From positions 2,634,001-2,698,000 of the forward strand of contig NZ_CP012602.1 in the NCBI RefSeq assembly GCF_001278805.1: a stretch of 64,000 nt of DNA, given 5' to 3'. The position numbers were made by a program, and so were the translations under genes. Positions 1 to 64,000 of this stretch are shown in pieces. Under the pieces are notes generated by a model. It did no database searches. It had not been told where the DNA came from and saw nothing but the letters and a program-made list of their open reading frames with translations. Position 1 is the stretch's first letter. The number at the start of each line of letters is the position of its first letter. This stretch comes from Bacillus sp. FJAT-18017 (lineage in GTDB: Bacteria; Bacillota; Bacilli; Bacillales; Cytobacillaceae).

Positions 1-642
1 TTCTGTTTCTTGATAAAAAGGCAGTTCATAGTTTTGGACGTGGATACTTCCATCTGCAAAATCGATAAACAATTTCCATTCCCAATGCCCATTCAGCCTC
101 TTGGTGATCGGTACCCAGAACTCTATCTTTTTCCGTTCAAGTTCCTCAGCCATCTCATATATTTTCATAAACTCCTCGAAAGATGCTTGAACTGTGACAA
201 GGCCAGATAACCGTTCCAAGGCATCTTCTTTTATACTGATCTCCTTGAGAGCTTTAATTTCTTCCTCAGTGGCCTTACCTATAATCTCGCCATCCCTCGG
301 TTTGCGGTCATAAATGTTTGCCATGTTTTTTCTCTCCCCTTCTTTTTTTTCACCATACTCATTCATATCCGTTAGAAAAAGAACTCCATCATTTGATATG
401 TTATACCGATATTCTGTTGGTACTTTTACAGAAATATATGGACGGACAATGTCCCACGTTTCCAGTGCATGCTTCTGATATCGTTCAATCTGGCCATGGA
501 TATACACGAAATAACTTGGGAAAAGAGGCAGGATCTTAGTCCAGATCCTAAGCTTGATTTCAATAGAATATGATTTGGCTAAAAATTCATCCATGATATG
601 TTCTGGTACTTTTCCAATGATCGTCCCGTCTACAAGCTCCAT
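1..642 (-). CDS. Hypothetical protein, 3' end outside the window
   Basis: An open frame of 214 codons runs from an ATG at 642 off the left edge without a stop. The start follows a strong GAGGTGATGAGG ribosome binding site, so this is very likely a real gene. I do not recognise the family. The N-terminal part carries DGTIIGK at residues 5-11, and DGEIIGK recurs about 112 residues later, after an internal Met-Ala that itself has an AAGGGGAG site in front of it. Each part also ends in a similar acidic, aromatic stretch. This suggests two related domains of about 105 residues, or two coupled genes in one frame. No signal peptide or membrane segment is seen. Function unknown. Confidence 0.7.
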   Translation of the reverse strand, partial: MELVDGTIIGKVPEHIMDEFLAKSYSIEIKLRIWTKILPLFPSYFVYIHGQIERYQKHALETWDIVRPYISVKVPTEYRYNISNDGVLFLTDMNEYGEKKEGERKNMANIYDRKPRDGEIIGKATEEEIKALKEISIKEDALERLSGLVTVQASFEEFMKIYEMAEELERKKIEFWVPITKRLNGHWEWKLFIDFADGSIHVQNYELPFYQETE

Positions 643-744
643 ATATCCTCATCACCTCGGTTCAATTACTACCTCTATTCGCCATATTCATTCAAATTTC
701 CTGCGAATCATCCTCAAAATGGAAAATAAACCAGCAAATGAAAA

Positions 745-767
745 GCGCCATCCAAAAAGGATGGCGC
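745..767 (-). terminator. Rho-independent terminator of the SleB-like gene
   Basis: A perfect 9-bp stem (GCGCCATCC/GGATGGCGC) with an AAAAA loop is followed on the minus strand by TTTT. It lies about 50 bp past the stop of the cell-wall hydrolase gene and separates it from the next minus-strand gene. Confidence 0.8.
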
Positions 768-817
768 TCGGGTGTAGCTAATGTGATAGTTTCATGATGG
801 CATAGGCTTAAAGGCTC

Positions 818-1417
818 CTATTTTGCAAAACGGTGGTTGCCGATTGTAATGGTCGTTTCGCGGGAGAAGCCCCATTTTGAAACGGCTGTTTCCGGGTTGA
901 AGAAGAACAGGCTGCCATTGCCCTGGCCCTGGAATGCGAGAGCTTCGTTGACGGCGCGCTTTGCTTCAGCATCTGCCGGCTCGTTAATTGCGCCATCTTG
1001 TACTGGCGAGAATGCGTAATATCCGTTGGCAACTTCATTGATGACACCTTTTATCGTGTCAGGGAAATCTTCACTTGCGACACGGTTCAAGACAACGGTT
1101 GCGACTGCAACTTTACCTGCATAAGGCTCGCCTTTTGCTTCGGCATGGACAAGGCGGGCAAGCAGGTCTTTTTCAGCTGCTGTAATGCTAGAGTTCGGGA
1201 TTGTGAGATTTTTGCCGATCGGAAGCTGTGCGTTTTTAGCGTTATTGATTTTCATTAACTCTTTAATTGGAATACCGTATTTTACGGCGATTTTCCAGTA
1301 GGTTTCGCCTTTTTGTACTTTGTGGTTTGCTGCTGCATCAACTGGCGCAGCGTTTGTGAAAGCCGACATCGAAAGGATGAGCCCGGCTGCAAGTACTAGT
1401 TTGATAAACTTGTTCAT
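818..1417 (-). CDS. LysM and SleB/CwlJ-type cell wall hydrolase
   Basis: A secreted protein of about 199 residues. It has an N-terminal signal peptide (KLVLAAGLILSMSAFTNAA), one LysM peptidoglycan-binding module at about residues 33-75 (HKVQKGETYWKIA through LPIGKNLTIP), and a SleB/CwlJ hydrolase domain at about 85-199 with the conserved Glu region ARLVHAEAKGEPYAGKVAVA and the closing WGFSRE..IGNHRF. This layout resembles B. subtilis YkvT, a relative of the spore cortex-lytic enzyme SleB. Expected role: cleavage of spore cortex or cell-wall peptidoglycan. AGGAGG is 9 nt from the ATG at 1417 but only 3 nt from the in-frame ATG at 1423, so 1417 is chosen. Monocistronic, with its own terminator. 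Confidence 0.85.
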   Translation of the reverse strand: MNKFIKLVLAAGLILSMSAFTNAAPVDAAANHKVQKGETYWKIAVKYGIPIKELMKINNAKNAQLPIGKNLTIPNSSITAAEKDLLARLVHAEAKGEPYAGKVAVATVVLNRVASEDFPDTIKGVINEVANGYYAFSPVQDGAINEPADAEAKRAVNEALAFQGQGNGSLFFFNPETAVSKWGFSRETTITIGNHRFAK

Positions 1418-1774
1418 TTTCATTTTCCTCCTAGTAGTTTCAGTTTCGCTCTCTAAAGGCTAGGCTACCAGCTGTAACATTCCGTTTCATGCCCCAATTT
1501 TACCCAAAGTGCTGATGGCGTATCTAAGCTCTGTTGTGGCGGGAATTCTGCAAAAACCAGCCAAATCTTTCCGGAGCCGGTAAATCCCCCTGATTTAGAC
1601 TTCCTAGCTAAAAATTGGATGATAATTTACAAACTGTTTCATTCGCGTTACATCGGGTTTTTTAGTTAAATAAGTTAGTAACATGGAATAAAACAGGGTA
1701 AAGAATACTGACTGTAATGATTATAGATTCTTCCTGGACTGGTTAGAATTTTAAAGATATGGAGGCTGATGCGT
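1418..1774. other. Intergenic region between divergent genes
   Basis: About 360 bp separate the SleB-like gene from the CAP-domain gene. It must hold both promoters. AT-rich stretches are present near 1620-1750, but no -10/-35 pair stands out enough to call. I see no ORF with a ribosome binding site and no repeat. Confidence 0.5.
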
Positions 1775-2911
1775 ATGGGCCGATTGATTATGCTGATTGG
1801 GCTTGTGTTTTTAATAAATTTCTCGTGGCCGACAATTGAAGGCCACTTTAAGAACCCTGGAGATTCATTGAATCGGGTTCAAGCAGAAGTAACAACTCTT
1901 GCGGAAAATCCTGAAATCCGTGATGCAGCAGACAGATTTGCCGAGGCGTTCAGGCAGTTTATCGAGCAGGCCGGCATTCTTTTTGGAAAAATAACAGACG
2001 ATGTTCGTGACGAGACACAGTCAGCCCCTCCTGAAAAGGTTGACCTGCAGCAGCCTGAGCAATTGTTTTCGGTTTACAATATTGAGCTGGGCGACGCGAA
2101 GGCGGATGTTGAGAAGCGGTTGGGCAGCGAAAAGCGTTCAACTCTTAACGAATACGGTTTAAATTGGAATGTGTACCATAAGGATTATCAGCAGTTTGTG
2201 ATGGTCATGTATGATAAGGAAGATCGGGTTGCTGGATTGTATTCCGGCCAGGATTTAATTGCTTCAACAAACGGGATCGAGCGTGGCACAGCGAAGGATG
2301 CTGTCCGTGAAAAGCTCGGGACTCCGCTTCGGACGATCCAAAAAGGCGGAATCCACTACCGCCTGCAGCAACAAGAAGATTATGATATCTATTTTGAAGA
2401 CGGCGCGTATGTGACTGTTTTTTACGATAAGCACGAGGGCAATACAGTCACCGCCCTGCAGCTTGTCAGACAGGATGTTGAGGAAAAGAAGACAGATTTA
2501 TACGGCGATGCAAGCGGTGCATTGAAGGAAGGCTTTGAATATCAGCTGTTTGACTTGACGAATGCAACCCGCGTCAATCACAGACTGCCAATCTTGGAGT
2601 GGGATGACCATGTACGTGAAACGGCGAGGAAGCATAGTGCCGACATGGCAAAGAACAATTATTTCAGCCATACGAACCTTGATGGAGAATCCCCTTTCGA
2701 CAGGATGGAAGAAGATAATTTACGTTTTATGCTTGCCGGTGAAAACCTGGCGTACGGCCAGTTCAGCAGTATTTTTGCTCACGAGGGGCTGATGAATTCC
2801 AAAGGGCACCGTGAGAATATTTTAAAAAGCCAGTACGAGTTCCTTGGGGTAGGTGTCGCATTTAACGAGAAATCGCAGCCGTATTTCACGCAGAATTATT
2901 ATGCGGATTAA
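1775..2911 (+). CDS. CAP-domain protein, YlbC-like
   Basis: A protein of about 378 residues exported or anchored by an N-terminal hydrophobic segment (LIMLIGLVFLINFSWP). A CAP-associated N-terminal domain (about 90-230) is followed by a C-terminal CAP/SCP (PR-1 like) domain (about 255-378) with the usual pieces NATRVNHRLPILEWDD, HSADMA, HTNLDG, GENLAYG and GHRENIL. B. subtilis YlbC and YkwD have this type; the molecular role of bacterial CAP proteins is mostly unknown. GGAGG at 1761 is 9 nt from the ATG at 1775 but 3 nt from the in-frame ATG at 1769, so 1775 is preferred. The first 75 residues are closely mirrored by the short protein at 17027. Confidence 0.9.
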   Translation: MGRLIMLIGLVFLINFSWPTIEGHFKNPGDSLNRVQAEVTTLAENPEIRDAADRFAEAFRQFIEQAGILFGKITDDVRDETQSAPPEKVDLQQPEQLFSVYNIELGDAKADVEKRLGSEKRSTLNEYGLNWNVYHKDYQQFVMVMYDKEDRVAGLYSGQDLIASTNGIERGTAKDAVREKLGTPLRTIQKGGIHYRLQQQEDYDIYFEDGAYVTVFYDKHEGNTVTALQLVRQDVEEKKTDLYGDASGALKEGFEYQLFDLTNATRVNHRLPILEWDDHVRETARKHSADMAKNNYFSHTNLDGESPFDRMEEDNLRFMLAGENLAYGQFSSIFAHEGLMNSKGHRENILKSQYEFLGVGVAFNEKSQPYFTQNYYAD

Positions 2912-2917
2912 GTTTCG

Positions 2918-2947
2918 GAATCAGTTGCTTCGGGTCCGGGCAGACTA
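2918..2947 (+). promoter_or_regulatory. Candidate sigma-G-type promoter of the SASP gene
   Basis: GAATC, 18 bp, then CAGACTA resembles the forespore sigma-G pattern (GHATR, about 18 bp, CATNHTA) at a suitable distance before the SASP start at 3000. One -10 position departs from consensus. By family knowledge, SASP genes are transcribed by sigma-G. Confidence 0.45.
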
Positions 2948-2999
2948 AGGTTGGGCGAGCTTTGCGGCTTGCCCAATTCCTTCGTGGGGAGTGATCATC

Positions 3000-3194
3000 A
3001 TGGCTAGAAACAAACTAGTGGTTCCTGGTTCGGAGAACGCGCTGAATGGGATGAAAGAGGAAATCGCCAATGAGTTTGGAGTACAACTTGGTGCAGATAC
3101 GACCGCACGAGCGAACGGTTCGGTTGGGGGCGAAATGACGAAGCGTCTCGTCGCCCTTGGCGAACAAGCAATGCGAAATCGGCAGGGACAATAG
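3000..3194 (+). CDS. Alpha/beta-type small acid-soluble spore protein
   Basis: A 64-residue protein with the full alpha/beta SASP layout: the N-terminal GPR-type segment ([21 protein letters not shown]) and the second signature with [12 protein letters not shown]. These proteins coat spore DNA in the forespore, force it toward an A-like form, protect it from UV and heat, and are degraded by the GPR protease at germination. GGGGAGTG lies 8 nt before the ATG at 3000; an in-frame GTG at 2991 sits inside that ribosome binding site and is not used here. Single gene with its own terminator. Confidence 0.93.
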
Positions 3195-3218
3195 TCTGGT
3201 TGACGATTTTTGCAGGGA

Positions 3219-3252
3219 AAGCTGCCTGGCCATTGTGGCTGGGCAGCTTTTT
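3219..3252 (+). terminator. Rho-independent terminator of the SASP gene
   Basis: AAGCTGCC pairs with GGGCAGCTT around a G+C-rich inner stem and is followed by TTTTTT on the plus strand. Confidence 0.85.
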
Positions 3253-3289
3253 TGTGGTTTTGGCTTGGGTGTAAATGTTTCTGGATTGT

Positions 3290-3371
3290 GAAAACGTCCG
3301 ATATAATCTTTGAAGAGGGTGATAAATTTCAGAAACCGTCCGATAAAATTCCAAAACCGTCCGATAAAATT
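3290..3371. repeat. Phased short repeat, four copies at 21 bp
   Basis: The core CCGTCCGATAAAATT recurs with GATA at 3300, 3321, 3342 and 3363, an exact 21-bp step; the second copy is degenerate. It lies between the convergent SASP and acetyltransferase genes. The reverse complement of the core (TTTATCGG) matches the 20-bp-step repeat at 22654-22725. Confidence 0.8.
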
Positions 3372-3489
3372 GTGTCAAAGGTATAAAGTAACTCAGGGCA
3401 GCGTTTTAAGGAGGAAATAGTAACCGTTATTGATCCGTTTCCCGACAGCAACTAGCAAACCGGACATGAATTCCATGCCCGGCTTCCCC

Positions 3490-3990
3490 TTACAACTTTA
3501 ATTGATACGCTTTAACGATAATCCCGTCTTCGGCGGGCTCGAAATCGAATTCGGGTTGCCGCTCAAAGCCTAGTCCTTCGTACAGTTTCATGGCATCACT
3601 CATAAATGAGCCGGTATGCAGACCGATTGCAACGTGCCCTTTCGCTCTGGCACGCTTGATGCATTCAAGTACAAGAGCTTTCCCAACTCCTTTGCCACGA
3701 AAAGCCTTTTCAACAGCAAGCACACGAATTTCGGGGTGCGCCAGTTCATCCAGATGCCCTTCATATGCATCGCTTTTTGCAGGAAACAAGGCGACACTTC
3801 CGGCAATTTCTCCACCAAGCTCAGCGACAATCAGCTCGACTCCCTGCTGCTGATCCGCTTCAGATGAGATCGCCTTCTTCAGTGCTTTCCAATGGTCGGC
3901 AGGAATTTTATCGGAATGCTCCTCATAAGAAGCTAGCCGCTGTGCACGAATCAATGGCAATTCCTCTTTTTTCGCATCACGAATGTTCAT
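3490..3990 (-). CDS. GNAT-family N-acetyltransferase
   Basis: 166 residues with the GNAT fold: strand-forming ELIVAELGGEIAGSVALF, the acetyl-CoA pyrophosphate loop region VEKAFRGKGVGKALV (Q/RxxGxG/A type, about residues 95-110), and the C-terminal MKLYEGLGFE motif. It transfers an acetyl group from acetyl-CoA to an unknown small molecule or protein amine. Its ATG shares one base with the stop codon of the upstream glutathionyl-hydroquinone-reductase-like gene (TAATG), so the two are translationally coupled and probably one operon. Confidence 0.85.
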   Translation of the reverse strand: MNIRDAKKEELPLIRAQRLASYEEHSDKIPADHWKALKKAISSEADQQQGVELIVAELGGEIAGSVALFPAKSDAYEGHLDELAHPEIRVLAVEKAFRGKGVGKALVLECIKRARAKGHVAIGLHTGSFMSDAMKLYEGLGFERQPEFDFEPAEDGIIVKAYQLKL

Positions 3991-4982
3991 TAGTCCTCGC
4001 TCCCCGGTACCAGGAATTTTTGACGCTTTCCGCTGATTGCTTCACGGCCATGCTTCGTAACCAGGCCGCTCAAATCTGGCCCTTTTGGCAAAATGCCTTT
4101 CGATTTTTGGTCATCAGCCGCAATATGGTTAGAAAGATGGTAATGCACCTTGATAGCATGGAAATCGGTCGTATCGCCAAATCCCGGAGTTTGATACAAG
4201 TCGCGCAAGTATCCCCAAAGGTTTGGGAAATCAACTATGCGGTTGCGGTTTGTTTTAAAAGCGGCATAATAGGCAGCATCAAAGCGCACCAGCGTTGAAT
4301 AGAGGCGGACATCGGAATCGGTTATGAAGTCGCCAAATAGGAACCGGCGCGAACTTAACCGTTCCTCAAGCTCGTCCAGCCGGGCAAATAACGTATCAAA
4401 AGCCTGCTCATATGCCTCCTGGGACTTGGCAAAGCCGCACTTGTAAACCCCATTGTTCACTTCATGAAAAATAACATCGTTCAAGGTATCAATATCTTCC
4501 CGCAGGTGCTTTGGATACAAATCCGGAGCATTTTCCTTATGGAAAGGTACCCAAGCCGTTTCAAAATAGTTCGTTAACCGGAAATAATCATTATTGACTA
4601 CCTTCCGTTCTTTGACATCTATAACGACCGGAACAGTCGGCCTTCCGGAATAATCCTGGTCGGTTTCCAAATAGATCTCACTCATATATTTGATGCCTAG
4701 AACCGGGTCAACTCCGCCTTTATCCAGTGAAAACTCCCAATCGACATGCGGAAGCCTTGGCCTCATCGGGCTTGCAGTCCCGAGACTGATCACATTTTCG
4801 AGCCCGAGCACACTTCTGACAATGACGGACCGGTGCGCCCATGGGCAGACCGCAGACCAAAGCAACCGATACCGCCCCGCTTCAACTGGCAGCTCGCCCT
4901 CCCCATGGCCAAATGGAGTCGTAAATCTATTTCCCTGTCTCTTAAATGAGCCGTCCTTGCTAATTTCAGCCGACTTTTCCAT
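3990..4982 (-). CDS. Xi-class glutathione S-transferase / glutathionyl-hydroquinone reductase-like (YqjG/ECM4 family)
   Basis: 330 residues with the thioredoxin-like N-terminal domain containing the catalytic Cys motif SAVCPWAHR, the IGRPTVP-type segment SGRPTVPVVID, and the all-helical C-terminal domain with FGDFITDSDVRLYSTLVRFD. The family reduces glutathionyl-quinones or other S-conjugates. Most Bacillaceae use bacillithiol rather than glutathione, so the physiological thiol is probably bacillithiol (inference). The start follows GGGGGATGTT. An inverted repeat at 5003-5021, just upstream, could be its operator. The GNAT gene follows directly. Confidence 0.88.
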   Translation of the reverse strand: MEKSAEISKDGSFKRQGNRFTTPFGHGEGELPVEAGRYRLLWSAVCPWAHRSVIVRSVLGLENVISLGTASPMRPRLPHVDWEFSLDKGGVDPVLGIKYMSEIYLETDQDYSGRPTVPVVIDVKERKVVNNDYFRLTNYFETAWVPFHKENAPDLYPKHLREDIDTLNDVIFHEVNNGVYKCGFAKSQEAYEQAFDTLFARLDELEERLSSRRFLFGDFITDSDVRLYSTLVRFDAAYYAAFKTNRNRIVDFPNLWGYLRDLYQTPGFGDTTDFHAIKVHYHLSNHIAADDQKSKGILPKGPDLSGLVTKHGREAISGKRQKFLVPGSED

Positions 4983-5002
4983 TCCAACATCCCCCTAGGT
5001 TA

Positions 5003-5021
5003 AAAACTATGTAGTAGTTTT
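5003..5021. promoter_or_regulatory. Perfect inverted repeat upstream of the quinone-reductase-like gene
   Basis: AAAACTA-TGTAG-TAGTTTT is a 7-bp perfect inverted repeat with a 5-bp spacer. It lies about 20-40 bp before the start at 4982 and directly downstream of a TATAAT-like box read on the minus strand. This is the position expected of a repressor operator, plausibly of a MarR/DUF24 thiol or quinone sensor (inference). Confidence 0.45.
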
Positions 5022-5076
5022 ATATTATATTAATCCGATAGGAATTTAAAATTAAATGGTTTTTATACAAAAAACC

Positions 5077-5172
5077 AATTCGAATCAGCGGGTGACTGCC
5101 TGTCCAGAAAATTAATTCAGCGGTTTTTTTAGTAATTCGAACAGTTTTTATAATAATTCAGCGGTTTTAAAA
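5077..5172. repeat. Phased short repeat with AATTCAGCGG core
   Basis: AATTCAGCGGTTTT-like units start at 5114, 5134 (as AATTCGAACAG) and 5155, steps of 20 and 21 bp, with a further partial copy (AATTCGAATCAGCGG) at 5077. It sits between the divergent quinone-reductase-like and HXXEE genes. Confidence 0.7.
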
Positions 5173-5257
5173 TTATATCTTCAAGTGCGGAATATTCAGA
5201 AAACAACTCGACCAATTGATCAATTTCCCGTTGTTTTTTGGTAGAGAATTTTTGCAT
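5129..5257 (-). CDS. Possible small ORF of 42 codons
   Basis: ATG at 5257 follows GAAGGAAAGTGG and opens a 42-residue frame beginning MQKFSTKKQREIDQLVELFS, predicted helical and charged. Its last third runs through the AATTCAGCGG repeats. It could be a small gene, or the remnant 5' end of a longer gene later overwritten by repeats. No family recognised. Confidence 0.25.
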   Translation of the reverse strand: MQKFSTKKQREIDQLVELFSEYSALEDIILKPLNYYKNCSNY

Positions 5258-5463
5258 AGGTCCACTTTCCTTCAGGTTATGTTATATTATTTTTTAAAAC
5301 GGAGGAAAAAAATGGTTGGATTTTTGATAATTGTTTGTGAAGTGTTGTTTTGGATTATGGTATAGTAAAGCGTTTGTGATGTCGCTTTGGGGTATTGTCT
5401 TGGCGATCGATTTCCTTATTTCCCCGTTCCCTCGAAAAACTCAAAAGCCAATTGTGGGGTAGG

Positions 5464-6006
5464 ATGAACATGCTATATTTTATAAATGATAATATTAGTA
5501 TGATAACGCTTATTTGGCTTTTTCCGGTTATCTTCATGCTACATGATTTCGAGGAAATCATTTTTGTAGAGTCGTGGTTCAAGAAAAATTACTATAAGGT
5601 CCGACCCCGGGTTCCCGCATCTATGCTAAAAACCTTTGAGAAAATGTCCACAGTCACCTCGGCTAGATTTTCCATCCCGGTTCTATTTCAACTTGTCATC
5701 TATATACCTGGCTGTTATCTCGCCGCTGAACAAAACATGTATGGGATGTTCATCGGTTTCACCGTCCTGTTTTTCTTGCACTTATTTATGCATATCGGCC
5801 AGTCGGTATTTTTAAACATGTATGCGCTCGGGACTGGAACTTCGCTACTTGTACTCCCATATTTCATTTACTTGTTTTATCGATTATTTTCAGAGGACAT
5901 CTTAGTGTTCTCCGACTTGCTCTTCTCCTTGCCATTCGGATTATTGCAGGCTGCGGCCCTTTTTGGGGGCCATGCAATTGCGCCTAAGATTCTTTCAGAA
6001 AAATAA
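5464..6006 (+). CDS. HXXEE-domain membrane protein
   Basis: About 180 residues with roughly five hydrophobic segments. The defining HXXEE motif is present as HDFEE in the first membrane segment (LFPVIFMLHDFEEIIFVESW), followed by a conserved helical core with LFMHIGQSV and a C-terminal GGHAIAPKIL. The family is widespread in Firmicutes, of unknown function, and is thought to be an integral membrane enzyme or transporter because of the conserved charged residues within the bilayer. The start is set at the ATG at 5464 after GTGGGGTAGG; ATG 5470 is possible. A long bidirectional terminator follows immediately. Confidence 0.75.
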   Translation: MNMLYFINDNISMITLIWLFPVIFMLHDFEEIIFVESWFKKNYYKVRPRVPASMLKTFEKMSTVTSARFSIPVLFQLVIYIPGCYLAAEQNMYGMFIGFTVLFFLHLFMHIGQSVFLNMYALGTGTSLLVLPYFIYLFYRLFSEDILVFSDLLFSLPFGLLQAAALFGGHAIAPKILSEK

Positions 6007-6040
6007 TAATCCTTCAGGTTCGAAGTCCTGAAGGATTATT
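6005..6040. terminator. Bidirectional terminator
   Basis: AATAATCCTTCAGG and CCTGAAGGATTATT form a perfect 14-bp stem with an 8-nt loop between the convergent HXXEE and FMN-reductase genes. Its left arm overlaps the HXXEE stop codon. Confidence 0.85.
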
Positions 6041-6046
6041 TCCATT

Positions 6047-6586
6047 CTATGCTTTTGCAAAATCAATAAAACGCTCAACGACTTCATCAATGAATCCTAG
6101 CGTAGCTTCGTCAACCAGCCTGCCATCCTTAAACTTCGCAAATGCTTGTGTTATTAAGATCTCGTTGCCTGCAGGCTGCAGTACTCGCGCCTGAAGACCA
6201 GGGCTAGAAAGGATTTGCCGTAAATGCTGCTGGGCGCGGATAGTCCCCATCACACCAGGTGTAGCACCGGCAATTAGCACAGGCTTATTTTTCAATACAA
6301 AATCGACACGTGATAGCCAGTCGAGAGCATTTTTCAGAACACCCGGCACAGACCAGTTGTATTCCGGAGTAACAATCAAGACAGCATCAGCATTAAGTAT
6401 CTCCTGCTTAAAGCGTTTAACTTCTTCACTTGGATCAAGCTCCTGATCCTGATCATAAAATGGCAGCCCGGCGATTTCCACGACAGAAATGTCTAGTTTA
6501 TCGCTATATCGCTCGCGAAGTGTTTCAACCAGCTGCAAATTCAAAGATTCTTTTCTAACACTGCCTACAAGTGCTGCAATTTTCAT
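6047..6586 (-). CDS. NADPH-dependent FMN reductase (ChrR/YieF-type)
   Basis: 179 residues with a flavodoxin-like fold: AALVGSVRKESLN for the FMN phosphate loop, TPEYNWSVPGVLKNALDWLSR for the FMN isoalloxazine region, and the GATPGVMGTIRAQQHLR helix. The family reduces flavins, quinones, azo dyes or chromate with NADPH and protects against quinone redox cycling. GGGGG directly abuts the ATG at 6592 but is 6 nt before the ATG at 6586, so the shorter form (MKIAALVG) is chosen. Single gene. Confidence 0.9.
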   Translation of the reverse strand: MKIAALVGSVRKESLNLQLVETLRERYSDKLDISVVEIAGLPFYDQDQELDPSEEVKRFKQEILNADAVLIVTPEYNWSVPGVLKNALDWLSRVDFVLKNKPVLIAGATPGVMGTIRAQQHLRQILSSPGLQARVLQPAGNEILITQAFAKFKDGRLVDEATLGFIDEVVERFIDFAKA

Positions 6587-6757
6587 GGTCATCCCCCGTT
6601 ATGTATATATTTTCTAAACAAAGTTATTCTACTCTAACAAATTTTTAACTTCAAATGTCCTGTTTGAAAATATGTAAATTTCAGAAATCATTAAGGGGAA
6701 CAATCGAGTGCATTTGATTCAGCACGCGATAAGCTTTATTAAAATAGGAATCAGAAA

Positions 6758-7519
6758 TTAGATGATAAATCCGCTATACACCATTCCAATATTAATTACG
6801 AAATGAAAAATAATACTTGGATAAATACTGTTTGTTTTAAGTGTGATTAACGCATAAATGACCCCTGCAATTGAAATTAGTAGACTGAGAGGTAGTGAAA
6901 AACCAATTGAGAGATGGAGAAGTCCAAAACCAATACTGGTAACGGCAATAGCATACCCTGTGGATGTATATTCTTTAAGACTCGAAAGCAGCGTCCCCCT
7001 CCAAATAACTTCCTCAAAAGCAGCATTAATAAGAGAAAAAAATAGACCAAACAAAACTAGAGAATGAGTAAACTCTATATCCTTTTGAACGATAAAAATC
7101 GCATATATAACTACGTTGACAACAATTCCAATCAGCCAAAACCAAAACATATCAACTTTATGAAATGGTAAGACGATAGGATTTTTCCAATCAGCCTTTT
7201 GATTGTACCAAGACATCTTCTTATTGAAATAAAGATGGTTAAAAACAATTCCTAAAATAATAAAAACAAGAGAAAGACGATTAAAAATAATTTTAAATTC
7301 CTTTGAAATGTTCATCGTTCCAATGAACTCATTTGATAACGAAAACAAGACAAAACCAATTAGAAACGATAACAGTACGGATGTAACGAAACGTTTTTCT
7401 TTATTAGCAAATAACAAAATCATTAATCCGAGAAATACAAATAAGGATAATACTACTTGTACGTAAGAAATAGAAACAATCGCAAGAAAAAATAAAGCCG
7501 CAATTATTACTAACAACAA
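6758..7519 (-). CDS. CPBP-family intramembrane metalloprotease
   Basis: 253 residues, about seven to eight membrane segments, with the CPBP (CAAX protease and bacteriocin-processing, Abi) motifs: EEVIWRG (Glu-Glu-x3-Arg), FGLLHLSIGF with its catalytic His, and the final FHFVINIG. Such enzymes cut substrates in the membrane; in bacteria roles include peptide or bacteriocin processing and self-immunity. The likely start is TTG, with AGGAGGA just upstream; no ATG is available in frame. The next upstream gene ends 65 bp away, on the same strand. Confidence 0.82.
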   Translation of the reverse strand: MLLVIIAALFFLAIVSISYVQVVLSLFVFLGLMILLFANKEKRFVTSVLLSFLIGFVLFSLSNEFIGTMNISKEFKIIFNRLSLVFIILGIVFNHLYFNKKMSWYNQKADWKNPIVLPFHKVDMFWFWLIGIVVNVVIYAIFIVQKDIEFTHSLVLFGLFFSLINAAFEEVIWRGTLLSSLKEYTSTGYAIAVTSIGFGLLHLSIGFSLPLSLLISIAGVIYALITLKTNSIYPSIIFHFVINIGMVYSGFII

Positions 7520-7584
7520 AATCCTCCTCTCCCCTTTTAAACAAACGTATGATTTTTTCCAACCATATGGACCAAAAAAACAAG

Positions 7585-8307
7585 TTATTTTCCTGTCTTA
7601 ATTGCTGCTTCACTTATGATCAAAGCTAGTCTCAATCTCCCTAGCCATTTTTCAGAATTACTCAGAACCCTGTTTAATCCATTAATATCTTCGTGATATT
7701 CTAAACCCTCAACCGCAGCATAAACCACCTTCAATTTTGCAATCCTGTGAGCAATCATTGCCCATTCAGAATCAGTCATTTTTTCGCACGAATATTTATT
7801 AATATATTCAGCGGCTTTTCTTGAAAATGAACAGGAGCCAGCAGTAATGTCTAAGTCCATACCTAGTTCGAGGGAACAAATTTTATTTGTTATTTTCTCA
7901 GTCTCCACCCATTCGGGCGGATGCGTATTCATAGCTCTTTCAGTTCGGCCCAAAATGAGATAATCGTGATTAGGGATGGCAGAAACAATCGTTCTTAGTT
8001 CTTGTAAATGATTTGCACCCCAGGTTAAAAGCCTGTCAAAATCACAGTAATGGTAATAGTCACTTTCTCCGTTTAGTCCAAAATCCACCACTTCTCTTCT
8101 TGCCTCGGCCGCGCCTTTTTTAGGAATAATTTTTAAAGTAAACTTGCTGTTTTCCATTTCCTTGATGAACTCAATTGAAGATTCTTCACTGATGGTTAAA
8201 AACAATTCTCCATAAATATCTTCTAGTTCTCTTTGAAGTTCATTGAATACCCTTATGTTTTTTCCATCCGGATCATGAGTAACTGTTAAGAGGCCTATTT
8301 TAGGCAA
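7585..8307 (-). CDS. Glycosyltransferase-like protein (GT-A type suspected)
   Basis: About 240 residues. It opens with a beta-strand and loop (PKIGLLTVTHDPDGKN) typical of nucleotide-sugar-binding folds. It has DYYHYCDFDRLLTW, which could be a DxD metal-binding motif, then YLILGRTERAMNTHPPEW and a Cys/His-rich C-terminal third. I do not recognise a precise family; a retaining or inverting GT-A enzyme is the best guess. The listed frame could start at GTG 8316, but GAGGTGG lies only properly spaced to the TTG at 8307, which is used here. Confidence 0.55.
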   Translation of the reverse strand: MPKIGLLTVTHDPDGKNIRVFNELQRELEDIYGELFLTISEESSIEFIKEMENSKFTLKIIPKKGAAEARREVVDFGLNGESDYYHYCDFDRLLTWGANHLQELRTIVSAIPNHDYLILGRTERAMNTHPPEWVETEKITNKICSLELGMDLDITAGSCSFSRKAAEYINKYSCEKMTDSEWAMIAHRIAKLKVVYAAVEGLEYHEDINGLNRVLSNSEKWLGRLRLALIISEAAIKTGK

Positions 8308-8382
8308 ATCTTCCACCTCATAAATTGATTTTGAATAAAAAAATCCATATTAAACCAGACGTGTTGAATATAAGATTCGACA

Positions 8383-8417
8383 AAACAGGACGTTATCCTT
8401 CTAGAATAACGTCCTGT
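8383..8417 (-). terminator. Terminator between ycgT-like and glycosyltransferase-like genes
   Basis: AACAGGACGTTAT pairs with ATAACGTCCTGTT around CCTTCTAGA. On the minus strand it is followed by TTTTG. It lies about 165 bp past the stop of the ycgT-like gene. Confidence 0.75.
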
Positions 8418-8579
8418 TTAATGAACCCGTACTATTTATAACTGATTACTTCTATTTTCTACATGATAACTTGCTTAAGGACCCAATAAATAATAAAAAT
8501 AACGTGTTCCAATTCCCCACGTCATTTTTATGTATTTCATCAAGAATGCACCCGACCACAATATTGCATTACATTAAAC

Positions 8580-9629
8580 CTATTTCACCATCTTCAAAAC
8601 CAACTCCCTATTCCGCTGTTTGAAGGCTTCATGATTGGACGAGACCATTGCCACCTCTCCTGCTTCCGGCTCAATGAATTTTTTTGCCCTGTTCACGGCG
8701 TTTGCAGCGTCCTGAAAAGCACCCGCAATCAGGAATACTTTGCCATTGTATTTCACTATATCCCCCGCGCCATATAGTCCTGGTATTGATGTTTCCCCGG
8801 TTGGCGTACTTTCTAAGTAAAAATTATCAAGCGTCTTAATGTCTAACGTGCTATTGGCAAAAAGGGAGGCGTCCTGGTCAAAACCGTGTGTCACCAGCAC
8901 TTCATCGACTCCAATGCTCATTTCGCTGCCATTTTCGCTCGATACTAGCTCTACTTCGCCAATTCTCGCCTCCCCGCCTACAGGTACAAGGCGGCTAATG
9001 GTTGTATTCATCAGACATTCTACACCGCTGTTCTCCAGCTGTGAGACTTGTGCCTCGTGGCCAGCAAAAGCACCCTTCCGATAGGTCAAATACACCTTCC
9101 TGGCAACAGGCTCGAGTAAATTTGCCCAATCGATTGCGGAATTTCCTCCACCGGAGATCAGGACAACCTTGTCTTTAAATCGTTTGATTGAATCCACCGA
9201 ATAGTGCAAGTTGGTAGCTTCAAACCGGGATGCCTCTTTCAGCTCAAGTTTCTTCGGAGTGATGATGCCTGCCCCAATAGCAACAATGACAGTTTTTGAA
9301 AAATGAATCTCACCTGAGGCGCCCTCAAGCACGAAAATCCCCTCTTCATTTTTTGAAAATGAAGTGATTTTCTCATTTAAAACCACCTCTGGTTCAAACG
9401 TCATTGCCTGCTTGACCAAATGACCAATTAAATCCCTTCCGGTTACCGGTGCAAATCCTCCAACATCCCAGATCAGCTTTTCCTGATACAAATTAATTTT
9501 TCCGCCAAGTAATGGCTGGGCCTCAATCAGCTTCACTTTCATATTGCGAAGGCCGGCGTAAAAAGCAGAATATAATCCGCCTGGCCCTCCTCCGATAATA
9601 ATGCAATCGTAAATGTCCGCTTTATTCAT
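8580..9629 (-). CDS. ycgT: Ferredoxin/flavodoxin--NADP+ reductase-like flavoprotein, YcgT type
   Basis: 349 residues in the thioredoxin-reductase-like fold without the CxxC redox pair. It has an N-terminal FAD site (IIIGGGPGGLYSAFYA), an NADPH site (VVLISGGGNSAIDWA) and a C-terminal FAD contact (GLYGAGDI). This is the YumC/YcgT group; in B. subtilis ycgT is Fur-repressed. It probably supplies electrons for iron release from siderophores or to flavodoxin (inference). GAGGAG is 7 nt before the ATG at 9629; an in-frame upstream start at 9680 would lack a ribosome binding site. Divergent from fhuC with a shared Fur box between them. Confidence 0.85.
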   Translation of the reverse strand: MNKADIYDCIIIGGGPGGLYSAFYAGLRNMKVKLIEAQPLLGGKINLYQEKLIWDVGGFAPVTGRDLIGHLVKQAMTFEPEVVLNEKITSFSKNEEGIFVLEGASGEIHFSKTVIVAIGAGIITPKKLELKEASRFEATNLHYSVDSIKRFKDKVVLISGGGNSAIDWANLLEPVARKVYLTYRKGAFAGHEAQVSQLENSGVECLMNTTISRLVPVGGEARIGEVELVSSENGSEMSIGVDEVLVTHGFDQDASLFANSTLDIKTLDNFYLESTPTGETSIPGLYGAGDIVKYNGKVFLIAGAFQDAANAVNRAKKFIEPEAGEVAMVSSNHEAFKQRNRELVLKMVK

Positions 9630-9737
9630 AGGTTTCTCCTCTGTTTTGCCATATTTAATCAATAATGTGTTTTTTGTCACAGGTTCGTCATTGACTGAAA
9701 TTCCGAATCCCTTTATAGTGTTAATTGTAAGCGAAAC

Positions 9738-9752
9738 TGATAATCATTATCA
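9738..9752. promoter_or_regulatory. Fur box
   Basis: TGATAATCATTATCA is a perfect 7-1-7 palindrome identical to the Bacillus Fur consensus. It lies between ycgT and fhuC, 36 bp before the fhuC start and about 110 bp before the ycgT start. It predicts Fe2+-Fur repression of both directions. Confidence 0.92.
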
Positions 9753-9787
9753 ATTGAAAAATTAGTAAATGTTTTGGAGGAATGATC

Positions 9788-10633
9788 ATGAATCGCCTTT
9801 ATACTGAAAACTTGCAAGTTGGATACGGAGAACGCTCAATCGTGAAAGATTTGTCTGTTGAGATTCCTGATAACCAAATTACCGTGATCATCGGCCCGAA
9901 CGGCTGCGGAAAATCGACTCTTTTAAAAGCAATGTCGAGAATTATCTCGCACCAGTCCGGCTCCATCCTTCTCGATGGTGTTAGCATCCAGCGCGAAGAC
10001 ACGAAAACACTTGCCAAGAAAATGGCGATCCTTCCGCAAACACCTGAAAGCTCTTCTGGTTTGACAGTTGGTGAACTTGTTTCATATGGCCGCTTCCCAT
10101 ATCAAAAAGGGTTTGGCCGGTTGTCGAAAAAAGACATTGAAGTCATTGACTGGGCATTGGAAGTAACCGGAACAATCGATTTCAAATACCAATCAATTGA
10201 TGCCCTTTCCGGTGGTCAGCGCCAGCGAGTCTGGATTGCAATGGCATTAGCCCAGGAAACCGATATTATTTTCCTCGATGAACCGACAACATACCTTGAC
10301 ATGGCCCATCAGCTCGAAGTCCTTGAATTGCTTCAGGTCTTGAACCGCGAACAAGGCCGGACAATCGTTATGGTCCTCCACGACCTTAGCCAGGCTGCAC
10401 GCTTTGCTGACCATATCATCGCGATGAAAGACGGGCAAATCGTTAAATCTGGAACTTGCGAATTTGTAATCAATAAAAAAGTACTTAGAGAAGTATTCAA
10501 CATCGATTGTGAAATCGGCGTTGATCCTTATACAAAAAAACCTATGATTTTAACTTACAATCTACTAAAAGGAGAAAACAAACATGCTAAAAAAACTTCT
10601 ACCATCCCTGTTCGCACTGGTACTGGTGCTTAG
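9788..10633 (+). CDS. fhuC: Ferric-hydroxamate ABC transporter ATP-binding protein
   Basis: About 281 residues with Walker A (GPNGCGKST), Q-loop (LPQTPESS), signature LSGGQRQRVWIAMAL, Walker B (IIFLDEPTTYLD) and H-loop (VLHDL). It powers the uptake of ferric siderophores with the fhuB/fhuG permeases. GGAGG at 9776 fits the ATG at 9788; the in-frame ATG at 9782 is too close. The C-terminus overlaps the signal-peptide region of fhuD by 50 bp in another frame, and its last roughly 16 residues look like read-through rather than a conserved domain. The Fur box is upstream. Confidence 0.93.
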   Translation: MNRLYTENLQVGYGERSIVKDLSVEIPDNQITVIIGPNGCGKSTLLKAMSRIISHQSGSILLDGVSIQREDTKTLAKKMAILPQTPESSSGLTVGELVSYGRFPYQKGFGRLSKKDIEVIDWALEVTGTIDFKYQSIDALSGGQRQRVWIAMALAQETDIIFLDEPTTYLDMAHQLEVLELLQVLNREQGRTIVMVLHDLSQAARFADHIIAMKDGQIVKSGTCEFVINKKVLREVFNIDCEIGVDPYTKKPMILTYNLLKGENKHAKKTSTIPVRTGTGA

Positions 10634-11513
10634 TGCATGCGGCAGCAACTCTAACAACAATGGCTCTTCCAAAGAGTCTGAGAAGAAAGATGAATCAACA
10701 ACAATTACGTATCAATCAGAGAATGGGCCGGTTGAAGTACCAGCAAATCCAAAACGAATTGTAGTACTCTCTTTCTCTTTTTCCGGTAATGTGCTTGCAC
10801 TTGGCGGTAATATAGTAGGAATTGATGCTTGGTCAAAAGCCAATCCCCGATTTGAGCAAGGTTTGAAGAATGCAGAAGTGGTAACGGAAGATAACTTGGA
10901 GAAAATTATTGAGCTAGAGCCAGATCTAATTATAGGTTTGTCTTCCATCAAAGATATTGACAGACTAAAAGAAATCGCGCCAACGATTACTTACACGTAT
11001 GGCAAAAATGACTACCTTACCCAACATATCGAAATTGGGAAACTTTTGAACAAAGAAAAAGAAGCAACAGATTGGGTTAATAACTTCAAGAAAGAAGCTC
11101 AGGCTGCCGGAGAAGAAATTAAAGCAAAAATCGGTGCGGATGCGACAGTTTCCGTTATCGAAAACCAAGAAAAGCAGCTTTACGTATTCGGCAACAACTT
11201 CGCTCGCGGTACAGAAATTCTCTACCAGGAAATGAAGCTCAACATGCCTGAAAAAGTTAAACAAGATGCACTTAAACCGGGCTTCTTTGCAATCAGCCCT
11301 GAAGTCCTTTCAGACTATGCCGGCGACTACGTCATCTTCAGTAAAAATGCCGATGGCGACACATCCTTCCAGCAGACTGAAACGTACAAGAACATTCCAG
11401 CAGTGAAAAATAACCGTGTGTTTGAAGTTGATGCAAAAGAGTTTTACTTTAATGATCCCCTCACACTTGAATATCAGCTCGAATTCTTCAAGAAAGCGTT
11501 CCTGGGCAAGTAA
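10584..11513 (+). CDS. fhuD: Siderophore-binding lipoprotein, FhuD/YxeB-like
   Basis: 309 residues: a lipoprotein signal peptide with lipobox LSAC (Cys at about 19), a Ser/Asn-rich linker, then two lobes of a class III binding protein. From memory it parallels S. aureus FhuD closely (IGADATVSVIENQEKQLYVFG, ARGTEILYQ, YAGDYVIFS, and FYFNDPLTL near the end), pointing to hydroxamate siderophores. In the region where FhuD proteins use Trp and Arg for ligand binding (NWGRG), this one has NFARG: Arg kept, Trp replaced by Phe. AAAGGAG is 7 nt from the ATG. It starts inside fhuC and is followed by a terminator. Confidence 0.88.
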   Translation: MLKKLLPSLFALVLVLSACGSNSNNNGSSKESEKKDESTTITYQSENGPVEVPANPKRIVVLSFSFSGNVLALGGNIVGIDAWSKANPRFEQGLKNAEVVTEDNLEKIIELEPDLIIGLSSIKDIDRLKEIAPTITYTYGKNDYLTQHIEIGKLLNKEKEATDWVNNFKKEAQAAGEEIKAKIGADATVSVIENQEKQLYVFGNNFARGTEILYQEMKLNMPEKVKQDALKPGFFAISPEVLSDYAGDYVIFSKNADGDTSFQQTETYKNIPAVKNNRVFEVDAKEFYFNDPLTLEYQLEFFKKAFLGK

Positions 11514-11533
11514 TTTGGGTAATAAGACTAAAA

Positions 11534-11568
11534 AAGAGGAATTCTGCAACCGGAATTCCTCTTCTTTT
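11534..11568 (+). terminator. Terminator after fhuD
   Basis: AAGAGGAATTC and GAATTCCTCTT form an 11-bp stem followed by CTTTTAT. It splits fhuC-fhuD from fhuB-fhuG, so the permease genes probably have a separate promoter or depend on partial read-through. Confidence 0.85.
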
Positions 11569-11651
11569 ATATAAATGTTTGAACAATAGTACATAAGCAA
11601 AACGTATTGTGAAAAAGCGCAGAGGATAAATGGCCGAAGTCTGTCGAGGAC

Positions 11652-11820
11652 AAAATGTCATAGCCATTTAGCTAAAATGTCCTCGAAATATACTTTCAAG
11701 TACAATTAGCCTTAGGCAGAAGTCCAAAATGTCCTTGAAACACATTTTCGGGTACAATTTACCTTAGTTGAATGATTAAAATGTCCACGAGCAAACAACA
11801 AACCACTAAAGTGCCCCTAA
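11652..11820. repeat. Phased repeat with 52-bp step, AAAATGTCC core
   Basis: AAAATGTCC occurs at 11674, 11726 and 11778, exactly 52 bp apart. A second element inside each unit, TACAATT, recurs at 11701 and 11753, also 52 bp apart. Extra partial copies lie at 11652 and about 11808. It fills most of the 394-bp gap between fhuD and fhuB, where no gene is visible. Confidence 0.85.
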
Positions 11821-11907
11821 GCATTGTTCCTAATATGACATAGTGCTAACCTGTTAAGTAGATTCCTTCAAAGTAGAAATATAATTATAAGAAATGAAGT
11901 TGATAAG

Positions 11908-12915
11908 ATGGCGACTGATAAAAAATCATTATTATTACCTATTAAATTTGTTGGCGGTCTAATTTTGTTTATTGTTTCATTCACTATTGCCCTTTTATTC
12001 GGTGCCGCTGAGACGAGTCTGAAGGATGTCGGTCAGGCATTGTTTACCTCTCAGAAATCGGACACTCTGACTATGCTTCGTGAAATCCGCTTTCCTCGTG
12101 AAGTCGGCGCGGTTTTCGTTGGTGCAGCATTTTCTGTTGCCGGAGCAATCATGCAAGGTTTGACTCGTAATCCGCTCGCTGACCCCGGGCTGCTTGGGCT
12201 GACGGCGGGTGCTAATACAGCGCTTGCTGTAACAATTGCTCTCCTGCCAACTGTTGGTTACTTCGGAATCACAATTGCCTGCTTTATCGGCGCCGCTATT
12301 GGAGTCCTGTTAGTTTTGGGTATGGGAACTGTTAAAAAAGGAGGCTTCTCCCCTCTCCGGATAGTTCTTGCAGGGGCAGCAGTCTCAGCATTTCTTTATG
12401 GGGTCGCAGACGGAATTGGCCTTTATTTTAAAATTTCGAAAGATGTTTCACTTTGGACATCCGGGGGGCTGATGGGTACGACATGGAGCCAATTGAAAAT
12501 AATCATTCCATTTATTCTAGTCGGCATTGTCCTCGCACTGGTTCTGTCAAGGCAGCTTACCATCCTCAGCCTTAGTGAGGAAGTGGCTGTCGGCCTTGGC
12601 CAAAAAACCGCACTGGTTAAAACCGTTCTTGTTATTGCGATTGTCCTGTTGGCAGGTGCTTCTGTCGCACTGGTAGGAAACATGGCATTTGTCGGGTTGA
12701 TGATTCCGCATATGGTCAGGCTCGTGGTCGGAACGGATTATCGTTATGTTTTGCCAATGTCCGCAATTGCGGGTGCGGCATTCATGCTGCTGGCCGATAC
12801 AGCGGCGCGAGTCATCAATGCCCCATATGAGACACCACTCTATGCAATCGTATCGGTATTGGGACTTCCCTTCTTCCTGTTCATTGTAAAGAAAGGGGGA
12901 AAAGTCGCGCTATGA
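11908..12915 (+). CDS. fhuB: Ferric-hydroxamate ABC transporter permease
   Basis: 335 residues of the FecCD/BtuC family with about nine to ten membrane segments. Signatures are GAIMQGLTRNPLADPGLLGLTAGA near residue 90, the cytoplasmic coupling region LGQKTALVKT, and GLMIPHMVRLVVGTDYR. It pairs with fhuG to form the siderophore channel. The ribosome binding site before the ATG is weak; a TATAAT box is visible near 11879. It overlaps fhuG by 4 bp (ATGA), so the two are translationally coupled. Confidence 0.92.
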   Translation: MATDKKSLLLPIKFVGGLILFIVSFTIALLFGAAETSLKDVGQALFTSQKSDTLTMLREIRFPREVGAVFVGAAFSVAGAIMQGLTRNPLADPGLLGLTAGANTALAVTIALLPTVGYFGITIACFIGAAIGVLLVLGMGTVKKGGFSPLRIVLAGAAVSAFLYGVADGIGLYFKISKDVSLWTSGGLMGTTWSQLKIIIPFILVGIVLALVLSRQLTILSLSEEVAVGLGQKTALVKTVLVIAIVLLAGASVALVGNMAFVGLMIPHMVRLVVGTDYRYVLPMSAIAGAAFMLLADTAARVINAPYETPLYAIVSVLGLPFFLFIVKKGGKVAL

Positions 12916-13919
12916 TCCATCCTTCAATTCTAAAAAAACAACGAATTCTTCTACTTGGACTTATTGTTTTGACCATTACAACCATCGTTGTCAGCCTGGG
13001 ACTTGGTTATTCGTCAGTCTCTTATGACCGTATCCTCCCTACTCTTTTTGGGAACGGGACGTTTAAAGAAGAGTTCGTCCTGATGGAGCTCCGCCTGCCC
13101 CGCATTTTTGTCACATTTTTAGCAGGTGTTGGACTCGCTGTTGCCGGATCAATCCTGCAGGGTCTGACCAGAAATGACCTTGCCGACCCAGGTATCATTG
13201 GAATAAATTCAGGTGCCGGCATCGGGATTGCAGTGTTTTTCTTGTTCATGCCGATTGAAGCAGATTCGTTTGCCTATCTAATTCCGATTATTGGATTTAT
13301 CGGGGCAGTCGTAACAGCAATGCTCATTTATCTTTTTTCATACAATCGCGGTACTGGATTTGATCCTGCCAAGCTGATCCTTGTTGGGATTGGGTTTTCT
13401 ATGGCTCTGTCAGGTGCGATGATCGTCGTGATATCGTCAGCTGAACGCCAAAAGGTCGATTTCATTTCGCGCTGGCTTGCCGGCAATATCTGGGGAGGCG
13501 ACTGGCCATTCGTCCTCGCTCTACTTCCATGGTTCGCCATCCTGATTCCATTTGCTTTGTTCAAGGCAAATCGATTAAACATTCTTACACTGAACGAACC
13601 AGCTGCCATCGGAGTCGGAATCTCCCTGGAGCGGGAACGGTTTACTCTCCTTCTTACTGCAGTCGCACTTGCAGCAGCGTCTGTTTCCGTTACTGGCGGA
13701 ATTGCCTTCATTGGACTAATGGCTCCGCATCTTGCCAAAGCCTTGATTGGTCCGCGTTATCAGCTGTTTCTGCCGCTTGCCATGCTAATCGGAGGCTGGC
13801 TGCTCCTATTTGCGGACACGATCGGTCGTAACTTAGCCGAACCTGAAGGCATACCAGCAGGAATCATGGCCTCTCTAATCGGGGCACCGTACTTCATTTA
13901 TTTATTGATGAAAAAATAA
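12912..13919 (+). CDS. fhuG: Ferric-hydroxamate ABC transporter permease
   Basis: 335 residues, a second FecCD-family permease. The conserved segments are GSILQGLTRNDLADPGIIGINSGAG, IGVGISLERERFTL for ATPase coupling, and GLMAPHLAKALIGPRYQ. It starts at ATGA overlapping the fhuB stop and ends just before a strong terminator, so it is the last gene of the iron block. Confidence 0.92.
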   Translation: MIHPSILKKQRILLLGLIVLTITTIVVSLGLGYSSVSYDRILPTLFGNGTFKEEFVLMELRLPRIFVTFLAGVGLAVAGSILQGLTRNDLADPGIIGINSGAGIGIAVFFLFMPIEADSFAYLIPIIGFIGAVVTAMLIYLFSYNRGTGFDPAKLILVGIGFSMALSGAMIVVISSAERQKVDFISRWLAGNIWGGDWPFVLALLPWFAILIPFALFKANRLNILTLNEPAAIGVGISLERERFTLLLTAVALAAASVSVTGGIAFIGLMAPHLAKALIGPRYQLFLPLAMLIGGWLLLFADTIGRNLAEPEGIPAGIMASLIGAPYFIYLLMKK

Positions 13920-13920
13920 A

Positions 13921-13948
13921 CGCCAGAGCGCTGATGCTCTGGCGCTTT
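13921..13948 (+). terminator. Terminator after fhuG
   Basis: CGCCAGAGC and GCTCTGGCG form a perfect 9-bp stem, then CTTTT. It begins one base after the fhuG stop. Confidence 0.88.
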
Positions 13949-14115
13949 TCGTCTCCCTTACGCTTGCTTTCAAAAGTAACGAGTTCCGTTTATCGCTAAG
14001 AGATAACGTATCTGAAAACGCTAAGGTGTAGATTGAATATGTGGGAGAGGAATAATCAAACCTTTTGCTGAAAGGCTAGAGAATAGCTAGAATTACTATG
14101 AAAGGAGGCTCTTTA

Positions 14116-15093
14116 ATGAAAGCAATCAGTGTAAAACAACCAGGCGGTCCAGAACAATTACAAATTGTTGAGCATGATAAACCAATCCCTAAAGACGGAG
14201 AGGTTTTAATCAAGGTAAAAGCTGCCGCTGTAAATCGAACAGATATCGTAACCAGACAAGGCAAATCGGGATATATGACTAATCCGATTTTAGGTGTTGA
14301 AGTTGCCGGAATTGTAGAACAAGCGGGCACAGGAGCAAGTATAGCTGTCGGCACGCCCGTCATGGGGCTTGTGAATGGGGGCGGCTATGCAGAATATGCC
14401 GTTATGCCGGCTGAAAGAGCGATGGTGATTCCGGAAAACCTAACATTCGAGGAAGCTGCAGCGATTCCTGAAGTTTTTTTGACCGCATATCAAACGCTAT
14501 TTTGGATCGGTCAATTGCGTGCTGGTGAAACCGTTTTGATTCATGCTGGAGGTAGTGGAGTTGGAACAGCGGCGATTCAACTTGCGAAACAAATTGGACA
14601 TGCGAATGTCATTACAACCGCAGGTTCCAATGAGAAACTGGATTTTTGCCGGTCAGTGGGTGCTGATGTATGTATAAACTATAAAGAACAGAATTTTGAC
14701 GAGGAAGTCATGAATGCGACCAATAATAAAGGCGTAGATTTGATTCTCGATTTTATAGGCGCATCTTATTGGAAGAAAAACCTTTCATGTATAAAAGTAG
14801 ATGGCCGATGGGTGTTAATTGGGATATTAGGTGGCGCGGAAATAGAAAAAGTAAATTTAATGGACTTGATGGCCAAACGGATTCAATTGACCGGAACGCT
14901 GTTAACACCGAGAAGCGATGAATACAAGGCAGCTGTAACATCAGAACTTGCCTCTAAAACCATGGAGCTCTTTAGCAATAACAAGCTTCGTCCAGTTGTT
15001 GACCATGTATTCCCACTTGATCAAGTCCAACAAGCACATGAACATATGGAGGACAACAAAAATATTGGAAAGATTATTCTAAGGGTAAATTAA
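14116..15093 (+). CDS. Zinc-independent MDR-family quinone oxidoreductase
   Basis: 325 residues of the medium-chain dehydrogenase/reductase family, quinone oxidoreductase (PIG3/QOR) branch. It has a GroES-like N-terminal half (LGVEVAGIVEQAG, VMGLVNGGGYAEYAV) and a Rossmann half with the NADPH motif HAGGSGVGTAAIQLAK. No structural-zinc Cys cluster is seen. It likely reduces quinones or enones with NADPH. AAAGGAGG is 8 nt before the ATG at 14116; the in-frame ATG at 14098 lies upstream of this site and is rejected. Stands alone. Confidence 0.88.
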   Translation: MKAISVKQPGGPEQLQIVEHDKPIPKDGEVLIKVKAAAVNRTDIVTRQGKSGYMTNPILGVEVAGIVEQAGTGASIAVGTPVMGLVNGGGYAEYAVMPAERAMVIPENLTFEEAAAIPEVFLTAYQTLFWIGQLRAGETVLIHAGGSGVGTAAIQLAKQIGHANVITTAGSNEKLDFCRSVGADVCINYKEQNFDEEVMNATNNKGVDLILDFIGASYWKKNLSCIKVDGRWVLIGILGGAEIEKVNLMDLMAKRIQLTGTLLTPRSDEYKAAVTSELASKTMELFSNNKLRPVVDHVFPLDQVQQAHEHMEDNKNIGKIILRVN

Positions 15094-15197
15094 CGTATAT
15101 TATGAGGATGAACTTTTTATAAGGAACCTTATCGGGGATGTTTCAGCTTTGCTGGAACGCCCCCTTATTAGTTTCCGCCGGCAACAAAATTCCTGTT

Positions 15198-16040
15198 TTA
15201 TAACTTCGTTGGGAAGGCTCCTTGTTTCGATACTCGCACCCTTTCAGCTGGAAAAAACTTTTTAAAATATTTTTCGGTCCGCACATGGATATCTTTTTCA
15301 TACCATTTTGATACCCCATATTCCTCAAAAAGATTCGGCATCCCCAACTGTTCCGACCGTTTGCCCATTGAGCCATCGCCGATTGTTAATGTGTCAATCC
15401 AGACGTGCTCTGCTGTCCCGAGGAGTATTTTCGGAAAGTCAGGTGTAAATGGCAAAACAGGAGAAATCGATGCCTGAGTTGTAATTCCTGCATCATGGAC
15501 CTCTTTTAGTGCCTTCAACCGCAAATGAATGCTGGGTGCGTACGAGGCAAATATTTGCTTGATATCCTCTCGATCTGTTTCAATGGTCATTGATACAAGC
15601 ACTTCGCATTCATCTTTTAATTGTACCAACAGGTCAATATCTCTCGTAATTAGTGGACTGCGTGTCTGTATTTGGAGGAAATCTGGTGGGAACTCAATCA
15701 TTTTCTCAAGCACCGCACGGGTAATTCTGGCCTTCCGTTCCACAGGTTGATACGGATCTGTAGCGGAAGATATAAAAATATTTGCCTTTTTGCCCTTGTC
15801 TCGCAATTTTTTTAACTCTTTTTGATAGTTTTCCGCCGCGTTTGTTTTTATGTCCACCCATTCACCCCAAGGAATTTCCTTGAATTTTTGAATTGGCATC
15901 TCCCTTACATAACAATATCTGCATGCAAACCCACACCCGCTATAAGGATTTAATGAATGTGTAAATCCTACATCTAAATAACCCTTTGTTTCGGTCAAAA
16001 TCTTCTTTGAAATAATAAGATTGGTCTCCGTATTTATCAC
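15198..16040 (-). CDS. SplB-like radical SAM protein
   Basis: 280 residues with the radical SAM CxxxCxxC cluster motif in NPYSGCGFACRYCYV near residues 31-45, then SSATDPYQPVER and LQIQTRSPLITRD, typical of the spore photoproduct lyase-related (SplB/Rv2578c) group. True SplB repairs the spore photoproduct; members of this group lack a proven substrate. It binds a 4Fe-4S cluster and SAM. The start is GTG at 16040, which sits very close to GAGGAG, so the exact start is uncertain; no in-frame ATG lies upstream. Confidence 0.82.
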   Translation of the reverse strand: MINTETNLIISKKILTETKGYLDVGFTHSLNPYSGCGFACRYCYVREMPIQKFKEIPWGEWVDIKTNAAENYQKELKKLRDKGKKANIFISSATDPYQPVERKARITRAVLEKMIEFPPDFLQIQTRSPLITRDIDLLVQLKDECEVLVSMTIETDREDIKQIFASYAPSIHLRLKALKEVHDAGITTQASISPVLPFTPDFPKILLGTAEHVWIDTLTIGDGSMGKRSEQLGMPNLFEEYGVSKWYEKDIHVRTEKYFKKFFPAERVRVSKQGAFPTKL

Positions 16041-16151
16041 TCCTCTACACTGTTTTAATTTTAAAAAGGCATCTATTATCTGACATTATTAGAAACCTAA
16101 CGGATTAAAGTTTGAAAAAAATAATCAACTGATTCTATACAGCTCCAGCCA

Positions 16152-16907
16152 TTATTTTTGAGCCAGAATTGTGAATTCCCAGGGGATATTTTCTCCCTTC
16201 CAACCGGGATGTTCGTCAAACCTGGTTAATATAAAACCAGATTGAACAACAGAATTGATAATTTCACTCAATGTAAAGTACCTAACTGAAACGTCGGGGA
16301 AATCCTCTTGCTCGGCCTTTTCGAAAAACCTTTTAAAGGAAACCTCACCATCACGGATTCCTTCATCAAAATATGTAGGCTGGATGTCGAACCTTTCCCC
16401 GTTTTTGGAAAAACATTTTCTTAAAGGATGAAAATCACTAAGTATCATTTCCCCGCCCTCTTTTAACAAGGAGTAAAGAATATACATAAAACGGTTGAGA
16501 TTATGAAAATAGTGAAGAATGCCCCCTTCTAAATATAGCACGTCAAATCGCCCTCCATATCGGTTGAGGTCAATGTCATGAATATCTGTAACGATATAGG
16601 TAATCTTTGTTTGTGCGCCTTCCGCCAGTTCAAGTGCATACCGCTTGTTTTCTTGTGAAATATCAAACACTGTAACTTCAGCGCCTAAAAGTGCCAGCGG
16701 GACTGCTTTTCTTCCGTTGGACCCACAAAGATTAGCAATCTTTTTTCCGGCAACCTCGCCAAAATAACCAGAATGCTTCTTCAAATGTCCTCTTGGGTTT
16801 GTTGCTATTTTGGCTGCCAGCTCTTTAGGCATACCATATTGTTTCACCCAAAATTCATATGCCCGGTACTCCCAGGCTCTTTTGTTCTGTATACTTTGTT
16901 CGTTCAA
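16152..16907 (-). CDS. SAM-dependent methyltransferase
   Basis: 251 residues with a class I methyltransferase core: motif I is KIANLCGSNGRKAVPLALLGA, with acidic VTVFDIS for SAM ribose binding and VLYLEGGILHYF as motif IV. The C-terminal part supplies substrate specificity (FHPLRKCF, FEKAEQEDFPDVSVRYFTL). The substrate is unknown. The start is TTG at 16907 with AAGGGGGG about 10 nt upstream. Monocistronic by position. Confidence 0.83.
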   Translation of the reverse strand: MNEQSIQNKRAWEYRAYEFWVKQYGMPKELAAKIATNPRGHLKKHSGYFGEVAGKKIANLCGSNGRKAVPLALLGAEVTVFDISQENKRYALELAEGAQTKITYIVTDIHDIDLNRYGGRFDVLYLEGGILHYFHNLNRFMYILYSLLKEGGEMILSDFHPLRKCFSKNGERFDIQPTYFDEGIRDGEVSFKRFFEKAEQEDFPDVSVRYFTLSEIINSVVQSGFILTRFDEHPGWKGENIPWEFTILAQK

Positions 16908-17026
16908 TGAGATTACCCCCCTTTTGCATCAGTTAAGTATTCGCCAGGAGGTTAATTTTTCCTTCAAAGCTTTGTATACAACTATATAAATATGGAAAAA
17001 ACTGTACAGAGAACGGAGGGTATCCA

Positions 17027-17293
17027 ATGATCCGATTATTTTTGACTATTTCATTTATCGTTTTCCTCTTTATATCATGGCCGGCAATCGAGGAGCAGCT
17101 GGACAATCCAGATAAAGCAATTGAACGGGTCCAGACTGAACTCAATTCGCTCAGGAACAACCCTGAAGTAATGGACGCGGCCTTTGCGCTGATTGACGAC
17201 TTTCAGGAACTTCTCAAACAAACATGGGTGTTAATCAGAGAAATTAACGAGGACCATCCAACTCCTGCGCCACAGGAAGCCGAAAGTATCTAA
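17027..17293 (+). CDS. Short membrane-anchored protein resembling the CAP protein N-terminus
   Basis: 88 residues: an N-terminal membrane segment (LFLTISFIVFLFISWPAIE), then a charged helical region (NPDKAIERVQTELNSL, NNPEVMDAAF). It aligns along its length with the first 75 or so residues of the CAP-domain protein at 1775 (ISWPAIEEQLDNPDKAIERVQ against FSWPTIEGHFKNPGDSLNRVQ) but stops before the CAP-associated domain. GGAGGG lies 7 nt before the ATG. It is either a free-standing version of that module or a truncated duplicate; the clean stop and ribosome binding site favour a real gene. Confidence 0.72.
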   Translation: MIRLFLTISFIVFLFISWPAIEEQLDNPDKAIERVQTELNSLRNNPEVMDAAFALIDDFQELLKQTWVLIREINEDHPTPAPQEAESI

Positions 17294-17474
17294 TGGGTTT
17301 TCTGTGGCCATCTTATTCACATTTCAGACACGACCACCTGGCTCTTACTCCATGAAAGACGGACAACTTGGAACAAATTCTAACCAAAATCTTGTTCCAT
17401 ACACTCCACATCATCATCCAACCTATCCCACCATATGGTAAAATAGGCGGAGATAGTGTTGAGAGGTGATTTCG

Positions 17475-19310
17475 TTGCCAGATTGGTCGTACCATCCCCT
17501 TTTTAAACCATTACTAACGAAGCTTCCCCCTGCTGTTGGCCGGGAGTTTATTCATCGTGGGATGAGCCTGCTTTCATCTAATCCTCTTGGAGAAAGACTC
17601 ATAGAATTTCTTGGCCATATGTCCCCTTCCCGCACATTGCAAAAGCATTTTTTTGACACTGAGTTTTCGACTCCGGTGGGCTTAGCTGGCGCAATCGATC
17701 CAGAGTTATCAGGGTTAAAAGCTTTTCAAAACCTCGGTTTTGGTTTTATAGAAGTTGGTCCAGTTTCTATGGAAGGAACGCCAATGGATAACACTCTTCA
17801 TTTTGACGAAAAAAATGCCAGAATTACAGGCCTCACAGGAAATTCAATTTCACTCGAAACTGCGATAGCCCAGTTACATTCGCTAAAAATGAAAAAAGTA
17901 CCCTTCTTCATTAGGGTACGTGGAAATTTGAACGAATTAAACCAACTATGCGAATCGCTTCTGCCCTATGGTGATGCTTTTATACTGGAAAGCGAGTATG
18001 CAGGTTCACCAGCCAAATTCAGCCAATTGAGAGACAGGATAGGAAAACCATTCATTCTCACCTTTAAGGAAAGAAACCTTACTAATCTAGAAAGCTATAA
18101 ACCTGATGGGCTGCTTATAGAAGGAGATTCTTGCGAACAAATTGGCGAATCAATAGAACGAATTAAGAAACACCTTGGCAATAATATTCCGGTTATCACT
18201 TCTGGAGGGGTAAATGAACCTGCTGATGCCCTGCTACTTTTGGAAAAAGGTGCGTCGCTTATCATGCTTGGTCAGGAATACATATTTACCGGCCCTGGCC
18301 TGCCAAAACGGATTAATGAAGCATACTGCTATAAGACCAACCCAAAACCAACAATAAATAAAGGCTGGATCTGGTATTGGCTGTTCGGGATGGCAATTCT
18401 GATTGGCGGGTTCGTTGCGCTGTATTTTAGCATGACAGATGTGATTCTTCCATATGATGAATCTTTCCTCGGCATTTTCCGTGAAGACATTTTGAGCTTT
18501 AGCCCTGAGATTCTTTACTTTATGGCGCATGATCGCATGACGCTGGCCGGCACGATGATTTCAGGGGGGATTCTCTATATCCAGCTTGCCAGACATGGAA
18601 TCAGATACGGTCTCCATTGGGCAAGAAAAGCAGTCAATATCGCGGGAATAATCGGTTTCCTAGGCATCCTTTTATTCATTGGATATGGCTATTTCGATTG
18701 GCTGCACGGTTTATTCTGGCTGATTCTATTGCCTTTGTTCATTATGGCATTTTTAAAAACGAAAGACGCAGCAGAATCGCCGGTCAGTACAAACCTTTTC
18801 AACACCAAGGCCTGGAAACTTGCCATGATAGGGCAGCTTTGCTTTGTAGTATTAGGTGCTGCATTGGCAGTTGGAGGATTGGTCATCTCGACCGTTGGCG
18901 TATCAAATGTTTTTGTTCCAAGCGATCTTCAATTTCTTTGTTTATCTCCAGAAATGCTGGACGAATTCAACAATAAATTGATTCCAGTTATTGCCCATGA
19001 CAGGGCAGGCTTTGGGAGTGCATTGCTAAGTGTGGGCCTGCTCGTGTTAATGCTCGCGTTATGGGGAATCCGCGAAGGTGAGCGCTGGGTTTGGTGGACC
19101 TTCACAATTGGCGCTATTCCAGCATTCATTGCCGGGATTGCGACCCATTTTATTATTGGGTACACCGATTTCTTTCATCTGCTGCCTGCTTATTTTGCGT
19201 TCCTTTTGTATTTAGCTGGTGTGATTTGCACTGCACCATTTTTATATGCGAAAGGCAGTACATCGATCATTGCTTCATCTAGGGATAAGTCCGCATTAAG
19301 CTCTAATTAG
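17475..19310 (+). CDS. Dihydroorotate dehydrogenase-like domain fused to a multi-pass membrane domain
   Basis: About 611 residues. Residues 1-290 follow class 2 DHODH: the N-terminal helix pair (HPLFKPLLTKLPPAVGREFIHRG), GFGFIEVGPVSMEGTP and the FMN phosphate region VITSGGVNEPADALLLLEKGASLIMLG...FTGPGL. The stretch where PyrD has the substrate-binding NR.GFNN pattern reads GLTGNS, so dihydroorotate oxidation is doubtful. Residues 297-600 hold about eight membrane segments with two related halves, each containing a MAHDRM or IAHDRA motif and a following aromatic helix. TTG at 17475 fits GAGAGGTGAT. Function unknown; a membrane flavoprotein is plausible. Confidence 0.8.
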   Translation: MPDWSYHPLFKPLLTKLPPAVGREFIHRGMSLLSSNPLGERLIEFLGHMSPSRTLQKHFFDTEFSTPVGLAGAIDPELSGLKAFQNLGFGFIEVGPVSMEGTPMDNTLHFDEKNARITGLTGNSISLETAIAQLHSLKMKKVPFFIRVRGNLNELNQLCESLLPYGDAFILESEYAGSPAKFSQLRDRIGKPFILTFKERNLTNLESYKPDGLLIEGDSCEQIGESIERIKKHLGNNIPVITSGGVNEPADALLLLEKGASLIMLGQEYIFTGPGLPKRINEAYCYKTNPKPTINKGWIWYWLFGMAILIGGFVALYFSMTDVILPYDESFLGIFREDILSFSPEILYFMAHDRMTLAGTMISGGILYIQLARHGIRYGLHWARKAVNIAGIIGFLGILLFIGYGYFDWLHGLFWLILLPLFIMAFLKTKDAAESPVSTNLFNTKAWKLAMIGQLCFVVLGAALAVGGLVISTVGVSNVFVPSDLQFLCLSPEMLDEFNNKLIPVIAHDRAGFGSALLSVGLLVLMLALWGIREGERWVWWTFTIGAIPAFIAGIATHFIIGYTDFFHLLPAYFAFLLYLAGVICTAPFLYAKGSTSIIASSRDKSALSSN

Positions 19311-19325
19311 CTTTCTTAGTTAAAT

Positions 19326-19361
19326 AAGCCGGCTAGTCCCTGCAGGGAGACTAGCCGGCTT
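19326..19361 (+). terminator. Terminator between convergent genes
   Basis: AAGCCGGCTAGTC and GACTAGCCGGCTT form a perfect 13-bp stem between the DHODH-like fusion and clpP. Confidence 0.88.
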
Positions 19362-19373
19362 TAACTTTTATCC

Positions 19374-19955
19374 TTAATTCTTACTTATTATTTTGTCTAT
19401 TATCCCGTAGTCCAGAGCCTCCTGGGCACTCATGAAGAAGTCTCGGTCAGTGTCTTTTGCCACCTTTTCAACTAGCTGGCCAGTGCGTTCAGATATGATT
19501 CCATTAATATGTTCGCGGAGCTTAAGGATCCTTTTTGCTGAAATCTCAATTTCCGTGGCCTGGCCCCTTGCTCCTCCCAGTGGCTGGTGAATCATAATTT
19601 CGCTGTTTGGCAGTGCATAACGCTTACCCTTTGCTCCTGCCAATAGAAGCATTGCCCCGAATGAAGCGGCCATCCCGATGCAAATGGTGCTGATTTCCGG
19701 CTTAATCAACTGCATTGTATCAAAGATCGCAAACCCCGCACTGGTTGAGCCGCCCGGGCTGTTAATGTAAATGGAGATGTCCTTCTCGGGGTTATCAGCT
19801 TCAAGAAACAAAAGCTGCGCAATTACACTATTTGCAACTTGGTCGTTAATTTCGTCTCCGATAATGACAATTCGGTCCTTTAACAGCCGTGAGTAAATAT
19901 CATACGAACGTTCCCCGCGGCTGGAGTGTTCAATCACATATGGTATCGCACCCAT
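19374..19955 (-). CDS. clpP: ClpP-family serine protease (paralogue)
   Basis: 193 residues, normal ClpP length. The catalytic triad is visible: Ser in [10 protein letters not shown], His in MIHQPLGG, and Asp in DTDRDFFMS. Also present are [13 protein letters not shown] near the N-terminus and [11 protein letters not shown]. It forms the proteolytic chamber for Clp ATPases. AGGAGG is 9 nt before the ATG at 19955; the frame could extend upstream but without a ribosome binding site. It follows an ECF-like sigma gene by 16 bp, which is not the context of the housekeeping clpP, so this is probably a second, specialised copy. Confidence 0.9.
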
Positions 19956-19971
19956 ACATTTCGCCTCCCTA

Positions 19972-20643
19972 TTAAGCTGCCATGCAATATGGTTTGAGAG
20001 GTTTGCTGCTGGAATGCTTTTGAGAGGCCAGCTTTCGAACATCTGCAAGGGAAGGGATTTGCTGTAGGTGTTTAATTAGAATAGCCGGGTCTTCACGCTT
20101 CAGAGACTCGTGTAAAAGTCCAGATAATACCTCGACTTCAGTTGCTTCAACCTGATCAGTAAGAGGACGTAAATGCTCATACTCCAACCGTTTTCTTGCG
20201 CGATGCAGCAAAGACTTTATCGCCATTTCTGAGGTACCGACGATTTCCGCTATCTCCTTTGCCTGATAATTAAAACCTTCCTTTAATGTGAAAATGACGG
20301 CCTGCTTGAGAGTTAATTTTTGTAAAAGATGGTTTACTGCATCAAGTGTACCTTCTGTTGATGTACTGGAATCAGGGTAAGCCTGTTCATCAGGTATGCC
20401 GACCACCTCAAATTTCCTCTTTCTGATTGTATCAATCCATTGATGATAGGCAATCTTTTTCAGAAGCGGTTCGGTAAATTGCTCTGGCTCATAAGTCTGG
20501 ATAGCCTTTAAGAGCGTACTCTGGAACAAGTCGTCAGATTCCCATTTATTTTTGGTCAAAAAACTGCAGTATTTACCCAGTCCTGTAAAACTATTCTTTT
20601 CCCTGGAATCCCTTTTATCAGGCAAGTTCGAGCTTGCTAGCAT
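19972..20643 (-). CDS. ECF-like RNA polymerase sigma factor
   Basis: 223 residues with sigma region 2 ([24 protein letters not shown], then [14 protein letters not shown]) and region 4 ([43 protein letters not shown]). A C-terminal tail of about 60 residues follows region 4, longer than in minimal ECF factors. AAAGGAGTGA precedes the ATG at 20643. No anti-sigma gene adjoins it; instead a clpP paralogue follows in the same transcript, suggesting control by proteolysis or a sigma that directs protease synthesis (inference). Confidence 0.82.
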
Positions 20644-20811
20644 TCTCGTTCACTCCTTTGAAACCTCTCTGCCTCTATAACGATGCGCTGCAGGGAAAAG
20701 ATACGGGCAGAAAAACTAATTTTATACAGTATATCCATCAAGGGCGGATTAAGTTTACAAAAAGGAGTATTTTACGATATTGGTCCCATAAACCGAACCA
20801 TGCCGATTCCC

Positions 20812-21735
20812 CTATTTGGTATATTCTGGATTATTATGCTGATCACATCCAAACAGGTAGCATTCATGAAGTACAGAAGTGGAAAAATCCATTGGAGGGG
20901 TATATCCGGAATGGATTTTATCAATTATTTGGGCGTATTCGCGTTGATGGTTAGTTAATTCTCGAATATAATCTTCTTTTTCTGCTGGGGTCCATTCTTC
21001 ATCACAATCATCATTCGTTTCAGCGATTCTTTCCTCTATTTCTTTGATAACCTCTTGCTGGATATCCAATGCTGAAGGCAGGTCATCGGCTTTCAATAAG
21101 GCAAAGATATACCGTCCAAGCCAGGTTGGGTCTTTAGCGTACGTTTCCCATCCTTTTGAAAACCAATAAATTGCCATTTTATAATCGCCAAGCTCCACAT
21201 ATAGATCGGCAACATCGATTTCTCCGACAAAGTGATCATCTTCTTCTGAAAACTGGCTCAACTTTTGAAAGGCTTCTTCCTTCCTCCCCAGTTCCGCCAG
21301 GCATTTTATGTGGCTATATAGCGAAAGATCTGAAGGCTCTGAACCTCGCAGGAAGGAGTCTGCGGCAGCTTCTAATTTTCCTAATTTGTAATAGGCAGTG
21401 GCCAGGTTATAAAAGGCAGTTTTAGTTGGATGGATGGAAACCACCTTTTGGAGAACATTCCTTGCTTCTTCCCACTTCTCCCGCCGTACATATACCTCGC
21501 CCAGCATATTGTATGGAAAATGTGAGTGGGGTTGCATCTTTATAGCTTCTTTCAAGAGTGGTATTGCCTTGGAATCATCATCTTCTTCATAACAGTAGAT
21601 CCAGGCTAAGTTGTTTAATGACTGCACATCCCTAGAAGATTTTACTGCTTCGTGAAAAAGCTTGAGTGATTCGTCAAACCGATTTTCTTCTAGAAGTTCA
21701 ATTGCACGCTGATTAAGATTGTTATTAATGCGCAC
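20812..21735 (-). CDS. Tetratricopeptide repeat protein
   Basis: 307 residues made largely of TPR helical hairpins: ELLEENRFDESLKLFHEAV, SLNNLAWIYCYEEDDDSKAIPLLKEAI, PYNMLGEVYVRREKWEEARNVLQKVV and FYNLATAYYKLGKLEAAADSFLRG. The C-terminal third is acidic and less regular. It is a cytoplasmic protein-interaction scaffold with an unknown partner. The start is GTG at 21735 after AAAGGAGATGGA. It follows the sirtuin gene by 11 bp, so the two are co-transcribed. Confidence 0.85.
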   Translation of the reverse strand: MRINNNLNQRAIELLEENRFDESLKLFHEAVKSSRDVQSLNNLAWIYCYEEDDDSKAIPLLKEAIKMQPHSHFPYNMLGEVYVRREKWEEARNVLQKVVSIHPTKTAFYNLATAYYKLGKLEAAADSFLRGSEPSDLSLYSHIKCLAELGRKEEAFQKLSQFSEEDDHFVGEIDVADLYVELGDYKMAIYWFSKGWETYAKDPTWLGRYIFALLKADDLPSALDIQQEVIKEIEERIAETNDDCDEEWTPAEKEDYIRELTNHQREYAQIIDKIHSGYTPPMDFSTSVLHECYLFGCDQHNNPEYTK

Positions 21736-21746
21736 TCCATCTCCTT

Positions 21747-22463
21747 TTAGAATGATTGATCCAGCGTCTGAAGTAATTCACCAATTTTCACATCATGAAT
21801 GACCAAATCGGCTCGGTTATCGAGTTCTGTTTCTTCCAAATTGACGATGACTAGTTTCGCGCCTGCCATCTTCGCGATTTCCGGGAAAACATTGGCCGGG
21901 TAAACACTGAGTGATGAACCCATGACAATGAACAAATCTGCGCGACGGGCTTCTAGTTCAGCTTGCTGGACTGCTTTTTCAGGCAGCATCTCCCCGAACA
22001 AAACGACAGAAGGACGAAGGAAACCGCCGCATTCTTCACAGGACTTGCCTTCCTCCATGAACAGATCGATTGGATACCTTCTCCCACAATCATTGCAGTG
22101 ACATGTTCTGAGTGTTCCATGCAGCTCAGATACCTGGTTATTGCCGGCGCGGTGGTGGTAACCATCCACGTTCTGGGTGATAATCGATTGGATGCGGCCT
22201 TCGCGCTCCCATTTCGCAAGGATTCTATGGCCCTGGTGCGGCTTGTGCTCTCGAAGGTTTTCAACCCTGTGCCTATAAAATTTTATGAATTCATTTGTAT
22301 TTTCTTTCATCGCCCGGGTGCTTGCAAGCTGCATCGGATCAGCACCGTGCCAAATCCCGTTGGTCCCACGGAAATCCGGAAGTCCTGCTTCTGTACTCAT
22401 TCCCGCCCCAGTGAAAACAACAGTATGGGTGGCTTTGTCTAAAAATCTTTTCAACTCTTCCAT
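21747..22463 (-). CDS. srtN: Sir2-family NAD-dependent protein deacylase
   Basis: 238 residues, normal for bacterial sirtuins. NAD-binding GAGMSTEAGLPDFRG is near the N-terminus, followed by TQNVDGYHHRAG, the catalytic His in ELHGTLRTCHCNDCG, the Zn-binding Cys pairs (CHCNDC and CEEC), and GSSLSVYPAN. It removes acetyl groups from lysines (for example acetyl-CoA synthetase in B. subtilis), releasing nicotinamide and O-acetyl-ADP-ribose. GAGGTG precedes the ATG. The gene symbol is by similarity to B. subtilis SrtN. Confidence 0.92.
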   Translation of the reverse strand: MEELKRFLDKATHTVVFTGAGMSTEAGLPDFRGTNGIWHGADPMQLASTRAMKENTNEFIKFYRHRVENLREHKPHQGHRILAKWEREGRIQSIITQNVDGYHHRAGNNQVSELHGTLRTCHCNDCGRRYPIDLFMEEGKSCEECGGFLRPSVVLFGEMLPEKAVQQAELEARRADLFIVMGSSLSVYPANVFPEIAKMAGAKLVIVNLEETELDNRADLVIHDVKIGELLQTLDQSF

Positions 22464-22653
22464 CCTATAACACCTCGCAGATGTATTTTCTGTTTTTCGC
22501 AGTCCAGTTTAAGCAAAGTCGACACGTTTTTCTGAAGCTATCAGCCAAACGGATAACGTTATAACATTTTTCAAGCATGATGGAGATAGGTCAATCAAAG
22601 TTTTTGTTACAATTTTTACCAAAATCTACACGCTTGAGTTCCTGTTTCTTCTT

Positions 22654-22725
22654 TTTATCGAACGTTTTTCCGGTTTATCGGTCTAGTATAATTTTTATCG
22701 GTCCAACAGAAATTTTATCGGTCCA
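22654..22725. repeat. Phased short repeat, four copies at 20 bp
   Basis: TTTATCG starts at 22654, 22674, 22694 and 22714, an exact 20-bp step; the last copies read ATTTTATCGGTCCAAC. This is the inverted form of the core at 3290-3371. It lies in the 575-bp gap 22464-23038 upstream of srtN, in which I see no credible gene. Confidence 0.82.
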
Positions 22726-22989
22726 ACCGCCGCCACCCACTTCGATTATGGGCAAAAAGGTATGTCTGTTTGTATGCTAACCGGCATTCCATAAACCGAG
22801 TTCCTCTGACAGGAGTATTGACCCTTTAATCATGTATAGAACCATGCTCCTTCCTAAAGCCCGTAGCTATACACTTCTTCATATTCGTTTTAAACTCCTG
22901 CATGTTTTCATGCAAATATCCGACAAGTTAAGAGTGTTAACAAAATCCCCATAATTTTATGAAGCAGCGTAACTATTTCCAATAAAAAA

Positions 22990-23013
22990 CACCTGCAAAA
23001 ATCTTTGCAAGTG
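22990..23013 (-). terminator. Terminator of the DUF202 gene
   Basis: CACCTGCAAA pairs with TTTGCAAGTG; on the minus strand it is followed by TTTTTTATT. Confidence 0.8.
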
Positions 23014-23038
23014 CCGTTGTGGTGTATAGGGTGACAAT

Positions 23039-23425
23039 TTAAAAGTTAACCATTGTAAAATATACGCCAAAAAATATCGCAATCAGGATAATAAATATTC
23101 CTAGGCCGATGATTGATCTCTTCGGTGCCCGGAATGATTGAGTATTGATGGCATCAATTTTTCTGATGTAAGCCATAGTTGCCATCACAATCACAATGAT
23201 GCCAAGCAGGACGGAAGAAATGCCAATCAGATTCGCAAATAAATCCCCGGCCGGCGTCAGGCTAGTCTTCATGGTGAAATGCAGATTGGTGACAAGAAAG
23301 CCAACCCCAATAATTGCAATAGCCGTCCTAATCCAAGCAAGGTAGGTCCTCTCGTTGGCCAGGTGCTGCTGGATATATTTTGATTCAGTTGTCTGTGTCT
23401 TAGTCTCTTGTTTAGCGTCGTCCAA
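23039..23425 (-). CDS. DUF202 (YidH-type) membrane protein
   Basis: 128 residues with an acidic, Gln/Thr-rich N-terminus, the family hallmark LANERTYLAWIRTAIAIIG near residue 22, and three membrane segments (IAIIGVGFLVTN, ISSVLLGIIVIVMATMAY, IGLGIFIILIAIFFGVYF). The family is found from bacteria to yeast vacuole subunits, and its function is not established. The start is TTG at 23425 with only a modest GAGTGAT upstream. Confidence 0.85.
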   Translation of the reverse strand: MDDAKQETKTQTTESKYIQQHLANERTYLAWIRTAIAIIGVGFLVTNLHFTMKTSLTPAGDLFANLIGISSVLLGIIVIVMATMAYIRKIDAINTQSFRAPKRSIIGLGIFIILIAIFFGVYFTMVNF

Positions 23426-23493
23426 ATTAAATCACTCACAGTTTGAGTTATAGTGTTTTCCTTATTCTATACCCAGCCTTCCTGCAAAAATCC

Positions 23494-23988
23494 CTATAAA
23501 AGCTTGTACATATAGTACTCGTTTACATATTCCCCATTTATCTTTAAGGAGTGGACTTTTTCACCTTCTATGACGAAGCCCATTTTTCTGTATAGATTAA
23601 AGGCGCGATCGTTGTTTTTAATAACTGTAAGCTCCAATCTCGTGATGTTCTTTTCATTTGCCCACTCAAAAACCTGATTGAACAATTGGCTTGCTACGCC
23701 TTGGCCGCGGAATTTTTCATCAACTCCAAGAACCAGATAAGCTGAATGGCTCTTCCGTCTGACGGTACCGCCAAGTGCAGCAATAAACCCGGCAAGTGCG
23801 CCTTCTGACTCGGCAACGAAGAATATCGATTTCTCCTCCGCCATAACTTTTTCAAGGATTTTCCTCTGCTGTTCGGCGGTCGTTTGCTTCTCCCCCGGTT
23901 CATACAGCATAAAGCCAGACTCCTCTATTCTCTTGCTAAGCTCAAGGAATTCTTCTGCATCAGTAATTTCGATTGGACGGATAATCAT
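23494..23988 (-). CDS. GNAT-family N-acetyltransferase
   Basis: 164 residues with a complete GNAT core: FFVAESEGALAGFIAALGG, then VDEKFRGQGVASQLFNQVFEWA for acetyl-CoA binding, LELTVIKNNDRAFNLYRKMGF and the C-terminal VNEYYMYKLL. This C-terminal pattern resembles ribosomal-protein or polyamine acetyltransferases (RimI/SpeG-like), but the substrate is unknown. GGGGG precedes the ATG at 23988. Confidence 0.87.
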   Translation of the reverse strand: MIIRPIEITDAEEFLELSKRIEESGFMLYEPGEKQTTAEQQRKILEKVMAEEKSIFFVAESEGALAGFIAALGGTVRRKSHSAYLVLGVDEKFRGQGVASQLFNQVFEWANEKNITRLELTVIKNNDRAFNLYRKMGFVIEGEKVHSLKINGEYVNEYYMYKLL

Positions 23989-24105
23989 ATTTATTCCCCC
24001 TATTCCCCCGGCAGCATAACATCACCGCTGTCTATATTTTTTATTAATAATAATACATCATTATTAATGTAAAAATAGTTTCTTTCCCTAATTTTTCCGA
24101 TAACT

Positions 24106-24134
24106 GAATCAGGTTTTTTGAATAGGATAGAATA
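24106..24134 (+). promoter_or_regulatory. Candidate sporulation promoter before the short SASP-like gene
   Basis: GAATC, 17 bp, then TAGAATA resembles the sigma-G-type pattern and echoes the arrangement seen before the SASP gene at 3000 (GAATC, 18 bp, CAGACTA). Weak on its own. Confidence 0.3.
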
Positions 24135-24184
24135 AGCCTGAGCAATCCATTAGTGCTTAATCCTTCGTAAGGAGTGATAAGTGA

Positions 24185-24313
24185 ATGGCGGATAAAAAAC
24201 CAACAATTCCTGGATCCAAGGGCATTAATCGCCTTAAGGAGGAAATCGCCAGGGAATTAGGTGTCCATCTGAATATTTCCACCAAACCCAGACGCAACAA
24301 TAAATCGAAGTGA
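24185..24313 (+). CDS. Half-length relative of alpha/beta SASP, 42 residues
   Basis: The frame encodes 42 residues including IPGSKGINRLKEEIARELGV, which matches the first signature of the alpha/beta SASP at 3000 ([21 protein letters not shown]). The second signature, with the GSVGGE motif that contacts DNA, is absent; the protein ends in a basic tail (KPRRNNKSK). TAAGGAG precedes the ATG and a good terminator follows, so it looks like a real gene. It may be a spore protein that kept only one DNA-binding helix, or a decayed SASP. Confidence 0.75.
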   Translation: MADKKPTIPGSKGINRLKEEIARELGVHLNISTKPRRNNKSK

Positions 24314-24358
24314 TGGCCCACTTTGCTTACAAGGCGACTTCATCCGGCAGGAACAAAA

Positions 24359-24386
24359 CAAAAAGCTGTCCAACAGGGCGGCTTTT
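24359..24386 (+). terminator. Terminator of the short SASP-like gene
   Basis: AAAAAGCTGTCC pairs with GGGCGGCTTTTT (two G-U pairs) around AACA; U-rich on the plus strand. Confidence 0.78.
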
Positions 24387-24473
24387 TGGTTTTTAAAAAA
24401 TAAAGGGTATTCAGGCCTAAATGTAGAATATATATAATCGGGTATGAACATTTAGGATGGAGGAGAAATAGAA

Positions 24474-25073
24474 ATGAAACTTCAGCAGTTTATTGTTAAC
24501 AGAGAGGAAGTGCAGTACCTGACCGAAAAGGCGACCATCAAAGAGGCTTTAGCTTTCCTTGATGAAACGGGTTTCCGCCGTGTTCCGGTTTTGGATTATG
24601 CTGGGAAACGATTCCTCGGCAATGTTGAAAAAATAGACATATTTGAATACACAGGTGACCAAAGTGACAGCATCGAGAAGATTCTTAAGGAATCTGATGG
24701 ATTCGCACATGCTGAAGATTCGTTCAAAAAGATATTTTCCAGTATTAAGAGGCTTCCTTACCTGGCACTTGTCAACAGAGCAGATGAGTTTGTTGGTATC
24801 TTGACCCATGCGCAAATTATGAATCTTCTGGAGGATACGTATAGCGATGGCATCTCACTTACCATCGGCCTGTTTGAGCAAAGCCATGCAATTGAACGAA
24901 TTTCATCAATTGTCGGCAAGCATACAAGCATTCTGTCGATGTTCACGCTCGGCAGCAACAAAGCGGTCCGCCAAATTCACCTTTCGATTCCAAAAGATTC
25001 ACCACGGGATACAGTCAACAAGATTGTAGATGAACTCAATGATTTGGGTTTCCGTGTGACGAATATAGAATAA
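24474..25073 (+). CDS. CBS-domain-pair protein with C-terminal ACT-like region
   Basis: 199 residues. Two CBS motifs (about 1-60: ATIKEALAFLDETGFRRVPVLDYAGKRFLGNV; about 75-125: LPYLALVNRADEFVGILTHAQIMNLL) form a Bateman module that usually binds adenine nucleotides. The last 70 residues (ISSIVGKHTSILSMFTL through IVDELNDLGFRVTNIE) look like an ACT domain. This layout resembles c-di-AMP- or nucleotide-sensing regulators such as listerial CbpA (inference from layout). GGAGGAG is 9 nt before the ATG. A terminator follows. Confidence 0.8.
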   Translation: MKLQQFIVNREEVQYLTEKATIKEALAFLDETGFRRVPVLDYAGKRFLGNVEKIDIFEYTGDQSDSIEKILKESDGFAHAEDSFKKIFSSIKRLPYLALVNRADEFVGILTHAQIMNLLEDTYSDGISLTIGLFEQSHAIERISSIVGKHTSILSMFTLGSNKAVRQIHLSIPKDSPRDTVNKIVDELNDLGFRVTNIE

Positions 25074-25078
25074 CCATT

Positions 25079-25111
25079 AAAGGGTGGAACTTTAAAATGG
25101 TTCCATCCTTT
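25079..25111 (+). terminator. Terminator of the CBS gene
   Basis: AAAGGGTGGAAC pairs with GTTCCATCCTTT (one G-U pair), then TTCATTTT. Confidence 0.75.
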
Positions 25112-25237
25112 TCATTTTCCTAGCTTCCCCCTTTATATCAGGCACCAATTCAGGCGGAATTTACCTCGAAATTCTTCAGGCCGTCAGTACAAACTAACAG
25201 AGGTACCACGTACCAACACTCTTAAGGGGGCATTCGA

Positions 25238-25603
25238 ATGCATACACAACAACATGGTGTTCAGCAAGCTTTCCAGGCGCGCCAACTTGCTCAGCAGCTT
25301 ATCACTGAGACTCAACAAAGCAATCATCAGTACAGGATGATGCTGCAGCAGGAACAGCAAAATGTTCAGATGCTTGAACAAATGCTTCAGCGTGAAAAAC
25401 AAGCAGTCCAAGTAATCCAGCAAAGCTTGCAAAAACATGACGTTGCCATTCAGCAATGCCAACAGCTAATTAATATCGTTAACCAGATGCAACAAGACGT
25501 TTCCTACATGCAACAGAACATGAACACAATGGGACAAACATACCAGCAAAACCAAAATCAGTTCCAAAACACGTCTCAGTTCCAAACACCGTACCAGCAG
25601 TAA
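25238..25603 (+). CDS. Gln-rich coiled-coil protein
   Basis: 121 residues, over a quarter Gln. Residues 10-90 form heptad-like helices (LLITETQQSN, EQMLQREKQAVQVIQQSL) and the tail is a low-complexity QNQNQFQNTSQFQ stretch. Met is also unusually frequent. No signal peptide is seen. Such Gln-rich proteins occur among Bacillus spore coat or crust components, but I recognise no family. AAGGGGG lies about 10 nt before the ATG; a strong terminator follows. Confidence 0.75.
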   Translation: MHTQQHGVQQAFQARQLAQQLITETQQSNHQYRMMLQQEQQNVQMLEQMLQREKQAVQVIQQSLQKHDVAIQQCQQLINIVNQMQQDVSYMQQNMNTMGQTYQQNQNQFQNTSQFQTPYQQ

Positions 25604-25606
25604 TGT

Positions 25607-25638
25607 AAAAGGGAAAGGATCCTCATCCTTTCCCTTTT
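25607..25638 (+). terminator. Bidirectional terminator after the Gln-rich gene
   Basis: AAAAGGGAAAGGAT and ATCCTTTCCCTTTT form a perfect 14-bp stem with a CCTC loop. Confidence 0.88.
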
Positions 25639-25707
25639 ATCAGCTTGTTTCGAAGCTCCATCGCTGCTTTTTTACAAGCTTGTTTTCCCTCGCCTGCAAT
25701 TTTCCGC

Positions 25708-26634
25708 TTATTCATTAGGGCGGACCTCCGCCACAAAATCCCAAGTCAAGCCATTGTCCTTTGATGTGAATTTACCTTTTACTTTACCGCCAAGATAATC
25801 ACCATTCGGTCCCTGATTGACAAGCATTGCTAACTCTTTGCCTTCTTTAACGGGGACTTCAGCCGAAACAAAGATTTCCTTATACTTTGCCGGTACACGA
25901 ACCTCGGCCTTCTGCCAAGAAATCCCGCCATTCCGGGTCACATGGAGGTCCGGCTCAACAGGATTAATCGTTCCGTAGGAAAGGAATCCTGTCTTTTCAT
26001 CGGTAAATCCACCATCATACAGAAGCCTCGTCTGCCCGGAATCTGCCGTCTTTCTCCAGGTCTTACCCCCATCGTGCGTCAAAAAAACACTGGAGCCTTC
26101 CTGGGACATGGTTCGGTCACCCGAAACGATGATGTAGCCAAAGGTGTCAGTCAGGAAGTCCACTTTCCGGTAGCGAACACCTGGATAGGACTCGGTCACA
26201 ATTGAATTCTGCCATGTTGTCCCTTTGTTAAGTGAGTAGGTAACCATTACGCCCTCGGTTTCCCAATTGCCCCCACTCGTATGGACAAAAACCGCTCTAT
26301 TCCCGGTAAGGATATAGCTATTCGGGATAAGCTCCTGCTGATTACCGTTGTATTCCCCTCCGAAAAGCTGTTCCTTTTCAACCGGTACGATTACCCATGT
26401 TTGCCCGCCGTCAAAGGTTAAGTTCAGTTCATTGTTTTGAAGAGAGTAACTCACTACTTCGTTTGTTTGAACCGGGCGCAGTTCCTCTTCCTTTGGCTGC
26501 TCTTCGGTCTGGGGTTTTGGCTGCTCCTGGCTGAGGTTCGGCTTTGTATCCATAAAAGATAATTGGTACACAAAAATTGCTGCGAACATGCTGAACATAA
26601 TGAAAGCAGCAATCCCAGTAATGAATTTTTTCAA
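25708..26634 (-). CDS. Membrane-anchored BNR/Ycf48-like beta-propeller protein
   Basis: About 308 residues. An N-terminal anchor (ITGIAAFIMFSMFAAIFVYQ) is followed by a Pro/Glu/Gln-rich linker, then four Asp-box type repeats: FDGGQTW, HDGGKTW, RNGGISW and KDNGLTW. This is the sialidase-like/Ycf48 propeller fold; no sialidase catalytic set is evident. It is probably an extracytoplasmic binding or assembly factor. GTG 26643 has no spaced ribosome binding site, whereas AGGTGAG fits the TTG at 26634, so that start is chosen. Monocistronic. Confidence 0.78.
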   Translation of the reverse strand: MKKFITGIAAFIMFSMFAAIFVYQLSFMDTKPNLSQEQPKPQTEEQPKEEELRPVQTNEVVSYSLQNNELNLTFDGGQTWVIVPVEKEQLFGGEYNGNQQELIPNSYILTGNRAVFVHTSGGNWETEGVMVTYSLNKGTTWQNSIVTESYPGVRYRKVDFLTDTFGYIIVSGDRTMSQEGSSVFLTHDGGKTWRKTADSGQTRLLYDGGFTDEKTGFLSYGTINPVEPDLHVTRNGGISWQKAEVRVPAKYKEIFVSAEVPVKEGKELAMLVNQGPNGDYLGGKVKGKFTSKDNGLTWDFVAEVRPNE

Positions 26635-26755
26635 AAAACTCACCTATTTTATACAAAGTCTTGCTGCTCTTCTCTCCATGAAGGTTAGCTTCAATCATTA
26701 GCCTGGTCGAGGAGACGCTCTCTTACGACTCTGCCCTATATCAGAGGCAACGCAA

Positions 26756-27517
26756 TTACTTTTTCTCTAACTGTCTCTTAATGAACCTAACGCATTCCTC
26801 AGCAATCAGCTCTTTGTCGTTATCGAGTGTTGCAACGTGGTAACTATTTTCCAGGTAGGTAATTTCTTTATCCTGGGACGATACCTTTTCATAAATTTCC
26901 TTCGAGTTTTCAGGCGGAACAACGTGATCAACGGTCGATGATAGGACGAGGATTGGCATTGTAACCTTATGTAAATTGCCTCTAACGATATTCATGAGTG
27001 CCATGATATCGCCCATTGACTTCACTGGTGTCTGCGGGTATGCAAGTTCTTTAATGCCTTCCTGTTTGATGTCTGAGCCAATCCCTTCGATGAACCGGAC
27101 GCCACTGCTTTTAAGCTGTTTATAGTTTTTAGCCAATTCCGGCATATCAGTTGCCGCATTGATTGGCATCACCCCTGCAAGCTCTGGATGATTTTCAGCA
27201 AGGTACAACGTTAATGTACCGCCCATGGACAATCCGGCAACAAATACGGTTGAACAATTTTCCTTTACCTTTTCAAGGCCAGCTTCCACGTCACGGATCC
27301 AGTCCTCAAAGGACGCTTGTTCCATATCTTCTGGATGTGTACCGTGGCCAGTCAGCCTTGGTCCGTAAACTGTGAATCCCTGCTCGGCAATTTTTTCTCC
27401 CAAAAACCGCATACTCTGTGTCGAGCCGGTAAAACCATGGCTATTCAGCACACCAACTTCATTGCCTCGAAAGAAAAATTCCTCGGCTTCTTTTAAAACA
27501 GGATACTTTTCTTGCAT
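26756..27517 (-). CDS. est: Carboxylesterase, Est30/YvaK type
   Basis: 253 residues of the alpha/beta hydrolase fold. The oxyanion region is LNSHGFTGSTQSMRFLG, the nucleophile elbow is AGLSMGG, Asp is in LSSTVDHVVPP and His in NSYHVATLDND, the full triad in family order. Close in pattern to Geobacillus Est30 and B. subtilis YvaK, which hydrolyse short-chain esters. Cytoplasmic. AGGGGTTAAC sits just before the ATG at 27517. Confidence 0.9.
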   Translation of the reverse strand: MQEKYPVLKEAEEFFFRGNEVGVLNSHGFTGSTQSMRFLGEKIAEQGFTVYGPRLTGHGTHPEDMEQASFEDWIRDVEAGLEKVKENCSTVFVAGLSMGGTLTLYLAENHPELAGVMPINAATDMPELAKNYKQLKSSGVRFIEGIGSDIKQEGIKELAYPQTPVKSMGDIMALMNIVRGNLHKVTMPILVLSSTVDHVVPPENSKEIYEKVSSQDKEITYLENSYHVATLDNDKELIAEECVRFIKRQLEKK

Positions 27518-27591
27518 GTTAACCCCTCCTAAAAGATTTTTCAGACAACTCTATTTTCCATCAGGAGGAAATTATTTTCAATTTTCAGCAC

Positions 27592-27930
27592 TTATTCCAC
27601 TATTGTTACTTCAATTAAATCGAGAAAGCCGATTCGCTTCATTTTTAAATCCGCTGTCTCAAGGTAAAGTACTTTTTTCAACTCATCAATTCTGTGCAGC
27701 ATTCCTTCGTATTCTTTAAAAAATCCATCATTCCAAATTTTAATTCGCACCGGACTTGCGTATTCCATCGCAAGCAGGATGTTCTGCTCAATTTCCTCCC
27801 ATTCCTGCTCATCAAGGATTGGTTTCGCTACCTTAGAATCTTCAAGCCTTGCTTCCCTCATCAGTTTCGATTGTTCAGGCATAAAGAAAGCGGATCGCCA
27901 TTTCATTTTGCCACGGTCCCAAATTCCCAT
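27592..27930 (-). CDS. yolD: YolD-like protein
   Basis: 112 residues: IWDRGKMKWRSAFFMPEQ at the N-terminus, DEQEWEEIEQNILLAM in the middle, and a C-terminal beta-rich part with YEGMLHRIDELKKVLYLE. YolD-like proteins usually sit next to a Y-family DNA polymerase (uvrX/imuB type) in SOS-controlled operons; here no polymerase is adjacent. AGGAGTGATC is properly spaced to the ATG at 27930 rather than the in-frame start at 27939. A LexA box lies 37 bp upstream. Confidence 0.82.
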   Translation of the reverse strand: MGIWDRGKMKWRSAFFMPEQSKLMREARLEDSKVAKPILDEQEWEEIEQNILLAMEYASPVRIKIWNDGFFKEYEGMLHRIDELKKVLYLETADLKMKRIGFLDLIEVTIVE

Positions 27931-27966
27931 ACTGATCACTCCTCCTCTCAGCCTCCCTTCTATTAT

Positions 27967-27980
27967 AGAACATTTGTTCG
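27967..27980. promoter_or_regulatory. LexA (DinR) SOS box
   Basis: On the minus strand CGAACAAATGTTCT matches the Bacillus SOS consensus CGAACRNRYGTTCG at all but the last base, and it runs directly into TATAAT. It overlaps the promoter of the yolD-like gene. Confidence 0.85.
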
Positions 27981-28132
27981 ATAATAATGCAAGAAATTAT
28001 AGTTAAACAAAAATCTTTTAGAAAAGGAGCTATCACTCTAATTTGATGGAATAATCTCTCATCAGCCTGCTTACTTTTTAACCGACATGGGTAAAGACAT
28101 ACCATCAACTAGTATTTGAGGTAGGTAAATAA

Positions 28133-28927
28133 ATGCGGAATAAAATTATCAGGATATTAAATGAAAATCGCCATGAACTTTTTTCTAATTGGAAAAATGA
28201 ATTGCATGACAGCATCCCGAAATCGGAGCTTTCCGAGGAAGTCTTTGCAACGGAATTATTTAACTTTATTTTTGAAAGTCTAAAAATAGTTAATACGGAA
28301 TCTGCTTCCCAACTTAGCCGCTTTTATTCAAAACTAATAAATTCGAACGGGTCGCTGAATTTTATCACTTATGGATGTCAGGCATTTAGAAGAATAGCCT
28401 TGAAAACCCTGCTGCATCAGGACTTAACGAAAGACGATGTTATTAAAGTTTATAATGAAATCGACCGCTGGTTCGACCCAATATTATTGCAGATCATGAA
28501 TGACTGTTCGAATAATTGGGAGGAAGCTTTGTCAAAGCAGCAAGCGGAAATTCAGGAGCTGTCAGCACCTGTAATCCAGCTTTTTGAAAATATTGTTGTC
28601 CTCCCGCTGGTGGGAAGCGTAAACGAAGTCCGTGCGATGACAATTATGGAAAATCTCCTAGAGGGGATTGAAAAACACAAGGCCGAAATCGTCTTTTTGG
28701 ACATTAGCGGTGTCCCGACCATTGATACCTTTGTTGCCCAGACCTTGATTAGTACGACAAGGGCTGCAAGATTATTGGGTTCTGAAAGCATCATTGTCGG
28801 AATGAGACCGGAAATTGCCCAAACCATCATCGGGCTGGGGATTAATTTAAACGAAATCCGGACATATGGTTCGCTTAACGCTGGGCTCACTTATGCTTTC
28901 AAACGGTTAAAAGTAAAGGAATTGTGA
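28133..28927 (+). CDS. rsbRD: RsbR-paralogue STAS protein, RsbRD-like
   Basis: 264 residues: an N-terminal non-heme globin-related helical domain (about 1-130, with NENRHELFSNW typical of the RsbRD N-terminus), a linker (ALSKQQAEIQELSAPVIQL), and a C-terminal STAS domain with LDISGVPTIDTFVAQTLISTTRAARLLGS. The Thr residues in PTIDT and STTRAA match the two phosphorylatable Thr of RsbR proteins. It is a stressosome subunit that tunes sigma-B activation. No rsbS or rsbT adjoins it, as for the paralogues of B. subtilis. GAGGTAGG precedes the ATG. Confidence 0.88.
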   Translation: MRNKIIRILNENRHELFSNWKNELHDSIPKSELSEEVFATELFNFIFESLKIVNTESASQLSRFYSKLINSNGSLNFITYGCQAFRRIALKTLLHQDLTKDDVIKVYNEIDRWFDPILLQIMNDCSNNWEEALSKQQAEIQELSAPVIQLFENIVVLPLVGSVNEVRAMTIMENLLEGIEKHKAEIVFLDISGVPTIDTFVAQTLISTTRAARLLGSESIIVGMRPEIAQTIIGLGINLNEIRTYGSLNAGLTYAFKRLKVKEL

Positions 28928-28950
28928 TTTAAAAATACTCTAAAGTGCTT

Positions 28951-28980
28951 GAAAACGCTCAGAAATCAGGGCGTTTCTTT
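28951..28980 (+). terminator. Terminator of the rsbR paralogue
   Basis: GAAAACGC and GCGTTTC flank a 12-nt loop, then TTT. Confidence 0.55.
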
Positions 28981-29184
28981 ATGCACCTAAATATATTCAG
29001 AATATTTTAAAATATTAGAGGTAAAACCCTATCTTTATAATATAATCAATTTAAAGGGTATATTGATTCAGGAATTATTCTCTAACTGCTGAGCTTCATT
29101 CTCAAAGGATTGCTAGGGAGTAAGGTTATAAGTACGAAGTCGAGGCTTTCTAATCTGTTCAAACATGATATTGGAGGTTAGGCT

Positions 29185-30141
29185 ATGAGAGCAGCTATTT
29201 ATAAATCCTATGGTCCCCCTGAAGTGTTGAAGATAGAGAATGTTGAACCCCCATCCATATCGGATGAAGATCGAGTTTTGGTCAAAGTACACTGCGCTTC
29301 GGTCAATCCATATGATTACCATTTTCGAAAAGGTTATTTCCCTACCAGGTTAGAAAATGGTCTAACAAAGCCAAAAAATCATCTATTGGGTATAGATGTT
29401 TCAGGCACAGTTGAGGCAATAGGCAGTAATGTACATAAATTTCAGGTTGGCGATCATGTATTTGGAAGCTGTCTCGGATCGCATGCAGAATATGTCTGTC
29501 CCCGTCAGAATGTCCTCAGTCTTATTCCGAAAAACATTTCCTTTGAGGAAGCCGCAGCTGTCCCCTGTGCTGCCCAGACAGCACTTCAAGCCTTGAGAAA
29601 TGTAGCCGGGTTAAAGCAAGGACAAAGGGTTTTGATATACGGTGCATCTGGCGGCGTCGGACACTGTGCTGTTCAGCTGGCCCGATATTTTAAGGCGGAG
29701 GTAACCGCTGTTTGCAGTACCTCGAATCTCCAGTGGGTTAAAGACCTGGGAGCAGATCACGTAATCGACTATACAAAGGAAGATTTCTCGAATAACGGGA
29801 TAAAGTACGATGTGATTCTAGATGTAGTTGGTAAGCGGAGCTTCTTTAGCTGTTTGCGTTCTCTAACAGATACTGGTGTTTATATTACGGAAAACCCACT
29901 CTATCCGATGTATCACCCCATTCAATTGCTAATAAGTTCTATGATTGGCCGTAAGAAAGCCAAGATTCATCTTGCGAAACCAAATGACTCTGATTTGGAC
30001 TTCTTGCGAGGGCTTTTGGAGGAAGAGAAACTAAAACCCGTTATTGAGAAGTGCTATCCTTTTGATCAAATTGTAGACGCCCATAGGCATGTTGAAAATG
30101 GGCATACAAAGGGGAAAGTCGTCCTACGGTTTGTGCATTGA
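29185..30141 (+). CDS. MDR-family NAD(P)-dependent oxidoreductase
   Basis: 318 residues, medium-chain dehydrogenase/reductase family, reticulon-4-interacting/quinone oxidoreductase branch: GIDVSGTVEAIGSNVHKFQVGDHVFG, AAVPCAAQTALQAL, and NADP site IYGASGGVGHCAVQLARYF. No zinc ligands are seen. It is a second member of the family in this window (compare 14116). GGAGG is 9 nt before the ATG. It probably reduces quinones or unsaturated carbonyls. Stands alone with a terminator. Confidence 0.87.
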   Translation: MRAAIYKSYGPPEVLKIENVEPPSISDEDRVLVKVHCASVNPYDYHFRKGYFPTRLENGLTKPKNHLLGIDVSGTVEAIGSNVHKFQVGDHVFGSCLGSHAEYVCPRQNVLSLIPKNISFEEAAAVPCAAQTALQALRNVAGLKQGQRVLIYGASGGVGHCAVQLARYFKAEVTAVCSTSNLQWVKDLGADHVIDYTKEDFSNNGIKYDVILDVVGKRSFFSCLRSLTDTGVYITENPLYPMYHPIQLLISSMIGRKKAKIHLAKPNDSDLDFLRGLLEEEKLKPVIEKCYPFDQIVDAHRHVENGHTKGKVVLRFVH

Positions 30142-30238
30142 GAAATAGCTAGCAATAAAGGAAACCTGGGACATTGACGAACGAGTTCCGTTTTAAGGAG
30201 AACATTAAAATAGTGTTGTATTTAGTATATAAATAGTA

Positions 30239-30277
30239 TAAGAAAAAAGGCAGCAATTTCATTGCCTCTTTTCTTAT
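30239..30277 (+). terminator. Terminator after the oxidoreductase gene
   Basis: ATAAGAAAAAAGGCA pairs with TGCCTCTTTTCTTAT (one mismatch) around a 10-nt loop. Confidence 0.8.
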
Positions 30278-30535
30278 GGTGTTTATACTTTATCAGTTGT
30301 TCTTTTTCATAAGCACCCGTTACTTTAAGTACAATTCTTAACAAACTTCTTTCAGGAATGTTGCACGTATCTTCAATAAGGGGTAGCGTCAGGAAAATGC
30401 GGATTTACAACGATAAGGAAATTCCAAATTAAAAAGCCTAACTTCTCTGCAAAACAAAATAGAGAAAGTGAGCTTTTCAGTTACTTCATTATTTTTATTT
30501 GAACTAATATAAAACTGCTAAGTTGATTTTTTAGC
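30278..30535. other. Intergenic region with a repeat fragment
   Basis: No gene is visible between the terminator at 30277 and the DJ-1 gene. TTAACAAACTTCTTTCAGG near 30340 resembles an inverted fragment of the interspersed CCCGTTTGTTCAATAAG family found at 32550, 33249 and 40612. Confidence 0.4.
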
Positions 30536-31168
30536 TCAGCTATTTATTGAATTCATTAACTGGAAGTAGTATTCAGGTTTATGAGTCTTATTTAGGTTAT
30601 ACCATGAATGTAATGTATCTGGTGCAAATACATCTAATTTTTTCAGTACTTCCATCGCAAATTCCAGAGGAGCTATTCCTGATGCAGTAACTAAATTCGC
30701 ATCAGATACCGCAGATCCCACCTCATAGAACTTTTCTCCTTTATAGTTAGGACATACCATTTTAGTGTATTCTAAATTATTACTTGTATGCTTTCTAGTA
30801 TCTAAGTATCCCATATTCGCAAGGGCCTCAGTTGCACCACAAATTGCAGCAACAATAGTGCCAAGCTTTAAAGCTTGGCCAATTCTTTCCAAGATAGGTT
30901 GATGAATTTCTTCACTCCAAGTAGTTCCTCCTGGTAAAATTAAAAGATCTTTACTCTCAAGAGTACATTCATCAAGGGAAATATCTGGTTTTATGCTCAG
31001 TCCTCCCATAGTAGTAATCATTTCTTTATTAGCTCCTACTGTAATTACTTTTAAAGGTGCTAAATCTTTTTTGAAATATCTTCCTGAGTTTAGTTCAGCA
31101 ATTAAATATCCATATTCCCAGTCCGACATTGTATTAAATACATATAGAAAAACTTTTTTTGTTTGCAT
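30536..31168 (-). CDS. DJ-1/PfpI-family protein, YoaZ-like
   Basis: 210 residues with the DJ-1/PfpI fold. The nucleophile elbow Cys is in VAAICGATEALA, the upstream acidic motif in SDWEYGYLIAEL, and the LPGG turn in DLLILPGGTTW. The family includes proteases, glyoxalases and redox sensors; this Firmicute branch is uncharacterised. GGAGTG is 9 nt before the ATG at 31168, so the longer frame from 31183 is rejected. It follows the WYL regulator on the same strand but has a terminator-like hairpin and a TATAAT box between, suggesting its own promoter. Confidence 0.82.
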   Translation of the reverse strand: MQTKKVFLYVFNTMSDWEYGYLIAELNSGRYFKKDLAPLKVITVGANKEMITTMGGLSIKPDISLDECTLESKDLLILPGGTTWSEEIHQPILERIGQALKLGTIVAAICGATEALANMGYLDTRKHTSNNLEYTKMVCPNYKGEKFYEVGSAVSDANLVTASGIAPLEFAMEVLKKLDVFAPDTLHSWYNLNKTHKPEYYFQLMNSINS

Positions 31169-31212
31169 CCAATAACACTCCAATCACAATTGATATAGCT
31201 ATTATAATAAAA

Positions 31213-31239
31213 CTCCCCTGACAGTTAACGTCAGGGAAG
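31213..31239 (-). terminator. Terminator of the WYL regulator
   Basis: CCCTGAC and GTCAGGG form a 7-bp stem with AGTTAAC loop; minus strand continues GAGTTTTATT. Confidence 0.65.
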
Positions 31240-31242
31240 TTA

Positions 31243-32205
31243 TCATACTTGATGAAATTTTATTAATTCCGACAGAACTTCAATAAGTCTTTTCTTAAGA
31301 CTTATTGGCTCAATAACTTTAATAGATTTATTGTACGGTAAAAGTAAATAAGGTACATATGTATGTATCATATCTTTTTCAAGAAGAAAAACTGCTTGAT
31401 TTGAAGTCCGTTCTTGTAAATAATGTCCTAAAAACCAATGTTGGCAAATATCAGCCAATACACTTTTATCCCCATTAATAACCAAAGAAATAATCCCTTC
31501 CTTATCTTCTATAGTGGGAAGAAGACTTTTTATAAAAAAGTCACGTGCTGAAAAATTTTCTGGCCGGTTAAACTTATTTTCGGTTAGCATTAGACTTTCA
31601 ATTCGATCTACTCTAAAACTACGGATATCATTCCTAAGATGACAAAATCCAATCACATACCACTTATTATTCCAATAGATAATTCTGTACGGATCGACCA
31701 ATCTATAATTTAATTGCTTTTCGCCACTTTTATGGTAAAGAATTTTTACTGAGTACCCGTCAGCAACGGCCTGCTCCAACTCCTTCAAAAAAGGTTCCAT
31801 AGAGAGTGAACTTAATCGACTTATTACTTCAAGACTAGTTAAATGTTGGTTTATCTTTGTTTCCTGCTCTTGATTTGAATATTTACTTAGTTTTGAAATG
31901 GCCCTACTTAGTGCTTCACCTCCATAATATCCAGCTTCTTCTGCAAAAACAGCAGCGTGAAATAGTGAAGTTTGCTCCTCAAAATCAAAAAAAAGAGGAG
32001 CCTCAATAAAATTGTTCAATAAAGTGTATCCACCGTTATGTCCTGGTTCTGAAATTATAGGTACGCCACTTGTTGAAATTGTATCAATATAACGATACAC
32101 AGTCCTTATATTCATCTCTAACTTTTCTGAAATTTGTTTTGCAGTAATTTTTTCACCTGAACGAAGCATCCATAGAATTGCTAACATATTGTCAATTTTA
32201 GGCAT
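31243..32205 (-). CDS. DeoR/YafY-type HTH regulator with WYL domain
   Basis: 320 residues. An N-terminal winged helix (ITAKQISEKLEMNIRTVYRYIDTISTSGVPI) is followed by a WYL domain (about 140-220: VKILYHKSGEKQLNYRLVDPYRIIYWNNKWYVIGFC) and a C-terminal extension. WYL regulators sense ligands, often nucleic acids or nucleotides, and many control stress or defence genes. GAGGTGG is 9 nt before the ATG. The neighbouring DJ-1 gene is the likely target or partner (inference). Confidence 0.87.
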   Translation of the reverse strand: MPKIDNMLAILWMLRSGEKITAKQISEKLEMNIRTVYRYIDTISTSGVPIISEPGHNGGYTLLNNFIEAPLFFDFEEQTSLFHAAVFAEEAGYYGGEALSRAISKLSKYSNQEQETKINQHLTSLEVISRLSSLSMEPFLKELEQAVADGYSVKILYHKSGEKQLNYRLVDPYRIIYWNNKWYVIGFCHLRNDIRSFRVDRIESLMLTENKFNRPENFSARDFFIKSLLPTIEDKEGIISLVINGDKSVLADICQHWFLGHYLQERTSNQAVFLLEKDMIHTYVPYLLLPYNKSIKVIEPISLKKRLIEVLSELIKFHQV

Positions 32206-32228
32206 ATAATTCCACCTCTATATGAAAT

Positions 32229-32507
32229 TTATTTTCTATTATATATTTCCGATTTTTGGTATAACTCATCAACTGTTCCTTTCCGATAGCTTTCTATAAA
32301 AATAGGATCTCCAACTATATCATCTTGCCCGATAACGAACCAAGTTTCCTTCCAATCTCCGTTATAAGAGCCAACTAGTGATTGCTCTTCAATATCAACT
32401 CTGTAACCTGATTGTTCATTCTCTAGTTGTGAATTTGCAAGGATGGTAAAACCATTGTATCCAATGGAAATCTCTCTTTTTATTAAACAACTTATACATT
32501 CATTCAT
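32229..32507 (-). CDS. Small protein with possible SUKH/SMI1-KNR4-like C-terminus
   Basis: 92 residues. The stretch TWFVIGQDDIVGDPIFIES is reminiscent of the SMI1/KNR4 (SUKH) family core, where a Gly-Asp-Pro-hydrophobic turn follows a strand. The N-terminus (MNECISCLIKREIS) has two Cys three apart. AGGAGG is 5 nt before the ATG. SUKH proteins are commonly immunity proteins for toxins, but the match here is short and no toxin gene is next to it. It ends 23 bp before the WYL regulator start, so it may be in the same operon. Confidence 0.55.
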   Translation of the reverse strand: MNECISCLIKREISIGYNGFTILANSQLENEQSGYRVDIEEQSLVGSYNGDWKETWFVIGQDDIVGDPIFIESYRKGTVDELYQKSEIYNRK

Positions 32508-32549
32508 AAGGTCCTCCTACACAGTTTGCACCTATCCAGAAAAGAAAAA

Positions 32550-32594
32550 CTTCTTTAACTATCCCCGTATGTTCAATAAGTAATTCAACAAAAA
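32550..32594. repeat. Interspersed repeat fragment (CCCGTATGTTCAATAAG)
   Basis: CTTTAACTATCCCCGTATG followed by TTCAATAAG and ATTCAACAAAA. The same sequence theme recurs at 33249-33310 and 40612-40662 and, inverted or shortened, near 30340, 34118, 56410 and 63740. Confidence 0.6.
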
Positions 32595-32822
32595 CATTCA
32601 TGATTCCTTCGACTCCCAACCCAGGCATGAAAATATAAATCTTCCCAATCTTTTCTTTAAATATGTTGGGGCATTACAAAAAGACGCCCTCTTATTAAAG
32701 AAGTGCGCCCTTTAATGAAATAACTATAATAAGTTCTTAATCCTAAAATTACTTACTAACGCTCCCGGTAATTAAAGAAGAATGTTTGTTTATTATTGTT
32801 TGGAGAATAACCAGAATCCAAT

Positions 32823-32969
32823 TCAATTCTTATAAAGAAATTCACCGATTGAATAAATTAAAGAAATAAAGGGTAGCACAACAAAAAAGAAAAACCAAAA
32901 GAAATCCCCACTTTTTACATTAATCATAGGATGTTTAATTTCTTTTTTTATTTTTACCCCTATCTCCAT
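32823..32969 (-). CDS. 48-residue single-pass membrane protein
   Basis: An ATG at 32969 with AAAGGAGTGAT 5 nt upstream opens a 48-codon frame: a Lys-rich start (MEIGVKIKKEIKHPMI), then one strongly hydrophobic segment (FFWFFFFVVLPFISLIYSIG) and a short tail. The ribosome binding site is as good as any in the window and the signal-anchor layout is clear, so a real gene is likely. No family recognised. Confidence 0.6.
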   Translation of the reverse strand: MEIGVKIKKEIKHPMINVKSGDFFWFFFFVVLPFISLIYSIGEFLYKN

Positions 32970-33248
32970 TACTATCACTCCTTTTCTAACAGACTTTATC
33001 TATTTTCAAAAAAATTCATTTCTCATTTAACCAAAACTGTAGTAAAGGATATACCCTTTCTTGAAGAAAAGCAACCCGTTAATCAGATATTTCAAATACG
33101 TATATTCACTACTTTGATCCCCTTTAAAAAAGACCCATTTATTCACTAAGCTAAACTGGTATTTTTAGTGGTTTCTTCATAAACTCACTAAAATTCAACG
33201 TGAATATCCCTATTTTTTTACAGATGTTGTTCCACTAAATGTCACGAT
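32970..33248. other. Gene-poor accessory intergenic stretch
   Basis: Very AT-rich sequence between the small membrane protein and the repeat fragment at 33249. Short frames exist but none has a ribosome binding site or recognisable product. Confidence 0.4.
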
Positions 33249-33310
33249 TGTTGAATAAAAGCTAAAGACGCTTCTTAAACTGCCCCGTTTGTTTAATAAG
33301 GATTTCTGTT
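33249..33310. repeat. Interspersed repeat (GTTGAATAAAAGC ... CCCGTTTGTTTAATAAG)
   Basis: The best copy of the family: GTTGAATAAAAGC, 14 bp, CTTCTTAAACTGCCCCGTTT, then GTTTAATAAGGATTTC. The outer parts are partly inverted copies of each other. The 190 bp between it and the DinB gene stop hold no visible gene. Confidence 0.6.
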
Positions 33311-33502
33311 ATATTGTGTATGGTCATCAAAAAATTGAACTTAAGGTGAATGCCAGAAAAAAACCTCCTGTTCATCCCCATATGAAAGTTGGGCTGCTTC
33401 CTTTACTTTACAATTCATCCTCTCCTGGATTAACGCGATCGTTCCATAGTTAAAATTTCTTTTTCCCTTTTCTTAACAAGGATTCTGTTGATAATCAAAG
33501 CT

Positions 33503-34015
33503 TTATTGCCTGGCATCTAATAGTAATTTTATTTCTTTTATTTGTTCAGTGTGTCGCTGTTCATGCAAATATACCTGTTCAATCCATTGGTCAAGTGGTA
33601 ATTCACCTAAGGCAGGATGCCTAATTGACTTTTCCGCCAAAATCGATTTATCCTCTATTGTACTAAGGAAAGTCAGAAATTTTTCTCTAGACTCGTTTAA
33701 CAGTTCAATAATTGATTGAACTTCAAATGGTTCAAAATCTGGTTCAACGATTTCGGGAGCTTTAAACTTTTTCGTTCGGTCCAATATTAGATCAACGTTT
33801 TTACGTTCGGTTGGTGTATTATCAATCTTTTTTAATCCCCATGAAATAGCCTTTATTGTTGCCTGTTCCACTAGTACTAAGTGATGACAAACTTGTGCTA
33901 TACTCCACATATTCATACCTATCCTAGTATTAAGTTGAGTATTATCTAATGAAGTAATCTCCTTTATTAAGTTAATTCTCGTTTCATGCAGATTGTCATT
34001 TTCTAAGTTGCTCAT
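33503..34015 (-). CDS. DinB-family protein
   Basis: 170 residues of the DinB/YfiT four-helix bundle. Metal-ligand His residues sit in WSIAQVCHHLVLVEQ near residue 45 and in YLHEQRHTEQI near residue 155. In Bacilli members are damage-induced or thiol-S-transferases (bacillithiol-dependent). No LexA box was found upstream. GAAGGGAG is 6 nt before the ATG. Confidence 0.85.
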   Translation of the reverse strand: MSNLENDNLHETRINLIKEITSLDNTQLNTRIGMNMWSIAQVCHHLVLVEQATIKAISWGLKKIDNTPTERKNVDLILDRTKKFKAPEIVEPDFEPFEVQSIIELLNESREKFLTFLSTIEDKSILAEKSIRHPALGELPLDQWIEQVYLHEQRHTEQIKEIKLLLDARQ

Positions 34016-34209
34016 GAATTTCTCCCTTCACCAGAAAGTAAATATCCAGGTTCCTATTCTGTATATATTCTTTAAGATAGTATTCTTTGAGTATTTTTGC
34101 TATCCTTTAATGATTTCCTTCTTAAACAAACTTCTTTGTTACGTGAACCTCACCCACCAAATGCGCCGCACTTGGAAGGTGCTTCATTTGACTTAAATAC
34201 AGTCTACGC

Positions 34210-35575
34210 TTAGCTGTGAGACAATGCTTTTGTCTCGAGCGCCGAGTGAAGACTACTTAATGAAGCCAAAGTCTGCCATGTCCTTTTTGCCAATTCAGGG
34301 ACTTTTGCCTGAATGGACAACCTTTCCATTTCTGAAAAGGGTTTTGTGAGTTCCCGGATAAAGTATCTTGCACCGATATTGTAGGAAGCAGAGAGGTCTG
34401 CATGATAGACTTTGCCAGTGGTGAATGTGGCCAGGTCTTTCTTTTGGTTCCGGGAGACAAATCCGCTTCCGTCGAAGGCTAATGCACTCGTATTGCGGGC
34501 GTTGATACGGGATATACGGACCCCGTTATAATGAGCCGTCTCTGTTACCTTGTTTTGAATGGCCGTTTTCCGCCAGTAGTGGAGTTTGAAGCGCAGCCGC
34601 CTGGCTCCGTAGAATCCTTTCGGGACCTTCATTTTCTTCAGGTACTCAAATACGATCACGTCGGCCCCGTGTTGTTTTGCAAACCCAACAATGTTGTGGC
34701 ATGTGTCATAAATGATATGGGTTTGCAATCCACGGATTCTTCTCCAAAAGTTTGGTGCTCCTATCCTCCCTGACTTCCGCTGTGCCTTTTTCAGTTTGTT
34801 CGTCAGTCGATACAACCGGTCTTTTTCTTTGGCTTGGTTAATAAACTTCCGAGCCAGGACAGTTCCGTTTGCATCAATGATGGAACAAACAGCCGAGTTG
34901 GTTAGCCCCAAGTCCACAGAACATACAATTCGGTCCTTGGTTTTCGTTTTATTCAGCTTAATATCCTTCTCATAAGAAATGTTCAGGAAGTATTTCTTAC
35001 CCACACTGACCAGTTTTGGATTACATTCCTTCCAATCCCATACATCCCGCTTGTAAAGGTCTTGTTCTTTTGAATTGAATATCCATCCATACCCAATCAT
35101 TTTGATGGAACACCTTAATACGGGCTGTGCAATCACCAGTCCGTTCGAACATATTCCCTTTATAAAAGACGGGAAATTCATGGTGATCCAAAGTTAAGGA
35201 TGGCGGATTCTTTTTAAAGGTCTTTCCTTCTTGATGAGCCAGTTCTTTTTCCTGGTGCCAATTTTGAAGTAATGAACGGTAGCTTTTCACTTTACCATAA
35301 GCTGTAGCGATAGCGGAACGGCGGAAGTAAGACGGAAACTTGTAAAATGTTTGGTTGAACTGAGGGTATTTTGGTTGAGGATTCTGCGAGGTGCGATGAA
35401 TGAGCTTTTCGACAAGCGTAACCATACTTTTTGTAGAGATACCATCAAAGTTTGGTATCTCCCTATCTATCACATCAATCAAGAAATGAAGAGCCTGATT
35501 ATAAATTTCGACAGTTGTATCAAAGAGACGAGAATGATTGGTAATTTTATATCGCAAGGTTTTCGTCTGCATCAT
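34210..35575 (-). pseudogene. tnpB: Frameshifted TnpB (RuvC-like RNA-guided nuclease family)
   Basis: Two overlapping frames together make one TnpB. The N-terminal part (start ATG 35575 after AAAGGAGG; TKTLRYKITNHSRLFDTTVE) reads to about 35060, then a frameshift moves to the frame ending at 34210. The RuvC residues are present in the second part: Asp in CSVDLGLTNSA, Glu in DVIVFEYLKK, Asp in YHADLSASYN. The usual four-Cys zinc finger between the last two motifs is absent, replaced by a Cys-less segment (NTSALAFDGSGFVSRNQKK), a variant I recall in Bacillus elements. Intact TnpB uses an omega-RNA made from its 3' end; that region (34145-34260) is still present. Confidence 0.85.
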
Positions 35576-35661
35576 CACAGAATCCTCCTTTCTTGAAGGT
35601 GTAATGTATGGTACTATTTTACCATTATTTAGGTTTGGTTGTAAAAGAAGATGGAGAGATG

Positions 35662-36075
35662 AAATGAAGGAACACAACCAGGATAGACATGCATTGGCAT
35701 AAAACAAACTTACTTATCATTTAGTTGTCATCACAAAATATCGTCATCCTTGTATCACCAAACCAATGATGGAAGGTTAAAAGAAATCATCATTGAACTT
35801 TTTGAAATGGGATTGCGAATTAATTGAAATGAACGGAGAGCCCGACCATATCCACATTTTATTTGACGCTCCACTGCAAATCCAACTTTCTAATATCATT
35901 AATAGTTTAAGACTGTAACCTCCCGATTAATCCGCAAGCAATTTGGAGAACATTTGTGTCACTACTATTGGAAACTGTATTTTTGGGGTCTTAGTTACAT
36001 GGTAGTATCCACGGGTGGGGCAACGGTTGAGTCATAAAAAAATATATTGAAGAACAAGGCAAACGAGAAAAATAA
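35662..36075 (+). pseudogene. tnpA: Broken TnpA (Y1 HUH transposase)
   Basis: Reading the plus strand gives MKEHNQDRHALA, a stop, then LTYHLVVITKYRHPCITKP and, after further stops and frame changes, GEPDHIHILFDAP (the HUH motif HIH), RKQFGEHLCHYYWKLYFWG and YIEEQGKREK. These are successive TnpA segments in the right order, interrupted by at least three stops or frameshifts, so the gene is dead. Confidence 0.8.
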
Positions 36076-36332
36076 AGAAAGGGTGACTAACCCCCACCAA
36101 ATCAGAGATTTGGAAGGGGAATGCGTCACCCATCTTGTTCAAAACGCAACCACTTAGACAATGGCTCCAGGTTTCTAACTATTTAACCATTTGCATTTCG
36201 ATATTTCTTCTCCACAAAGTAAATTGGCTGATTCCCTAGACGAAAATGGGATATCTTTCTGGCGAGTTTGGTGCGTAAACCAATAACTAAGAGCTTGCCA
36301 CCTGCACTTCATTAGCTTTACTTATTTAGATA

Positions 36333-37295
36333 TTATTCCTGTTCTCCCGGGATTCTAACTTCAAATTCACCCGAATTGCCCAGGGCTTCAATTTCGTAGT
36401 TACCGCTCTTAAGAAAAGTGACAGTTCCGGAGTAACCGGTAAACACTTTGCCGTCTGTGGCCCGGATAAATTCATCCTCTTTTTTAAAATTAAACTCCTG
36501 ACTGAAATCTTCTTTAAGGTTATGGATCTTAACTGTGACTTGGGAAGGAAGGTCAGCTCCTTCTAACTCAAGCGGTACATCTTGATACTCGCCTGCAAAG
36601 ATTTTCGATTGTGATAATAGCAAGGTAGCCTTTTTAAACTCGATATATGGCTCATAAACATAAATTGGATAGTTTGCGAACTGCTCACCATTTATTGTGT
36701 ATTCCAGCTCCCATAGCCCATCAGTTGGAAAAACGGGGAAACTTGTCAGAAGGTGTGCGTCCGCATCGAAATGTTTTCCAGCCAATGGCTGATCTACAAG
36801 TGTCAAATCCTCTCCAGTTTCTTTATGAGTCGCGGTTAATGTAAGCTTTTTTCCAATTAATTCATCGGAATTTCCCCAGATAAACACCATTACCTTCGAA
36901 CTTCCCCTATAATCATTGGCAACCCACTCTTTTGGTCCCATGATACTTGCCTTTTCGGAAATGCCGTAGTTTGTATCCATGCCAACCAAACCATTCTTCC
37001 CATCCCTGAGACCAAAATAACTAAGTCCGAATTTTTCTTCAATATCTATATTTCCTGTGGATCCTTGCTGTTTTTGGCTTGTGAATTCAGTAATATATAA
37101 AATCGGAATAATAATAAACATGGCGGCTAGTGCTGCCCATATGCCAGCTTTCTGAGGAAACATCCCCCATTTTTGCTTTGGCGGTTGAGCTTGTCTTATT
37201 TTCATAACGGTCTCCTGTCTCTTCCGCTCATCCATTTCAAACGTTGGTAACTCGCCCATTTTTTCAAGAAGATCTTTGCCTGTCAGCTGTTCCAT
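36333..37295 (-). CDS. Putative membrane anti-sigma factor
   Basis: 320 residues: a cytoplasmic N-terminus of about 45 residues, one membrane segment (AGIWAALAAMFIIIPILYI), then a large extracytoplasmic beta-rich domain ending in an Ig-like part (GYSGTVTFLKSGNYEIEALG). It overlaps the ECF sigma gene by 32 bp and is translated from GAGGAGATG within it, the usual arrangement of a sigma with its anti-sigma. No zinc-binding anti-sigma motif (HxxxCxxC) is seen, so it resembles the RsiX/RsiV style. Role inferred mainly from context and topology. Confidence 0.75.
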   Translation of the reverse strand: MEQLTGKDLLEKMGELPTFEMDERKRQETVMKIRQAQPPKQKWGMFPQKAGIWAALAAMFIIIPILYITEFTSQKQQGSTGNIDIEEKFGLSYFGLRDGKNGLVGMDTNYGISEKASIMGPKEWVANDYRGSSKVMVFIWGNSDELIGKKLTLTATHKETGEDLTLVDQPLAGKHFDADAHLLTSFPVFPTDGLWELEYTINGEQFANYPIYVYEPYIEFKKATLLLSQSKIFAGEYQDVPLELEGADLPSQVTVKIHNLKEDFSQEFNFKKEDEFIRATDGKVFTGYSGTVTFLKSGNYEIEALGNSGEFEVRIPGEQE

Positions 37296-37800
37296 TGGGC
37301 ATCTCCTCCTTCATCATCTCATTTAGCTTTTTAACCGCCCTATGAAAGGTCACATTCACCTTCGAGACGCTCCAGCCCAACACGTTTGCGGCTTCTGCAG
37401 CGGAAAGTTCAGCTATGCCTTTCAACAGGACCACTTCCCGATAGCTTTGTTTTAGCCTGGAGATGGATTGATATAAATGGGCATGCTCTTCTTTACGAAG
37501 ATACAGATGATCGGTTAAATTTGAATTTGTTTCTTCCTGGGAAGCTATAAGTGTTCCCTTTATTTTTTCCCAAAGATTGCGTTTCCTGTAATGATCAATC
37601 GCGGTATTCCGTGCGATTGATATTAGCCAGGTTTTTGGATTTGCATCACTTCTGAACGAATCAAACGCATAAATAGCCCTCAGGAAAGTGTCCTGGACCA
37701 AATCCTCAACATCCCTGGTGCCTGTATAATATACAAGATAATTAAACACATCTTTTTCATAATGGTTAAACCAATGCTCTATTTGCCGGCCGGCATCCAT
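37264..37800 (-). CDS. ECF-family RNA polymerase sigma factor, SigX-like
   Basis: 178 residues with region 2 (YLVYYTGTRDVEDLVQDTFLRAIYAFDSFRSDANPKTWLISIARNTAIDHYRKR) and region 4 (LKQSYREVVLLKGIAELSAAEAANVLGWSVSKVNVTFHRAVKKL). The length and pattern fit SigX/SigW-type ECF factors responding to envelope stress. It overlaps the downstream anti-sigma gene. A TGTAAG/CGTC promoter 28-53 bp upstream suggests autoregulation. Confidence 0.9.
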   Translation of the reverse strand: MDAGRQIEHWFNHYEKDVFNYLVYYTGTRDVEDLVQDTFLRAIYAFDSFRSDANPKTWLISIARNTAIDHYRKRNLWEKIKGTLIASQEETNSNLTDHLYLRKEEHAHLYQSISRLKQSYREVVLLKGIAELSAAEAANVLGWSVSKVNVTFHRAVKKLNEMMKEEMPNGTADRQRSS

Positions 37801-37827
37801 TCTTTATCTTCCCCTTTCAACAAATAA

Positions 37828-37853
37828 GACGAACCATCTTGCTTAATCTTACA
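37828..37853 (-). promoter_or_regulatory. ECF-type autoregulatory promoter
   Basis: TGTAAG at -35, 16 bp, then CGTC at -10 is one base off the SigX-type consensus (TGTAAC, CGWC). It lies directly upstream of the ECF sigma gene. Confidence 0.65.
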
Positions 37854-37898
37854 GTTTTTCAAAAAAATGAATAGAACAAATTGAAAATTTAAATAAAA

Positions 37899-37928
37899 AA
37901 ATCATGCTGGCTTGTGCCGGCATGATTT
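37899..37928 (-). terminator. Terminator of the LacI gene
   Basis: AAATCATGCTGGC pairs with GCCGGCATGATTT around TTGT; the minus strand continues TTTTATTT. Confidence 0.85.
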
Positions 37929-37965
37929 ACGGGGTTTATTTATAGTCAGTTGTTCAACAAAAGCT

Positions 37966-38925
37966 TTAAACCGTTCCTCTTTCAATCAGCTTAACGGGCA
38001 TTTCTTTTTTGGAAATATCCTCACTAATTGCTTGAAGGAATAGATTCATCCCCATTTTTTCAAGAGGGATTTCGACCGTTGTTATATCCATCATTTTCGC
38101 AATAGGCTGGTTATCAAAGCCGAGGATGGCAAGCTCACCTGGAATGGGAATATTTAGCTTTTGGCAGCAGGTCACGATCCCCGCAGCAACCTGGTCGTTC
38201 GTCACCAGCAAAGCAGTCGGAGGAGAATCCATTTCTCTTAATCGTGCGACAACCCTTTCTCCGTCCTCAAAATAAATGCACTCATCAATAATATAATCCG
38301 GATTAAACTCCAAATTATAGTGATTAGCAAAATCCCTGTAGGCTGCCACGCGCTCTTTGCTGCTTGCCCCGGACGTTCTACTGATGCAGTAGCCTATTTT
38401 CCTATGATTGTTTTCATAAAGATAAGATAACGCCTTATAAAATGTGCTGTAGTGATCAACAAAAGTGGACGATATCCTTTCACTTCCGGTTTTTTCACAC
38501 AACACGATTGGCCCATATTGAACATGTTCCTCAATCACTTCCAAATCACACGCTCTTGAACAAATGACCAGCGAATCAATTTGTTTCAGTTTCAGCATTT
38601 CTAGAGCCTCCAGCTCCCGGTCTTCCTGGTAATCTGTCTGAAACAACACCAATTTATAGTTATGCTGCATGGCGAGTTTCGCAATTCCTTTTAGCAGTAA
38701 AGCGAAATAAGGATGATCTGAATATGGCAGGACCACGCCCATTAGCTGTGTTTTTCCTTTGCTTAAATTAACCGCGTTAATATTTTTGTGATAATCGCTC
38801 GCCTTAATCGCCGCTAAAACTGCATTTCTTTTTTCTTCGCTCACATATGGATGGTTGTTTAAGACACGGGAAACAGTCGTTACCGAAACTCCTGCCATTC
38901 TTGCCAAATCCTTAATATTTGCCAT
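37966..38925 (-). CDS. LacI-family transcriptional regulator
   Basis: 319 residues: an N-terminal LacI HTH (ANIKDLARMAGVSVTTVSRVLNNHPYVSEEKRNAVLAAI), then a periplasmic-binding-protein-like sensor domain (LMGVVLPYSDHPYFALLLKGIA, TALLVTNDQVAAGIV, LAILGFDNQPIAKMMDITTVEIP). AGGTG is spaced to the ATG at 38925, not to the GTG at 38934. A perfect LacI-type operator lies at 39390, in front of the small gene upstream, so autoregulation through a shared transcript is likely. Whether it also acts on the distant glucuronidase gene is not known. Confidence 0.9.
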   Translation of the reverse strand: MANIKDLARMAGVSVTTVSRVLNNHPYVSEEKRNAVLAAIKASDYHKNINAVNLSKGKTQLMGVVLPYSDHPYFALLLKGIAKLAMQHNYKLVLFQTDYQEDRELEALEMLKLKQIDSLVICSRACDLEVIEEHVQYGPIVLCEKTGSERISSTFVDHYSTFYKALSYLYENNHRKIGYCISRTSGASSKERVAAYRDFANHYNLEFNPDYIIDECIYFEDGERVVARLREMDSPPTALLVTNDQVAAGIVTCCQKLNIPIPGELAILGFDNQPIAKMMDITTVEIPLEKMGMNLFLQAISEDISKKEMPVKLIERGTV

Positions 38926-39212
38926 AACGCACACCTATTTCAATGAATTATAAAGAAATCATATCTACCTTGACGATCAATGTTGTTTGCTTAAGCTATG
39001 AAAGGAGATTATTACTCCCATAACGAATACTCCTTCTAATATTTTTACACTCATATTTTTTTAAGAACTCATACACGGTTTAAGTAGTACTAATTCTCCG
39101 TTATGCTGAATGGACAATCCTTTAACGAGTTAGGTGACGATGACCAACAAATCTCAATGTAACATAAAAAAATGATTTATTAAGCAAAGGTAATTTGTTA
39201 AATACCTCATTT

Positions 39213-39347
39213 CTAGTGTTCATCTGTTTCAATGAAATAATCATTTAGCGTTTGAATTGGTTTTACCTCTACCGCTTGACCGGACGCTTCCAGACAAAAA
39301 TAAGCTGAAACAAAGATAATAAAGCAAAGAATGATTAATGAAATCAT
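39213..39347 (-). CDS. 44-residue membrane micro-protein under a LacI-type operator
   Basis: ATG at 39347 preceded by GCGAGGCGAT opens a 44-codon frame: a hydrophobic N-terminus (MISLIILCFIIFVSAYFCLE), then a soluble tail (VEVKPIQTLNDYFIETDEH). It could be a signal-anchored peptide or a small secreted peptide. The operator-bearing promoter at 39390 reads straight into it, and the LacI gene follows 288 bp downstream on the same strand. No family recognised. Confidence 0.55.
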   Translation of the reverse strand: MISLIILCFIIFVSAYFCLEASGQAVEVKPIQTLNDYFIETDEH

Positions 39348-39389
39348 CTAAATCGCCTCGCTTTCTTTTACTTGATTCAACTCTAATGT

Positions 39390-39405
39390 ATGAAACGCGT
39401 TTCAT
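39390..39405. promoter_or_regulatory. LacI/CcpA-type palindromic operator within a promoter
   Basis: ATGAAACGCGTTTCAT is a perfect 16-bp palindrome with the central CG of LacI-family operators. On the minus strand it overlaps the last base of TTGACA and fills the spacer before ATTAGA, so bound repressor would block polymerase. Likely target of the LacI-family regulator at 37966; a CcpA site is the alternative. Confidence 0.8.
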
Positions 39406-39623
39406 GTCAAACGGAAAATGAAAAAAGAAAGGACCGTTTGAATAATGGGTTCCGTTTCTAATCGCAAAATGTGAATTTACAGCTAAATATGTAAAGTAAA
39501 ATGTAGTACAATTTGCATCGTATTTGCGGTGCTTCTTGTATGCGAAAAAAATAGCCCTGGTTCTCATTAACTCGGGCTACACAACGTATTAATTTCGAAA
39601 GGTTTATTGAACTAAAGCCCTGA

Positions 39624-40580
39624 TTAGTTGAATAAAAAACGTTTATTGCTTAAAAAATGCGAGCAAAATTTTTTAACAACATAGGGTATTTCTTGTTCAA
39701 GATACCCATATTCGTCTTTATTTTTAGAAAGGAATGATAGATTCCTAATGATTTGCCATAAGAAGAAAGATTCTAAAACAATTTTATAATCTTCTTGTAA
39801 ATCCCGTCTTTCACTATAATAACGAATAAAAATTTTTTGATTCTCCTGACTAAGATGAAGAAATGTTTCAGCAATGTCAAATAAATAAAAGCCAAAACCG
39901 CAACACGAGAAATCTATTGCAAAAGCTACCCCATCACGAAGAATGTAATTACTCTCGTGCAAATCGGAATGGATAATTCCCCAAGTATCCTTGTTTATAT
40001 GTTGCTCCTTAATTACAACCTTTAGTTTATCTGAAACATTTAGTAATGCGTTATAATCCTCTGCATTGATAACTTTCTCTTTTAAAAGAACTTTGAGTTG
40101 TTTTATTGAATTGTCAACATTAGAACCGTCGTAGATTGGTCTAGTGAATTTTCGTGGAACAATCCATTCAGAGGAATGATTATGTAATGTCGCCATTAAA
40201 TTCGCTAACCCATAAATTTCTTTCTCGGTCGGTTGTCCTTGAATATGTTTTCCATCAATCCACCTCTGTAATGTAAAATAGTAACTTTCGTGTTCCAAAT
40301 TTTTTATTACACTAACCAGTTCACCTTTTGAATTATAAATGGGAACCTGTACAGTTAGCTCGGTGTCATTATTGAGGGCTAATAACCACTTTAATTCAGA
40401 AGAAATCAACGCCTTAGTTGTATTACCCAGATGAAGCTTAAGCAGATACTTTTTACCTGTTGCATTTATTTTATATGCCAGGTTATCGTTTCGACCTAAA
40501 AACTCTAATTTTTGGACTTTTAAATCATAAAACTTTTTTAGGGCTCTTACTAAAAACTCCTCTTTTATAGGGTTAGCCAC
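39624..40580 (-). CDS. APH-fold phosphotransferase (SrkA-like kinase)
   Basis: 318 residues of the aminoglycoside phosphotransferase/choline kinase fold: the ATP-binding lobe with AYKINATGKKYLLKLHLG, catalytic loop IHSDLHESNYIL (HxDxxxxN), and the metal-binding IDFSCCGFGFYLFDIA. Substrates of relatives include aminoglycosides, homoserine, choline, or protein Ser/Thr (SrkA). This one cannot be assigned. The start is GTG at 40580 after GAAGGGATG. The stretch 38926-39212 and the flanks of this gene are AT-rich and otherwise empty. Confidence 0.82.
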   Translation of the reverse strand: MANPIKEEFLVRALKKFYDLKVQKLEFLGRNDNLAYKINATGKKYLLKLHLGNTTKALISSELKWLLALNNDTELTVQVPIYNSKGELVSVIKNLEHESYYFTLQRWIDGKHIQGQPTEKEIYGLANLMATLHNHSSEWIVPRKFTRPIYDGSNVDNSIKQLKVLLKEKVINAEDYNALLNVSDKLKVVIKEQHINKDTWGIIHSDLHESNYILRDGVAFAIDFSCCGFGFYLFDIAETFLHLSQENQKIFIRYYSERRDLQEDYKIVLESFFLWQIIRNLSFLSKNKDEYGYLEQEIPYVVKKFCSHFLSNKRFLFN

Positions 40581-40611
40581 CGTTTATCATCCCTTCAAAT
40601 ATTCCATTGAC

Positions 40612-40662
40612 TTCCTTTTGCTAACCTGCACCGTATGTTCAATAAGCATTTCAACAAAAGCT
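40612..40662. repeat. Interspersed repeat (CCGTATGTTCAATAAGC)
   Basis: CTAACCTGCACCGTATG then TTCAATAAGCATTTC and AACAAAAGC, nearly the same as 32550-32594. It lies just upstream of the phosphotransferase start. Confidence 0.6.
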
Positions 40663-40698
40663 GCCTTAATACTTCCAGAAACAAAGTACGGGTTCCTT

Positions 40699-40921
40699 TT
40701 ATTGAATCTCATTTATATTATCTTTTAATTGATTTAATAATTTGGTTCTTCTTATGAACAATTCTTCCGATATATCATTCTTTCTCCATAATTCTGGTAA
40801 AAATTTTTTATCAATAATCGCAAGTTCCGAGAGGTGAAAAATCAGCAAAAAAATTGTCATCTATTATGAGTAGCCGCTCATCATAATGCTCCGTAGGCTG
40901 CACAAACTTCAATCTTTTCAT
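40699..40921 (-). pseudogene. Frameshifted small hypothetical gene
   Basis: ATG at 40921 after GAGGAGGAAT opens MKRLKFVQPTEHYDERLLII, which runs into a stop. A second frame continues with LSELAIIDKKFLPELWRKND and ends in LLNQLKDNINEIQ. A run of seven T/A residues near 40855 is a likely slip site. Together they resemble a Bacillus small protein of about 75 residues broken by one frameshift. Function unknown. Confidence 0.5.
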
Positions 40922-41036
40922 AAAATTCCTCCTCGGCTGCTAGGAACGCTAACTTCGCACCTTTTCATCCCTGAACTGTAATACTCATTTGACATTTTGA
41001 ACCTATTTTTGTTGATTTAATTTCTCAAGTTCCCTT

Positions 41037-41180
41037 TCAATACTCATCGTTACTAACCCTTTTTGTTTCTTCGTCTTTAATGTTAAGATGCTTCAAAATT
41101 AACTTTAATTGATGTTGGATTGTCGAAAGGCTATAAAGGACAAAGAGAATGAACAAAATCCATACCACGTACCAAAACAT
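41037..41180 (-). CDS. 47-residue membrane protein, possibly frameshifted at its end
   Basis: ATG at 41180 opens a hydrophobic segment (MFWYVVWILFILFVLYSLS), then QHQLKLILKHLNIKDEETKR and a stop. In the next frame the expected continuation SIERELEKLNQQK follows at once, so the gene may have lost its last residues by a one-base shift. The upstream ribosome binding site is weak (GGGTAG). I recall similar small proteins in Bacillus, of unknown function. Confidence 0.45.
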   Translation of the reverse strand: MFWYVVWILFILFVLYSLSTIQHQLKLILKHLNIKDEETKRVSNDEY

Positions 41181-41296
41181 TTGGCTACCCGTTTCTATAT
41201 AGAATTCATTGTCGCTGTTGATTAAAGAGAACAGATCTTCTCGATTTCCTTATTCTTCATTTGAACATATATTTCCTTCTTTTACCACATTGGGTT

Positions 41297-41880
41297 ATAT
41301 TGGAAGTTTAATTAGATTAATTTCCTTCTATGCTGATAACAAATCTTAATGGAAGCACTAATTAGATTAATCTCCCTCCGCCCCCACACGATTAATCCAA
41401 TTGGATGGCTCAATTAGATTAATCTCCTTCCGCGCCCACACGATTAATCCAATTGGATGGCTCAATTAGATTAATCTCCTTTCGCACCCACACGATTAAT
41501 CCAATTGGATGGCTCAATTAGATTAATCTCCTTTCGTACCCACACGATTAATCCAATTGGATGGCTCAATTAGATTAATCTCCCTTCGCACCCACACGAT
41601 TAATCCAATTGGATGGCACAATTAGATTAATCTCCCTTCACACCTATACTATTAATCTGATTGGAAGGCTCTAATAGATTAATCCCACTACACACACCTA
41701 CGATTAATCCAATTGGATGGCTCAATTAGATTAATCTCCTTTCGCGCCCACACGATTAATCCAATTGGATAGCTCAATTAGATTAATCTCCCTTCGCGCC
41801 CACACGATTAATCTGATTGGAAGGCTCTAATAAATTAATCTCACTACACACACCTACGATTAATCCAATTGAAAAGCGCA
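41297..41880. repeat. 52-bp tandem array, about eleven copies
   Basis: The unit contains GATTAATCCAATTGGATGGC and CAATTAGATTAATCTCC with a C-rich piece between (TTCGCACCCACAC). TTGGAT/TTGGAA starts at 41401, 41453, 41505, 41557, 41609, 41661, 41713, 41765, 41817 and (as TTGAAA) 41869: every step is 52 bp. Older copies precede at about 41349 and 41300. Sequence varies between copies while length does not. Each unit has two palindromic elements, ATCCAATTGGAT and GATTAATC. It sits between the uidA terminator and a small decayed gene, with no ORF inside. Confidence 0.92.
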
Positions 41881-41911
41881 CACAGTCAGCAAATGGTCAG
41901 AGAAAATAAAA

Positions 41912-41946
41912 AAAGTGCAGCCTGCTCATTCGCAGGTCTGCACCTT
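41912..41946 (-). terminator. Terminator of uidA
   Basis: AAAGTGCAGCCTGC pairs with GCAGGTCTGCACCTT (small internal loop); minus strand continues TTTTTTTATTTTC. Confidence 0.85.
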
Positions 41947-41954
41947 CAATAAAC

Positions 41955-43769
41955 TTATTTCTTATAGCCCAGGTCCGGGATGTTGGTCCAGCGGTCTTTC
42001 AGGTAGCGGACAACCATTTTTGGTTCCCTCGCGCGGTTGAAGACACCTTTCTTATTCCCTTGAACACGCATGATACCAAATTTAGTTTGGAAATCAGCGA
42101 AGTTCCAAAGCTGTTCGCCGACGAAATTCGGAATCTCATCGAATACCTTGCTGTTCATGCGGTAATAATCTTCCTGGTACTCTTCACTGAATGGCTCGCC
42201 ATACGCACTGTGGAAACCGGAAACAGTATCGGCGCCATATTCTGTGTACATGATTGGTTTGTCCGGATATTTTTCCTGCCATTCGAGAAGTTCTTTGCGG
42301 GTTGCCTCCTCAGCGGCTTTCAAATCACCATTCTGAATGTACCAGCCATAATAACGGTTCAAGGCAATGACATCAACCAAATCCGTACACTTATCAGCTG
42401 AAGGAGTCGCCATCATGATATATACATTCGTGCATGGACGCTTCTGTGGATCCAATTTGCGAGCCAAATTGAACAGTGGCTCGAAATATTCATGTGCCCC
42501 TTTCGAATATGTTGCAGACTCGTTAGAAATTGACCACATTACAACACAGGCATGGTTCTTGTCACGGGCAATTAACTCCCGAATAACCTGCTCATGTGCC
42601 TCGGCAGTCTTTAATTCCTTCCACGTATCGTCATCAAAGTCTCCGCCTTTTTCCAAAATCGATACATCAAACGTGAATGATAGCATTAAGCCGACCGCCG
42701 GTGTTTCGTCGATGACAACGATTCCTTCTCTATCGCAAAGTCGCATCATTTCCTCAGAATACGGATAATGAGACGTACGGAAAGAGTTCGCACCCATGTC
42801 CTTCATTAAGTTGATATCAAGGACATTGTACGCCTCGTTCAAGCCGCGCCCGTTCACATACGTATCTTCGTGCTTACCGAAGCCCTTGAAGTAGAATGGT
42901 TCGCCATTGATCAGGAACTTACCGCTCTTAACTTCAACCTTGCGTACACCAAACGATTCCTCGTAAACGTCAACAACTTCCCCGCCGTTCACGCCTTCCA
43001 CTTTTGCCTTGTACAAATAGGCGTTCAGTGGCTGCCAGAGGCGGACATTTTCGATTGAAAAAGTAAGATCGGAACCAGTTGCCTTGGCGACTTCCTGACC
43101 TTCTTCATCGAGGATTGTTACTCTCACTTCTTCAAAGCTGCCGCCTGTTTTTACAGAAACCTGAACATCCGCGCTGCTTGCTTCCAAATCAACAGCGGGT
43201 ACAATGGTGATATCCTCAATATAATCACGCGGCGTGGAGTAAATTTTAACGGGGCGATGCAAACCGGCGTAATTGAAGAAGTCGAAGTTTTCGTCTACCT
43301 TCCGAATAGTCCGGCCGTTCTCGTCCTTTTTCTCGCTGTAATTTCCGACTGGCAGTGTTGTGTAATCAAGCAAATTGCTGATACGGACCGTCAGTCGGTT
43401 CGTTCCTTCTGTTAAAAATTCATTGATTTCCGCTTCAAACGGCATGAAGCCTCCCTTGTGGTAGACAGCTTCTTTGCCATTCACATACACCCATGCTTCG
43501 TGAGTCGCGGAGCCAAAACGCAGCACCAAGCGCTCATTGCGCAGTGCCTTCGGGACGGAAAATTCCCTTTCATACCATACATAACCACTGTGCTCGCGGA
43601 TTTCCTTCATAACTGATTGGTCATTAAAGGATGCCGGAACAGCTATTAATTCCTTTGTTGGCAAGGGACGGGCTACATCAATTGTTTCAACTTCCTTATC
43701 AATCATAAATTTCCAAATGCCGCTTAAATCCATCAAAGCGCGGCTGTCTGTTGCAATTGGGTATAACAT
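41955..43769 (-). CDS. uidA: Beta-glucuronidase (GH2)
   Basis: 604 residues, same size as E. coli UidA. N-terminal sugar-binding domain ([19 protein letters not shown]), Ig-like domain, then a TIM barrel with acid/base Glu417 in MWSISNES and nucleophile Glu510 in MYTEYGAD. The GNKKG segment (Asn572, Lys574) is the NxK motif that recognises the glucuronate carboxylate and separates glucuronidases from beta-galactosidases. Cytoplasmic; releases glucuronic acid from glucuronides. GGAGG precedes the ATG. Divergent from an AraC regulator, with a cre-like site in the promoter. Confidence 0.94.
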
Positions 43770-43802
43770 AAATTTTTGCCTCCATTCTTTCTCTATAATT
43801 TG

Positions 43803-43816
43803 TGAAAGCGATTAAA
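43803..43816. promoter_or_regulatory. Candidate cre (CcpA) site in the uidA promoter
   Basis: TGAAAGCGATTAAA departs from the cre consensus TGNAANCGNWNNCA at one fixed position. It lies just downstream of a TATAAT box (43825-43820, minus strand) of uidA, a typical place for catabolite repression. Confidence 0.5.
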
Positions 43817-43927
43817 TTTATTATAGGGTATACTCCTTAGTGGAATTCGTACTATTTTTGCTAAAATCGTAATTATTTGCGTTTTCTATCTATCCTTTGT
43901 AAAGTTAACCTGAAAGGATGTTACAGA

Positions 43928-45169
43928 ATGAAATATGAAGATTATAAAAAAATAGCCGAAATCCTCTTTTCTGTCACAAAAATAGATGCACGGCTGGTCG
44001 ACCAACACGGCACAACACTATTTGATTCAGCCAATTCCACTGTTCCAGCCGCTCTGAACCAGTCAGGCAAAGAGGATTTTTTTCAAATAAAAAGCGTTCT
44101 AAAAGAAAATCAACCAACCTTTTATTATCACTATATAAATACATACGGTCTTGAATATGTCGCCACTGGCGTCTGGAGTGATGGGGCTTTCCAAGGCTAT
44201 CTGATAATCGGGCCTTTTCTTTCAAGCATGTCGGTTATCCAGACCATAAAAGATAGTATTGCCAAAAACAAACTTCCAATAAGCGAACGGAAACAGCTGG
44301 AACAATATTATCAGTCGCTGCCGGTCTTGAGTGAAGCGGAATACACCCATCTCGGTGAACTGATTGTTAATTTGAGCGGACAGGGTTTCAAAAGCGCGCA
44401 CAAAATATCCTCCGTCCCACCAACCTCTTCCTTTAACCCGGATAAATTAAAAGTAAGTATTGAAGAAAATCAGGATATCATTGAAGCCAGATATGAACTT
44501 CAAGGCAAACTTCTGGAGGCAGTGGCCAAAGGAGATAAAACCGAGGTCCAGGCGTTACTTAATTCAAAGACGTACTTTTTGGAGTTTTCCGACCGGGTGC
44601 CAGGCAGCCCCATCCGTTCCTCGAAGAATATGGCTATTGTGGTAAACACAATGTTTAGAATTGCAGCCGAAAGAAGCGGTATTCATCCTGTTTATCTTCA
44701 CACCATTTCCGAACGGTTTGCAATTTTAATCGAACGGACCATGAACATTCCGCAGCTTCAAAAGCTGATGGTGCTGATGGGTGACGAATATTGCGAACTG
44801 GTGAAGACGTACTCGACAGGCTCCTACAGCCCAACCGTAAAACGGGCTGCAGATTTCATCCAGCTGAATTTAGGGCACCCTATAACACTCGACGATATTG
44901 CCAAACAGCTGAATATCAACCCTTCACACCTGTCGCGGATCTTTAAGGAAGACACAGGATTAACCATAACAGATTTCATAAATCGAAAAAGGATTGATGA
45001 AGCAAAATTTTATTTGCAGCGAGGAACCTTATCAATCACTGAAATTGCCTTCCTCGTAGGCTTCAACGACTTAAATTACTTTAGCAAGGTGTTTAAGAAA
45101 CTGACCTCGGTAACCCCGTCCCAGTATGCGAAAAAGAGGAGAACACAAGTAAAAAAAGACAGTGAATGA
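43928..45169 (+). CDS. AraC-family regulator with N-terminal sensor domain
   Basis: 413 residues. The C-terminal 100 residues hold two AraC HTH motifs (ITLDDIAKQLNINPSHLSRIFKEDTG and SITEIAFLVGFNDLNYFSKVFKKLTSVTPSQYAKKRR). The N-terminal 170 residues form a PAS/PocR-like sensor (IDARLVDQHGTTLFDSA, VATGVWSDGAFQGYLIIGPFLSS), followed by a helical linker. It is divergent from uidA and is the likely activator for glucuronide use. AAAGGATG is spaced to the ATG at 43928 rather than the upstream in-frame start. Confidence 0.87.
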   Translation: MKYEDYKKIAEILFSVTKIDARLVDQHGTTLFDSANSTVPAALNQSGKEDFFQIKSVLKENQPTFYYHYINTYGLEYVATGVWSDGAFQGYLIIGPFLSSMSVIQTIKDSIAKNKLPISERKQLEQYYQSLPVLSEAEYTHLGELIVNLSGQGFKSAHKISSVPPTSSFNPDKLKVSIEENQDIIEARYELQGKLLEAVAKGDKTEVQALLNSKTYFLEFSDRVPGSPIRSSKNMAIVVNTMFRIAAERSGIHPVYLHTISERFAILIERTMNIPQLQKLMVLMGDEYCELVKTYSTGSYSPTVKRAADFIQLNLGHPITLDDIAKQLNINPSHLSRIFKEDTGLTITDFINRKRIDEAKFYLQRGTLSITEIAFLVGFNDLNYFSKVFKKLTSVTPSQYAKKRRTQVKKDSE

Positions 45170-45193
45170 CCATGCTAAATTAACTGTCTTTTT
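45152..45193 (+). terminator. Terminator of the AraC gene
   Basis: AAAAAGACAGT and ACTGTCTTTTT form the stem; the gene's stop codon lies in the loop. Confidence 0.78.
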
Positions 45194-45340
45194 ACAAATT
45201 AATTGTAAAGAGGGTCAAACTTCTGTTATCGGCAGTACGTTTTGAATACCAATTTTATTTATCTTTATAAGCTGCTGATTCCCTCTTTAAGAAAGTCCTT
45301 ACTTATAGGGTTGGGGGATCAGATTACTCCCGAGTTGATA

Positions 45341-45540
45341 AATAGACGGAGGGATTCCGCTTAATTAGTTAATTAAATAAAAAATAGCTTCAATAGACGG
45401 AGAGATCGCCTATTGTCTAAAAACATATGAAAATGGGGGCTTTTACTCTGTTTAACCGGAAAACCTTATTTACATTGAACCGAGCTCTCTTCTCTATCTA
45501 GCCGGAAAAATTCCGCTTATTTTACTATCGCTGGTTTCTC
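45341..45540. repeat. Phased repeat, AATAGACGGAG core with 51-bp step
   Basis: AATAGACGGAG occurs at 45341 and 45392 (51 bp). Further on, CCGGAAAA-type elements at about 45456 and 45502 continue the theme, the second as CCGGAAAAATTCCGCTTATTTT. That element resembles the AAGCGGAAAAACTCCCCTTA unit at 50771, so the two loci may be related. Located in the 665-bp gap 45170-45834 between convergent genes; no gene seen in it. Confidence 0.65.
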
Positions 45541-45651
45541 GATTAAGGACAGACATCTTTTATAAAAGAGAGTGAGTTTTAACCACTCATTTTGATGCAT
45601 TAGGGTGAACCGTATGTGGGGTTTTATAAAAATTCGGCCTTTGTATCCCTA

Positions 45652-45684
45652 AAAAAGAAACTCGCCAATGGCGAGTTTCTTTTT
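45652..45684. terminator. Bidirectional terminator between convergent genes
   Basis: AAAAAGAAACTCGCCA and TGGCGAGTTTCTTTTT form a perfect 16-bp stem around a single A. Confidence 0.85.
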
Positions 45685-45834
45685 ACAATATCATCAATAA
45701 TATGCCAAAACGACTTTCATTCGGCACATATTTACTTCAAAACTGAACCCTTTACAAACTTTAGGCTCTCTATTGTTATTTTACAGTGGAAAATCGCCAG
45801 TGCTGTTCAAGCACAGGTCTTTCTATCCTTTCCT

Positions 45835-47019
45835 TTATCTGCCGCAGCACTTTTTATATTTTTTTCCGCTGCCGCAATGGCAAGGATCATTTCTTCTAAT
45901 CTTATTGTTGTCGGATACCGTATGCGATACTTTTTGTTGCCGATGAGACAACTCTATTGGAGTATATCCTTTTAGAACCCATTGCCTCGTATTGTTCATT
46001 AAATTTCCAATGTATACCATGAAAGCCTTCAATGTTTCAAGATTATCAAACTCTACCCTTCTTTGGAGATACTGCAGAATATCATTCGGCGACTCACCAA
46101 TCTGTGTTGCATAGACACATTCCTCGACAATGCTCTCGGCACCCTCTTTAGTAATTAGATAGTTATCAGTAAGGAAGGTGACAAAATCAGCAAAGCCTTT
46201 ATTTCGATCAAGGAAATCGGGCTGTCCAGCACTAAGAATTTGTTCCTTCGTGAACGGATAAAACTCGAGGTCCTTCCTCAAACCGTGTTCCTGCAGAACC
46301 TTTTCCGAATCAAAGACCCTCATAGTGGAATAGCCATTCGTGTCGTGCCGGATTTGGCCATAATAAGAAATTGCCTCCTCAATAACTGGAAGGTAGTCAC
46401 GCAACTTCAATGGTTCATCCAAATACTTTTCAAGCAAATCAACAAGTTCATAAATACCTAAAGATCCATAATAGAAAAGCAGCCCGTGAGTGAGTGAAAT
46501 CCACTCCGTATTCCGGCGCGCAATCGCCCTCCACTCAAGCTCTTTCTCCCGCCAAAGCGGACTTGCAACAACCTCCTCAGGCATTGCCAGCATGTTTTTC
46601 CCCTCAACACTTCCTGTGAAAAGAATGCCGTACTCCTGAAAATAATCAAGCTGGCGACCTGTTAATTTGGGTGCTGCCAATAGCCCATTCCCTTTAACCA
46701 CCTTCATTAAAAGTCTGAATCGCTGCTCGTTCAATTTTTCAAAGAGCTTACCTATCGAGACTGGAATTTCAGTTACTAATACCTCAATTAACTCGCCCTT
46801 CTTCAGCTGGCTCACACCAGAAATCTCAAGCCGCTGTCTGATTTTGACCAAATCATCCTTTGAAAGCCTTGAAAGGGCATCTTTTGTGAAAAAAGGCACC
46901 GAGATTGCACTCCACCTTTTCTCCTCCCTCTTCTGCTCGGTTTTGGCTGTCAACTCTCTCATTTTTGCAAAGGCATTCATTAATTGTTTGCTATCTTTTT
47001 CACTAATTGTACTGCTCAT
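45835..47019 (-). CDS. SEC-C metal-binding domain protein
   Basis: 394 residues. The last 20 (NDPCHCGSGKKYKKCCGR) form a SEC-C zinc-binding motif (CxC...CC), the same as at the end of SecA, where it contacts SecB or the ribosome. Residues 50-85 (LSRLSKDDLVKIRQRLEISGVSQLKKGELIEVLVTEI) resemble a SAP/Rho-N nucleic-acid-binding helix pair. The middle is helical and unrecognised. GAGGTGG is 6 nt before the ATG. It follows a methyltransferase-like gene by 15 bp and is co-transcribed with it. Confidence 0.85.
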   Translation of the reverse strand: MSSTISEKDSKQLMNAFAKMRELTAKTEQKREEKRWSAISVPFFTKDALSRLSKDDLVKIRQRLEISGVSQLKKGELIEVLVTEIPVSIGKLFEKLNEQRFRLLMKVVKGNGLLAAPKLTGRQLDYFQEYGILFTGSVEGKNMLAMPEEVVASPLWREKELEWRAIARRNTEWISLTHGLLFYYGSLGIYELVDLLEKYLDEPLKLRDYLPVIEEAISYYGQIRHDTNGYSTMRVFDSEKVLQEHGLRKDLEFYPFTKEQILSAGQPDFLDRNKGFADFVTFLTDNYLITKEGAESIVEECVYATQIGESPNDILQYLQRRVEFDNLETLKAFMVYIGNLMNNTRQWVLKGYTPIELSHRQQKVSHTVSDNNKIRRNDPCHCGSGKKYKKCCGR

Positions 47020-47034
47020 CTTGCCACCTCAACT

Positions 47035-47907
47035 TCATAAATAACACAAAATCGATTTTTCTATCCAATATGTAAAAATAGTTTCAGGATTTTGTTTTTC
47101 AAATTCTTTCATTTTTAAATACATGTCCAGTCCATCGGAAACATCATGCCACAAGTCAGTGAACACAAAATCATACTTCTCTTTAGGCATCTCACTTTTT
47201 GCATAGGTAAAAGCATCCGATTGTATAATCCTAATCTTATCGGCATGGTTGAATTGAGGTAATATGTGTTTTGTAAACAGGTCGATTACATCTTCATTCA
47301 TGTCAACAATCGTCACGCTTTCAACGTTCTCTTTTTCGGAAACCATGTAGGCGTAATAACCAAGCCCCAAACCGTATGTAAGGACATTCCCATATGCCTG
47401 GCCGACAGGCTCCTTCATCGTCTCAATTTCATTAGGGGTAATGGTCATCCAGATTCGTCCATTTTCAAGAACTGCCGGGAACTTGAATTCGTTTTGGAAA
47501 AATCCGATTTGCGGTACCTGCCTTCCCTCTTTTGTCTGGATGATATCGTCACAGACAAAGCCTTCAAATGGTTTATAGGTGTCATACTTCAGTTCACTAT
47601 TGCCGATTTTCATAGCTGGGATTTTAATGTTTTTGTAATAGGGGTTTGAGTAAAACTCATTTTCATCAAGCTTATGAAACATTTCTCTAAAGTAAAGGTT
47701 AAATACTTTTTTATCAGCTTCATTGTCAATGATATCAAGCCCAAACGCAGCCGCCATAATGATGGCAAATGCATACTCATATGAAAGTCCGCCGTTTACA
47801 ATTTCCTCAATTTCTTCTTTATCAACATATTCAGGTGCTTTATTCAAATAATTACTCAGCATAGCAAACACTCTGTAGTTGTCTTCTTTTATTTGGTTAT
47901 TTTGCAT
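47035..47907 (-). CDS. Class I methyltransferase-like (spermidine-synthase-like fold)
   Basis: About 290 residues. The C-terminal half carries a SAM-type motif (NVLTYGLGLGYYAYMVSEKENVESVTIVDMNEDVIDLF), an acidic residue pattern and DFVFTDLWHDVSDGLDMYLKM, as in spermine/spermidine synthase-like proteins. The N-terminal 130 residues are helical. The substrate is unknown. AAGGTGATGG is spaced to the ATG at 47907, so the longer frame from 47991 is rejected. First gene of a two-gene operon with the SEC-C protein. Confidence 0.75.
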   Translation of the reverse strand: MQNNQIKEDNYRVFAMLSNYLNKAPEYVDKEEIEEIVNGGLSYEYAFAIIMAAAFGLDIIDNEADKKVFNLYFREMFHKLDENEFYSNPYYKNIKIPAMKIGNSELKYDTYKPFEGFVCDDIIQTKEGRQVPQIGFFQNEFKFPAVLENGRIWMTITPNEIETMKEPVGQAYGNVLTYGLGLGYYAYMVSEKENVESVTIVDMNEDVIDLFTKHILPQFNHADKIRIIQSDAFTYAKSEMPKEKYDFVFTDLWHDVSDGLDMYLKMKEFEKQNPETIFTYWIEKSILCYL

Positions 47908-48223
47908 ATCCATCACCTTAGCGCTTATATTTGCAGTCCTGATCTCCGATGCAACGGACGAACAAAAAGTATAACCCAAACCCAGCATCAAAACCAGAAA
48001 TCCACCTTTGACTCCCCGTCCACATTGGTCTTATGTAAATCTCCATTTCTGCAAATAACATGGCGGCATCTTCGGTAAAAAGGGCCATTACAAATTTTAT
48101 CATAAAAACTCTATCCGACTTTGTCATAAAACATAATTAACACAGGTTTTTAATGGGCTGTAAAAGCATACATTTCCAATTCATGAATATTTGTTTAGTA
48201 GTCGGTTTAAAGGAGGATATTTT

Positions 48224-49156
48224 ATGAGGAAAAAAATATTGCTGTTCTGCGATCCCGGAATAGATGATTCAATCGCTATTATATACTTACTCCTTAATCC
48301 CAATATAGAGCTTGTTGGCATTGTGACAAGCTACGGCAATGTAACCAAACGGCAGGCAACTGCAAATGCGTATTACTTGCTTCAAATTGCCAATGAAACT
48401 CACATTCCTGTTATTGCCGGAGCGGCAACATCGGTTGAACCGGACCAGGATGTATATTATCCGGATATTCATGGTGCGGAAGGACTTGGCCCAATTAGGC
48501 CTCCAAGCAGTCTAGTGTTTCAAACCTATCCTTTCGATGAGGTCAGAAAAATTATCAATCAATATGAAAAAGAATTGATCATTGTCGACACAGGCCGGTC
48601 AACAGCGTTGGCAACGGCCTTTACGCTGTTCGATGAGGATATTAAGAAGGTCGGATCTTTTTATGTAATGGGGGGAGCATTTTTTGTCCCCGGTAATGTG
48701 ACTGCTTTGGCGGAGGCAAATTTTTATGGTGATCCCACCTCAAGCAATTATGTAGTTAGAAGAGCGCATAATTTAACCATAACCCCTTTAAACGTGACTC
48801 AGAATGCAATCATTACAAGGGAGATCGTTCAATACTTAATCCGCTATTCAACATCTCCCTTCTCATTTTTAATTACACCGATTTATGAGTATTATCGGGA
48901 AGCGTATAAAAAGAACCTTCCGAATGTTCAAGGAGCTCCCGTCCACGACCTGCTCACAGTTATGGTCGCCAATGACCCATCTCTGGCAGAGTACATCTAT
49001 TATGATGCTAAGGTAGTTGATGCTCCGGGAGATGCAAGAGGCCTCTCCTTCATCGATGCAAGGCCAACAAGCCCAAGGGGTAAAACCAGGATTGCAGTCA
49101 GATTGAACTATCAGAAATTCGTAAATGACTTTGTAAAAACAATGACGCAAACGTAA
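48224..49156 (+). CDS. Inosine-uridine-type nucleoside hydrolase
   Basis: 310 residues with the family signature FCDPGIDDSIAIIYLL (Ca2+-binding Asp cluster), ELVGIVTSYGNVTKRQATANAYYL, and YVMGGAFFVPGNVTALAEANFYGDP, plus the C-terminal VHDLLTVMVA with its conserved His-Asp. It hydrolyses ribonucleosides to base and ribose for salvage. Cytoplasmic. AAAGGAGG is 8 nt before the ATG at 48224. Terminator shared with the convergent cupin gene. Confidence 0.9.
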   Translation: MRKKILLFCDPGIDDSIAIIYLLLNPNIELVGIVTSYGNVTKRQATANAYYLLQIANETHIPVIAGAATSVEPDQDVYYPDIHGAEGLGPIRPPSSLVFQTYPFDEVRKIINQYEKELIIVDTGRSTALATAFTLFDEDIKKVGSFYVMGGAFFVPGNVTALAEANFYGDPTSSNYVVRRAHNLTITPLNVTQNAIITREIVQYLIRYSTSPFSFLITPIYEYYREAYKKNLPNVQGAPVHDLLTVMVANDPSLAEYIYYDAKVVDAPGDARGLSFIDARPTSPRGKTRIAVRLNYQKFVNDFVKTMTQT

Positions 49157-49211
49157 GCGAATGATAAAATACTCTGGATATGAAGGATGGGCTTCTGCCT
49201 TATACCAAAGA

Positions 49212-49254
49212 AAAGGGTAACTCTCCAAGATAAAACTTGGATGAGTCACCCTTT
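49212..49254. terminator. Bidirectional terminator
   Basis: AAAGGGTAACTCTCCAAG pairs with CTTGGATGAGTCACCCTTT with small mismatches, between the nucleoside hydrolase and cupin genes. Confidence 0.8.
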
Positions 49255-49255
49255 A

Positions 49256-49831
49256 TTAATAGTAAAAATACGTATTTGCGGACGGCATTGAAAAATGCCT
49301 GTGTTCTTCGGCAGCCATTGCATCCGCTTTCGTTTGGTGGACGGTTCCCTTTGGATGCTGCGGAGGAGCGTAAATAGAATATAATTTTAAAGGAGTGTTC
49401 CCGGTATTGGTGACATTATGCCAGGTGCCCGCGGGAATCATAATCGCCGAATCATCGACTACCTCCCTAACAAAATTCAGGTTATCCCTGCTTTTGCCCA
49501 TACGGACGGTCCCTCTGCCCTGTTCAACCCGCAGGAATTGATCAAGGTTCGGATGATTTTCAAGGCCGATATCTTCACCGGCATTAATGCTCATTAATGT
49601 AACCTGCAAATGACTTCCTGTCCATAACGCAGTTCTGAATGTATTGTTCCGCTTCGCTGCCTCATTGATATTCACCACAAACGGTGCAGGACCGAAATCT
49701 TTCTGTGTTTCTCTATACGGTGTGTGATAGTTGATTCCATTTTGAGGATCAGGCTGCCAACCATAGTTATGATAGGGGAAATAATGGTAATAATGATTCT
49801 GATATGGATCCCCATTAGGATCATGGTACAT
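49256..49831 (-). CDS. Cupin-domain protein
   Basis: 191 residues. A Tyr/His/Asn-rich N-terminus (QNHYYHYFPYHNYGWQ) is followed by a cupin barrel with motif 1 ENHPNLDQFLRVEQGRGTVRMG and motif 2 MIPAGTWHNVTNTGNTPLKLY. The metal-ligand His of motif 1 and motif 2 are present. The aromatic N-terminus resembles spore-surface proteins, but no family is certain. GGAGGGATT fits the ATG at 49831; the longer frame from 49864 starts before this site. Confidence 0.83.
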   Translation of the reverse strand: MYHDPNGDPYQNHYYHYFPYHNYGWQPDPQNGINYHTPYRETQKDFGPAPFVVNINEAAKRNNTFRTALWTGSHLQVTLMSINAGEDIGLENHPNLDQFLRVEQGRGTVRMGKSRDNLNFVREVVDDSAIMIPAGTWHNVTNTGNTPLKLYSIYAPPQHPKGTVHQTKADAMAAEEHRHFSMPSANTYFYY

Positions 49832-50084
49832 TGATAATCCCTCCACAGACGTTTGGGTTATCATATGCGTGGATTGGGTGCTGGGTACCTAATTACTCCC
49901 TAAAGGAATTTGGGGCTGGAAACTACCGCTTAAGTTCCCAGACGGCAGCCTTTAATCGGCTTGAAAGGTGATTTTTCCTAGTTCCGGCCGCTCCCCCTTT
50001 TTTTATATGCATTTTAAATGTAAAATTGCCTGTATAAAAAATGGAGTGCATGAAATTGGTTTCCATGCACTCCATGGATAAGGT

Positions 50085-50588
50085 TTATCCTTGGTAGACT
50101 TCGTTTAACTCATCCATATTTATTTTTTTCATTTGAAGCAGTGCTTTCATAACCCTTTCAGATTTGTGAAGATCTGGGTCAGTTAACATCTCGGGTAAGG
50201 TGGCGGGAACAATTTGCCATGATACTCCAAACTTATCTTTCAGCCAGCCACACACCTGAGCCTTCTCATCCCCGCCTTCAGAAAGCTTTTCCCAAAAATA
50301 ATCGATTTCCTCTTGAGACTCGCAATTTACGATAAAAGAAATCGCTTCAGTAAATTTAAATTGGGGTCCGCCGTTCAACGCCACAAATTCCTGCCCTTCG
50401 AGAGTAAATTGGACGGTCATGACAGTCCCTTCGCTTATTCCGTCTATTGGATGCCGCTCTTTCCCATAACGGGTAACCTTCCCAATGCTCGAATTCTTGA
50501 AAATCAAAGTATAATGGTTTGCTGCCTCCTCGGCTTCGGCAGTAAACCAAAGGTTTGTCGTAATTTTCGTGATTTTCTTATTCACCAC
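50085..50588 (-). CDS. PhnB-like VOC-family protein
   Basis: About 167 residues of the VOC/PhnB (3-demethylubiquinone methyltransferase-like) family: ITTNLWFTAEAEEAANHYTLIFKNSSIG, GQEFVALNGGPQFKFTEAISFIVNCESQEEIDYFWEKLSEGG, and CGWLKDKFGVSWQIVP. The family fold is known but its activity is generally not. AAGGAG is 7 nt before the GTG at 50588, a better start than the ATG at 50627, which has no site. The 253-bp space upstream to the cupin gene holds no visible gene. Confidence 0.85.
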   Translation of the reverse strand: MVNKKITKITTNLWFTAEAEEAANHYTLIFKNSSIGKVTRYGKERHPIDGISEGTVMTVQFTLEGQEFVALNGGPQFKFTEAISFIVNCESQEEIDYFWEKLSEGGDEKAQVCGWLKDKFGVSWQIVPATLPEMLTDPDLHKSERVMKALLQMKKINMDELNEVYQG

Positions 50589-50659
50589 TTTTGTGCTCCT
50601 TAAGTTTTTAGCTCTGTTAGTATTCATTGTTGATTTTTGTTGAGGTATGAAAATTTATT

Positions 50660-50845
50660 AGGGGGAGAATTTCCGTCTATTGTACCCACGGGCACCTTAA
50701 GAGACAGAAATAAGTGGAGAAATTCCCCTTACCTTCTTAAAATAAGTCAAAAACCAATGATTCTGGTATGATAAGCGGAAAAACTCCCCTTATTTTAATG
50801 GAAATATGGGTATTTCCCGATTTAACCGGTATTTCTCCCCTTATT
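50660..50845. repeat. Phased repeat, GGAGAAATTCCCCTTA theme
   Basis: GGAGAAT, GGAGAAA, GGAAAAA and GGTATTT units begin at 50664, 50716, 50777 and 50828: steps of 52, 61 and 51 bp. Each is followed by TTCC or CCCCTTA. It fills the gap between the PhnB-like and VOC genes. Confidence 0.75.
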
Positions 50846-50915
50846 TTTCAAACAGAGTGAAATCAACATTCAGATATAACAGAGCCAAGTTTTTAAAATT
50901 GCCTTTAAAGCAAGC

Positions 50916-51296
50916 CTATTTCGTTTTTTCCATAACAGCAAAGTAATTGTCTTCCCGATCCGCAAAATTGAAAACTTTCCCGGATGGCAGGGCAACAATC
51001 TCTCCAACTGTTATTCCCTTCTCAACCAGGCTGCTATGCAGCTTTTCGAGGTCATCCGTGAAAAGCATTAACGAAGGTGTTCCTAAATTTAAGTCCGGCT
51101 CCATTTTCGCAATGAATTCCTTATCGTGGAGAACAAAACTTGTTTCTGAATCAGATGATGGAGCCACCTCAATCCATCTCATGCCTTGTCCATTTTCTTC
51201 AGAAATAACCGTAAACCCCATAACATCTGTCCAAAAACGTGCAGCCTCATCCTGGTTATTGACGTATAACATAATTTGACCAACTCTACTAATCAT
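50916..51296 (-). CDS. VOC-family (glyoxalase/bleomycin-resistance fold) protein
   Basis: 126 residues: GQIMLYVNNQDEAARFWTDVMGFTV, RWIEVAPSSDSETSFVLHD, PSLMLFTDDLEKLHSSLVEKGI and VFNFADREDNYFAVME, a complete pair of beta-alpha-beta-beta-beta modules. Substrate unknown. GTGAGG lies 7 nt before the ATG at 51296. Confidence 0.87.
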   Translation of the reverse strand: MISRVGQIMLYVNNQDEAARFWTDVMGFTVISEENGQGMRWIEVAPSSDSETSFVLHDKEFIAKMEPDLNLGTPSLMLFTDDLEKLHSSLVEKGITVGEIVALPSGKVFNFADREDNYFAVMEKTK

Positions 51297-51380
51297 TATT
51301 TTTACCTCACTTTCATTTTTAAAAGTTTAAGTTTGTCATAGCAACTTTCAATGCAGGCGGGGAAACCCCTAATTTAACAG

Positions 51381-51510
51381 CTGTTCCCGTCTTCATAAGC
51401 CAAATGAAGGAAGGGTAAGCCTCATTTTGATAACTGTTCCCGTCTTCATAAGTCCAATGAAGGACGGTTAAGCCTCGTTTTCACGGCTGTTCCCGTCTTC
51501 ATAAACAAAT
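51381..51510. repeat. Phased repeat, CTGTTCCCGTCTTCATAA core at 53 bp
   Basis: CTGTTCCCGTCTTCATAA begins at 51381, 51434 and 51487, two exact steps of 53 bp. Each copy is followed by CCAATGAAGG or similar, which pairs with the CTTCAT of the core, giving a hairpin per unit. Located between the VOC gene start and the catalase gene end; the remainder up to 51732 shows no credible gene. Confidence 0.85.
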
Positions 51511-51732
51511 GAAGTCTATTATGTAAGGTAATTCTCTAAGAAGCTCCCTATATTTCCTGAAATCACCATTCCAATTCTATTAGTTGCAGCCAGCCCTCCC
51601 CCCTTTTTAGAATGTATCAAATACAATTCGCTAACCTTAGCCGAACTCCTTTTGCTAGTTTGAATTTTTTCGAAAAAAAAGACTGCCAGAAACCAGATTT
51701 TGCTAGTGTCCTGGACAGTCTCTTTAATTCTA

Positions 51733-53382
51733 TTAATAAGGGTCAGCCTCGTGGCCCTTCTTCTCAGCATCTTGTACAGCTTCGTTTGCATCAATGGATC
51801 CCTGGCCATATTTCGTCTTGCCGGATTCACGGCCTGGAACCTGGTTTTCTGCAGCTTGTTCTTTAAGCTGAGCTGATACTTTTTCAATACCTTCCTGCAC
51901 ACGGCGGCCGTAATCTTCGTCAGCTTGTGTGAAGTGATAGACCATTGCTTCCTGAATGCGCTTGTCGCAAACAGCAAGTGCCTCGGAAAGGTTCTTAATC
52001 AACTCATCGCGTTCCCAATCCTCGAAGGCACGGTAAGTATCGCCAGCCTGACCGTAGTTGTTCGGGCGGTCGATTGGCTCGCTCATAACTGCTGCATTGT
52101 AGGATGGACGGTGCTGCGGACGCTCTTCAAAACCTGTTTCCTCATATCCGCCAATCATGGATGGCTCATAATTGATATGTGGATTTTCCCCGGATTCTTT
52201 AGGATCACGGAAATCCATTTGTCCTCGCTGCTGGTTCGTACGCACAGGTGCTTTTGGCGCGTTCACAGGGAGTTTCAGATAGTTTGCACCTACACGATAA
52301 CGCTGTGTATCGGAATAGGAGAACGTACGGCCTTGCAGCATTTTATCATCAGAGAAATCCATACCATCGACTAGGACGCCAGTTCCAAAGGCAGCCTGCT
52401 CGATTTCAGCGTGGAAATCGTCGGGATTGCGGTCAAGAACCATGCGGCCGACCGGTAGCCAAGGGAACTTGTCTTCTGGCCAAAGCTTTGTGTCATCAAG
52501 CGGATCGAAATCCAGCTCTGGATGGTAGTCATCAGACATAATCTGAACGAACAGCTCCCATTCCGGATATTCGCCGCGTTCAATTGCTTCATAAAGATCC
52601 TGGGTCGCGTGTCCGACATTCTTGGCCTGGATTGCGTTCGCTTCTTCCTGTGTCAAATTGCGGATGCCCTGCTTCGGCTCCCAATGATATTTAACAAGAA
52701 CAGCCTCGCCCTTGTCATTAACCCATTTATACGTGTTAACACCAGATCCCTGCATGTGGCGGTATGTAGCTGGAATTCCCCATGGTGAGAACAAGAAAGT
52801 AATCATATGTGTCGCCTCAGGCGAGCGGGAAACAAAGTCAAACATCCTTTGCGGATGTGATACGTTTGACGCCGGATCAGCCTTAAATGCATGAATCATA
52901 TCAGGAAATTTCATTGCATCGCGAATAAAGAAAATTTTCAGGTTGTTACCAACCAGATCCCAGTTTCCTTCTTCGGTATACATTTTTACAGCAAAGCCGC
53001 GCGGGTCACGTGCAGTTTCCGGTGAATCCTTAGCGCCTGCAACTGTTGAGAAGCGGACCATAAGCGGAGTACGCTTTCCAGCACCATGGAACACTTTAGC
53101 GCGGGTATACTTTTCTGCCGGCTCATCGCCAACCTTGCCATATGTTTCGAAATAGCCAAATGCTCCAGTACCGCGTGCATGAACAACACGCTCCGGCACC
53201 TCTTCCCTATCAAAATGTGAAATTTTCTCGATGAAATGATAGTTCTCAAGTGTTGCTGGCCCACGATTGCCAACTGTTCGGATATTTTGGTTATCCGGAA
53301 CGGGATGGCCCTGGCGAGTCGTCAATTTCTCGCGCTTCACATCGTTTTCGTGCGGAATGTTTCTATCTTTGTTCCTTGCCAA
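51733..53382 (-). CDS. Heme catalase (KatA/KatX type)
   Basis: 549 residues. Catalytic His in [17 protein letters not shown], distal Asn in [17 protein letters not shown], the proximal heme Tyr region [23 protein letters not shown], and NADPH-type residues are visible. Length is nearer to the B. subtilis spore catalase KatX than to vegetative KatA (about 483), with a C-terminal extension of about 45 charged residues. AAGGAGG is 8 nt before the TTG at 53382; the longer frame lacks a site. A PerR box lies about 105 bp upstream, arguing for peroxide induction. Confidence 0.93.
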
Positions 53383-53484
53383 AATGAAAACCTCCTTCAA
53401 AAAATGGTAACCCCTATCATCATACATAAATTTAGTAAATATATACAGCAATAAGGGTTCGAATTGTTTAGAAAATACTAAACT

Positions 53485-53499
53485 CTATAATCATTCTAA
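53485..53499. promoter_or_regulatory. PerR box upstream of catalase
   Basis: CTATAATCATTCTAA matches the PerR consensus TTATAATNATTATAA at 13 of 15 positions. It lies about 105 bp upstream of the catalase start; the rest of 53383-53668 is AT-rich and empty. Confidence 0.65.
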
Positions 53500-53668
53500 A
53501 CAAGACATCTTAAGTTTAATTTAAACGCTAAATAGATTTCAATTAATATGTTTATAGAATTGCGGAGGCTTCCACACACGAATTTGAAATCACTGTTCAA
53601 CTCAACAAAATTGGCCTGTTTTTTTTCAATATGGAATTCAACAAATCCTTCCCTGTACATTGCAGCCA

Positions 53669-54301
53669 TTAGTTTAAGATTTTTTTTGTAAGAATTGGTT
53701 TAAGAAACTGTAACCCAAGTTCAACTGATGTCTCTATATAACCGACTATTTGATTAAAAGTAAAAACATTGAGTTTTTCGTTTAGAACTTCCTTACCGTA
53801 ATCCATATCGCCTAAGACAAAAGGAACAAATTTTTCAACATCTTTGGAAGTTACCTCATCCAAATCTAAGATCGTAGGAAATTGACTAAATGATTTTCTC
53901 AATTCATCTGTAAAACCATAGTGTTCTAATAACTTTCCATTTAGTAATTGGAAATCATTATGGTATAACTTATATAACCCTTCATCAGCATCCATTCTGT
54001 TCTTTAACCAAGAAAGGTAAAATCCTCTTAACCATATTTCATCAGCAATTAAATGTGCATAGTACCCTAATACATAAGGATTTTCAGTTTGTGAACCATA
54101 CTTATATAAAAAACCTTTATAATCAACTCTTCTTGAATAATCTTGCGCATCACCTATAAAGAAATGTGATAAATTTTTTTCTTCGTGTGAAAAAACAGCG
54201 TCCGGGGCAATGCTTCCAAGTAAAAATGATGTTTTGTCTTCCATCGATAAAGCCTCTGCAATTTTATTACCAATAATCGAGTGCATTATTCTTGAACCCA
54301 A
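53669..54301 (-). CDS. Zinc-dependent phospholipase C-like protein
   Basis: 210 residues with features of the zinc-dependent PLC/S1-P1-like family found in Firmicutes: MHSIIGNKIAEAL near the start, SIAPDAVFSHEEKNLSHFFIG with candidate Asp/His metal ligands, and NPYVLGYYAHLIADEIW with a further His and Asp. No signal peptide. It is probably a cytoplasmic hydrolase of unknown substrate. The start is TTG after GGGGAG. Confidence 0.72.
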   Translation of the reverse strand: MGSRIMHSIIGNKIAEALSMEDKTSFLLGSIAPDAVFSHEEKNLSHFFIGDAQDYSRRVDYKGFLYKYGSQTENPYVLGYYAHLIADEIWLRGFYLSWLKNRMDADEGLYKLYHNDFQLLNGKLLEHYGFTDELRKSFSQFPTILDLDEVTSKDVEKFVPFVLGDMDYGKEVLNEKLNVFTFNQIVGYIETSVELGLQFLKPILTKKILN

Positions 54302-54504
54302 AATACTCTCCCCTTTTTTTATTTATCATTTACTTTAGTTCTAGAAAGACCTTCAGAATTCCTTTGTTAAACTCAGCCGCACAATTAGCTATATAAAGCA
54401 GTAAAGTATATCCGGTGATTCCTTAAGTGCTAATATATTCATGGATTTTAGGGTAATGTACAGTTGTATTCTCATAGAGAATTGACTTGTTGGAGGGATT
54501 TAGT

Positions 54505-55653
54505 TTGAAACGTTTTACTGAAGAAGAAAAGATAAAGATATTATCGGACATTATTGCGATTAATTCTGTTAATGAAAACGAAATCGAAGTGGCAAATTAC
54601 TTGAAAGATTTATTTGCTGAATACGGCATTGAATCTAAAATTGTTCCAGTTACCGACACCCGTGTTAACTTAGTGGCCGAAATTGGAAGCGGAAGTCCTG
54701 TCATTGGCGTTTCTGGTCATATGGATGTCGTTTCTCCTGGTGATGAAAGCGAATGGACATCAGATCCGTTTACATTGGCAGAAAGAGACGGAAAATTATA
54801 TGGACGTGGAACAAATGACATGAAAGCAGGTTTAGTAAACCTTGCTTTAGTGATGATTGAACTTAAAGAAAATAATGAACTGAAAAATGGTACTGTCCGT
54901 TTTATGGCGACGACTGGTGAAGAAGTCGGTGGCGCAGGTTCTAAAAAATTATACGAAGAAGGCTATATGGATGATGTAGATTATTTATGGGTTGCTGAAC
55001 CTTCCCATGACACGATTATATATTCCCACAAAGGATCACTAAACTTTCGTGTAACGTCAATTGGTGAAGCAGCACACAGTTCTATGCCTGACCAAGGATA
55101 TAACGCGATTAATCCCTTGATGAAATATCTATTAGAGGTAGACAAAAAATTGAATGGCGACGAGCGTAAAAATGAAGTTCTAGATAAATTGGTTATGAGT
55201 ACAACTATTTTTAATGCAGGGAACCAAGTAAACTCAGTTCCAGAAAAAGCAGTAGCTGAAATAAACGTGCGGACTATTCCGGAATTTGATAACGATGAAG
55301 TGATTGATTTATTCAACACAACAGCTGAAAAATACAATAAAGAAGGCTCTGATATTGATGTTGAAGTGACAATGTCATTACCCAGTGTTTTCACTTCAGG
55401 ACAATCTGAAATGGTTGATCTTGCAAAAGAACTTGGTAAAAAACATTTAGGTTTAGAAATTTCTGTTAAAGGTTCGCCTGGGGTGACGGATGCATCAAAC
55501 CTATTACGAGATAAAGATGACAACTTTCCTTTTATGATGTTTGGTCCGGGCGAAACAAAAATGGCACACAAAACAGATGAATATGTATACAAAGAATACT
55601 ACTTTGCATTCTTCAATATCTATAAAGAGTTAATATTAGGATTATCGAAATAG
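54505..55653 (+). CDS. M20-family peptidase, ArgE/DapE type
   Basis: 382 residues with a two-zinc M20 site: VSGHMDVVSPGD (His and catalytic Asp), YGRGTNDMKAG (bridging Asp), MATTGEEVGGAGS (catalytic Glu and ligand Glu), and the C-terminal FGPGETKMAHKTDEYV with its His ligand. The dimerisation domain lies between (about 175-290). Likely an N-acyl-amino-acid deacylase or succinyl-diaminopimelate desuccinylase-like enzyme; not linked here to other lysine genes. GGAGGG is 8 nt before the TTG at 54505. Confidence 0.9.
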   Translation: MKRFTEEEKIKILSDIIAINSVNENEIEVANYLKDLFAEYGIESKIVPVTDTRVNLVAEIGSGSPVIGVSGHMDVVSPGDESEWTSDPFTLAERDGKLYGRGTNDMKAGLVNLALVMIELKENNELKNGTVRFMATTGEEVGGAGSKKLYEEGYMDDVDYLWVAEPSHDTIIYSHKGSLNFRVTSIGEAAHSSMPDQGYNAINPLMKYLLEVDKKLNGDERKNEVLDKLVMSTTIFNAGNQVNSVPEKAVAEINVRTIPEFDNDEVIDLFNTTAEKYNKEGSDIDVEVTMSLPSVFTSGQSEMVDLAKELGKKHLGLEISVKGSPGVTDASNLLRDKDDNFPFMMFGPGETKMAHKTDEYVYKEYYFAFFNIYKELILGLSK

Positions 55654-55672
55654 AAAGAGACTTTCTAACTGT

Positions 55673-55712
55673 AAAGAGAGGGACCGCCATTTTTGGAGGT
55701 CCCCCTCTTTTT
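55673..55712 (+). terminator. Terminator of the M20 peptidase gene
   Basis: AAAGAGAGGGACC pairs with GGTCCCCCTCTTT with one mismatch, then TTTTGC. Confidence 0.82.
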
Positions 55713-55822
55713 GCTTAGGTTTCTATTTAACCAATGAACATAATATCAAAAAATGCGGCTGAGCCTCCAGGAACATCGCACTTTTCAGTTTAACTACATA
55801 TGCTACAATCTTATAGATAGGA

Positions 55823-56290
55823 TTATGTCAATTTACTACTAACTAAATTCTCAAAGTCTTCTAAAGACAACTTTTCAGTAATATGTTTTAATTCATTTGG
55901 TACTTTAACAAAGCACATTAATTCTAAGCTATTTCCATCTGGATCGTTAAAGTAAATTGAAGCATTTCCTTGATTTGGTCTTACAAAAGGCTCGATCGAT
56001 GATCTTTTTCCAAAAGGTACAGGTTCAACTTGGATGGATTCAAGCCATTGTACAGCTTCTTTTAAACCCTCAAAAGTGACTCGAAAAGCAATATGTCTTA
56101 AAGATGGATGGTATGGAGTTTGGTACTCCTTTCCTTCCCACAATCCTAACCAGCTTTTTCCTTCCTCTATCCAAAAGAATGCGGTGTCTTCATCACGCCA
56201 AGCAAACTTCAAACCTAACTTCCCGTAAAATTCAATCGATTTCTCTAAATTTTTTACAGGTAAATGTGCTTCATATAGCCCCTTTATCAT
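55823..56290 (-). CDS. VOC-family protein
   Basis: 155 residues: EAHLPVKNLEKSIEFYGKLGLKFAWR, FWIEEGKSWLGLWEG, LRHIAFRVTFEGLKEAVQWL and IYFNDPDGNSLELMCFV. His and Glu metal ligands of the glyoxalase/fosfomycin-resistance fold are in the expected places (AHLPV, LRHIAF, LELM). It could be a thiol transferase of the FosB kind or a lyase; not decided. GGGGATGG precedes the ATG. Confidence 0.87.
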   Translation of the reverse strand: MIKGLYEAHLPVKNLEKSIEFYGKLGLKFAWRDEDTAFFWIEEGKSWLGLWEGKEYQTPYHPSLRHIAFRVTFEGLKEAVQWLESIQVEPVPFGKRSSIEPFVRPNQGNASIYFNDPDGNSLELMCFVKVPNELKHITEKLSLEDFENLVSSKLT

Positions 56291-56438
56291 TTCCCCATCC
56301 CCTTGTTTGTAGAATTTATGAATTTACAATCTCGGTAAGAATCCCAATATTACAATTCTGTTCCGTTTTTTTAAAAAAGTCTCAATAAAAATAGGCAATT
56401 ACCGCCTTGAAACAATGCCCCATTTTGTTGAAGAATTT

Positions 56439-56948
56439 CTAATTCTTTTTTATACCTTTTTGATATTTAGAATGTCCATCGCTTACACCAACAAGTTCAA
56501 AGCCATTGTTCATATAAAAGTTATTTAATTTACTATTATCTGTAACACAATCTAATCTAAGGTATTCTTTATCACTCACATTGTCTTGTATCCATGCCAA
56601 TATACATTTACCTATACCTTTCTTCATATCAGCAGGAATTATTGCTAGTCTATGTAGATAAAGCGATTTTGAAGATAGATCACTTCCCCAAATATGTCTA
56701 TCCCATTCGCTCTGATGGGATAATAGTGTGAACGTACCCACAATATCCTTATCTTTTAAAACAATGTATGTTTCTTGATTGATTATGGCTTGTTCAATCT
56801 CTTCATCATCGCCGCCCTCTAATAGAAACCTCCATTGGTTAATATCTTTATCTTTCATCCATTGAGCTATCAGCTTTAACATTTTAATAATCACACTACT
56901 GTCGTCTTTTGAAGCAATTTTTATTTGAAAACCTTCATGGTAATCCAA
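56439..56948 (-). CDS. GNAT-family N-acetyltransferase
   Basis: 169 residues with IVLKDKDIVGTFTLL, LHRLAIIPADMKKGIGKCILAWIQDN as the acetyl-CoA site (GIGK) and LDCVTDNSKLNNFYMNNGFELVG. Its substrate is unknown. The start TTG at 56948 has AAAGGAGG about 11 nt upstream. A fragment of the interspersed repeat (GCCCCATTTTGTTGAAG) lies at 56410-56432, just past its stop. Confidence 0.85.
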   Translation of the reverse strand: MDYHEGFQIKIASKDDSSVIIKMLKLIAQWMKDKDINQWRFLLEGGDDEEIEQAIINQETYIVLKDKDIVGTFTLLSHQSEWDRHIWGSDLSSKSLYLHRLAIIPADMKKGIGKCILAWIQDNVSDKEYLRLDCVTDNSKLNNFYMNNGFELVGVSDGHSKYQKGIKKN

Positions 56949-57287
56949 GTTTTTCGTTACCTCCTTTTTAATTAACTTTTATTCGATACCTTATAAATTC
57001 AACAAACCAGGGTAATGGAACCCTATACCCATACACCTTTATAAAAATATTTTCGTTCCAATATTGTATTACTTCTATATAAATGAAAATAATCCTCTAT
57101 ACAGTAAATTAGTCTATTCGCCTTATTGATTTAACAAAAATATTATGCCAATATACTAAATGGGAATTGGTTGCGAAAGTTAGTACACACAATCAACTAG
57201 TTGTCGGTTTGATTTTTGGTTTTGCGGGATGCCAGGCTTAATTGCCGGGCACCTAGATTGGTTAACAAGAAAGATGAGGAATGTTAT
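56949..57287. other. Intergenic region upstream of a small gene
   Basis: AT-rich up to about 57170, then a GC-richer stretch with an imperfect hairpin (TGCCAGGC...GCCGGGCA at 57229-57250) about 40 bp before the small gene at 57288. It could be a leader structure. No gene seen. Confidence 0.35.
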
Positions 57288-57449
57288 ATGAATATAAATA
57301 AAGAAGAATTAATTAAGAGAGCAAGCGCTGTATTAGGGCGTGATGTGACACATGAAGCAATCATGAAAACAGTTCAGTCCTTGGTTGAACGGCTCGAAAA
57401 AGAAAAAGCAGAACAGAGAGAACTGTCTTATTCTAAAAATCTTAATTAA
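57288..57449 (+). CDS. 53-residue helical hypothetical protein
   Basis: MNINKEELIKRASAVLGRDV starts after GAGGAATG; the rest (EAIMKTVQSLVERLEKEKAEQREL) is an amphipathic, charged helix likely to form a coiled coil. The frame extends upstream to 57216, but the ribosome binding site supports 57288. A terminator follows. No family recognised. Confidence 0.65.
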   Translation: MNINKEELIKRASAVLGRDVTHEAIMKTVQSLVERLEKEKAEQRELSYSKNLN

Positions 57450-57482
57450 TAAATAGTAGAAGAAACCATTTTCCCGATAAAC

Positions 57483-57519
57483 AAGCCCTTAAGGACAATT
57501 ATTCTTTAAGGGTTTTTAT
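57483..57519 (+). terminator. Terminator of the small helical protein gene
   Basis: AAGCCCTTAAG pairs with CTTTAAGGGTTT around a 9-10-nt loop, then TTTATTTTTTT. Confidence 0.8.
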
Positions 57520-57604
57520 TTTTTTGCTATAATTATTAGAATATTTCGATTAAGTAGTTTTAATTGAAGTTTACTTTTACGAGAGTTAGAAGGAGTGAAA
57601 AAAC

Positions 57605-58840
57605 GTGAAATATAATTTTGACGAGATTATTGATCGTAGGGGCACCAACGCAATGAATACAGATGGCTTTAGGGAATATATTTTTAAAGCATCTAAAGAC
57701 ATGGTTTTTCCATTTAAAGATGAAGAATTTATTCGTATGTGGGTTGCTGATATGGAGTTTGCCGCTCCTCCAGAAATTATCCAGGCAATTAAAGACCGAG
57801 CGGATAAACAGATTTTTGGCTATACAAAGGTATTTGATCCAAATTATTATCTTTCCTTCTCGAATTGGACAAAGCGAAATTATAACTGGAACTTTGAACA
57901 GGAACATTTGGTGTTTTCGAATGGGATTATACCGGCATTGTATGGATTGGTTCAATATATATGTAAACCAGGCGAGAAAGTTTTAATTGTGACACCATCT
58001 TATGCATATTTTAAGTATGCGGCAGAATTCAATGATATTGAACTGGTAACATCTGACCTAGTGAACCAGGATGGCTATTATACAATGGATTTCGATGATC
58101 TGGAAGCAAAAGCGAAGGATGAAAAAGTTACTTTAAGTATTTTCTGTAATCCACATAATCCATCTGGACGTGTCTGGACGCAAGAGGAATTAAAGAGATT
58201 CGGCGACATTTGCCTTGAAAACAATGTCACGATTATTTCTGATGAGATTCATTGCGACTTGCTTAGAAATGGGATGGTACATACTCCATTAGCAAAAGTT
58301 TTTCCGGATACAGATAAAATCATTACGTGCATGTCCGCAAGCAAAACATATAATTTGGCTGGATTAATGTTCTCAAATATCATTATTCCAAATGATGATC
58401 TTAGAGCTGTATGGAAGGCTCGCCATTACGATTTTGAAAATCCGTTGAGCATTGCAGCAACACAAGCTGCATATGAGCATGGCCATGAATGGTTAAACCA
58501 ATTAAAGGATTATCTTGATGACAACTTTGCCTTTACAAAACAATATTTAGAAGAAAATTTACCTCAAGCTGTATATCGTATTCCCGAAGCAACTTATCTT
58601 GCTTGGGTTGATATTAGTGCTTATCTGCCTGACGAAGAAAACCTGCCATTATATTTTGCCAACAAAGCCGGGGTCCTTCTGGAAGGAGGCAATATGTTTG
58701 TGTCAAATTCGGATGGCTACATTCGCCTGAATCTTGCATGTCCAAGATCAATGCTAACTGAAGGCCTATCAAGGATTTGTGATGTGTTGGTAAAAGAAAA
58801 AGAAGGAAATAGAGAGGGAGAATTTTCACTGAAGCAATAA
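57605..58840 (+). CDS. patB: MalY/PatB-family PLP-dependent aminotransferase or C-S lyase
   Basis: 411 residues, fold-type I PLP enzyme of the MalY/PatB group: FDEIIDRRGTNAMN at the start, WVADMEFAAPPEI, FCNPHNPSGRVWT, IISDEIHCDLL, and the PLP Lys in CMSASKTYNLAGLMFSN. PatB is a cystathionine beta-lyase; relatives cleave other Cys S-conjugates. GAAGGAGTG is 8 nt before the GTG start. It is convergent with a PTS transporter gene, recalling the malX-malY pair of E. coli, although there the genes form one operon. Confidence 0.9.
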   Translation: MKYNFDEIIDRRGTNAMNTDGFREYIFKASKDMVFPFKDEEFIRMWVADMEFAAPPEIIQAIKDRADKQIFGYTKVFDPNYYLSFSNWTKRNYNWNFEQEHLVFSNGIIPALYGLVQYICKPGEKVLIVTPSYAYFKYAAEFNDIELVTSDLVNQDGYYTMDFDDLEAKAKDEKVTLSIFCNPHNPSGRVWTQEELKRFGDICLENNVTIISDEIHCDLLRNGMVHTPLAKVFPDTDKIITCMSASKTYNLAGLMFSNIIIPNDDLRAVWKARHYDFENPLSIAATQAAYEHGHEWLNQLKDYLDDNFAFTKQYLEENLPQAVYRIPEATYLAWVDISAYLPDEENLPLYFANKAGVLLEGGNMFVSNSDGYIRLNLACPRSMLTEGLSRICDVLVKEKEGNREGEFSLKQ

Positions 58841-58876
58841 GTGGTGTTCGGTAATCTTTTGAAAAAATACTAAAAT

Positions 58877-58906
58877 AAAAGCAGGCTAAATCATTTAGCC
58901 TGCTTT
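58877..58906. terminator. Terminator after patB
   Basis: AAAGCAGGCTAAA and TTTAGCCTGCTTT form a perfect 13-bp stem with a TCA loop. Confidence 0.88.
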
Positions 58907-58939
58907 GTTTATCTCATTAGGAAGAATTATCTTTTCGTC

Positions 58940-59146
58940 TTAGAACTGTCTAGCTCCACAAGGAAGGCTTCCCCGAGATTGCATCGCACGAAATTACGCG
59001 ATAGCGTAATGAGGAGCACCTAGCGCCTAGTGTCCTTCGCTCTCCGCCCTACGATAGAATCGTTAACGCTCTTCGTGTTTCCTTTTATCTCAGTTGGAGA
59101 GACTCCAGGTCATACGGCGCTGGGCAAGGCGCTTCCGCTTTTCTAA
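58940..59146. repeat. Dispersed Bacillus intergenic repeat, about 200 bp
   Basis: Starts CTTAGAACTGTCTAGCTCCA, contains AGCGCCTAGTG, TCCGCCCTACGATAGAATCG and TTAACG, and ends GGCGCTTCCGCTTTTCT. I recall highly similar intergenic sequences in many Bacillus-group genomes. It is G+C-richer than its surroundings and has several paired segments (for example CGATAGAATCGTTAACG), so a structured, mobile, non-coding element is likely. Confidence 0.65.
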
Positions 59147-59149
59147 TCA

Positions 59150-60754
59150 TTAAGCTTTTAATTTAATCAATTCTTCATTTGCATTGACTTTGCCAGTTTG
59201 TACTGGCTCTACATCAATATATTGGTTGGTATTAGTTATGACAACTGGAGTCTTTATATCGTAGCCATGAGCTTTAATATTTTCAATGTCGAACTCAATC
59301 AGGAGATCGCCTTTTTTCACTTGATCCCCTTGTTTTATTTTAGCATTGAAATATTGCCCTTTAAGCTTGATGGTGTTTACGCCGATATAGATAAGAATTT
59401 CTGCGCCATTCTCCGAAGTTATCCCAATGGCATGCCCTGTTGGGAATAAAGTCGTCACTGTTCCGTCAGCCGGTGAGTTTACCTCCCCTTTGGCCGGTTC
59501 AATCGCAACACCTTTCCCTACCGTTTCGGTTGAGAATAATGGGTCGGAAATTGCACTTAAAGGAAGGACCTCACCAATTATTGGACTGTAAATCGTTTCG
59601 CTTTTAACATCGGCCAAGCCAAATTCTTTTACAGTTTTAGCGGAAGCAGTACCATTTTTCCCTTCATAACCAAATATCAGTATAAGAATTGCCGCAATGG
59701 CCAGGGAAGTTAATACACCAAGGAGGAACTGACCTATCGGTGTAAAAACAGGGATGGACAAAAAGCTTGGGAGTGCAAAAGCCGTTCCATTAACACCAAG
59801 AGCACCATTAATCGCTCCGCCAATTGCCCCTGCAATGGCAACAATAAGCATCGTTCGTTTAAATCGTACGAGAAGACCGTACGTTATGATTTCCGTTGTC
59901 CCTGCCAAAGCACCAGGCAGCAGTCCGGATCCAGCTAAAGTTTTTAAATCTTTATCTTTTGTTTTAAAGAAAACCCCGATAGCCATACCCATTTGCGCGA
60001 ATGGGGCAGCAGCTATCATTGCCATTAACGGATCAAGGCCTGATTTTGCAAGGTTTGCAATAAAAATCGGGATAACTGCCCAGTGAAGGCCAAGGATTGT
60101 AAGGAACGACCATGACGCACCCATAACAGCCCCAGTCAAAACCCCGCTTGTCGAGCTTAAGAATTCTATGATAATTGCAAGTCCCTCTCCTACATACGTA
60201 CCAAAAGGTCCAAAGAGCAGGACGGTTAAAGGAACAATCACCATTAAGGAAATCAATGGATTGATAAACATCTGCAGATCTTTATAAATAATCTTTTTCA
60301 AAAATTTATCCAAAACTGCATAAATCGAAACGGCAATCAGGATTGGGAACACAGTTGATGAATAACTGGCCAGGATGACTGGTATTCCCATGAATGAAAC
60401 ATCCTGGGCTTCTGAAGCCACTAAATTTGTATAATTCGGCTCCAATAATGCAGCCCCGATAGCTCCGCCAACATATCCATTGGCACCAAGCTTATTGGCC
60501 ATGGTAATCCCAAGAAAGATTGGGAAAAAGTAAAAAATTGCATGCCCTGCAGCAGAAAGAATTGCATATGTACCGCTTTCAGGAGAAATCCAGCCCAGTG
60601 TTTTTAAGATGGATAATAGTGCTGAAATTAAGCCGGACCCAGCTAGCACTCCTAAGATGGGAGCAAAAGCACCACCAATGGCGTCCAGTATTTTGTTCAT
60701 AATTGAGTTGCTTTTTTCTTTTGTACCACTTGCGGCAGTTTGAGTTGCTTCCAT
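59150..60754 (-). CDS. PTS transporter IIC-IIA protein with altered IIA active site
   Basis: 534 residues. The N-terminal 380 are an EIIC of the glucose/beta-glucoside superfamily (GVLAGSGLISALL, AHAIFYFFPIFLG-like AGHAIFYFFPIFLG, LGLHWAVIPIF, PGALAGTTEIITYGLLVRF). The C-terminal 140 form an IIA-Glc-like domain (SPIIGEVLPLSAI, PADGTVTTLFPTGHAIGI). His441 (TGHAIG) is conserved, but the phospho-accepting His normally found 15 residues later is Tyr456 (ILIYIGVNTIKLKG). No IIB domain is present. Transport therefore needs IIA and IIB from elsewhere, or the IIA part is regulatory. GAGGAG precedes the ATG. Confidence 0.88.
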   Translation of the reverse strand: MEATQTAASGTKEKSNSIMNKILDAIGGAFAPILGVLAGSGLISALLSILKTLGWISPESGTYAILSAAGHAIFYFFPIFLGITMANKLGANGYVGGAIGAALLEPNYTNLVASEAQDVSFMGIPVILASYSSTVFPILIAVSIYAVLDKFLKKIIYKDLQMFINPLISLMVIVPLTVLLFGPFGTYVGEGLAIIIEFLSSTSGVLTGAVMGASWSFLTILGLHWAVIPIFIANLAKSGLDPLMAMIAAAPFAQMGMAIGVFFKTKDKDLKTLAGSGLLPGALAGTTEIITYGLLVRFKRTMLIVAIAGAIGGAINGALGVNGTAFALPSFLSIPVFTPIGQFLLGVLTSLAIAAILILIFGYEGKNGTASAKTVKEFGLADVKSETIYSPIIGEVLPLSAISDPLFSTETVGKGVAIEPAKGEVNSPADGTVTTLFPTGHAIGITSENGAEILIYIGVNTIKLKGQYFNAKIKQGDQVKKGDLLIEFDIENIKAHGYDIKTPVVITNTNQYIDVEPVQTGKVNANEELIKLKA

Positions 60755-60852
60755 TATCTGTCTCCTCGTATGGTGATTTCGTGGAAAATTGATTATCTTG
60801 TCTTATCTTTTCTACTTTTAGCTTATTTTAGTAATCATATTTCCTTACGGGA

Positions 60853-60868
60853 TACTAGTATACCAGTA
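60853..60868. promoter_or_regulatory. GntR-type palindromic operator upstream of the PTS gene
   Basis: TACTAGTATACCAGTA is a palindrome with one mismatch, of the type bound by GntR/HutC-family sugar regulators. It lies about 100 bp before the PTS start. No regulator gene is in the window. Confidence 0.55.
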
Positions 60869-61137
60869 AAATCGAATTTTTTCTTTAAAAACGCTATTAT
60901 TCCATTAATTCTCTTTTTTTAAAACATTCACATCTTCTTTTTTGTTTCATCATCGATTTCCTAACCGAGAATCATTGCACTCCATTTTTAAATTTGAACA
61001 GGATATTTATAAAGTTAGTCAAGATAAAGGTTATCCGCCTTACCCCTACCCTATTCGCCCAGAATGCAGGTAACAAGTTGCCTCTGTTCTAGTTCAAGCA
61101 TAGGATAATAGACCATTACTGAGGAGGATTGTCGTAA
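60869..61137. other. Intergenic region between PTS and coiled-coil genes
   Basis: AT-rich. A likely promoter for the coiled-coil gene is TTGCCT (61079-61084), 17 bp, then TAGGAT near 61102. No gene or repeat seen. Confidence 0.4.
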
Positions 61138-61896
61138 ATGGGACTATTCGTTAATAAACACATCCGGAATATATTTAAAACCACGAAGAATGTTACCGGT
61201 CCTAATCAAGAAGAGGCAAGGACAAGCCGATTAGGTGAGCTCATTGCAGAGCAGCAGCAAACGAACAAGCAGCTTCTCGAATCAATCTCCGAAATCAAGC
61301 CACGGTATGATCAACTTCAGGAAACACAAACCGCCCAGTGGAATGAGGTCAAGGGGAAAATGAAAACGCTCGAACTGCAGGGGCAGAAACGGGACGTCTT
61401 TGAGAAGAGAATCCTAGACCAAGTGAATCTCCTTGACCAAACAACCAGCCAAAACCACCAATCACTTCTGGAAAATGAACGTCTTATTAAATCGGTGTCG
61501 GTACAAGTGTCTGCCATTCATGAAACGAATCAGCAAATATCCGAACGGCTAGTTGGAACCGAGACTGTTCAGCTGCAATTGGCAGAACAAGTAAATGATC
61601 AGGTACAGGTACAAAAGGAAATCGCAGCCCAGTTAATGAAGCATGAGGAAAACCATTCAGAGGTACTCGAAAGAATTGATAAGCAGGAAGCTTTAACAGA
61701 TAAAATGTTTCATCAACTAAATAACATTCGATCTATCCTATATGAAAGAACCAATTATCTGGCCACAAAAATCGAAGAAGGCTATTCACTAACTTCTACC
61801 TATGTTTATAAACTGATGACCGGCTCAGACCAGCCACTCACCTTTTCCGTACTGCAATCACAAAAAAAGAAGGATTCAGTTAACAACAAAGAGTAA
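61138..61896 (+). CDS. Long coiled-coil protein of unknown function
   Basis: 252 residues, almost entirely predicted alpha-helical, with heptad patterns over about residues 25-200 (LGELIAEQQQTNKQLLESISEI, VHETNQQISERLVG-like HETNQQISERLVGTE, QVNDQVQVQKEIAAQLMKHEE). It lacks Cys, a signal peptide and membrane segments; Gln and Glu dominate. The C-terminus is Lys-rich. Possibly a spore or envelope structural protein (speculative). GAGGAGG is 9 nt before the ATG. Confidence 0.72.
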   Translation: MGLFVNKHIRNIFKTTKNVTGPNQEEARTSRLGELIAEQQQTNKQLLESISEIKPRYDQLQETQTAQWNEVKGKMKTLELQGQKRDVFEKRILDQVNLLDQTTSQNHQSLLENERLIKSVSVQVSAIHETNQQISERLVGTETVQLQLAEQVNDQVQVQKEIAAQLMKHEENHSEVLERIDKQEALTDKMFHQLNNIRSILYERTNYLATKIEEGYSLTSTYVYKLMTGSDQPLTFSVLQSQKKKDSVNNKE

Positions 61897-62116
61897 CCCT
61901 TCACGTTTTTCCCATGTCCACAACTTACTGAGTTTTAATCGCAGCTTTACTTCCTTGGGAAAACCCAATTCCGCTACTTTTGGTAAAAGGTTCAGTTTTA
62001 ACCTGCAAAATACGGATAGCCAGCGGGTAATTTGATAAGTGAATGAGCATAGGAAATGCTTGGAGCATCATATGCTCCAAGCGCATAAATTCGGATTAGA
62101 ATATGTGTGGTAATAA

Positions 62117-62275
62117 CTAATGGATGCGATGATCAATGTTCATAAAGCGAGGTCTCTTCGAGAGTAAACGAAGCAATTCCTCATTTTCCTTTTGCACAGG
62201 ATGAGTGATGTTTTTTGCTACGCAAAGCCGCTTGTTAGGATTCCTTGGCGGTGATGTTTTTTTAATGGATATCAT
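62117..62275 (-). CDS. 52-residue basic protein with PPRNPNKR motif
   Basis: ATG at 62275 opens ISIKKTSPPRNPNKRLCVAK and ends with SKRPRFMNIDHRIH. The octapeptide PPRNPNKR is shared with the small protein at 62380-62556, 105 bp upstream on the same strand, which supports both being genes. The ribosome binding site (AGAAGG, about 13 nt upstream) is distant. Very basic; no family recognised. Confidence 0.5.
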   Translation of the reverse strand: MISIKKTSPPRNPNKRLCVAKNITHPVQKENEELLRLLSKRPRFMNIDHRIH

Positions 62276-62341
62276 AATATTTAACACTACCTTCTCCGCT
62301 TGTTTCTATAGATTATGCGACTTTGCGGAAAAATAACATAA

Positions 62342-62373
62342 AAAAAGAGAAGGTACAATCAACCTTCTCTTTC
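62342..62373 (-). terminator. Terminator of the 58-residue basic protein gene
   Basis: AAAGAGAAGG pairs with CCTTCTCTTT around a 9-12-nt loop; minus strand continues TTTTTATG. Confidence 0.8.
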
Positions 62374-62379
62374 CCTGTA

Positions 62380-62556
62380 TTATTCAGCTGCTCGCCTAAT
62401 TGCATCCCTATCATTAGCTTTCATGCGTCCAATCGAACGGTCTAAATTAATGGTTGTTGGCCTTTTGTTTGGGTTTCTAGGAGGAACACTACCGTGTCGG
62501 GAAGATCTTTTTGTTTGAGCTTTACGTCCAACTTTTAAAGGTGATCCAACTGTCAT
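62380..62556 (-). CDS. 58-residue basic protein with PPRNPNKR motif
   Basis: MTVGSPLKVGRKAQTKRSSR, then GSVPPRNPNKRPTT and a helical C-terminus (DRSIGRMKANDRDAIRRAAE). AAAGGAGTG is about 11 nt before the ATG at 62556; the longer frame to 62595 has no site. Basic and without Cys or membrane segment; possibly a nucleic-acid-binding or spore protein. No family recognised. Confidence 0.6.
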   Translation of the reverse strand: MTVGSPLKVGRKAQTKRSSRHGSVPPRNPNKRPTTINLDRSIGRMKANDRDAIRRAAE

Positions 62557-62705
62557 CTCTTCCACACTCCTTTCATCTTCTTTTAAGAATACCATGTTTT
62601 AATCATCATTTCCAAATACCCAAAGGGCTGGAATACTCTATAAAATAGGCATTCCTGCTGTAATTTACTATTAGCCAAGCTAAATTGCTTTATAGTAAAT
62701 AAAAA

Positions 62706-63248
62706 TTAATATTTTATAATTTTTATTTCCTTTAGTGGATAGTAAACAACGTTCGTTGTACCAATTACTTTCTCTAACGGAATAGCTCCAATATCCCGAC
62801 TATCCCTGCTAGCCCTTCTGTTATCACCCAAGACGAACAGATGGCCTTCAGGAACTGTTTCACTACCTATCGTTTCTTTTAAGGTAAAAGAGTCCGTCAG
62901 TGTACCTTGGCTGATTCTTTGTTTGTAACTATTTAAATAAGGTTCATCATATGTTTTTTCATTTATATACAAAACATCATTTTTATACTCAATTTTGTCG
63001 CCTGGAAGGCCGATGACACGTTTAATATAATCCTCACCGTCAGGGGCATGAAACACAACAATATCAAATCTTTTTGGGTCCCCGATTTTTGTTACTATCA
63101 TGCGTTCCTGATCCTGAAGTGTAGGGTTCATTGATTCACCATCAACAACAATCGGCGTAAAGAAAAAAGAGCGAATTATGACTGCTAATACAAGTGCCCC
63201 AATTATGGCTTTAGTCCATTCATACGTTTCATTTTTCTTCTCTACCAT
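62706..63248 (-). CDS. lepB: Type I signal peptidase
   Basis: 180 residues, the size of Bacillus SipS/SipT. One N-terminal membrane anchor (AIIGALVLAVIIRSFFF), then box B with catalytic Ser (VDGESMNPTL), box C (RFDIVVFHAP), box D with catalytic Lys (DYIKRVIGLPGD) and box E (VLGDNRRASRDSRDIG). It cleaves signal peptides from exported pre-proteins on the outer membrane face. AAGGGAGG is 7 nt before the ATG. Confidence 0.94.
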   Translation of the reverse strand: MVEKKNETYEWTKAIIGALVLAVIIRSFFFTPIVVDGESMNPTLQDQERMIVTKIGDPKRFDIVVFHAPDGEDYIKRVIGLPGDKIEYKNDVLYINEKTYDEPYLNSYKQRISQGTLTDSFTLKETIGSETVPEGHLFVLGDNRRASRDSRDIGAIPLEKVIGTTNVVYYPLKEIKIIKY

Positions 63249-63407
63249 TTTTCAACCTCCCTTAAGTTCTTTAAATACTTATAACCTTATTTTACCATAT
63301 GCAAGTAATATATTTTTATTAAATTTAACTCTTCTCATTTAATAATACAATATTGTACAAATATAAGAGAGTTAAAAAGTTATCCTGTTTTGGTTTATCT
63401 TTAGGAT

Positions 63408-63674
63408 TTACAAGAAAAAAAACATCAAGCCTAAAGCTAAGAAGAGTACAATTGAACCTATTGACCTTACCCAAGTGATTGAATTTTGAAGTCCCGCTTT
63501 TTTCTCTAAATAATTTATGTAAGTAATCACCAAAATAAATCCTCCAAAAAGCATTAGATATACAGAATGATTTCTGTTAGATAGCGTACTCATTGCAGCA
63601 AGTCCAATAAGGATTGTTCCTAAAGCTCCTAATAAAACATTTATATATAAGGCGATGCTTTTATTTTCCCTCAT
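63408..63674 (-). CDS. Small three-pass membrane protein
   Basis: 88 residues with three hydrophobic segments (INVLLGALGTILIGLAAM, VYLMLFGGFILVITYINYL, IGSIVLFLALGLMFFFL) separated by short polar loops. GGGGGAG is 6 nt before the ATG. No family recognised. The next small membrane gene lies 105 bp upstream on the same strand. Confidence 0.7.
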   Translation of the reverse strand: MRENKSIALYINVLLGALGTILIGLAAMSTLSNRNHSVYLMLFGGFILVITYINYLEKKAGLQNSITWVRSIGSIVLFLALGLMFFFL

Positions 63675-63778
63675 CTGACTCCCCCGTTATTAAATTTCTT
63701 AAACTACACTGATAGAACTTCATTCGACCACCCACTTCCCTGTTAAACAAACTTCTGATTCATCACACTCGCAAAAAT

Positions 63779-63970
63779 TTATTTATTTTGTTGTCCTGTG
63801 TTCTTCTCTATTGTTATTAGTTTTGACATCACTAAATGGACTACTGCGACTGTAAGTAAAAAATCTCTATATGCCTGATTGGTACCCTCCAAAAACGTCG
63901 CAAAAGTCCAGAAAAATACGAACGAAATTACAAGCAAAGTCAGAACATAATATTCACTTTTCAGTTCCAT
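63779..63970 (-). CDS. Small two-pass membrane protein
   Basis: 63 residues: YYVLTLLVISFVFFWTFATF as first segment, a short loop (LEGTNQAYRD), then FLLTVAVVHLVMSKLI and a polar tail. AGGGGAGGGAT is spaced to the ATG at 63970, so the frame start at 63994 is rejected. A fragment of the interspersed repeat (TTAAACAAACTTCTG, about 63743) lies after its stop. No family recognised. Confidence 0.65.
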   Translation of the reverse strand: MELKSEYYVLTLLVISFVFFWTFATFLEGTNQAYRDFLLTVAVVHLVMSKLITIEKNTGQQNK

Positions 63971-64000
63971 TTTATATCCCTCCCCTCTATTCAATAAATC

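Follow-up and report, generated by a model that had tools for sequence, protein, structure and literature searches.

The 52-bp tandem arrays found in the intergenic DNA of Bacillus sp. FJAT-18017 share a hidden mirror layout and a tiny common core, which together point to one kind of DNA-binding protein. On this sequence evidence, we give about an even chance to the arrays being in-phase lattices in which a sequence-specific DNA-binding protein, or a set of paralogs of one fold, would occupy paired half-sites. The initial annotation had described eight repeat loci in the window, the 64,000-nucleotide stretch analysed here (NZ_CP012602.1, positions 2,634,001 to 2,698,000), as sharing a helical period rather than a sequence; this description proves incomplete, as the 52-bp units have a dyad layout in common and about two thirds of their families also carry a GAC core. 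Its proposal of a factor that reads one face of the DNA remains the best explanation, the protein itself being putative.

The eight loci and their steps are borne out (Table 1): an unbiased lag scan, run over the intergenic regions of the window no longer than 2500 bp, returns exactly these eight, five with a step of 51-53 bp and three with a step of 20-21 bp. The equation of their spacings with two or five helical turns holds less strictly, since the steps are confirmed but, with 10.5 bp to the turn, a repeated 20-bp step drifts out of phase, and the locus at 50.7 kb has a 61-bp step that does not fit the period. Likewise, units do differ between loci in that many families exist, but the 3.3-kb and 22.7-kb units have TTTTATCGG in common, and therefore not all eight loci are unrelated. 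The pattern TTTATCGGWCNNA, taken from the 22.7-kb array, has 38 matches in the chromosome against 12 for its reversed control, many of them at 20- or 40-bp steps.

Table 1. Repeat loci of the window, with lag-scan positions, re-measured steps and state in strain EB01
Feature	Position	Strand	Scan locus	Steps, bp (interval measured)	Observation
21-bp direct-repeat array, CCGTCCGATAAAATTC type	3297..3373	.	3327	21/42/63 (3290-3390)	EB01 ortholog longer, otherwise arranged
20-21-bp array, TAATTCAGCGGTTTTT type	5113..5168	.	5122	41 and 21 (5100-5175)	equal length in EB01; repeated part without GAC or GTC
52-bp array, family E, arm like TTTC[AG]AG[GT]ACA	11642..11800	.	11671	52/104 (11640-11800)	equal length in EB01; half-site order > < > < >
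20-bp direct-repeat array TTTATCGGTCCAACAGAAAT	22654..22727	.	22687	20 (22640-22740)	EB01 interval 32 bp longer, one further unit inside
52-bp array, 9.8 units, family C, arm core GATTAATC, without GAC	41360..41871	.	41357	52/104/156 (41340-41890)	single flank located in EB01 stretches
Two units, step 51 bp, TAGACGGA type	45338..45407	.	45338	51 (45320-45420)	also in EB01
Degenerate units, steps 51/52/61 bp, TAAGGGGA type	50664..50849	.	50781	61/51/52 (50650-50860)	51-bp pair of equal length in EB01
53-bp array, 2.7 units, family F (CGTCTTCAT / ATGAAGGACGG)	51373..51514	.	51376	53/106 (51360-51520)	EB01 has one 53-bp unit fewer

The fixed step extends through the genome. The autocorrelation that the initial annotation had called for yields an excess at 20-21 and 51-53 bp in intergenic DNA over coding and shuffled controls: across 80 sampled stretches of 20 kb each, intergenic self-repetition peaks at 20-21, 42, 51-53, 104 and 156 bp, and the same peaks are not found in the coding or shuffled DNA of these stretches. 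At lag 52, 64 of 971 intergenic segments outside the window (321 kb) repeat, whereas 0 of 971 coding segments matched for length do so and shuffles average 1.3; the corresponding intergenic and coding counts are 12 against 0 at lag 20 and 23 against 3 at lag 21; small peaks of five intergenic segments each also occur at lags 37 and 84. Among Tandem Repeats Finder (TRF) rows, which can overlap, periods of the 20-21/52 classes or their multiples make up 128 of 172 in intergenic and 10 of 51 in coding DNA. Primary units at other turn counts amount to four rows at 32 bp, ten at 40-42 and none at 62-63, and because so few equal three, four or six turns, units do not simply take whatever whole number of turns. 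Rows of 37 bp also occur. Scaled up from 99 stretches, the chromosome would hold 52-type steps in about 237 of its intergenic regions and 20/21-type steps in about 101. For all these counts, intergenic regions were defined by our own simple codon-bias gene caller rather than an established one; regions above 1500 bp were removed before the lag-scan counts, in our own stretches and in other genera, and those above 2500 bp for the window scan, the gap-orientation counts and the genome extrapolation.

Within this one genome, the 83 regions with a lag of 51-53 bp form 14 word-sharing groups and 7 singletons, equal in length and different in sequence, and, as had been proposed, the same step is kept over differing units; this holds throughout the genome and in further genera of Bacillales, N-run artefacts (L116, L127 and L170) having been removed from the comparison set. 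Even spacing or replication bias of the arrays was considered and rejected, as the number of arrays per stretch is close to Poisson-distributed, with a mean of 0.975 and a variance of 1.17. The first 0.53 Mb is array-poor, with 2 and 0 arrays in 11 stretches.

The 52-bp unit is a mirror pair of arms of about 14 bp, with a linker of 5-7 bp and a spacer of about 17 bp. Over 60 arrays, the arms form 10.5 of 14 pairs against 7.9 +/- 0.85 in shuffles, and 29 of the 60 reach 11 pairs, compared with 0.4% of shuffles. The consensus units in Table 1 of PMC8161180 behave similarly, 12 of 27 having at least 9 of 10 arm pairs (null 0.1%) and 9 of these 12 well-paired units a short gap of 5-7. A confident dyad axis could be placed in 34 of 60 of our own units, 13 of 15 from relatives and 14 of 27 published ones, the others being dropped, and our eight family representatives were picked by hand. 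Our own arrays also hold short signal words together with their reverse within one unit, and in 95 of 100 cases from families A, B and E the linker gap equals the mode. This near-invariant linker makes a recombination core site of the loxP type, with 13-bp arms around 8 bp, an attractive candidate; it was rejected on the chain ends, of which 24 of 40 begin with > and end with <, 6 are the reverse and 10 are odd. A linker-centred site is not the unit, because arrays mostly end in half-sites that have no partner across a linker.

Superimposed on this layout is the core: GAC begins 9-10 bases out from the linker axis, on one arm or both, in 27 of 41 families (own 5/8, other genera 9/13, published 8/13, hold-out 5/7); the highest count among 2000 paired shuffles is 3 or 4, depending on the set, and GAC here ranks top of all 64 trinucleotides and positions. 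With look-alikes removed, it is present in 10 of 16 families against 0.6 expected; it is missing in 14 of the 41, including three of our eight representatives (C, C2 and D). Only the hold-out, whose prediction was recorded before the test, was predicted beforehand, because the core had first been noticed by eye in our own, relative and published units together. That hold-out, in which 13 of 20 stretches carry no 52-type array, was limited to arrays with an axis score of at least 8 (7 of 9 used; over all nine, GAC at 9-10 is found in 6); its genomes may be kin of those used earlier, and it is not sequence-independent, the arms of its GAC-bearing arrays matching some earlier arm at 10-13 of 15 bases. 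One published unit was dropped as a near-duplicate (13 of 14 used), and GAC-at-9 arms were shifted by one in building the core matrix, the GAC count being run without the shift. Two signals in Table 2 of PMC8161180, AARGACA and ATGACAC, contain GAC as well. A core and layout common to several genera, and arms that look alike between genomes, would also be expected if a single ancestral repeat had spread through Bacillales and then diverged, leaving the core as a relic with no present function. We regard such a relic as very unlikely, as a three-base core at a fixed position amid scrambled neighbours, in arms that vary less than spacers within arrays, suggests constraint.

Conservation is concentrated in the arms. 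Between loci, arm identity is 0.86-0.90 in families A, B and E, 0.77 in C and 0.68 in D, against 0.37-0.46 for spacers and 0.40-0.52 for linkers, except in family A, whose linkers reach 0.93 (covering the units of exactly 52 bp that have an arm score of at least 9 and belong to a family). Within arrays, variation is 5.2% in arms, 12.7% in linkers and 13.6% in spacers (arrays with an arm score below 10 left out), and spacers are alike inside one array and unrelated between arrays. Copying at a fixed step, which the initial annotation had offered as the other explanation, leaves unexplained by itself why the arms, and not the spacers or most linkers, stay alike from locus to locus.

The comparison with strain EB01, also proposed there, was achieved in part, because the chromosomes are not collinear and mirrored coordinates worked only partially: 15 of 120 arrays have both flanks in EB01 stretches, of which five are equal in length, three are changed by about whole units, six differ by other amounts (their flanks not being tight) and one array is absent. 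The whole-unit changes, between strains at about 93% identity, amount to 53 bp, 154 bp (roughly three units) and 20 bp. These shifts, together with the likeness of spacers within an array, are what tandem duplication with a step preferred by the replication or repair machinery, and with no function, would produce. Mutation of this kind alone is nevertheless highly improbable as an account: it leaves the between-locus arm conservation, dyad layout and GAC core unexplained, the step is absent from coding DNA, and 52-nt repeats are reported in PMC8161180 to be missing from the groups of subtilis, pumilus and megaterium, which presumably replicate their DNA with similar machinery.

Since the arms can pair, transcribed arrays might instead fold into hairpin strings or small RNAs, as discussed by Subirana and Messeguer. 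The 52-nt repeats of B. coagulans are reported to be transcribed (PMC8625621), and five compensated arm changes, where 0.7 are expected by chance, leave some room for a folded form; however, 96 uncompensated changes dominate, G-U mismatches have no sense-strand preference (30 G-U vs 25 A-C, in consensus units from 36 same-strand gaps), arrays lie above expectation in convergent gaps (18 52-type regions vs 12), and a period of whole DNA turns would have no RNA reason. With no wobble bias and no Rfam match within the window, an RNA fold is not favoured, and an RNA-level role is quite improbable.

Dispersed families whose arms can form hairpins also recall mobile palindromes of the REP/REPIN kind, which are dispersed by a Y1 transposase (IS200-like or RAYT) and then multiply locally, so that the step would equal the element length; the genome does hold two Y1 ORFs without stops, and the array absent from its orthologous EB01 site fits such movement. 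We nevertheless consider this origin unlikely. None of the four Y1 loci, searched as matches with 1.5-kb flanks, holds a 52-bp or a 20-21-bp array; within a family, the spacers and most of the linkers bear almost no resemblance from locus to locus, and therefore no intact whole-unit copies are seen; and single units are nearly absent (family B 1/44, E 0/46, A 3/29, those of A lying next to degenerate units). Outer flanks match each other in only 2 of 23 arrays, where they are identical over the linker length, although both cases seem to fall in a degenerate extension of the array; a flank matches a linker in 2 of 23 upstream and 3 of 23 downstream. On the same 2 of 23, a miniature transposon with target duplications was rejected, as was a phage or plasmid origin, plasmids and phages giving no match to one family query each.

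Altogether, the RNA, mobile-hairpin and slippage-only readings fit less well than the half-site lattice. In such a lattice, each unit would consist of two inverted half-sites, each about 14 bp long and reading loosely [TG]nTnnnnGACnnWW outward from the linker, separated by a spacer of about 17 bp, with a near-invariant linker joining neighbouring units. This layout would place arm centres alternately about 21 bp (two turns) and about 31 bp (three turns) apart, on one face and summing to 52. Binding by the putative protein would be cooperative and would require two or more neighbouring units, units would be gained and lost whole, and lattices would lie mostly away from divergent promoters; 52-type regions occupy 9 divergent gaps where 19 are expected. 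Its role may lie in chromosome architecture or insulation rather than in the regulation of particular genes.

A link between the 52-bp and the 20-21-bp classes is weak. The core matrix scores a mean z of 0.95 over 38 20-21-bp units, which are not independent, and GAC or GTC occurs in 20 of the 38 against 12.9 expected; direct arm comparison gives 10.9 of 15 bases against 10.5 in shuffles, and common arms were rejected as weak. Still, a subset of the 20-21-bp arrays may be a direct-repeat form, with one half-site every two turns. Only tentatively, and as a possibility we would not bet on, do we propose a candidate Bacillales protein family that would recognise a GAC-centred half-site, polymerise where two or more units stand in phase, at some 200-300 intergenic places, and act as a chromosome-wide architectural system, its flanking specificity diverging fast while core and geometry stay fixed, and the 52-bp and 20-21-bp repeats being two arrangements of one half-site. 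The published class has so far had no mechanism, as constant size and "no sequence conservation" offered nothing to mutate; a core, a near-fixed linker and constrained arms set against free spacers make it testable by mutation. Should the protein be found, bacilli would possess an abundant chromosome-organising system that the usual model, the B. subtilis group, reportedly does not have.

Several known systems invite comparison. Like the arrays described here, the TAACTGA direct repeats of Beggiatoaceae are abundant, intergenic and of unassigned role, but they are one fixed heptamer in another phylum (PMC4679880). REP elements with GTAG or CGTC tags, the CGTC type having no known transposase, are similarly intergenic palindromes in many families; as described in PMC3733652, however, the CGTC type has 8-9-bp stems, 4-5-bp loops and an unpaired tag at one end, rarely clusters and is listed for phyla that do not include Firmicutes, whereas here arms of about 14 bp stand nearly always in arrays with the core inside the arm. 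A comparison with CRISPR arrays is made and dismissed in PMC8161180 too. In both, palindromic parts alternate regularly with other sequence; unlike unique CRISPR spacers, the sequence between arms repeats within an array, at many loci and with a step of 52. In iterons and plasmid centromere arrays, an assembling protein binds in-phase direct repeats of about 20-22 bp; these occur at one locus per replicon, unlike the many chromosomal loci and inverted pairs seen here.

Bacterial tandem repeats with a constant size, 52 or 20-21 nt, were reportedly described by Subirana and Messeguer in J Bacteriol in 2020. The initial annotation was mistaken in knowing of no described family, as constant-size, variable-sequence tandem repeats of 20-21 and 52 nt are published for Bacillus (Subirana and Messeguer, 2021; PMC8161180). 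That paper states that the 52-nt repeats have no sequence conservation, and it leaves the relation of the two sizes open. The likeness extends to equal repeat sizes with few others beside them, array lengths that vary from strain to strain, mostly non-coding location, several families of one size per genome, a Bacillus-centred range, signal words with their reverse in one unit and partial conservation between strains. That search asked for at least four units, a length that only the 41360-41871 array attains in the window, the other seven being shorter; the threshold is a detection setting, not a class property, and other arrays of this genome reach it. The dyad layout, linker and GAC position were not found stated in the available text of PMC8161180, so that, as far as the literature examined goes, the size class is already published and the mirror layout and common core are what is added here.

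Intergenic DNA of Bacillus sp. FJAT-18017 carries the predicted excess of 20-21 and 51-53 bp periods over coding and shuffled sequence. In 971 intergenic segments from 80 evenly spaced 20-kb stretches, the window (a 5.27-Mb contig at 2,634,001-2,698,000) being excluded, self-match by lag (criterion 13/15 bases) occurred at lags 20 and 21 in 12 and 23 segments, at 41-42 in 9 and 11, at 62-63 in 4 and 10, at 51/52/53 in 17/64/11, at 102/103/104 in 9/16/46 and at 154/155/156 in 5/7/23, with minor bumps at 32, 37 and 84 (4-5 segments each). At the main lags, length-matched coding segments gave 0 to 3 and shuffles 0 to 1.3. Applied to the window, the lag scan returned exactly the eight loci of the initial annotation. 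Among regions of at most 2500 bp, window included, 83 carry lags of 51-53 (52-type) and 37 lags of 20-21 (20/21-type); a 99-stretch sample (89 and 38 regions) extrapolates to about 237 and 101 per genome. The same periods, in other sequences, recur in two samples of Bacillales, one made up of 80 named catalase loci and the other of the 20 hold-out stretches.

Arrays are sparse at 0-0.53 Mb of the chromosome (two 52-type and zero 20/21-type regions in 11 stretches); ten stretches beyond it hold 15 and 14. Further individual features are collected below, among them a 130-bp-period array that is possibly an element-linked repeat, unlike the 52-bp class.

Individual features of the window and of sampled stretches (L-numbers)
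Location	Strand	Source	Feature
window ~35703-36043	+	FJAT-18017	remains of a Y1 transposase gene of IS200 type; Pfam Y1_Tnp matched twice, each time partially, with internal stops
window 39624-40580	-	FJAT-18017	ORF matching phosphotransferase family (APH)
L196:2113-2618		FJAT-18017	130-bp-period array, 3.9 copies, at locus of stop-free Y1 transposase ORF
L037:6705-7034		FJAT-18017	family B array; ~400-bp stretch around it wholly missing at the Bacillus sp. EB01 ortholog (insertion or deletion)
L118:5634-8059		Bacillus dakarensis	104-bp-period array, 23 copies, each two 52-bp half-units; longest among relatives' arrays listed
L126:12611-12727; L126:19861-19956; L155:8241-8334		Sporosarcina	21/42-bp arrays, TTTATCACC or TTTATCCGC type

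Folding 52-bp units on their best symmetry axis revealed mirror arms that pair at 4 to 17 from the axis across families of dissimilar letters, with mean pairing of 10.5/14 in 60 FJAT-18017 arrays vs 7.9 +/- 0.85 in shuffled units. An unconstrained search of these 60 and 27 published units for the best inverted match of 10 bp found at least 9 pairs in 29/60 (null 1.9%) and 12/27 (null 0.1%), respectively; the short gap was 5-7 in 15/29 and 9/12, and 15 in eight own and two published units, where the match covers the outer arm part. With arms located by motif, half-sites in families A, B and E of the 52-bp arrays are ordered > spacer < linker > spacer <, the linker gap being modal in 35/36 (B), 23/25 (A) and 37/39 (E) cases and the slightly looser spacer gap in 39/44, 20/28 and 39/46. 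Taking 14-bp arms, arm centres lie about 21 and 31 bp apart, equal to two and three helical turns, and GAC centres are spaced 22 and 30 bp. Since 24 of 40 chains start with > and end with <, vs 6 in the opposite sense (p = 0.0014; 10 odd), the unit is arm-spacer-arm. Solitary units number 1/44 in B, 3/29 in A (adjoining degenerate units) and 0/46 in E.

Between loci of one family, arm identity is 0.86-0.90 in A, B and E, 0.77 in C and 0.68 in D, a mixed group, vs 0.37-0.46 for spacers and 0.40-0.52 for linkers (A excepted, at 0.93), in small sets of 4 (A), 9 (B), 8 (E), 7 (C) and 13 (D) arrays. Within arrays, change rates are 5.2% for arms, 13.6% for spacers and 12.7% for linkers (132 copies). 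Together, these values indicate that each array amplified its own spacer, the arms being common to the family.

Arms of differing families also share a core: counted outward from the linker, GAC begins at a distance of 10 bases from the axis, or in some cases 9, and is present in 50/68 own arms vs 9.4 shuffled (counted anywhere in the arm), 16/26 relatives' arms vs 4.3 and 17/28 published arms vs 4.2. For a hold-out with the prediction recorded beforehand, 20 stretches from 20 further genomes of the family yielded nine 52-type arrays in 7 stretches, with GAC at 9-10 in 6/9 and in 5/7 with a confident axis, although the arms of these five match some earlier arm at 10-13/15 bases and are thus not sequence-novel. 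Because the two arms of one unit are not independent, families were counted instead: GAC at 9-10 occurs in 5/8 own, 9/13 relatives', 8/13 published and 5/7 hold-out families, each above all 2000 paired shuffles, and, once look-alikes are removed, in 10/16 vs 0.6 expected (maximum 4). It ranks first among all trinucleotides and positions. In an 82-arm matrix, for which some arms were moved by one base to bring them into register, G, A and C occupy 65, 64 and 68 arms, base 5 is T in 63 and never G, and bases 15-16 are mostly A/T. The proposal that the loci share a period rather than a sequence is incomplete: the core is present in 27/41 families, and some of the other 14 have TAC or GAT in its place.

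Arms that are conserved and carry a recurring core, phased spacing across an almost rigid linker, units that nearly always come in multiples, and RNA signatures that are weak would together be expected if the arrays were half-sites for a putative DNA-binding protein assembling along one DNA face; the protein, its binding and its function are all what we infer from these patterns. As for RNA, sense-strand arm mismatches comprise 30 G-U vs 25 A-C, and arm changes 96 uncompensated vs 5 compensated. The 20-21-bp class consists of direct repeats, several families of which have GGAC/GTCC words adjoining A/T runs (e.g., GGACATTTC), as do two window loci with words of this type (TATCGGAC or TATCGGTCC). 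Over the whole class the arrays resemble the 52-bp arms only modestly, and a common half-site is plausible for a subset of 20-21-bp arrays only.

Relative to expectation by intergenic length, 52-type regions are tandem, convergent and divergent in 52, 18 and 9 cases vs 48.0, 12.0 and 19.0 (p = 0.014), and 20/21-type regions in 19, 11 and 6 vs 21.9, 5.5 and 8.7 (p = 0.034), as counted in 79/83 and 36/37 regions, the others having no called gene on one side. This distribution argues against regulation of neighbouring genes as the main role, though it may occur in tandem gaps, where most arrays sit.

Against Bacillus sp. EB01 (~93% identity; 98% for the window's catalase protein), where both flanks were available for 15/120 arrays, five arrays are equal in length. 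Three have changed by close to a whole number of units: the difference is 53 for window 51376, 154 or about three units for L080, and 20 for L053, whose unit is 21. In six the difference takes other values, the compared intervals also containing sequence outside the array, and one, L037, is absent. Slippage or unequal recombination inside arrays suffices for the changes in unit number and does not explain the arms.

Contrary to the initial annotation, such a family has been described: the accessible text of Subirana and Messeguer 2021 (PMC8161180) reports a survey of 176 Bacillus genomes with 4029 tandem repeats, chiefly of 20-21 nt (781) and 51-53 nt (1886), constant in size and variable in sequence, with few or none in the subtilis, pumilus and megaterium groups. 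That text discusses small RNAs, the nucleoid and proteins that polymerise, remarks that a length of 20-21 nt corresponds to two turns of the helix, notes signal words and their reverse frequently within one repeat, and leaves the relation of the two sizes undecided; a term search found no 'palindrom', 'hairpin' or 'convergent' in it. Transcription of the repeats in B. coagulans is reported in the accessible portion of a companion paper (PMC8625621), and a literature search, mostly of papers outside subscription, returned no work announcing protein binding or inverted structure of these repeats. Given that GAC recurs at 9-10 bases from the axis in most families, the published view that these repeats lack conserved sequence can be refined: the variable arm holds a short recurrent core.
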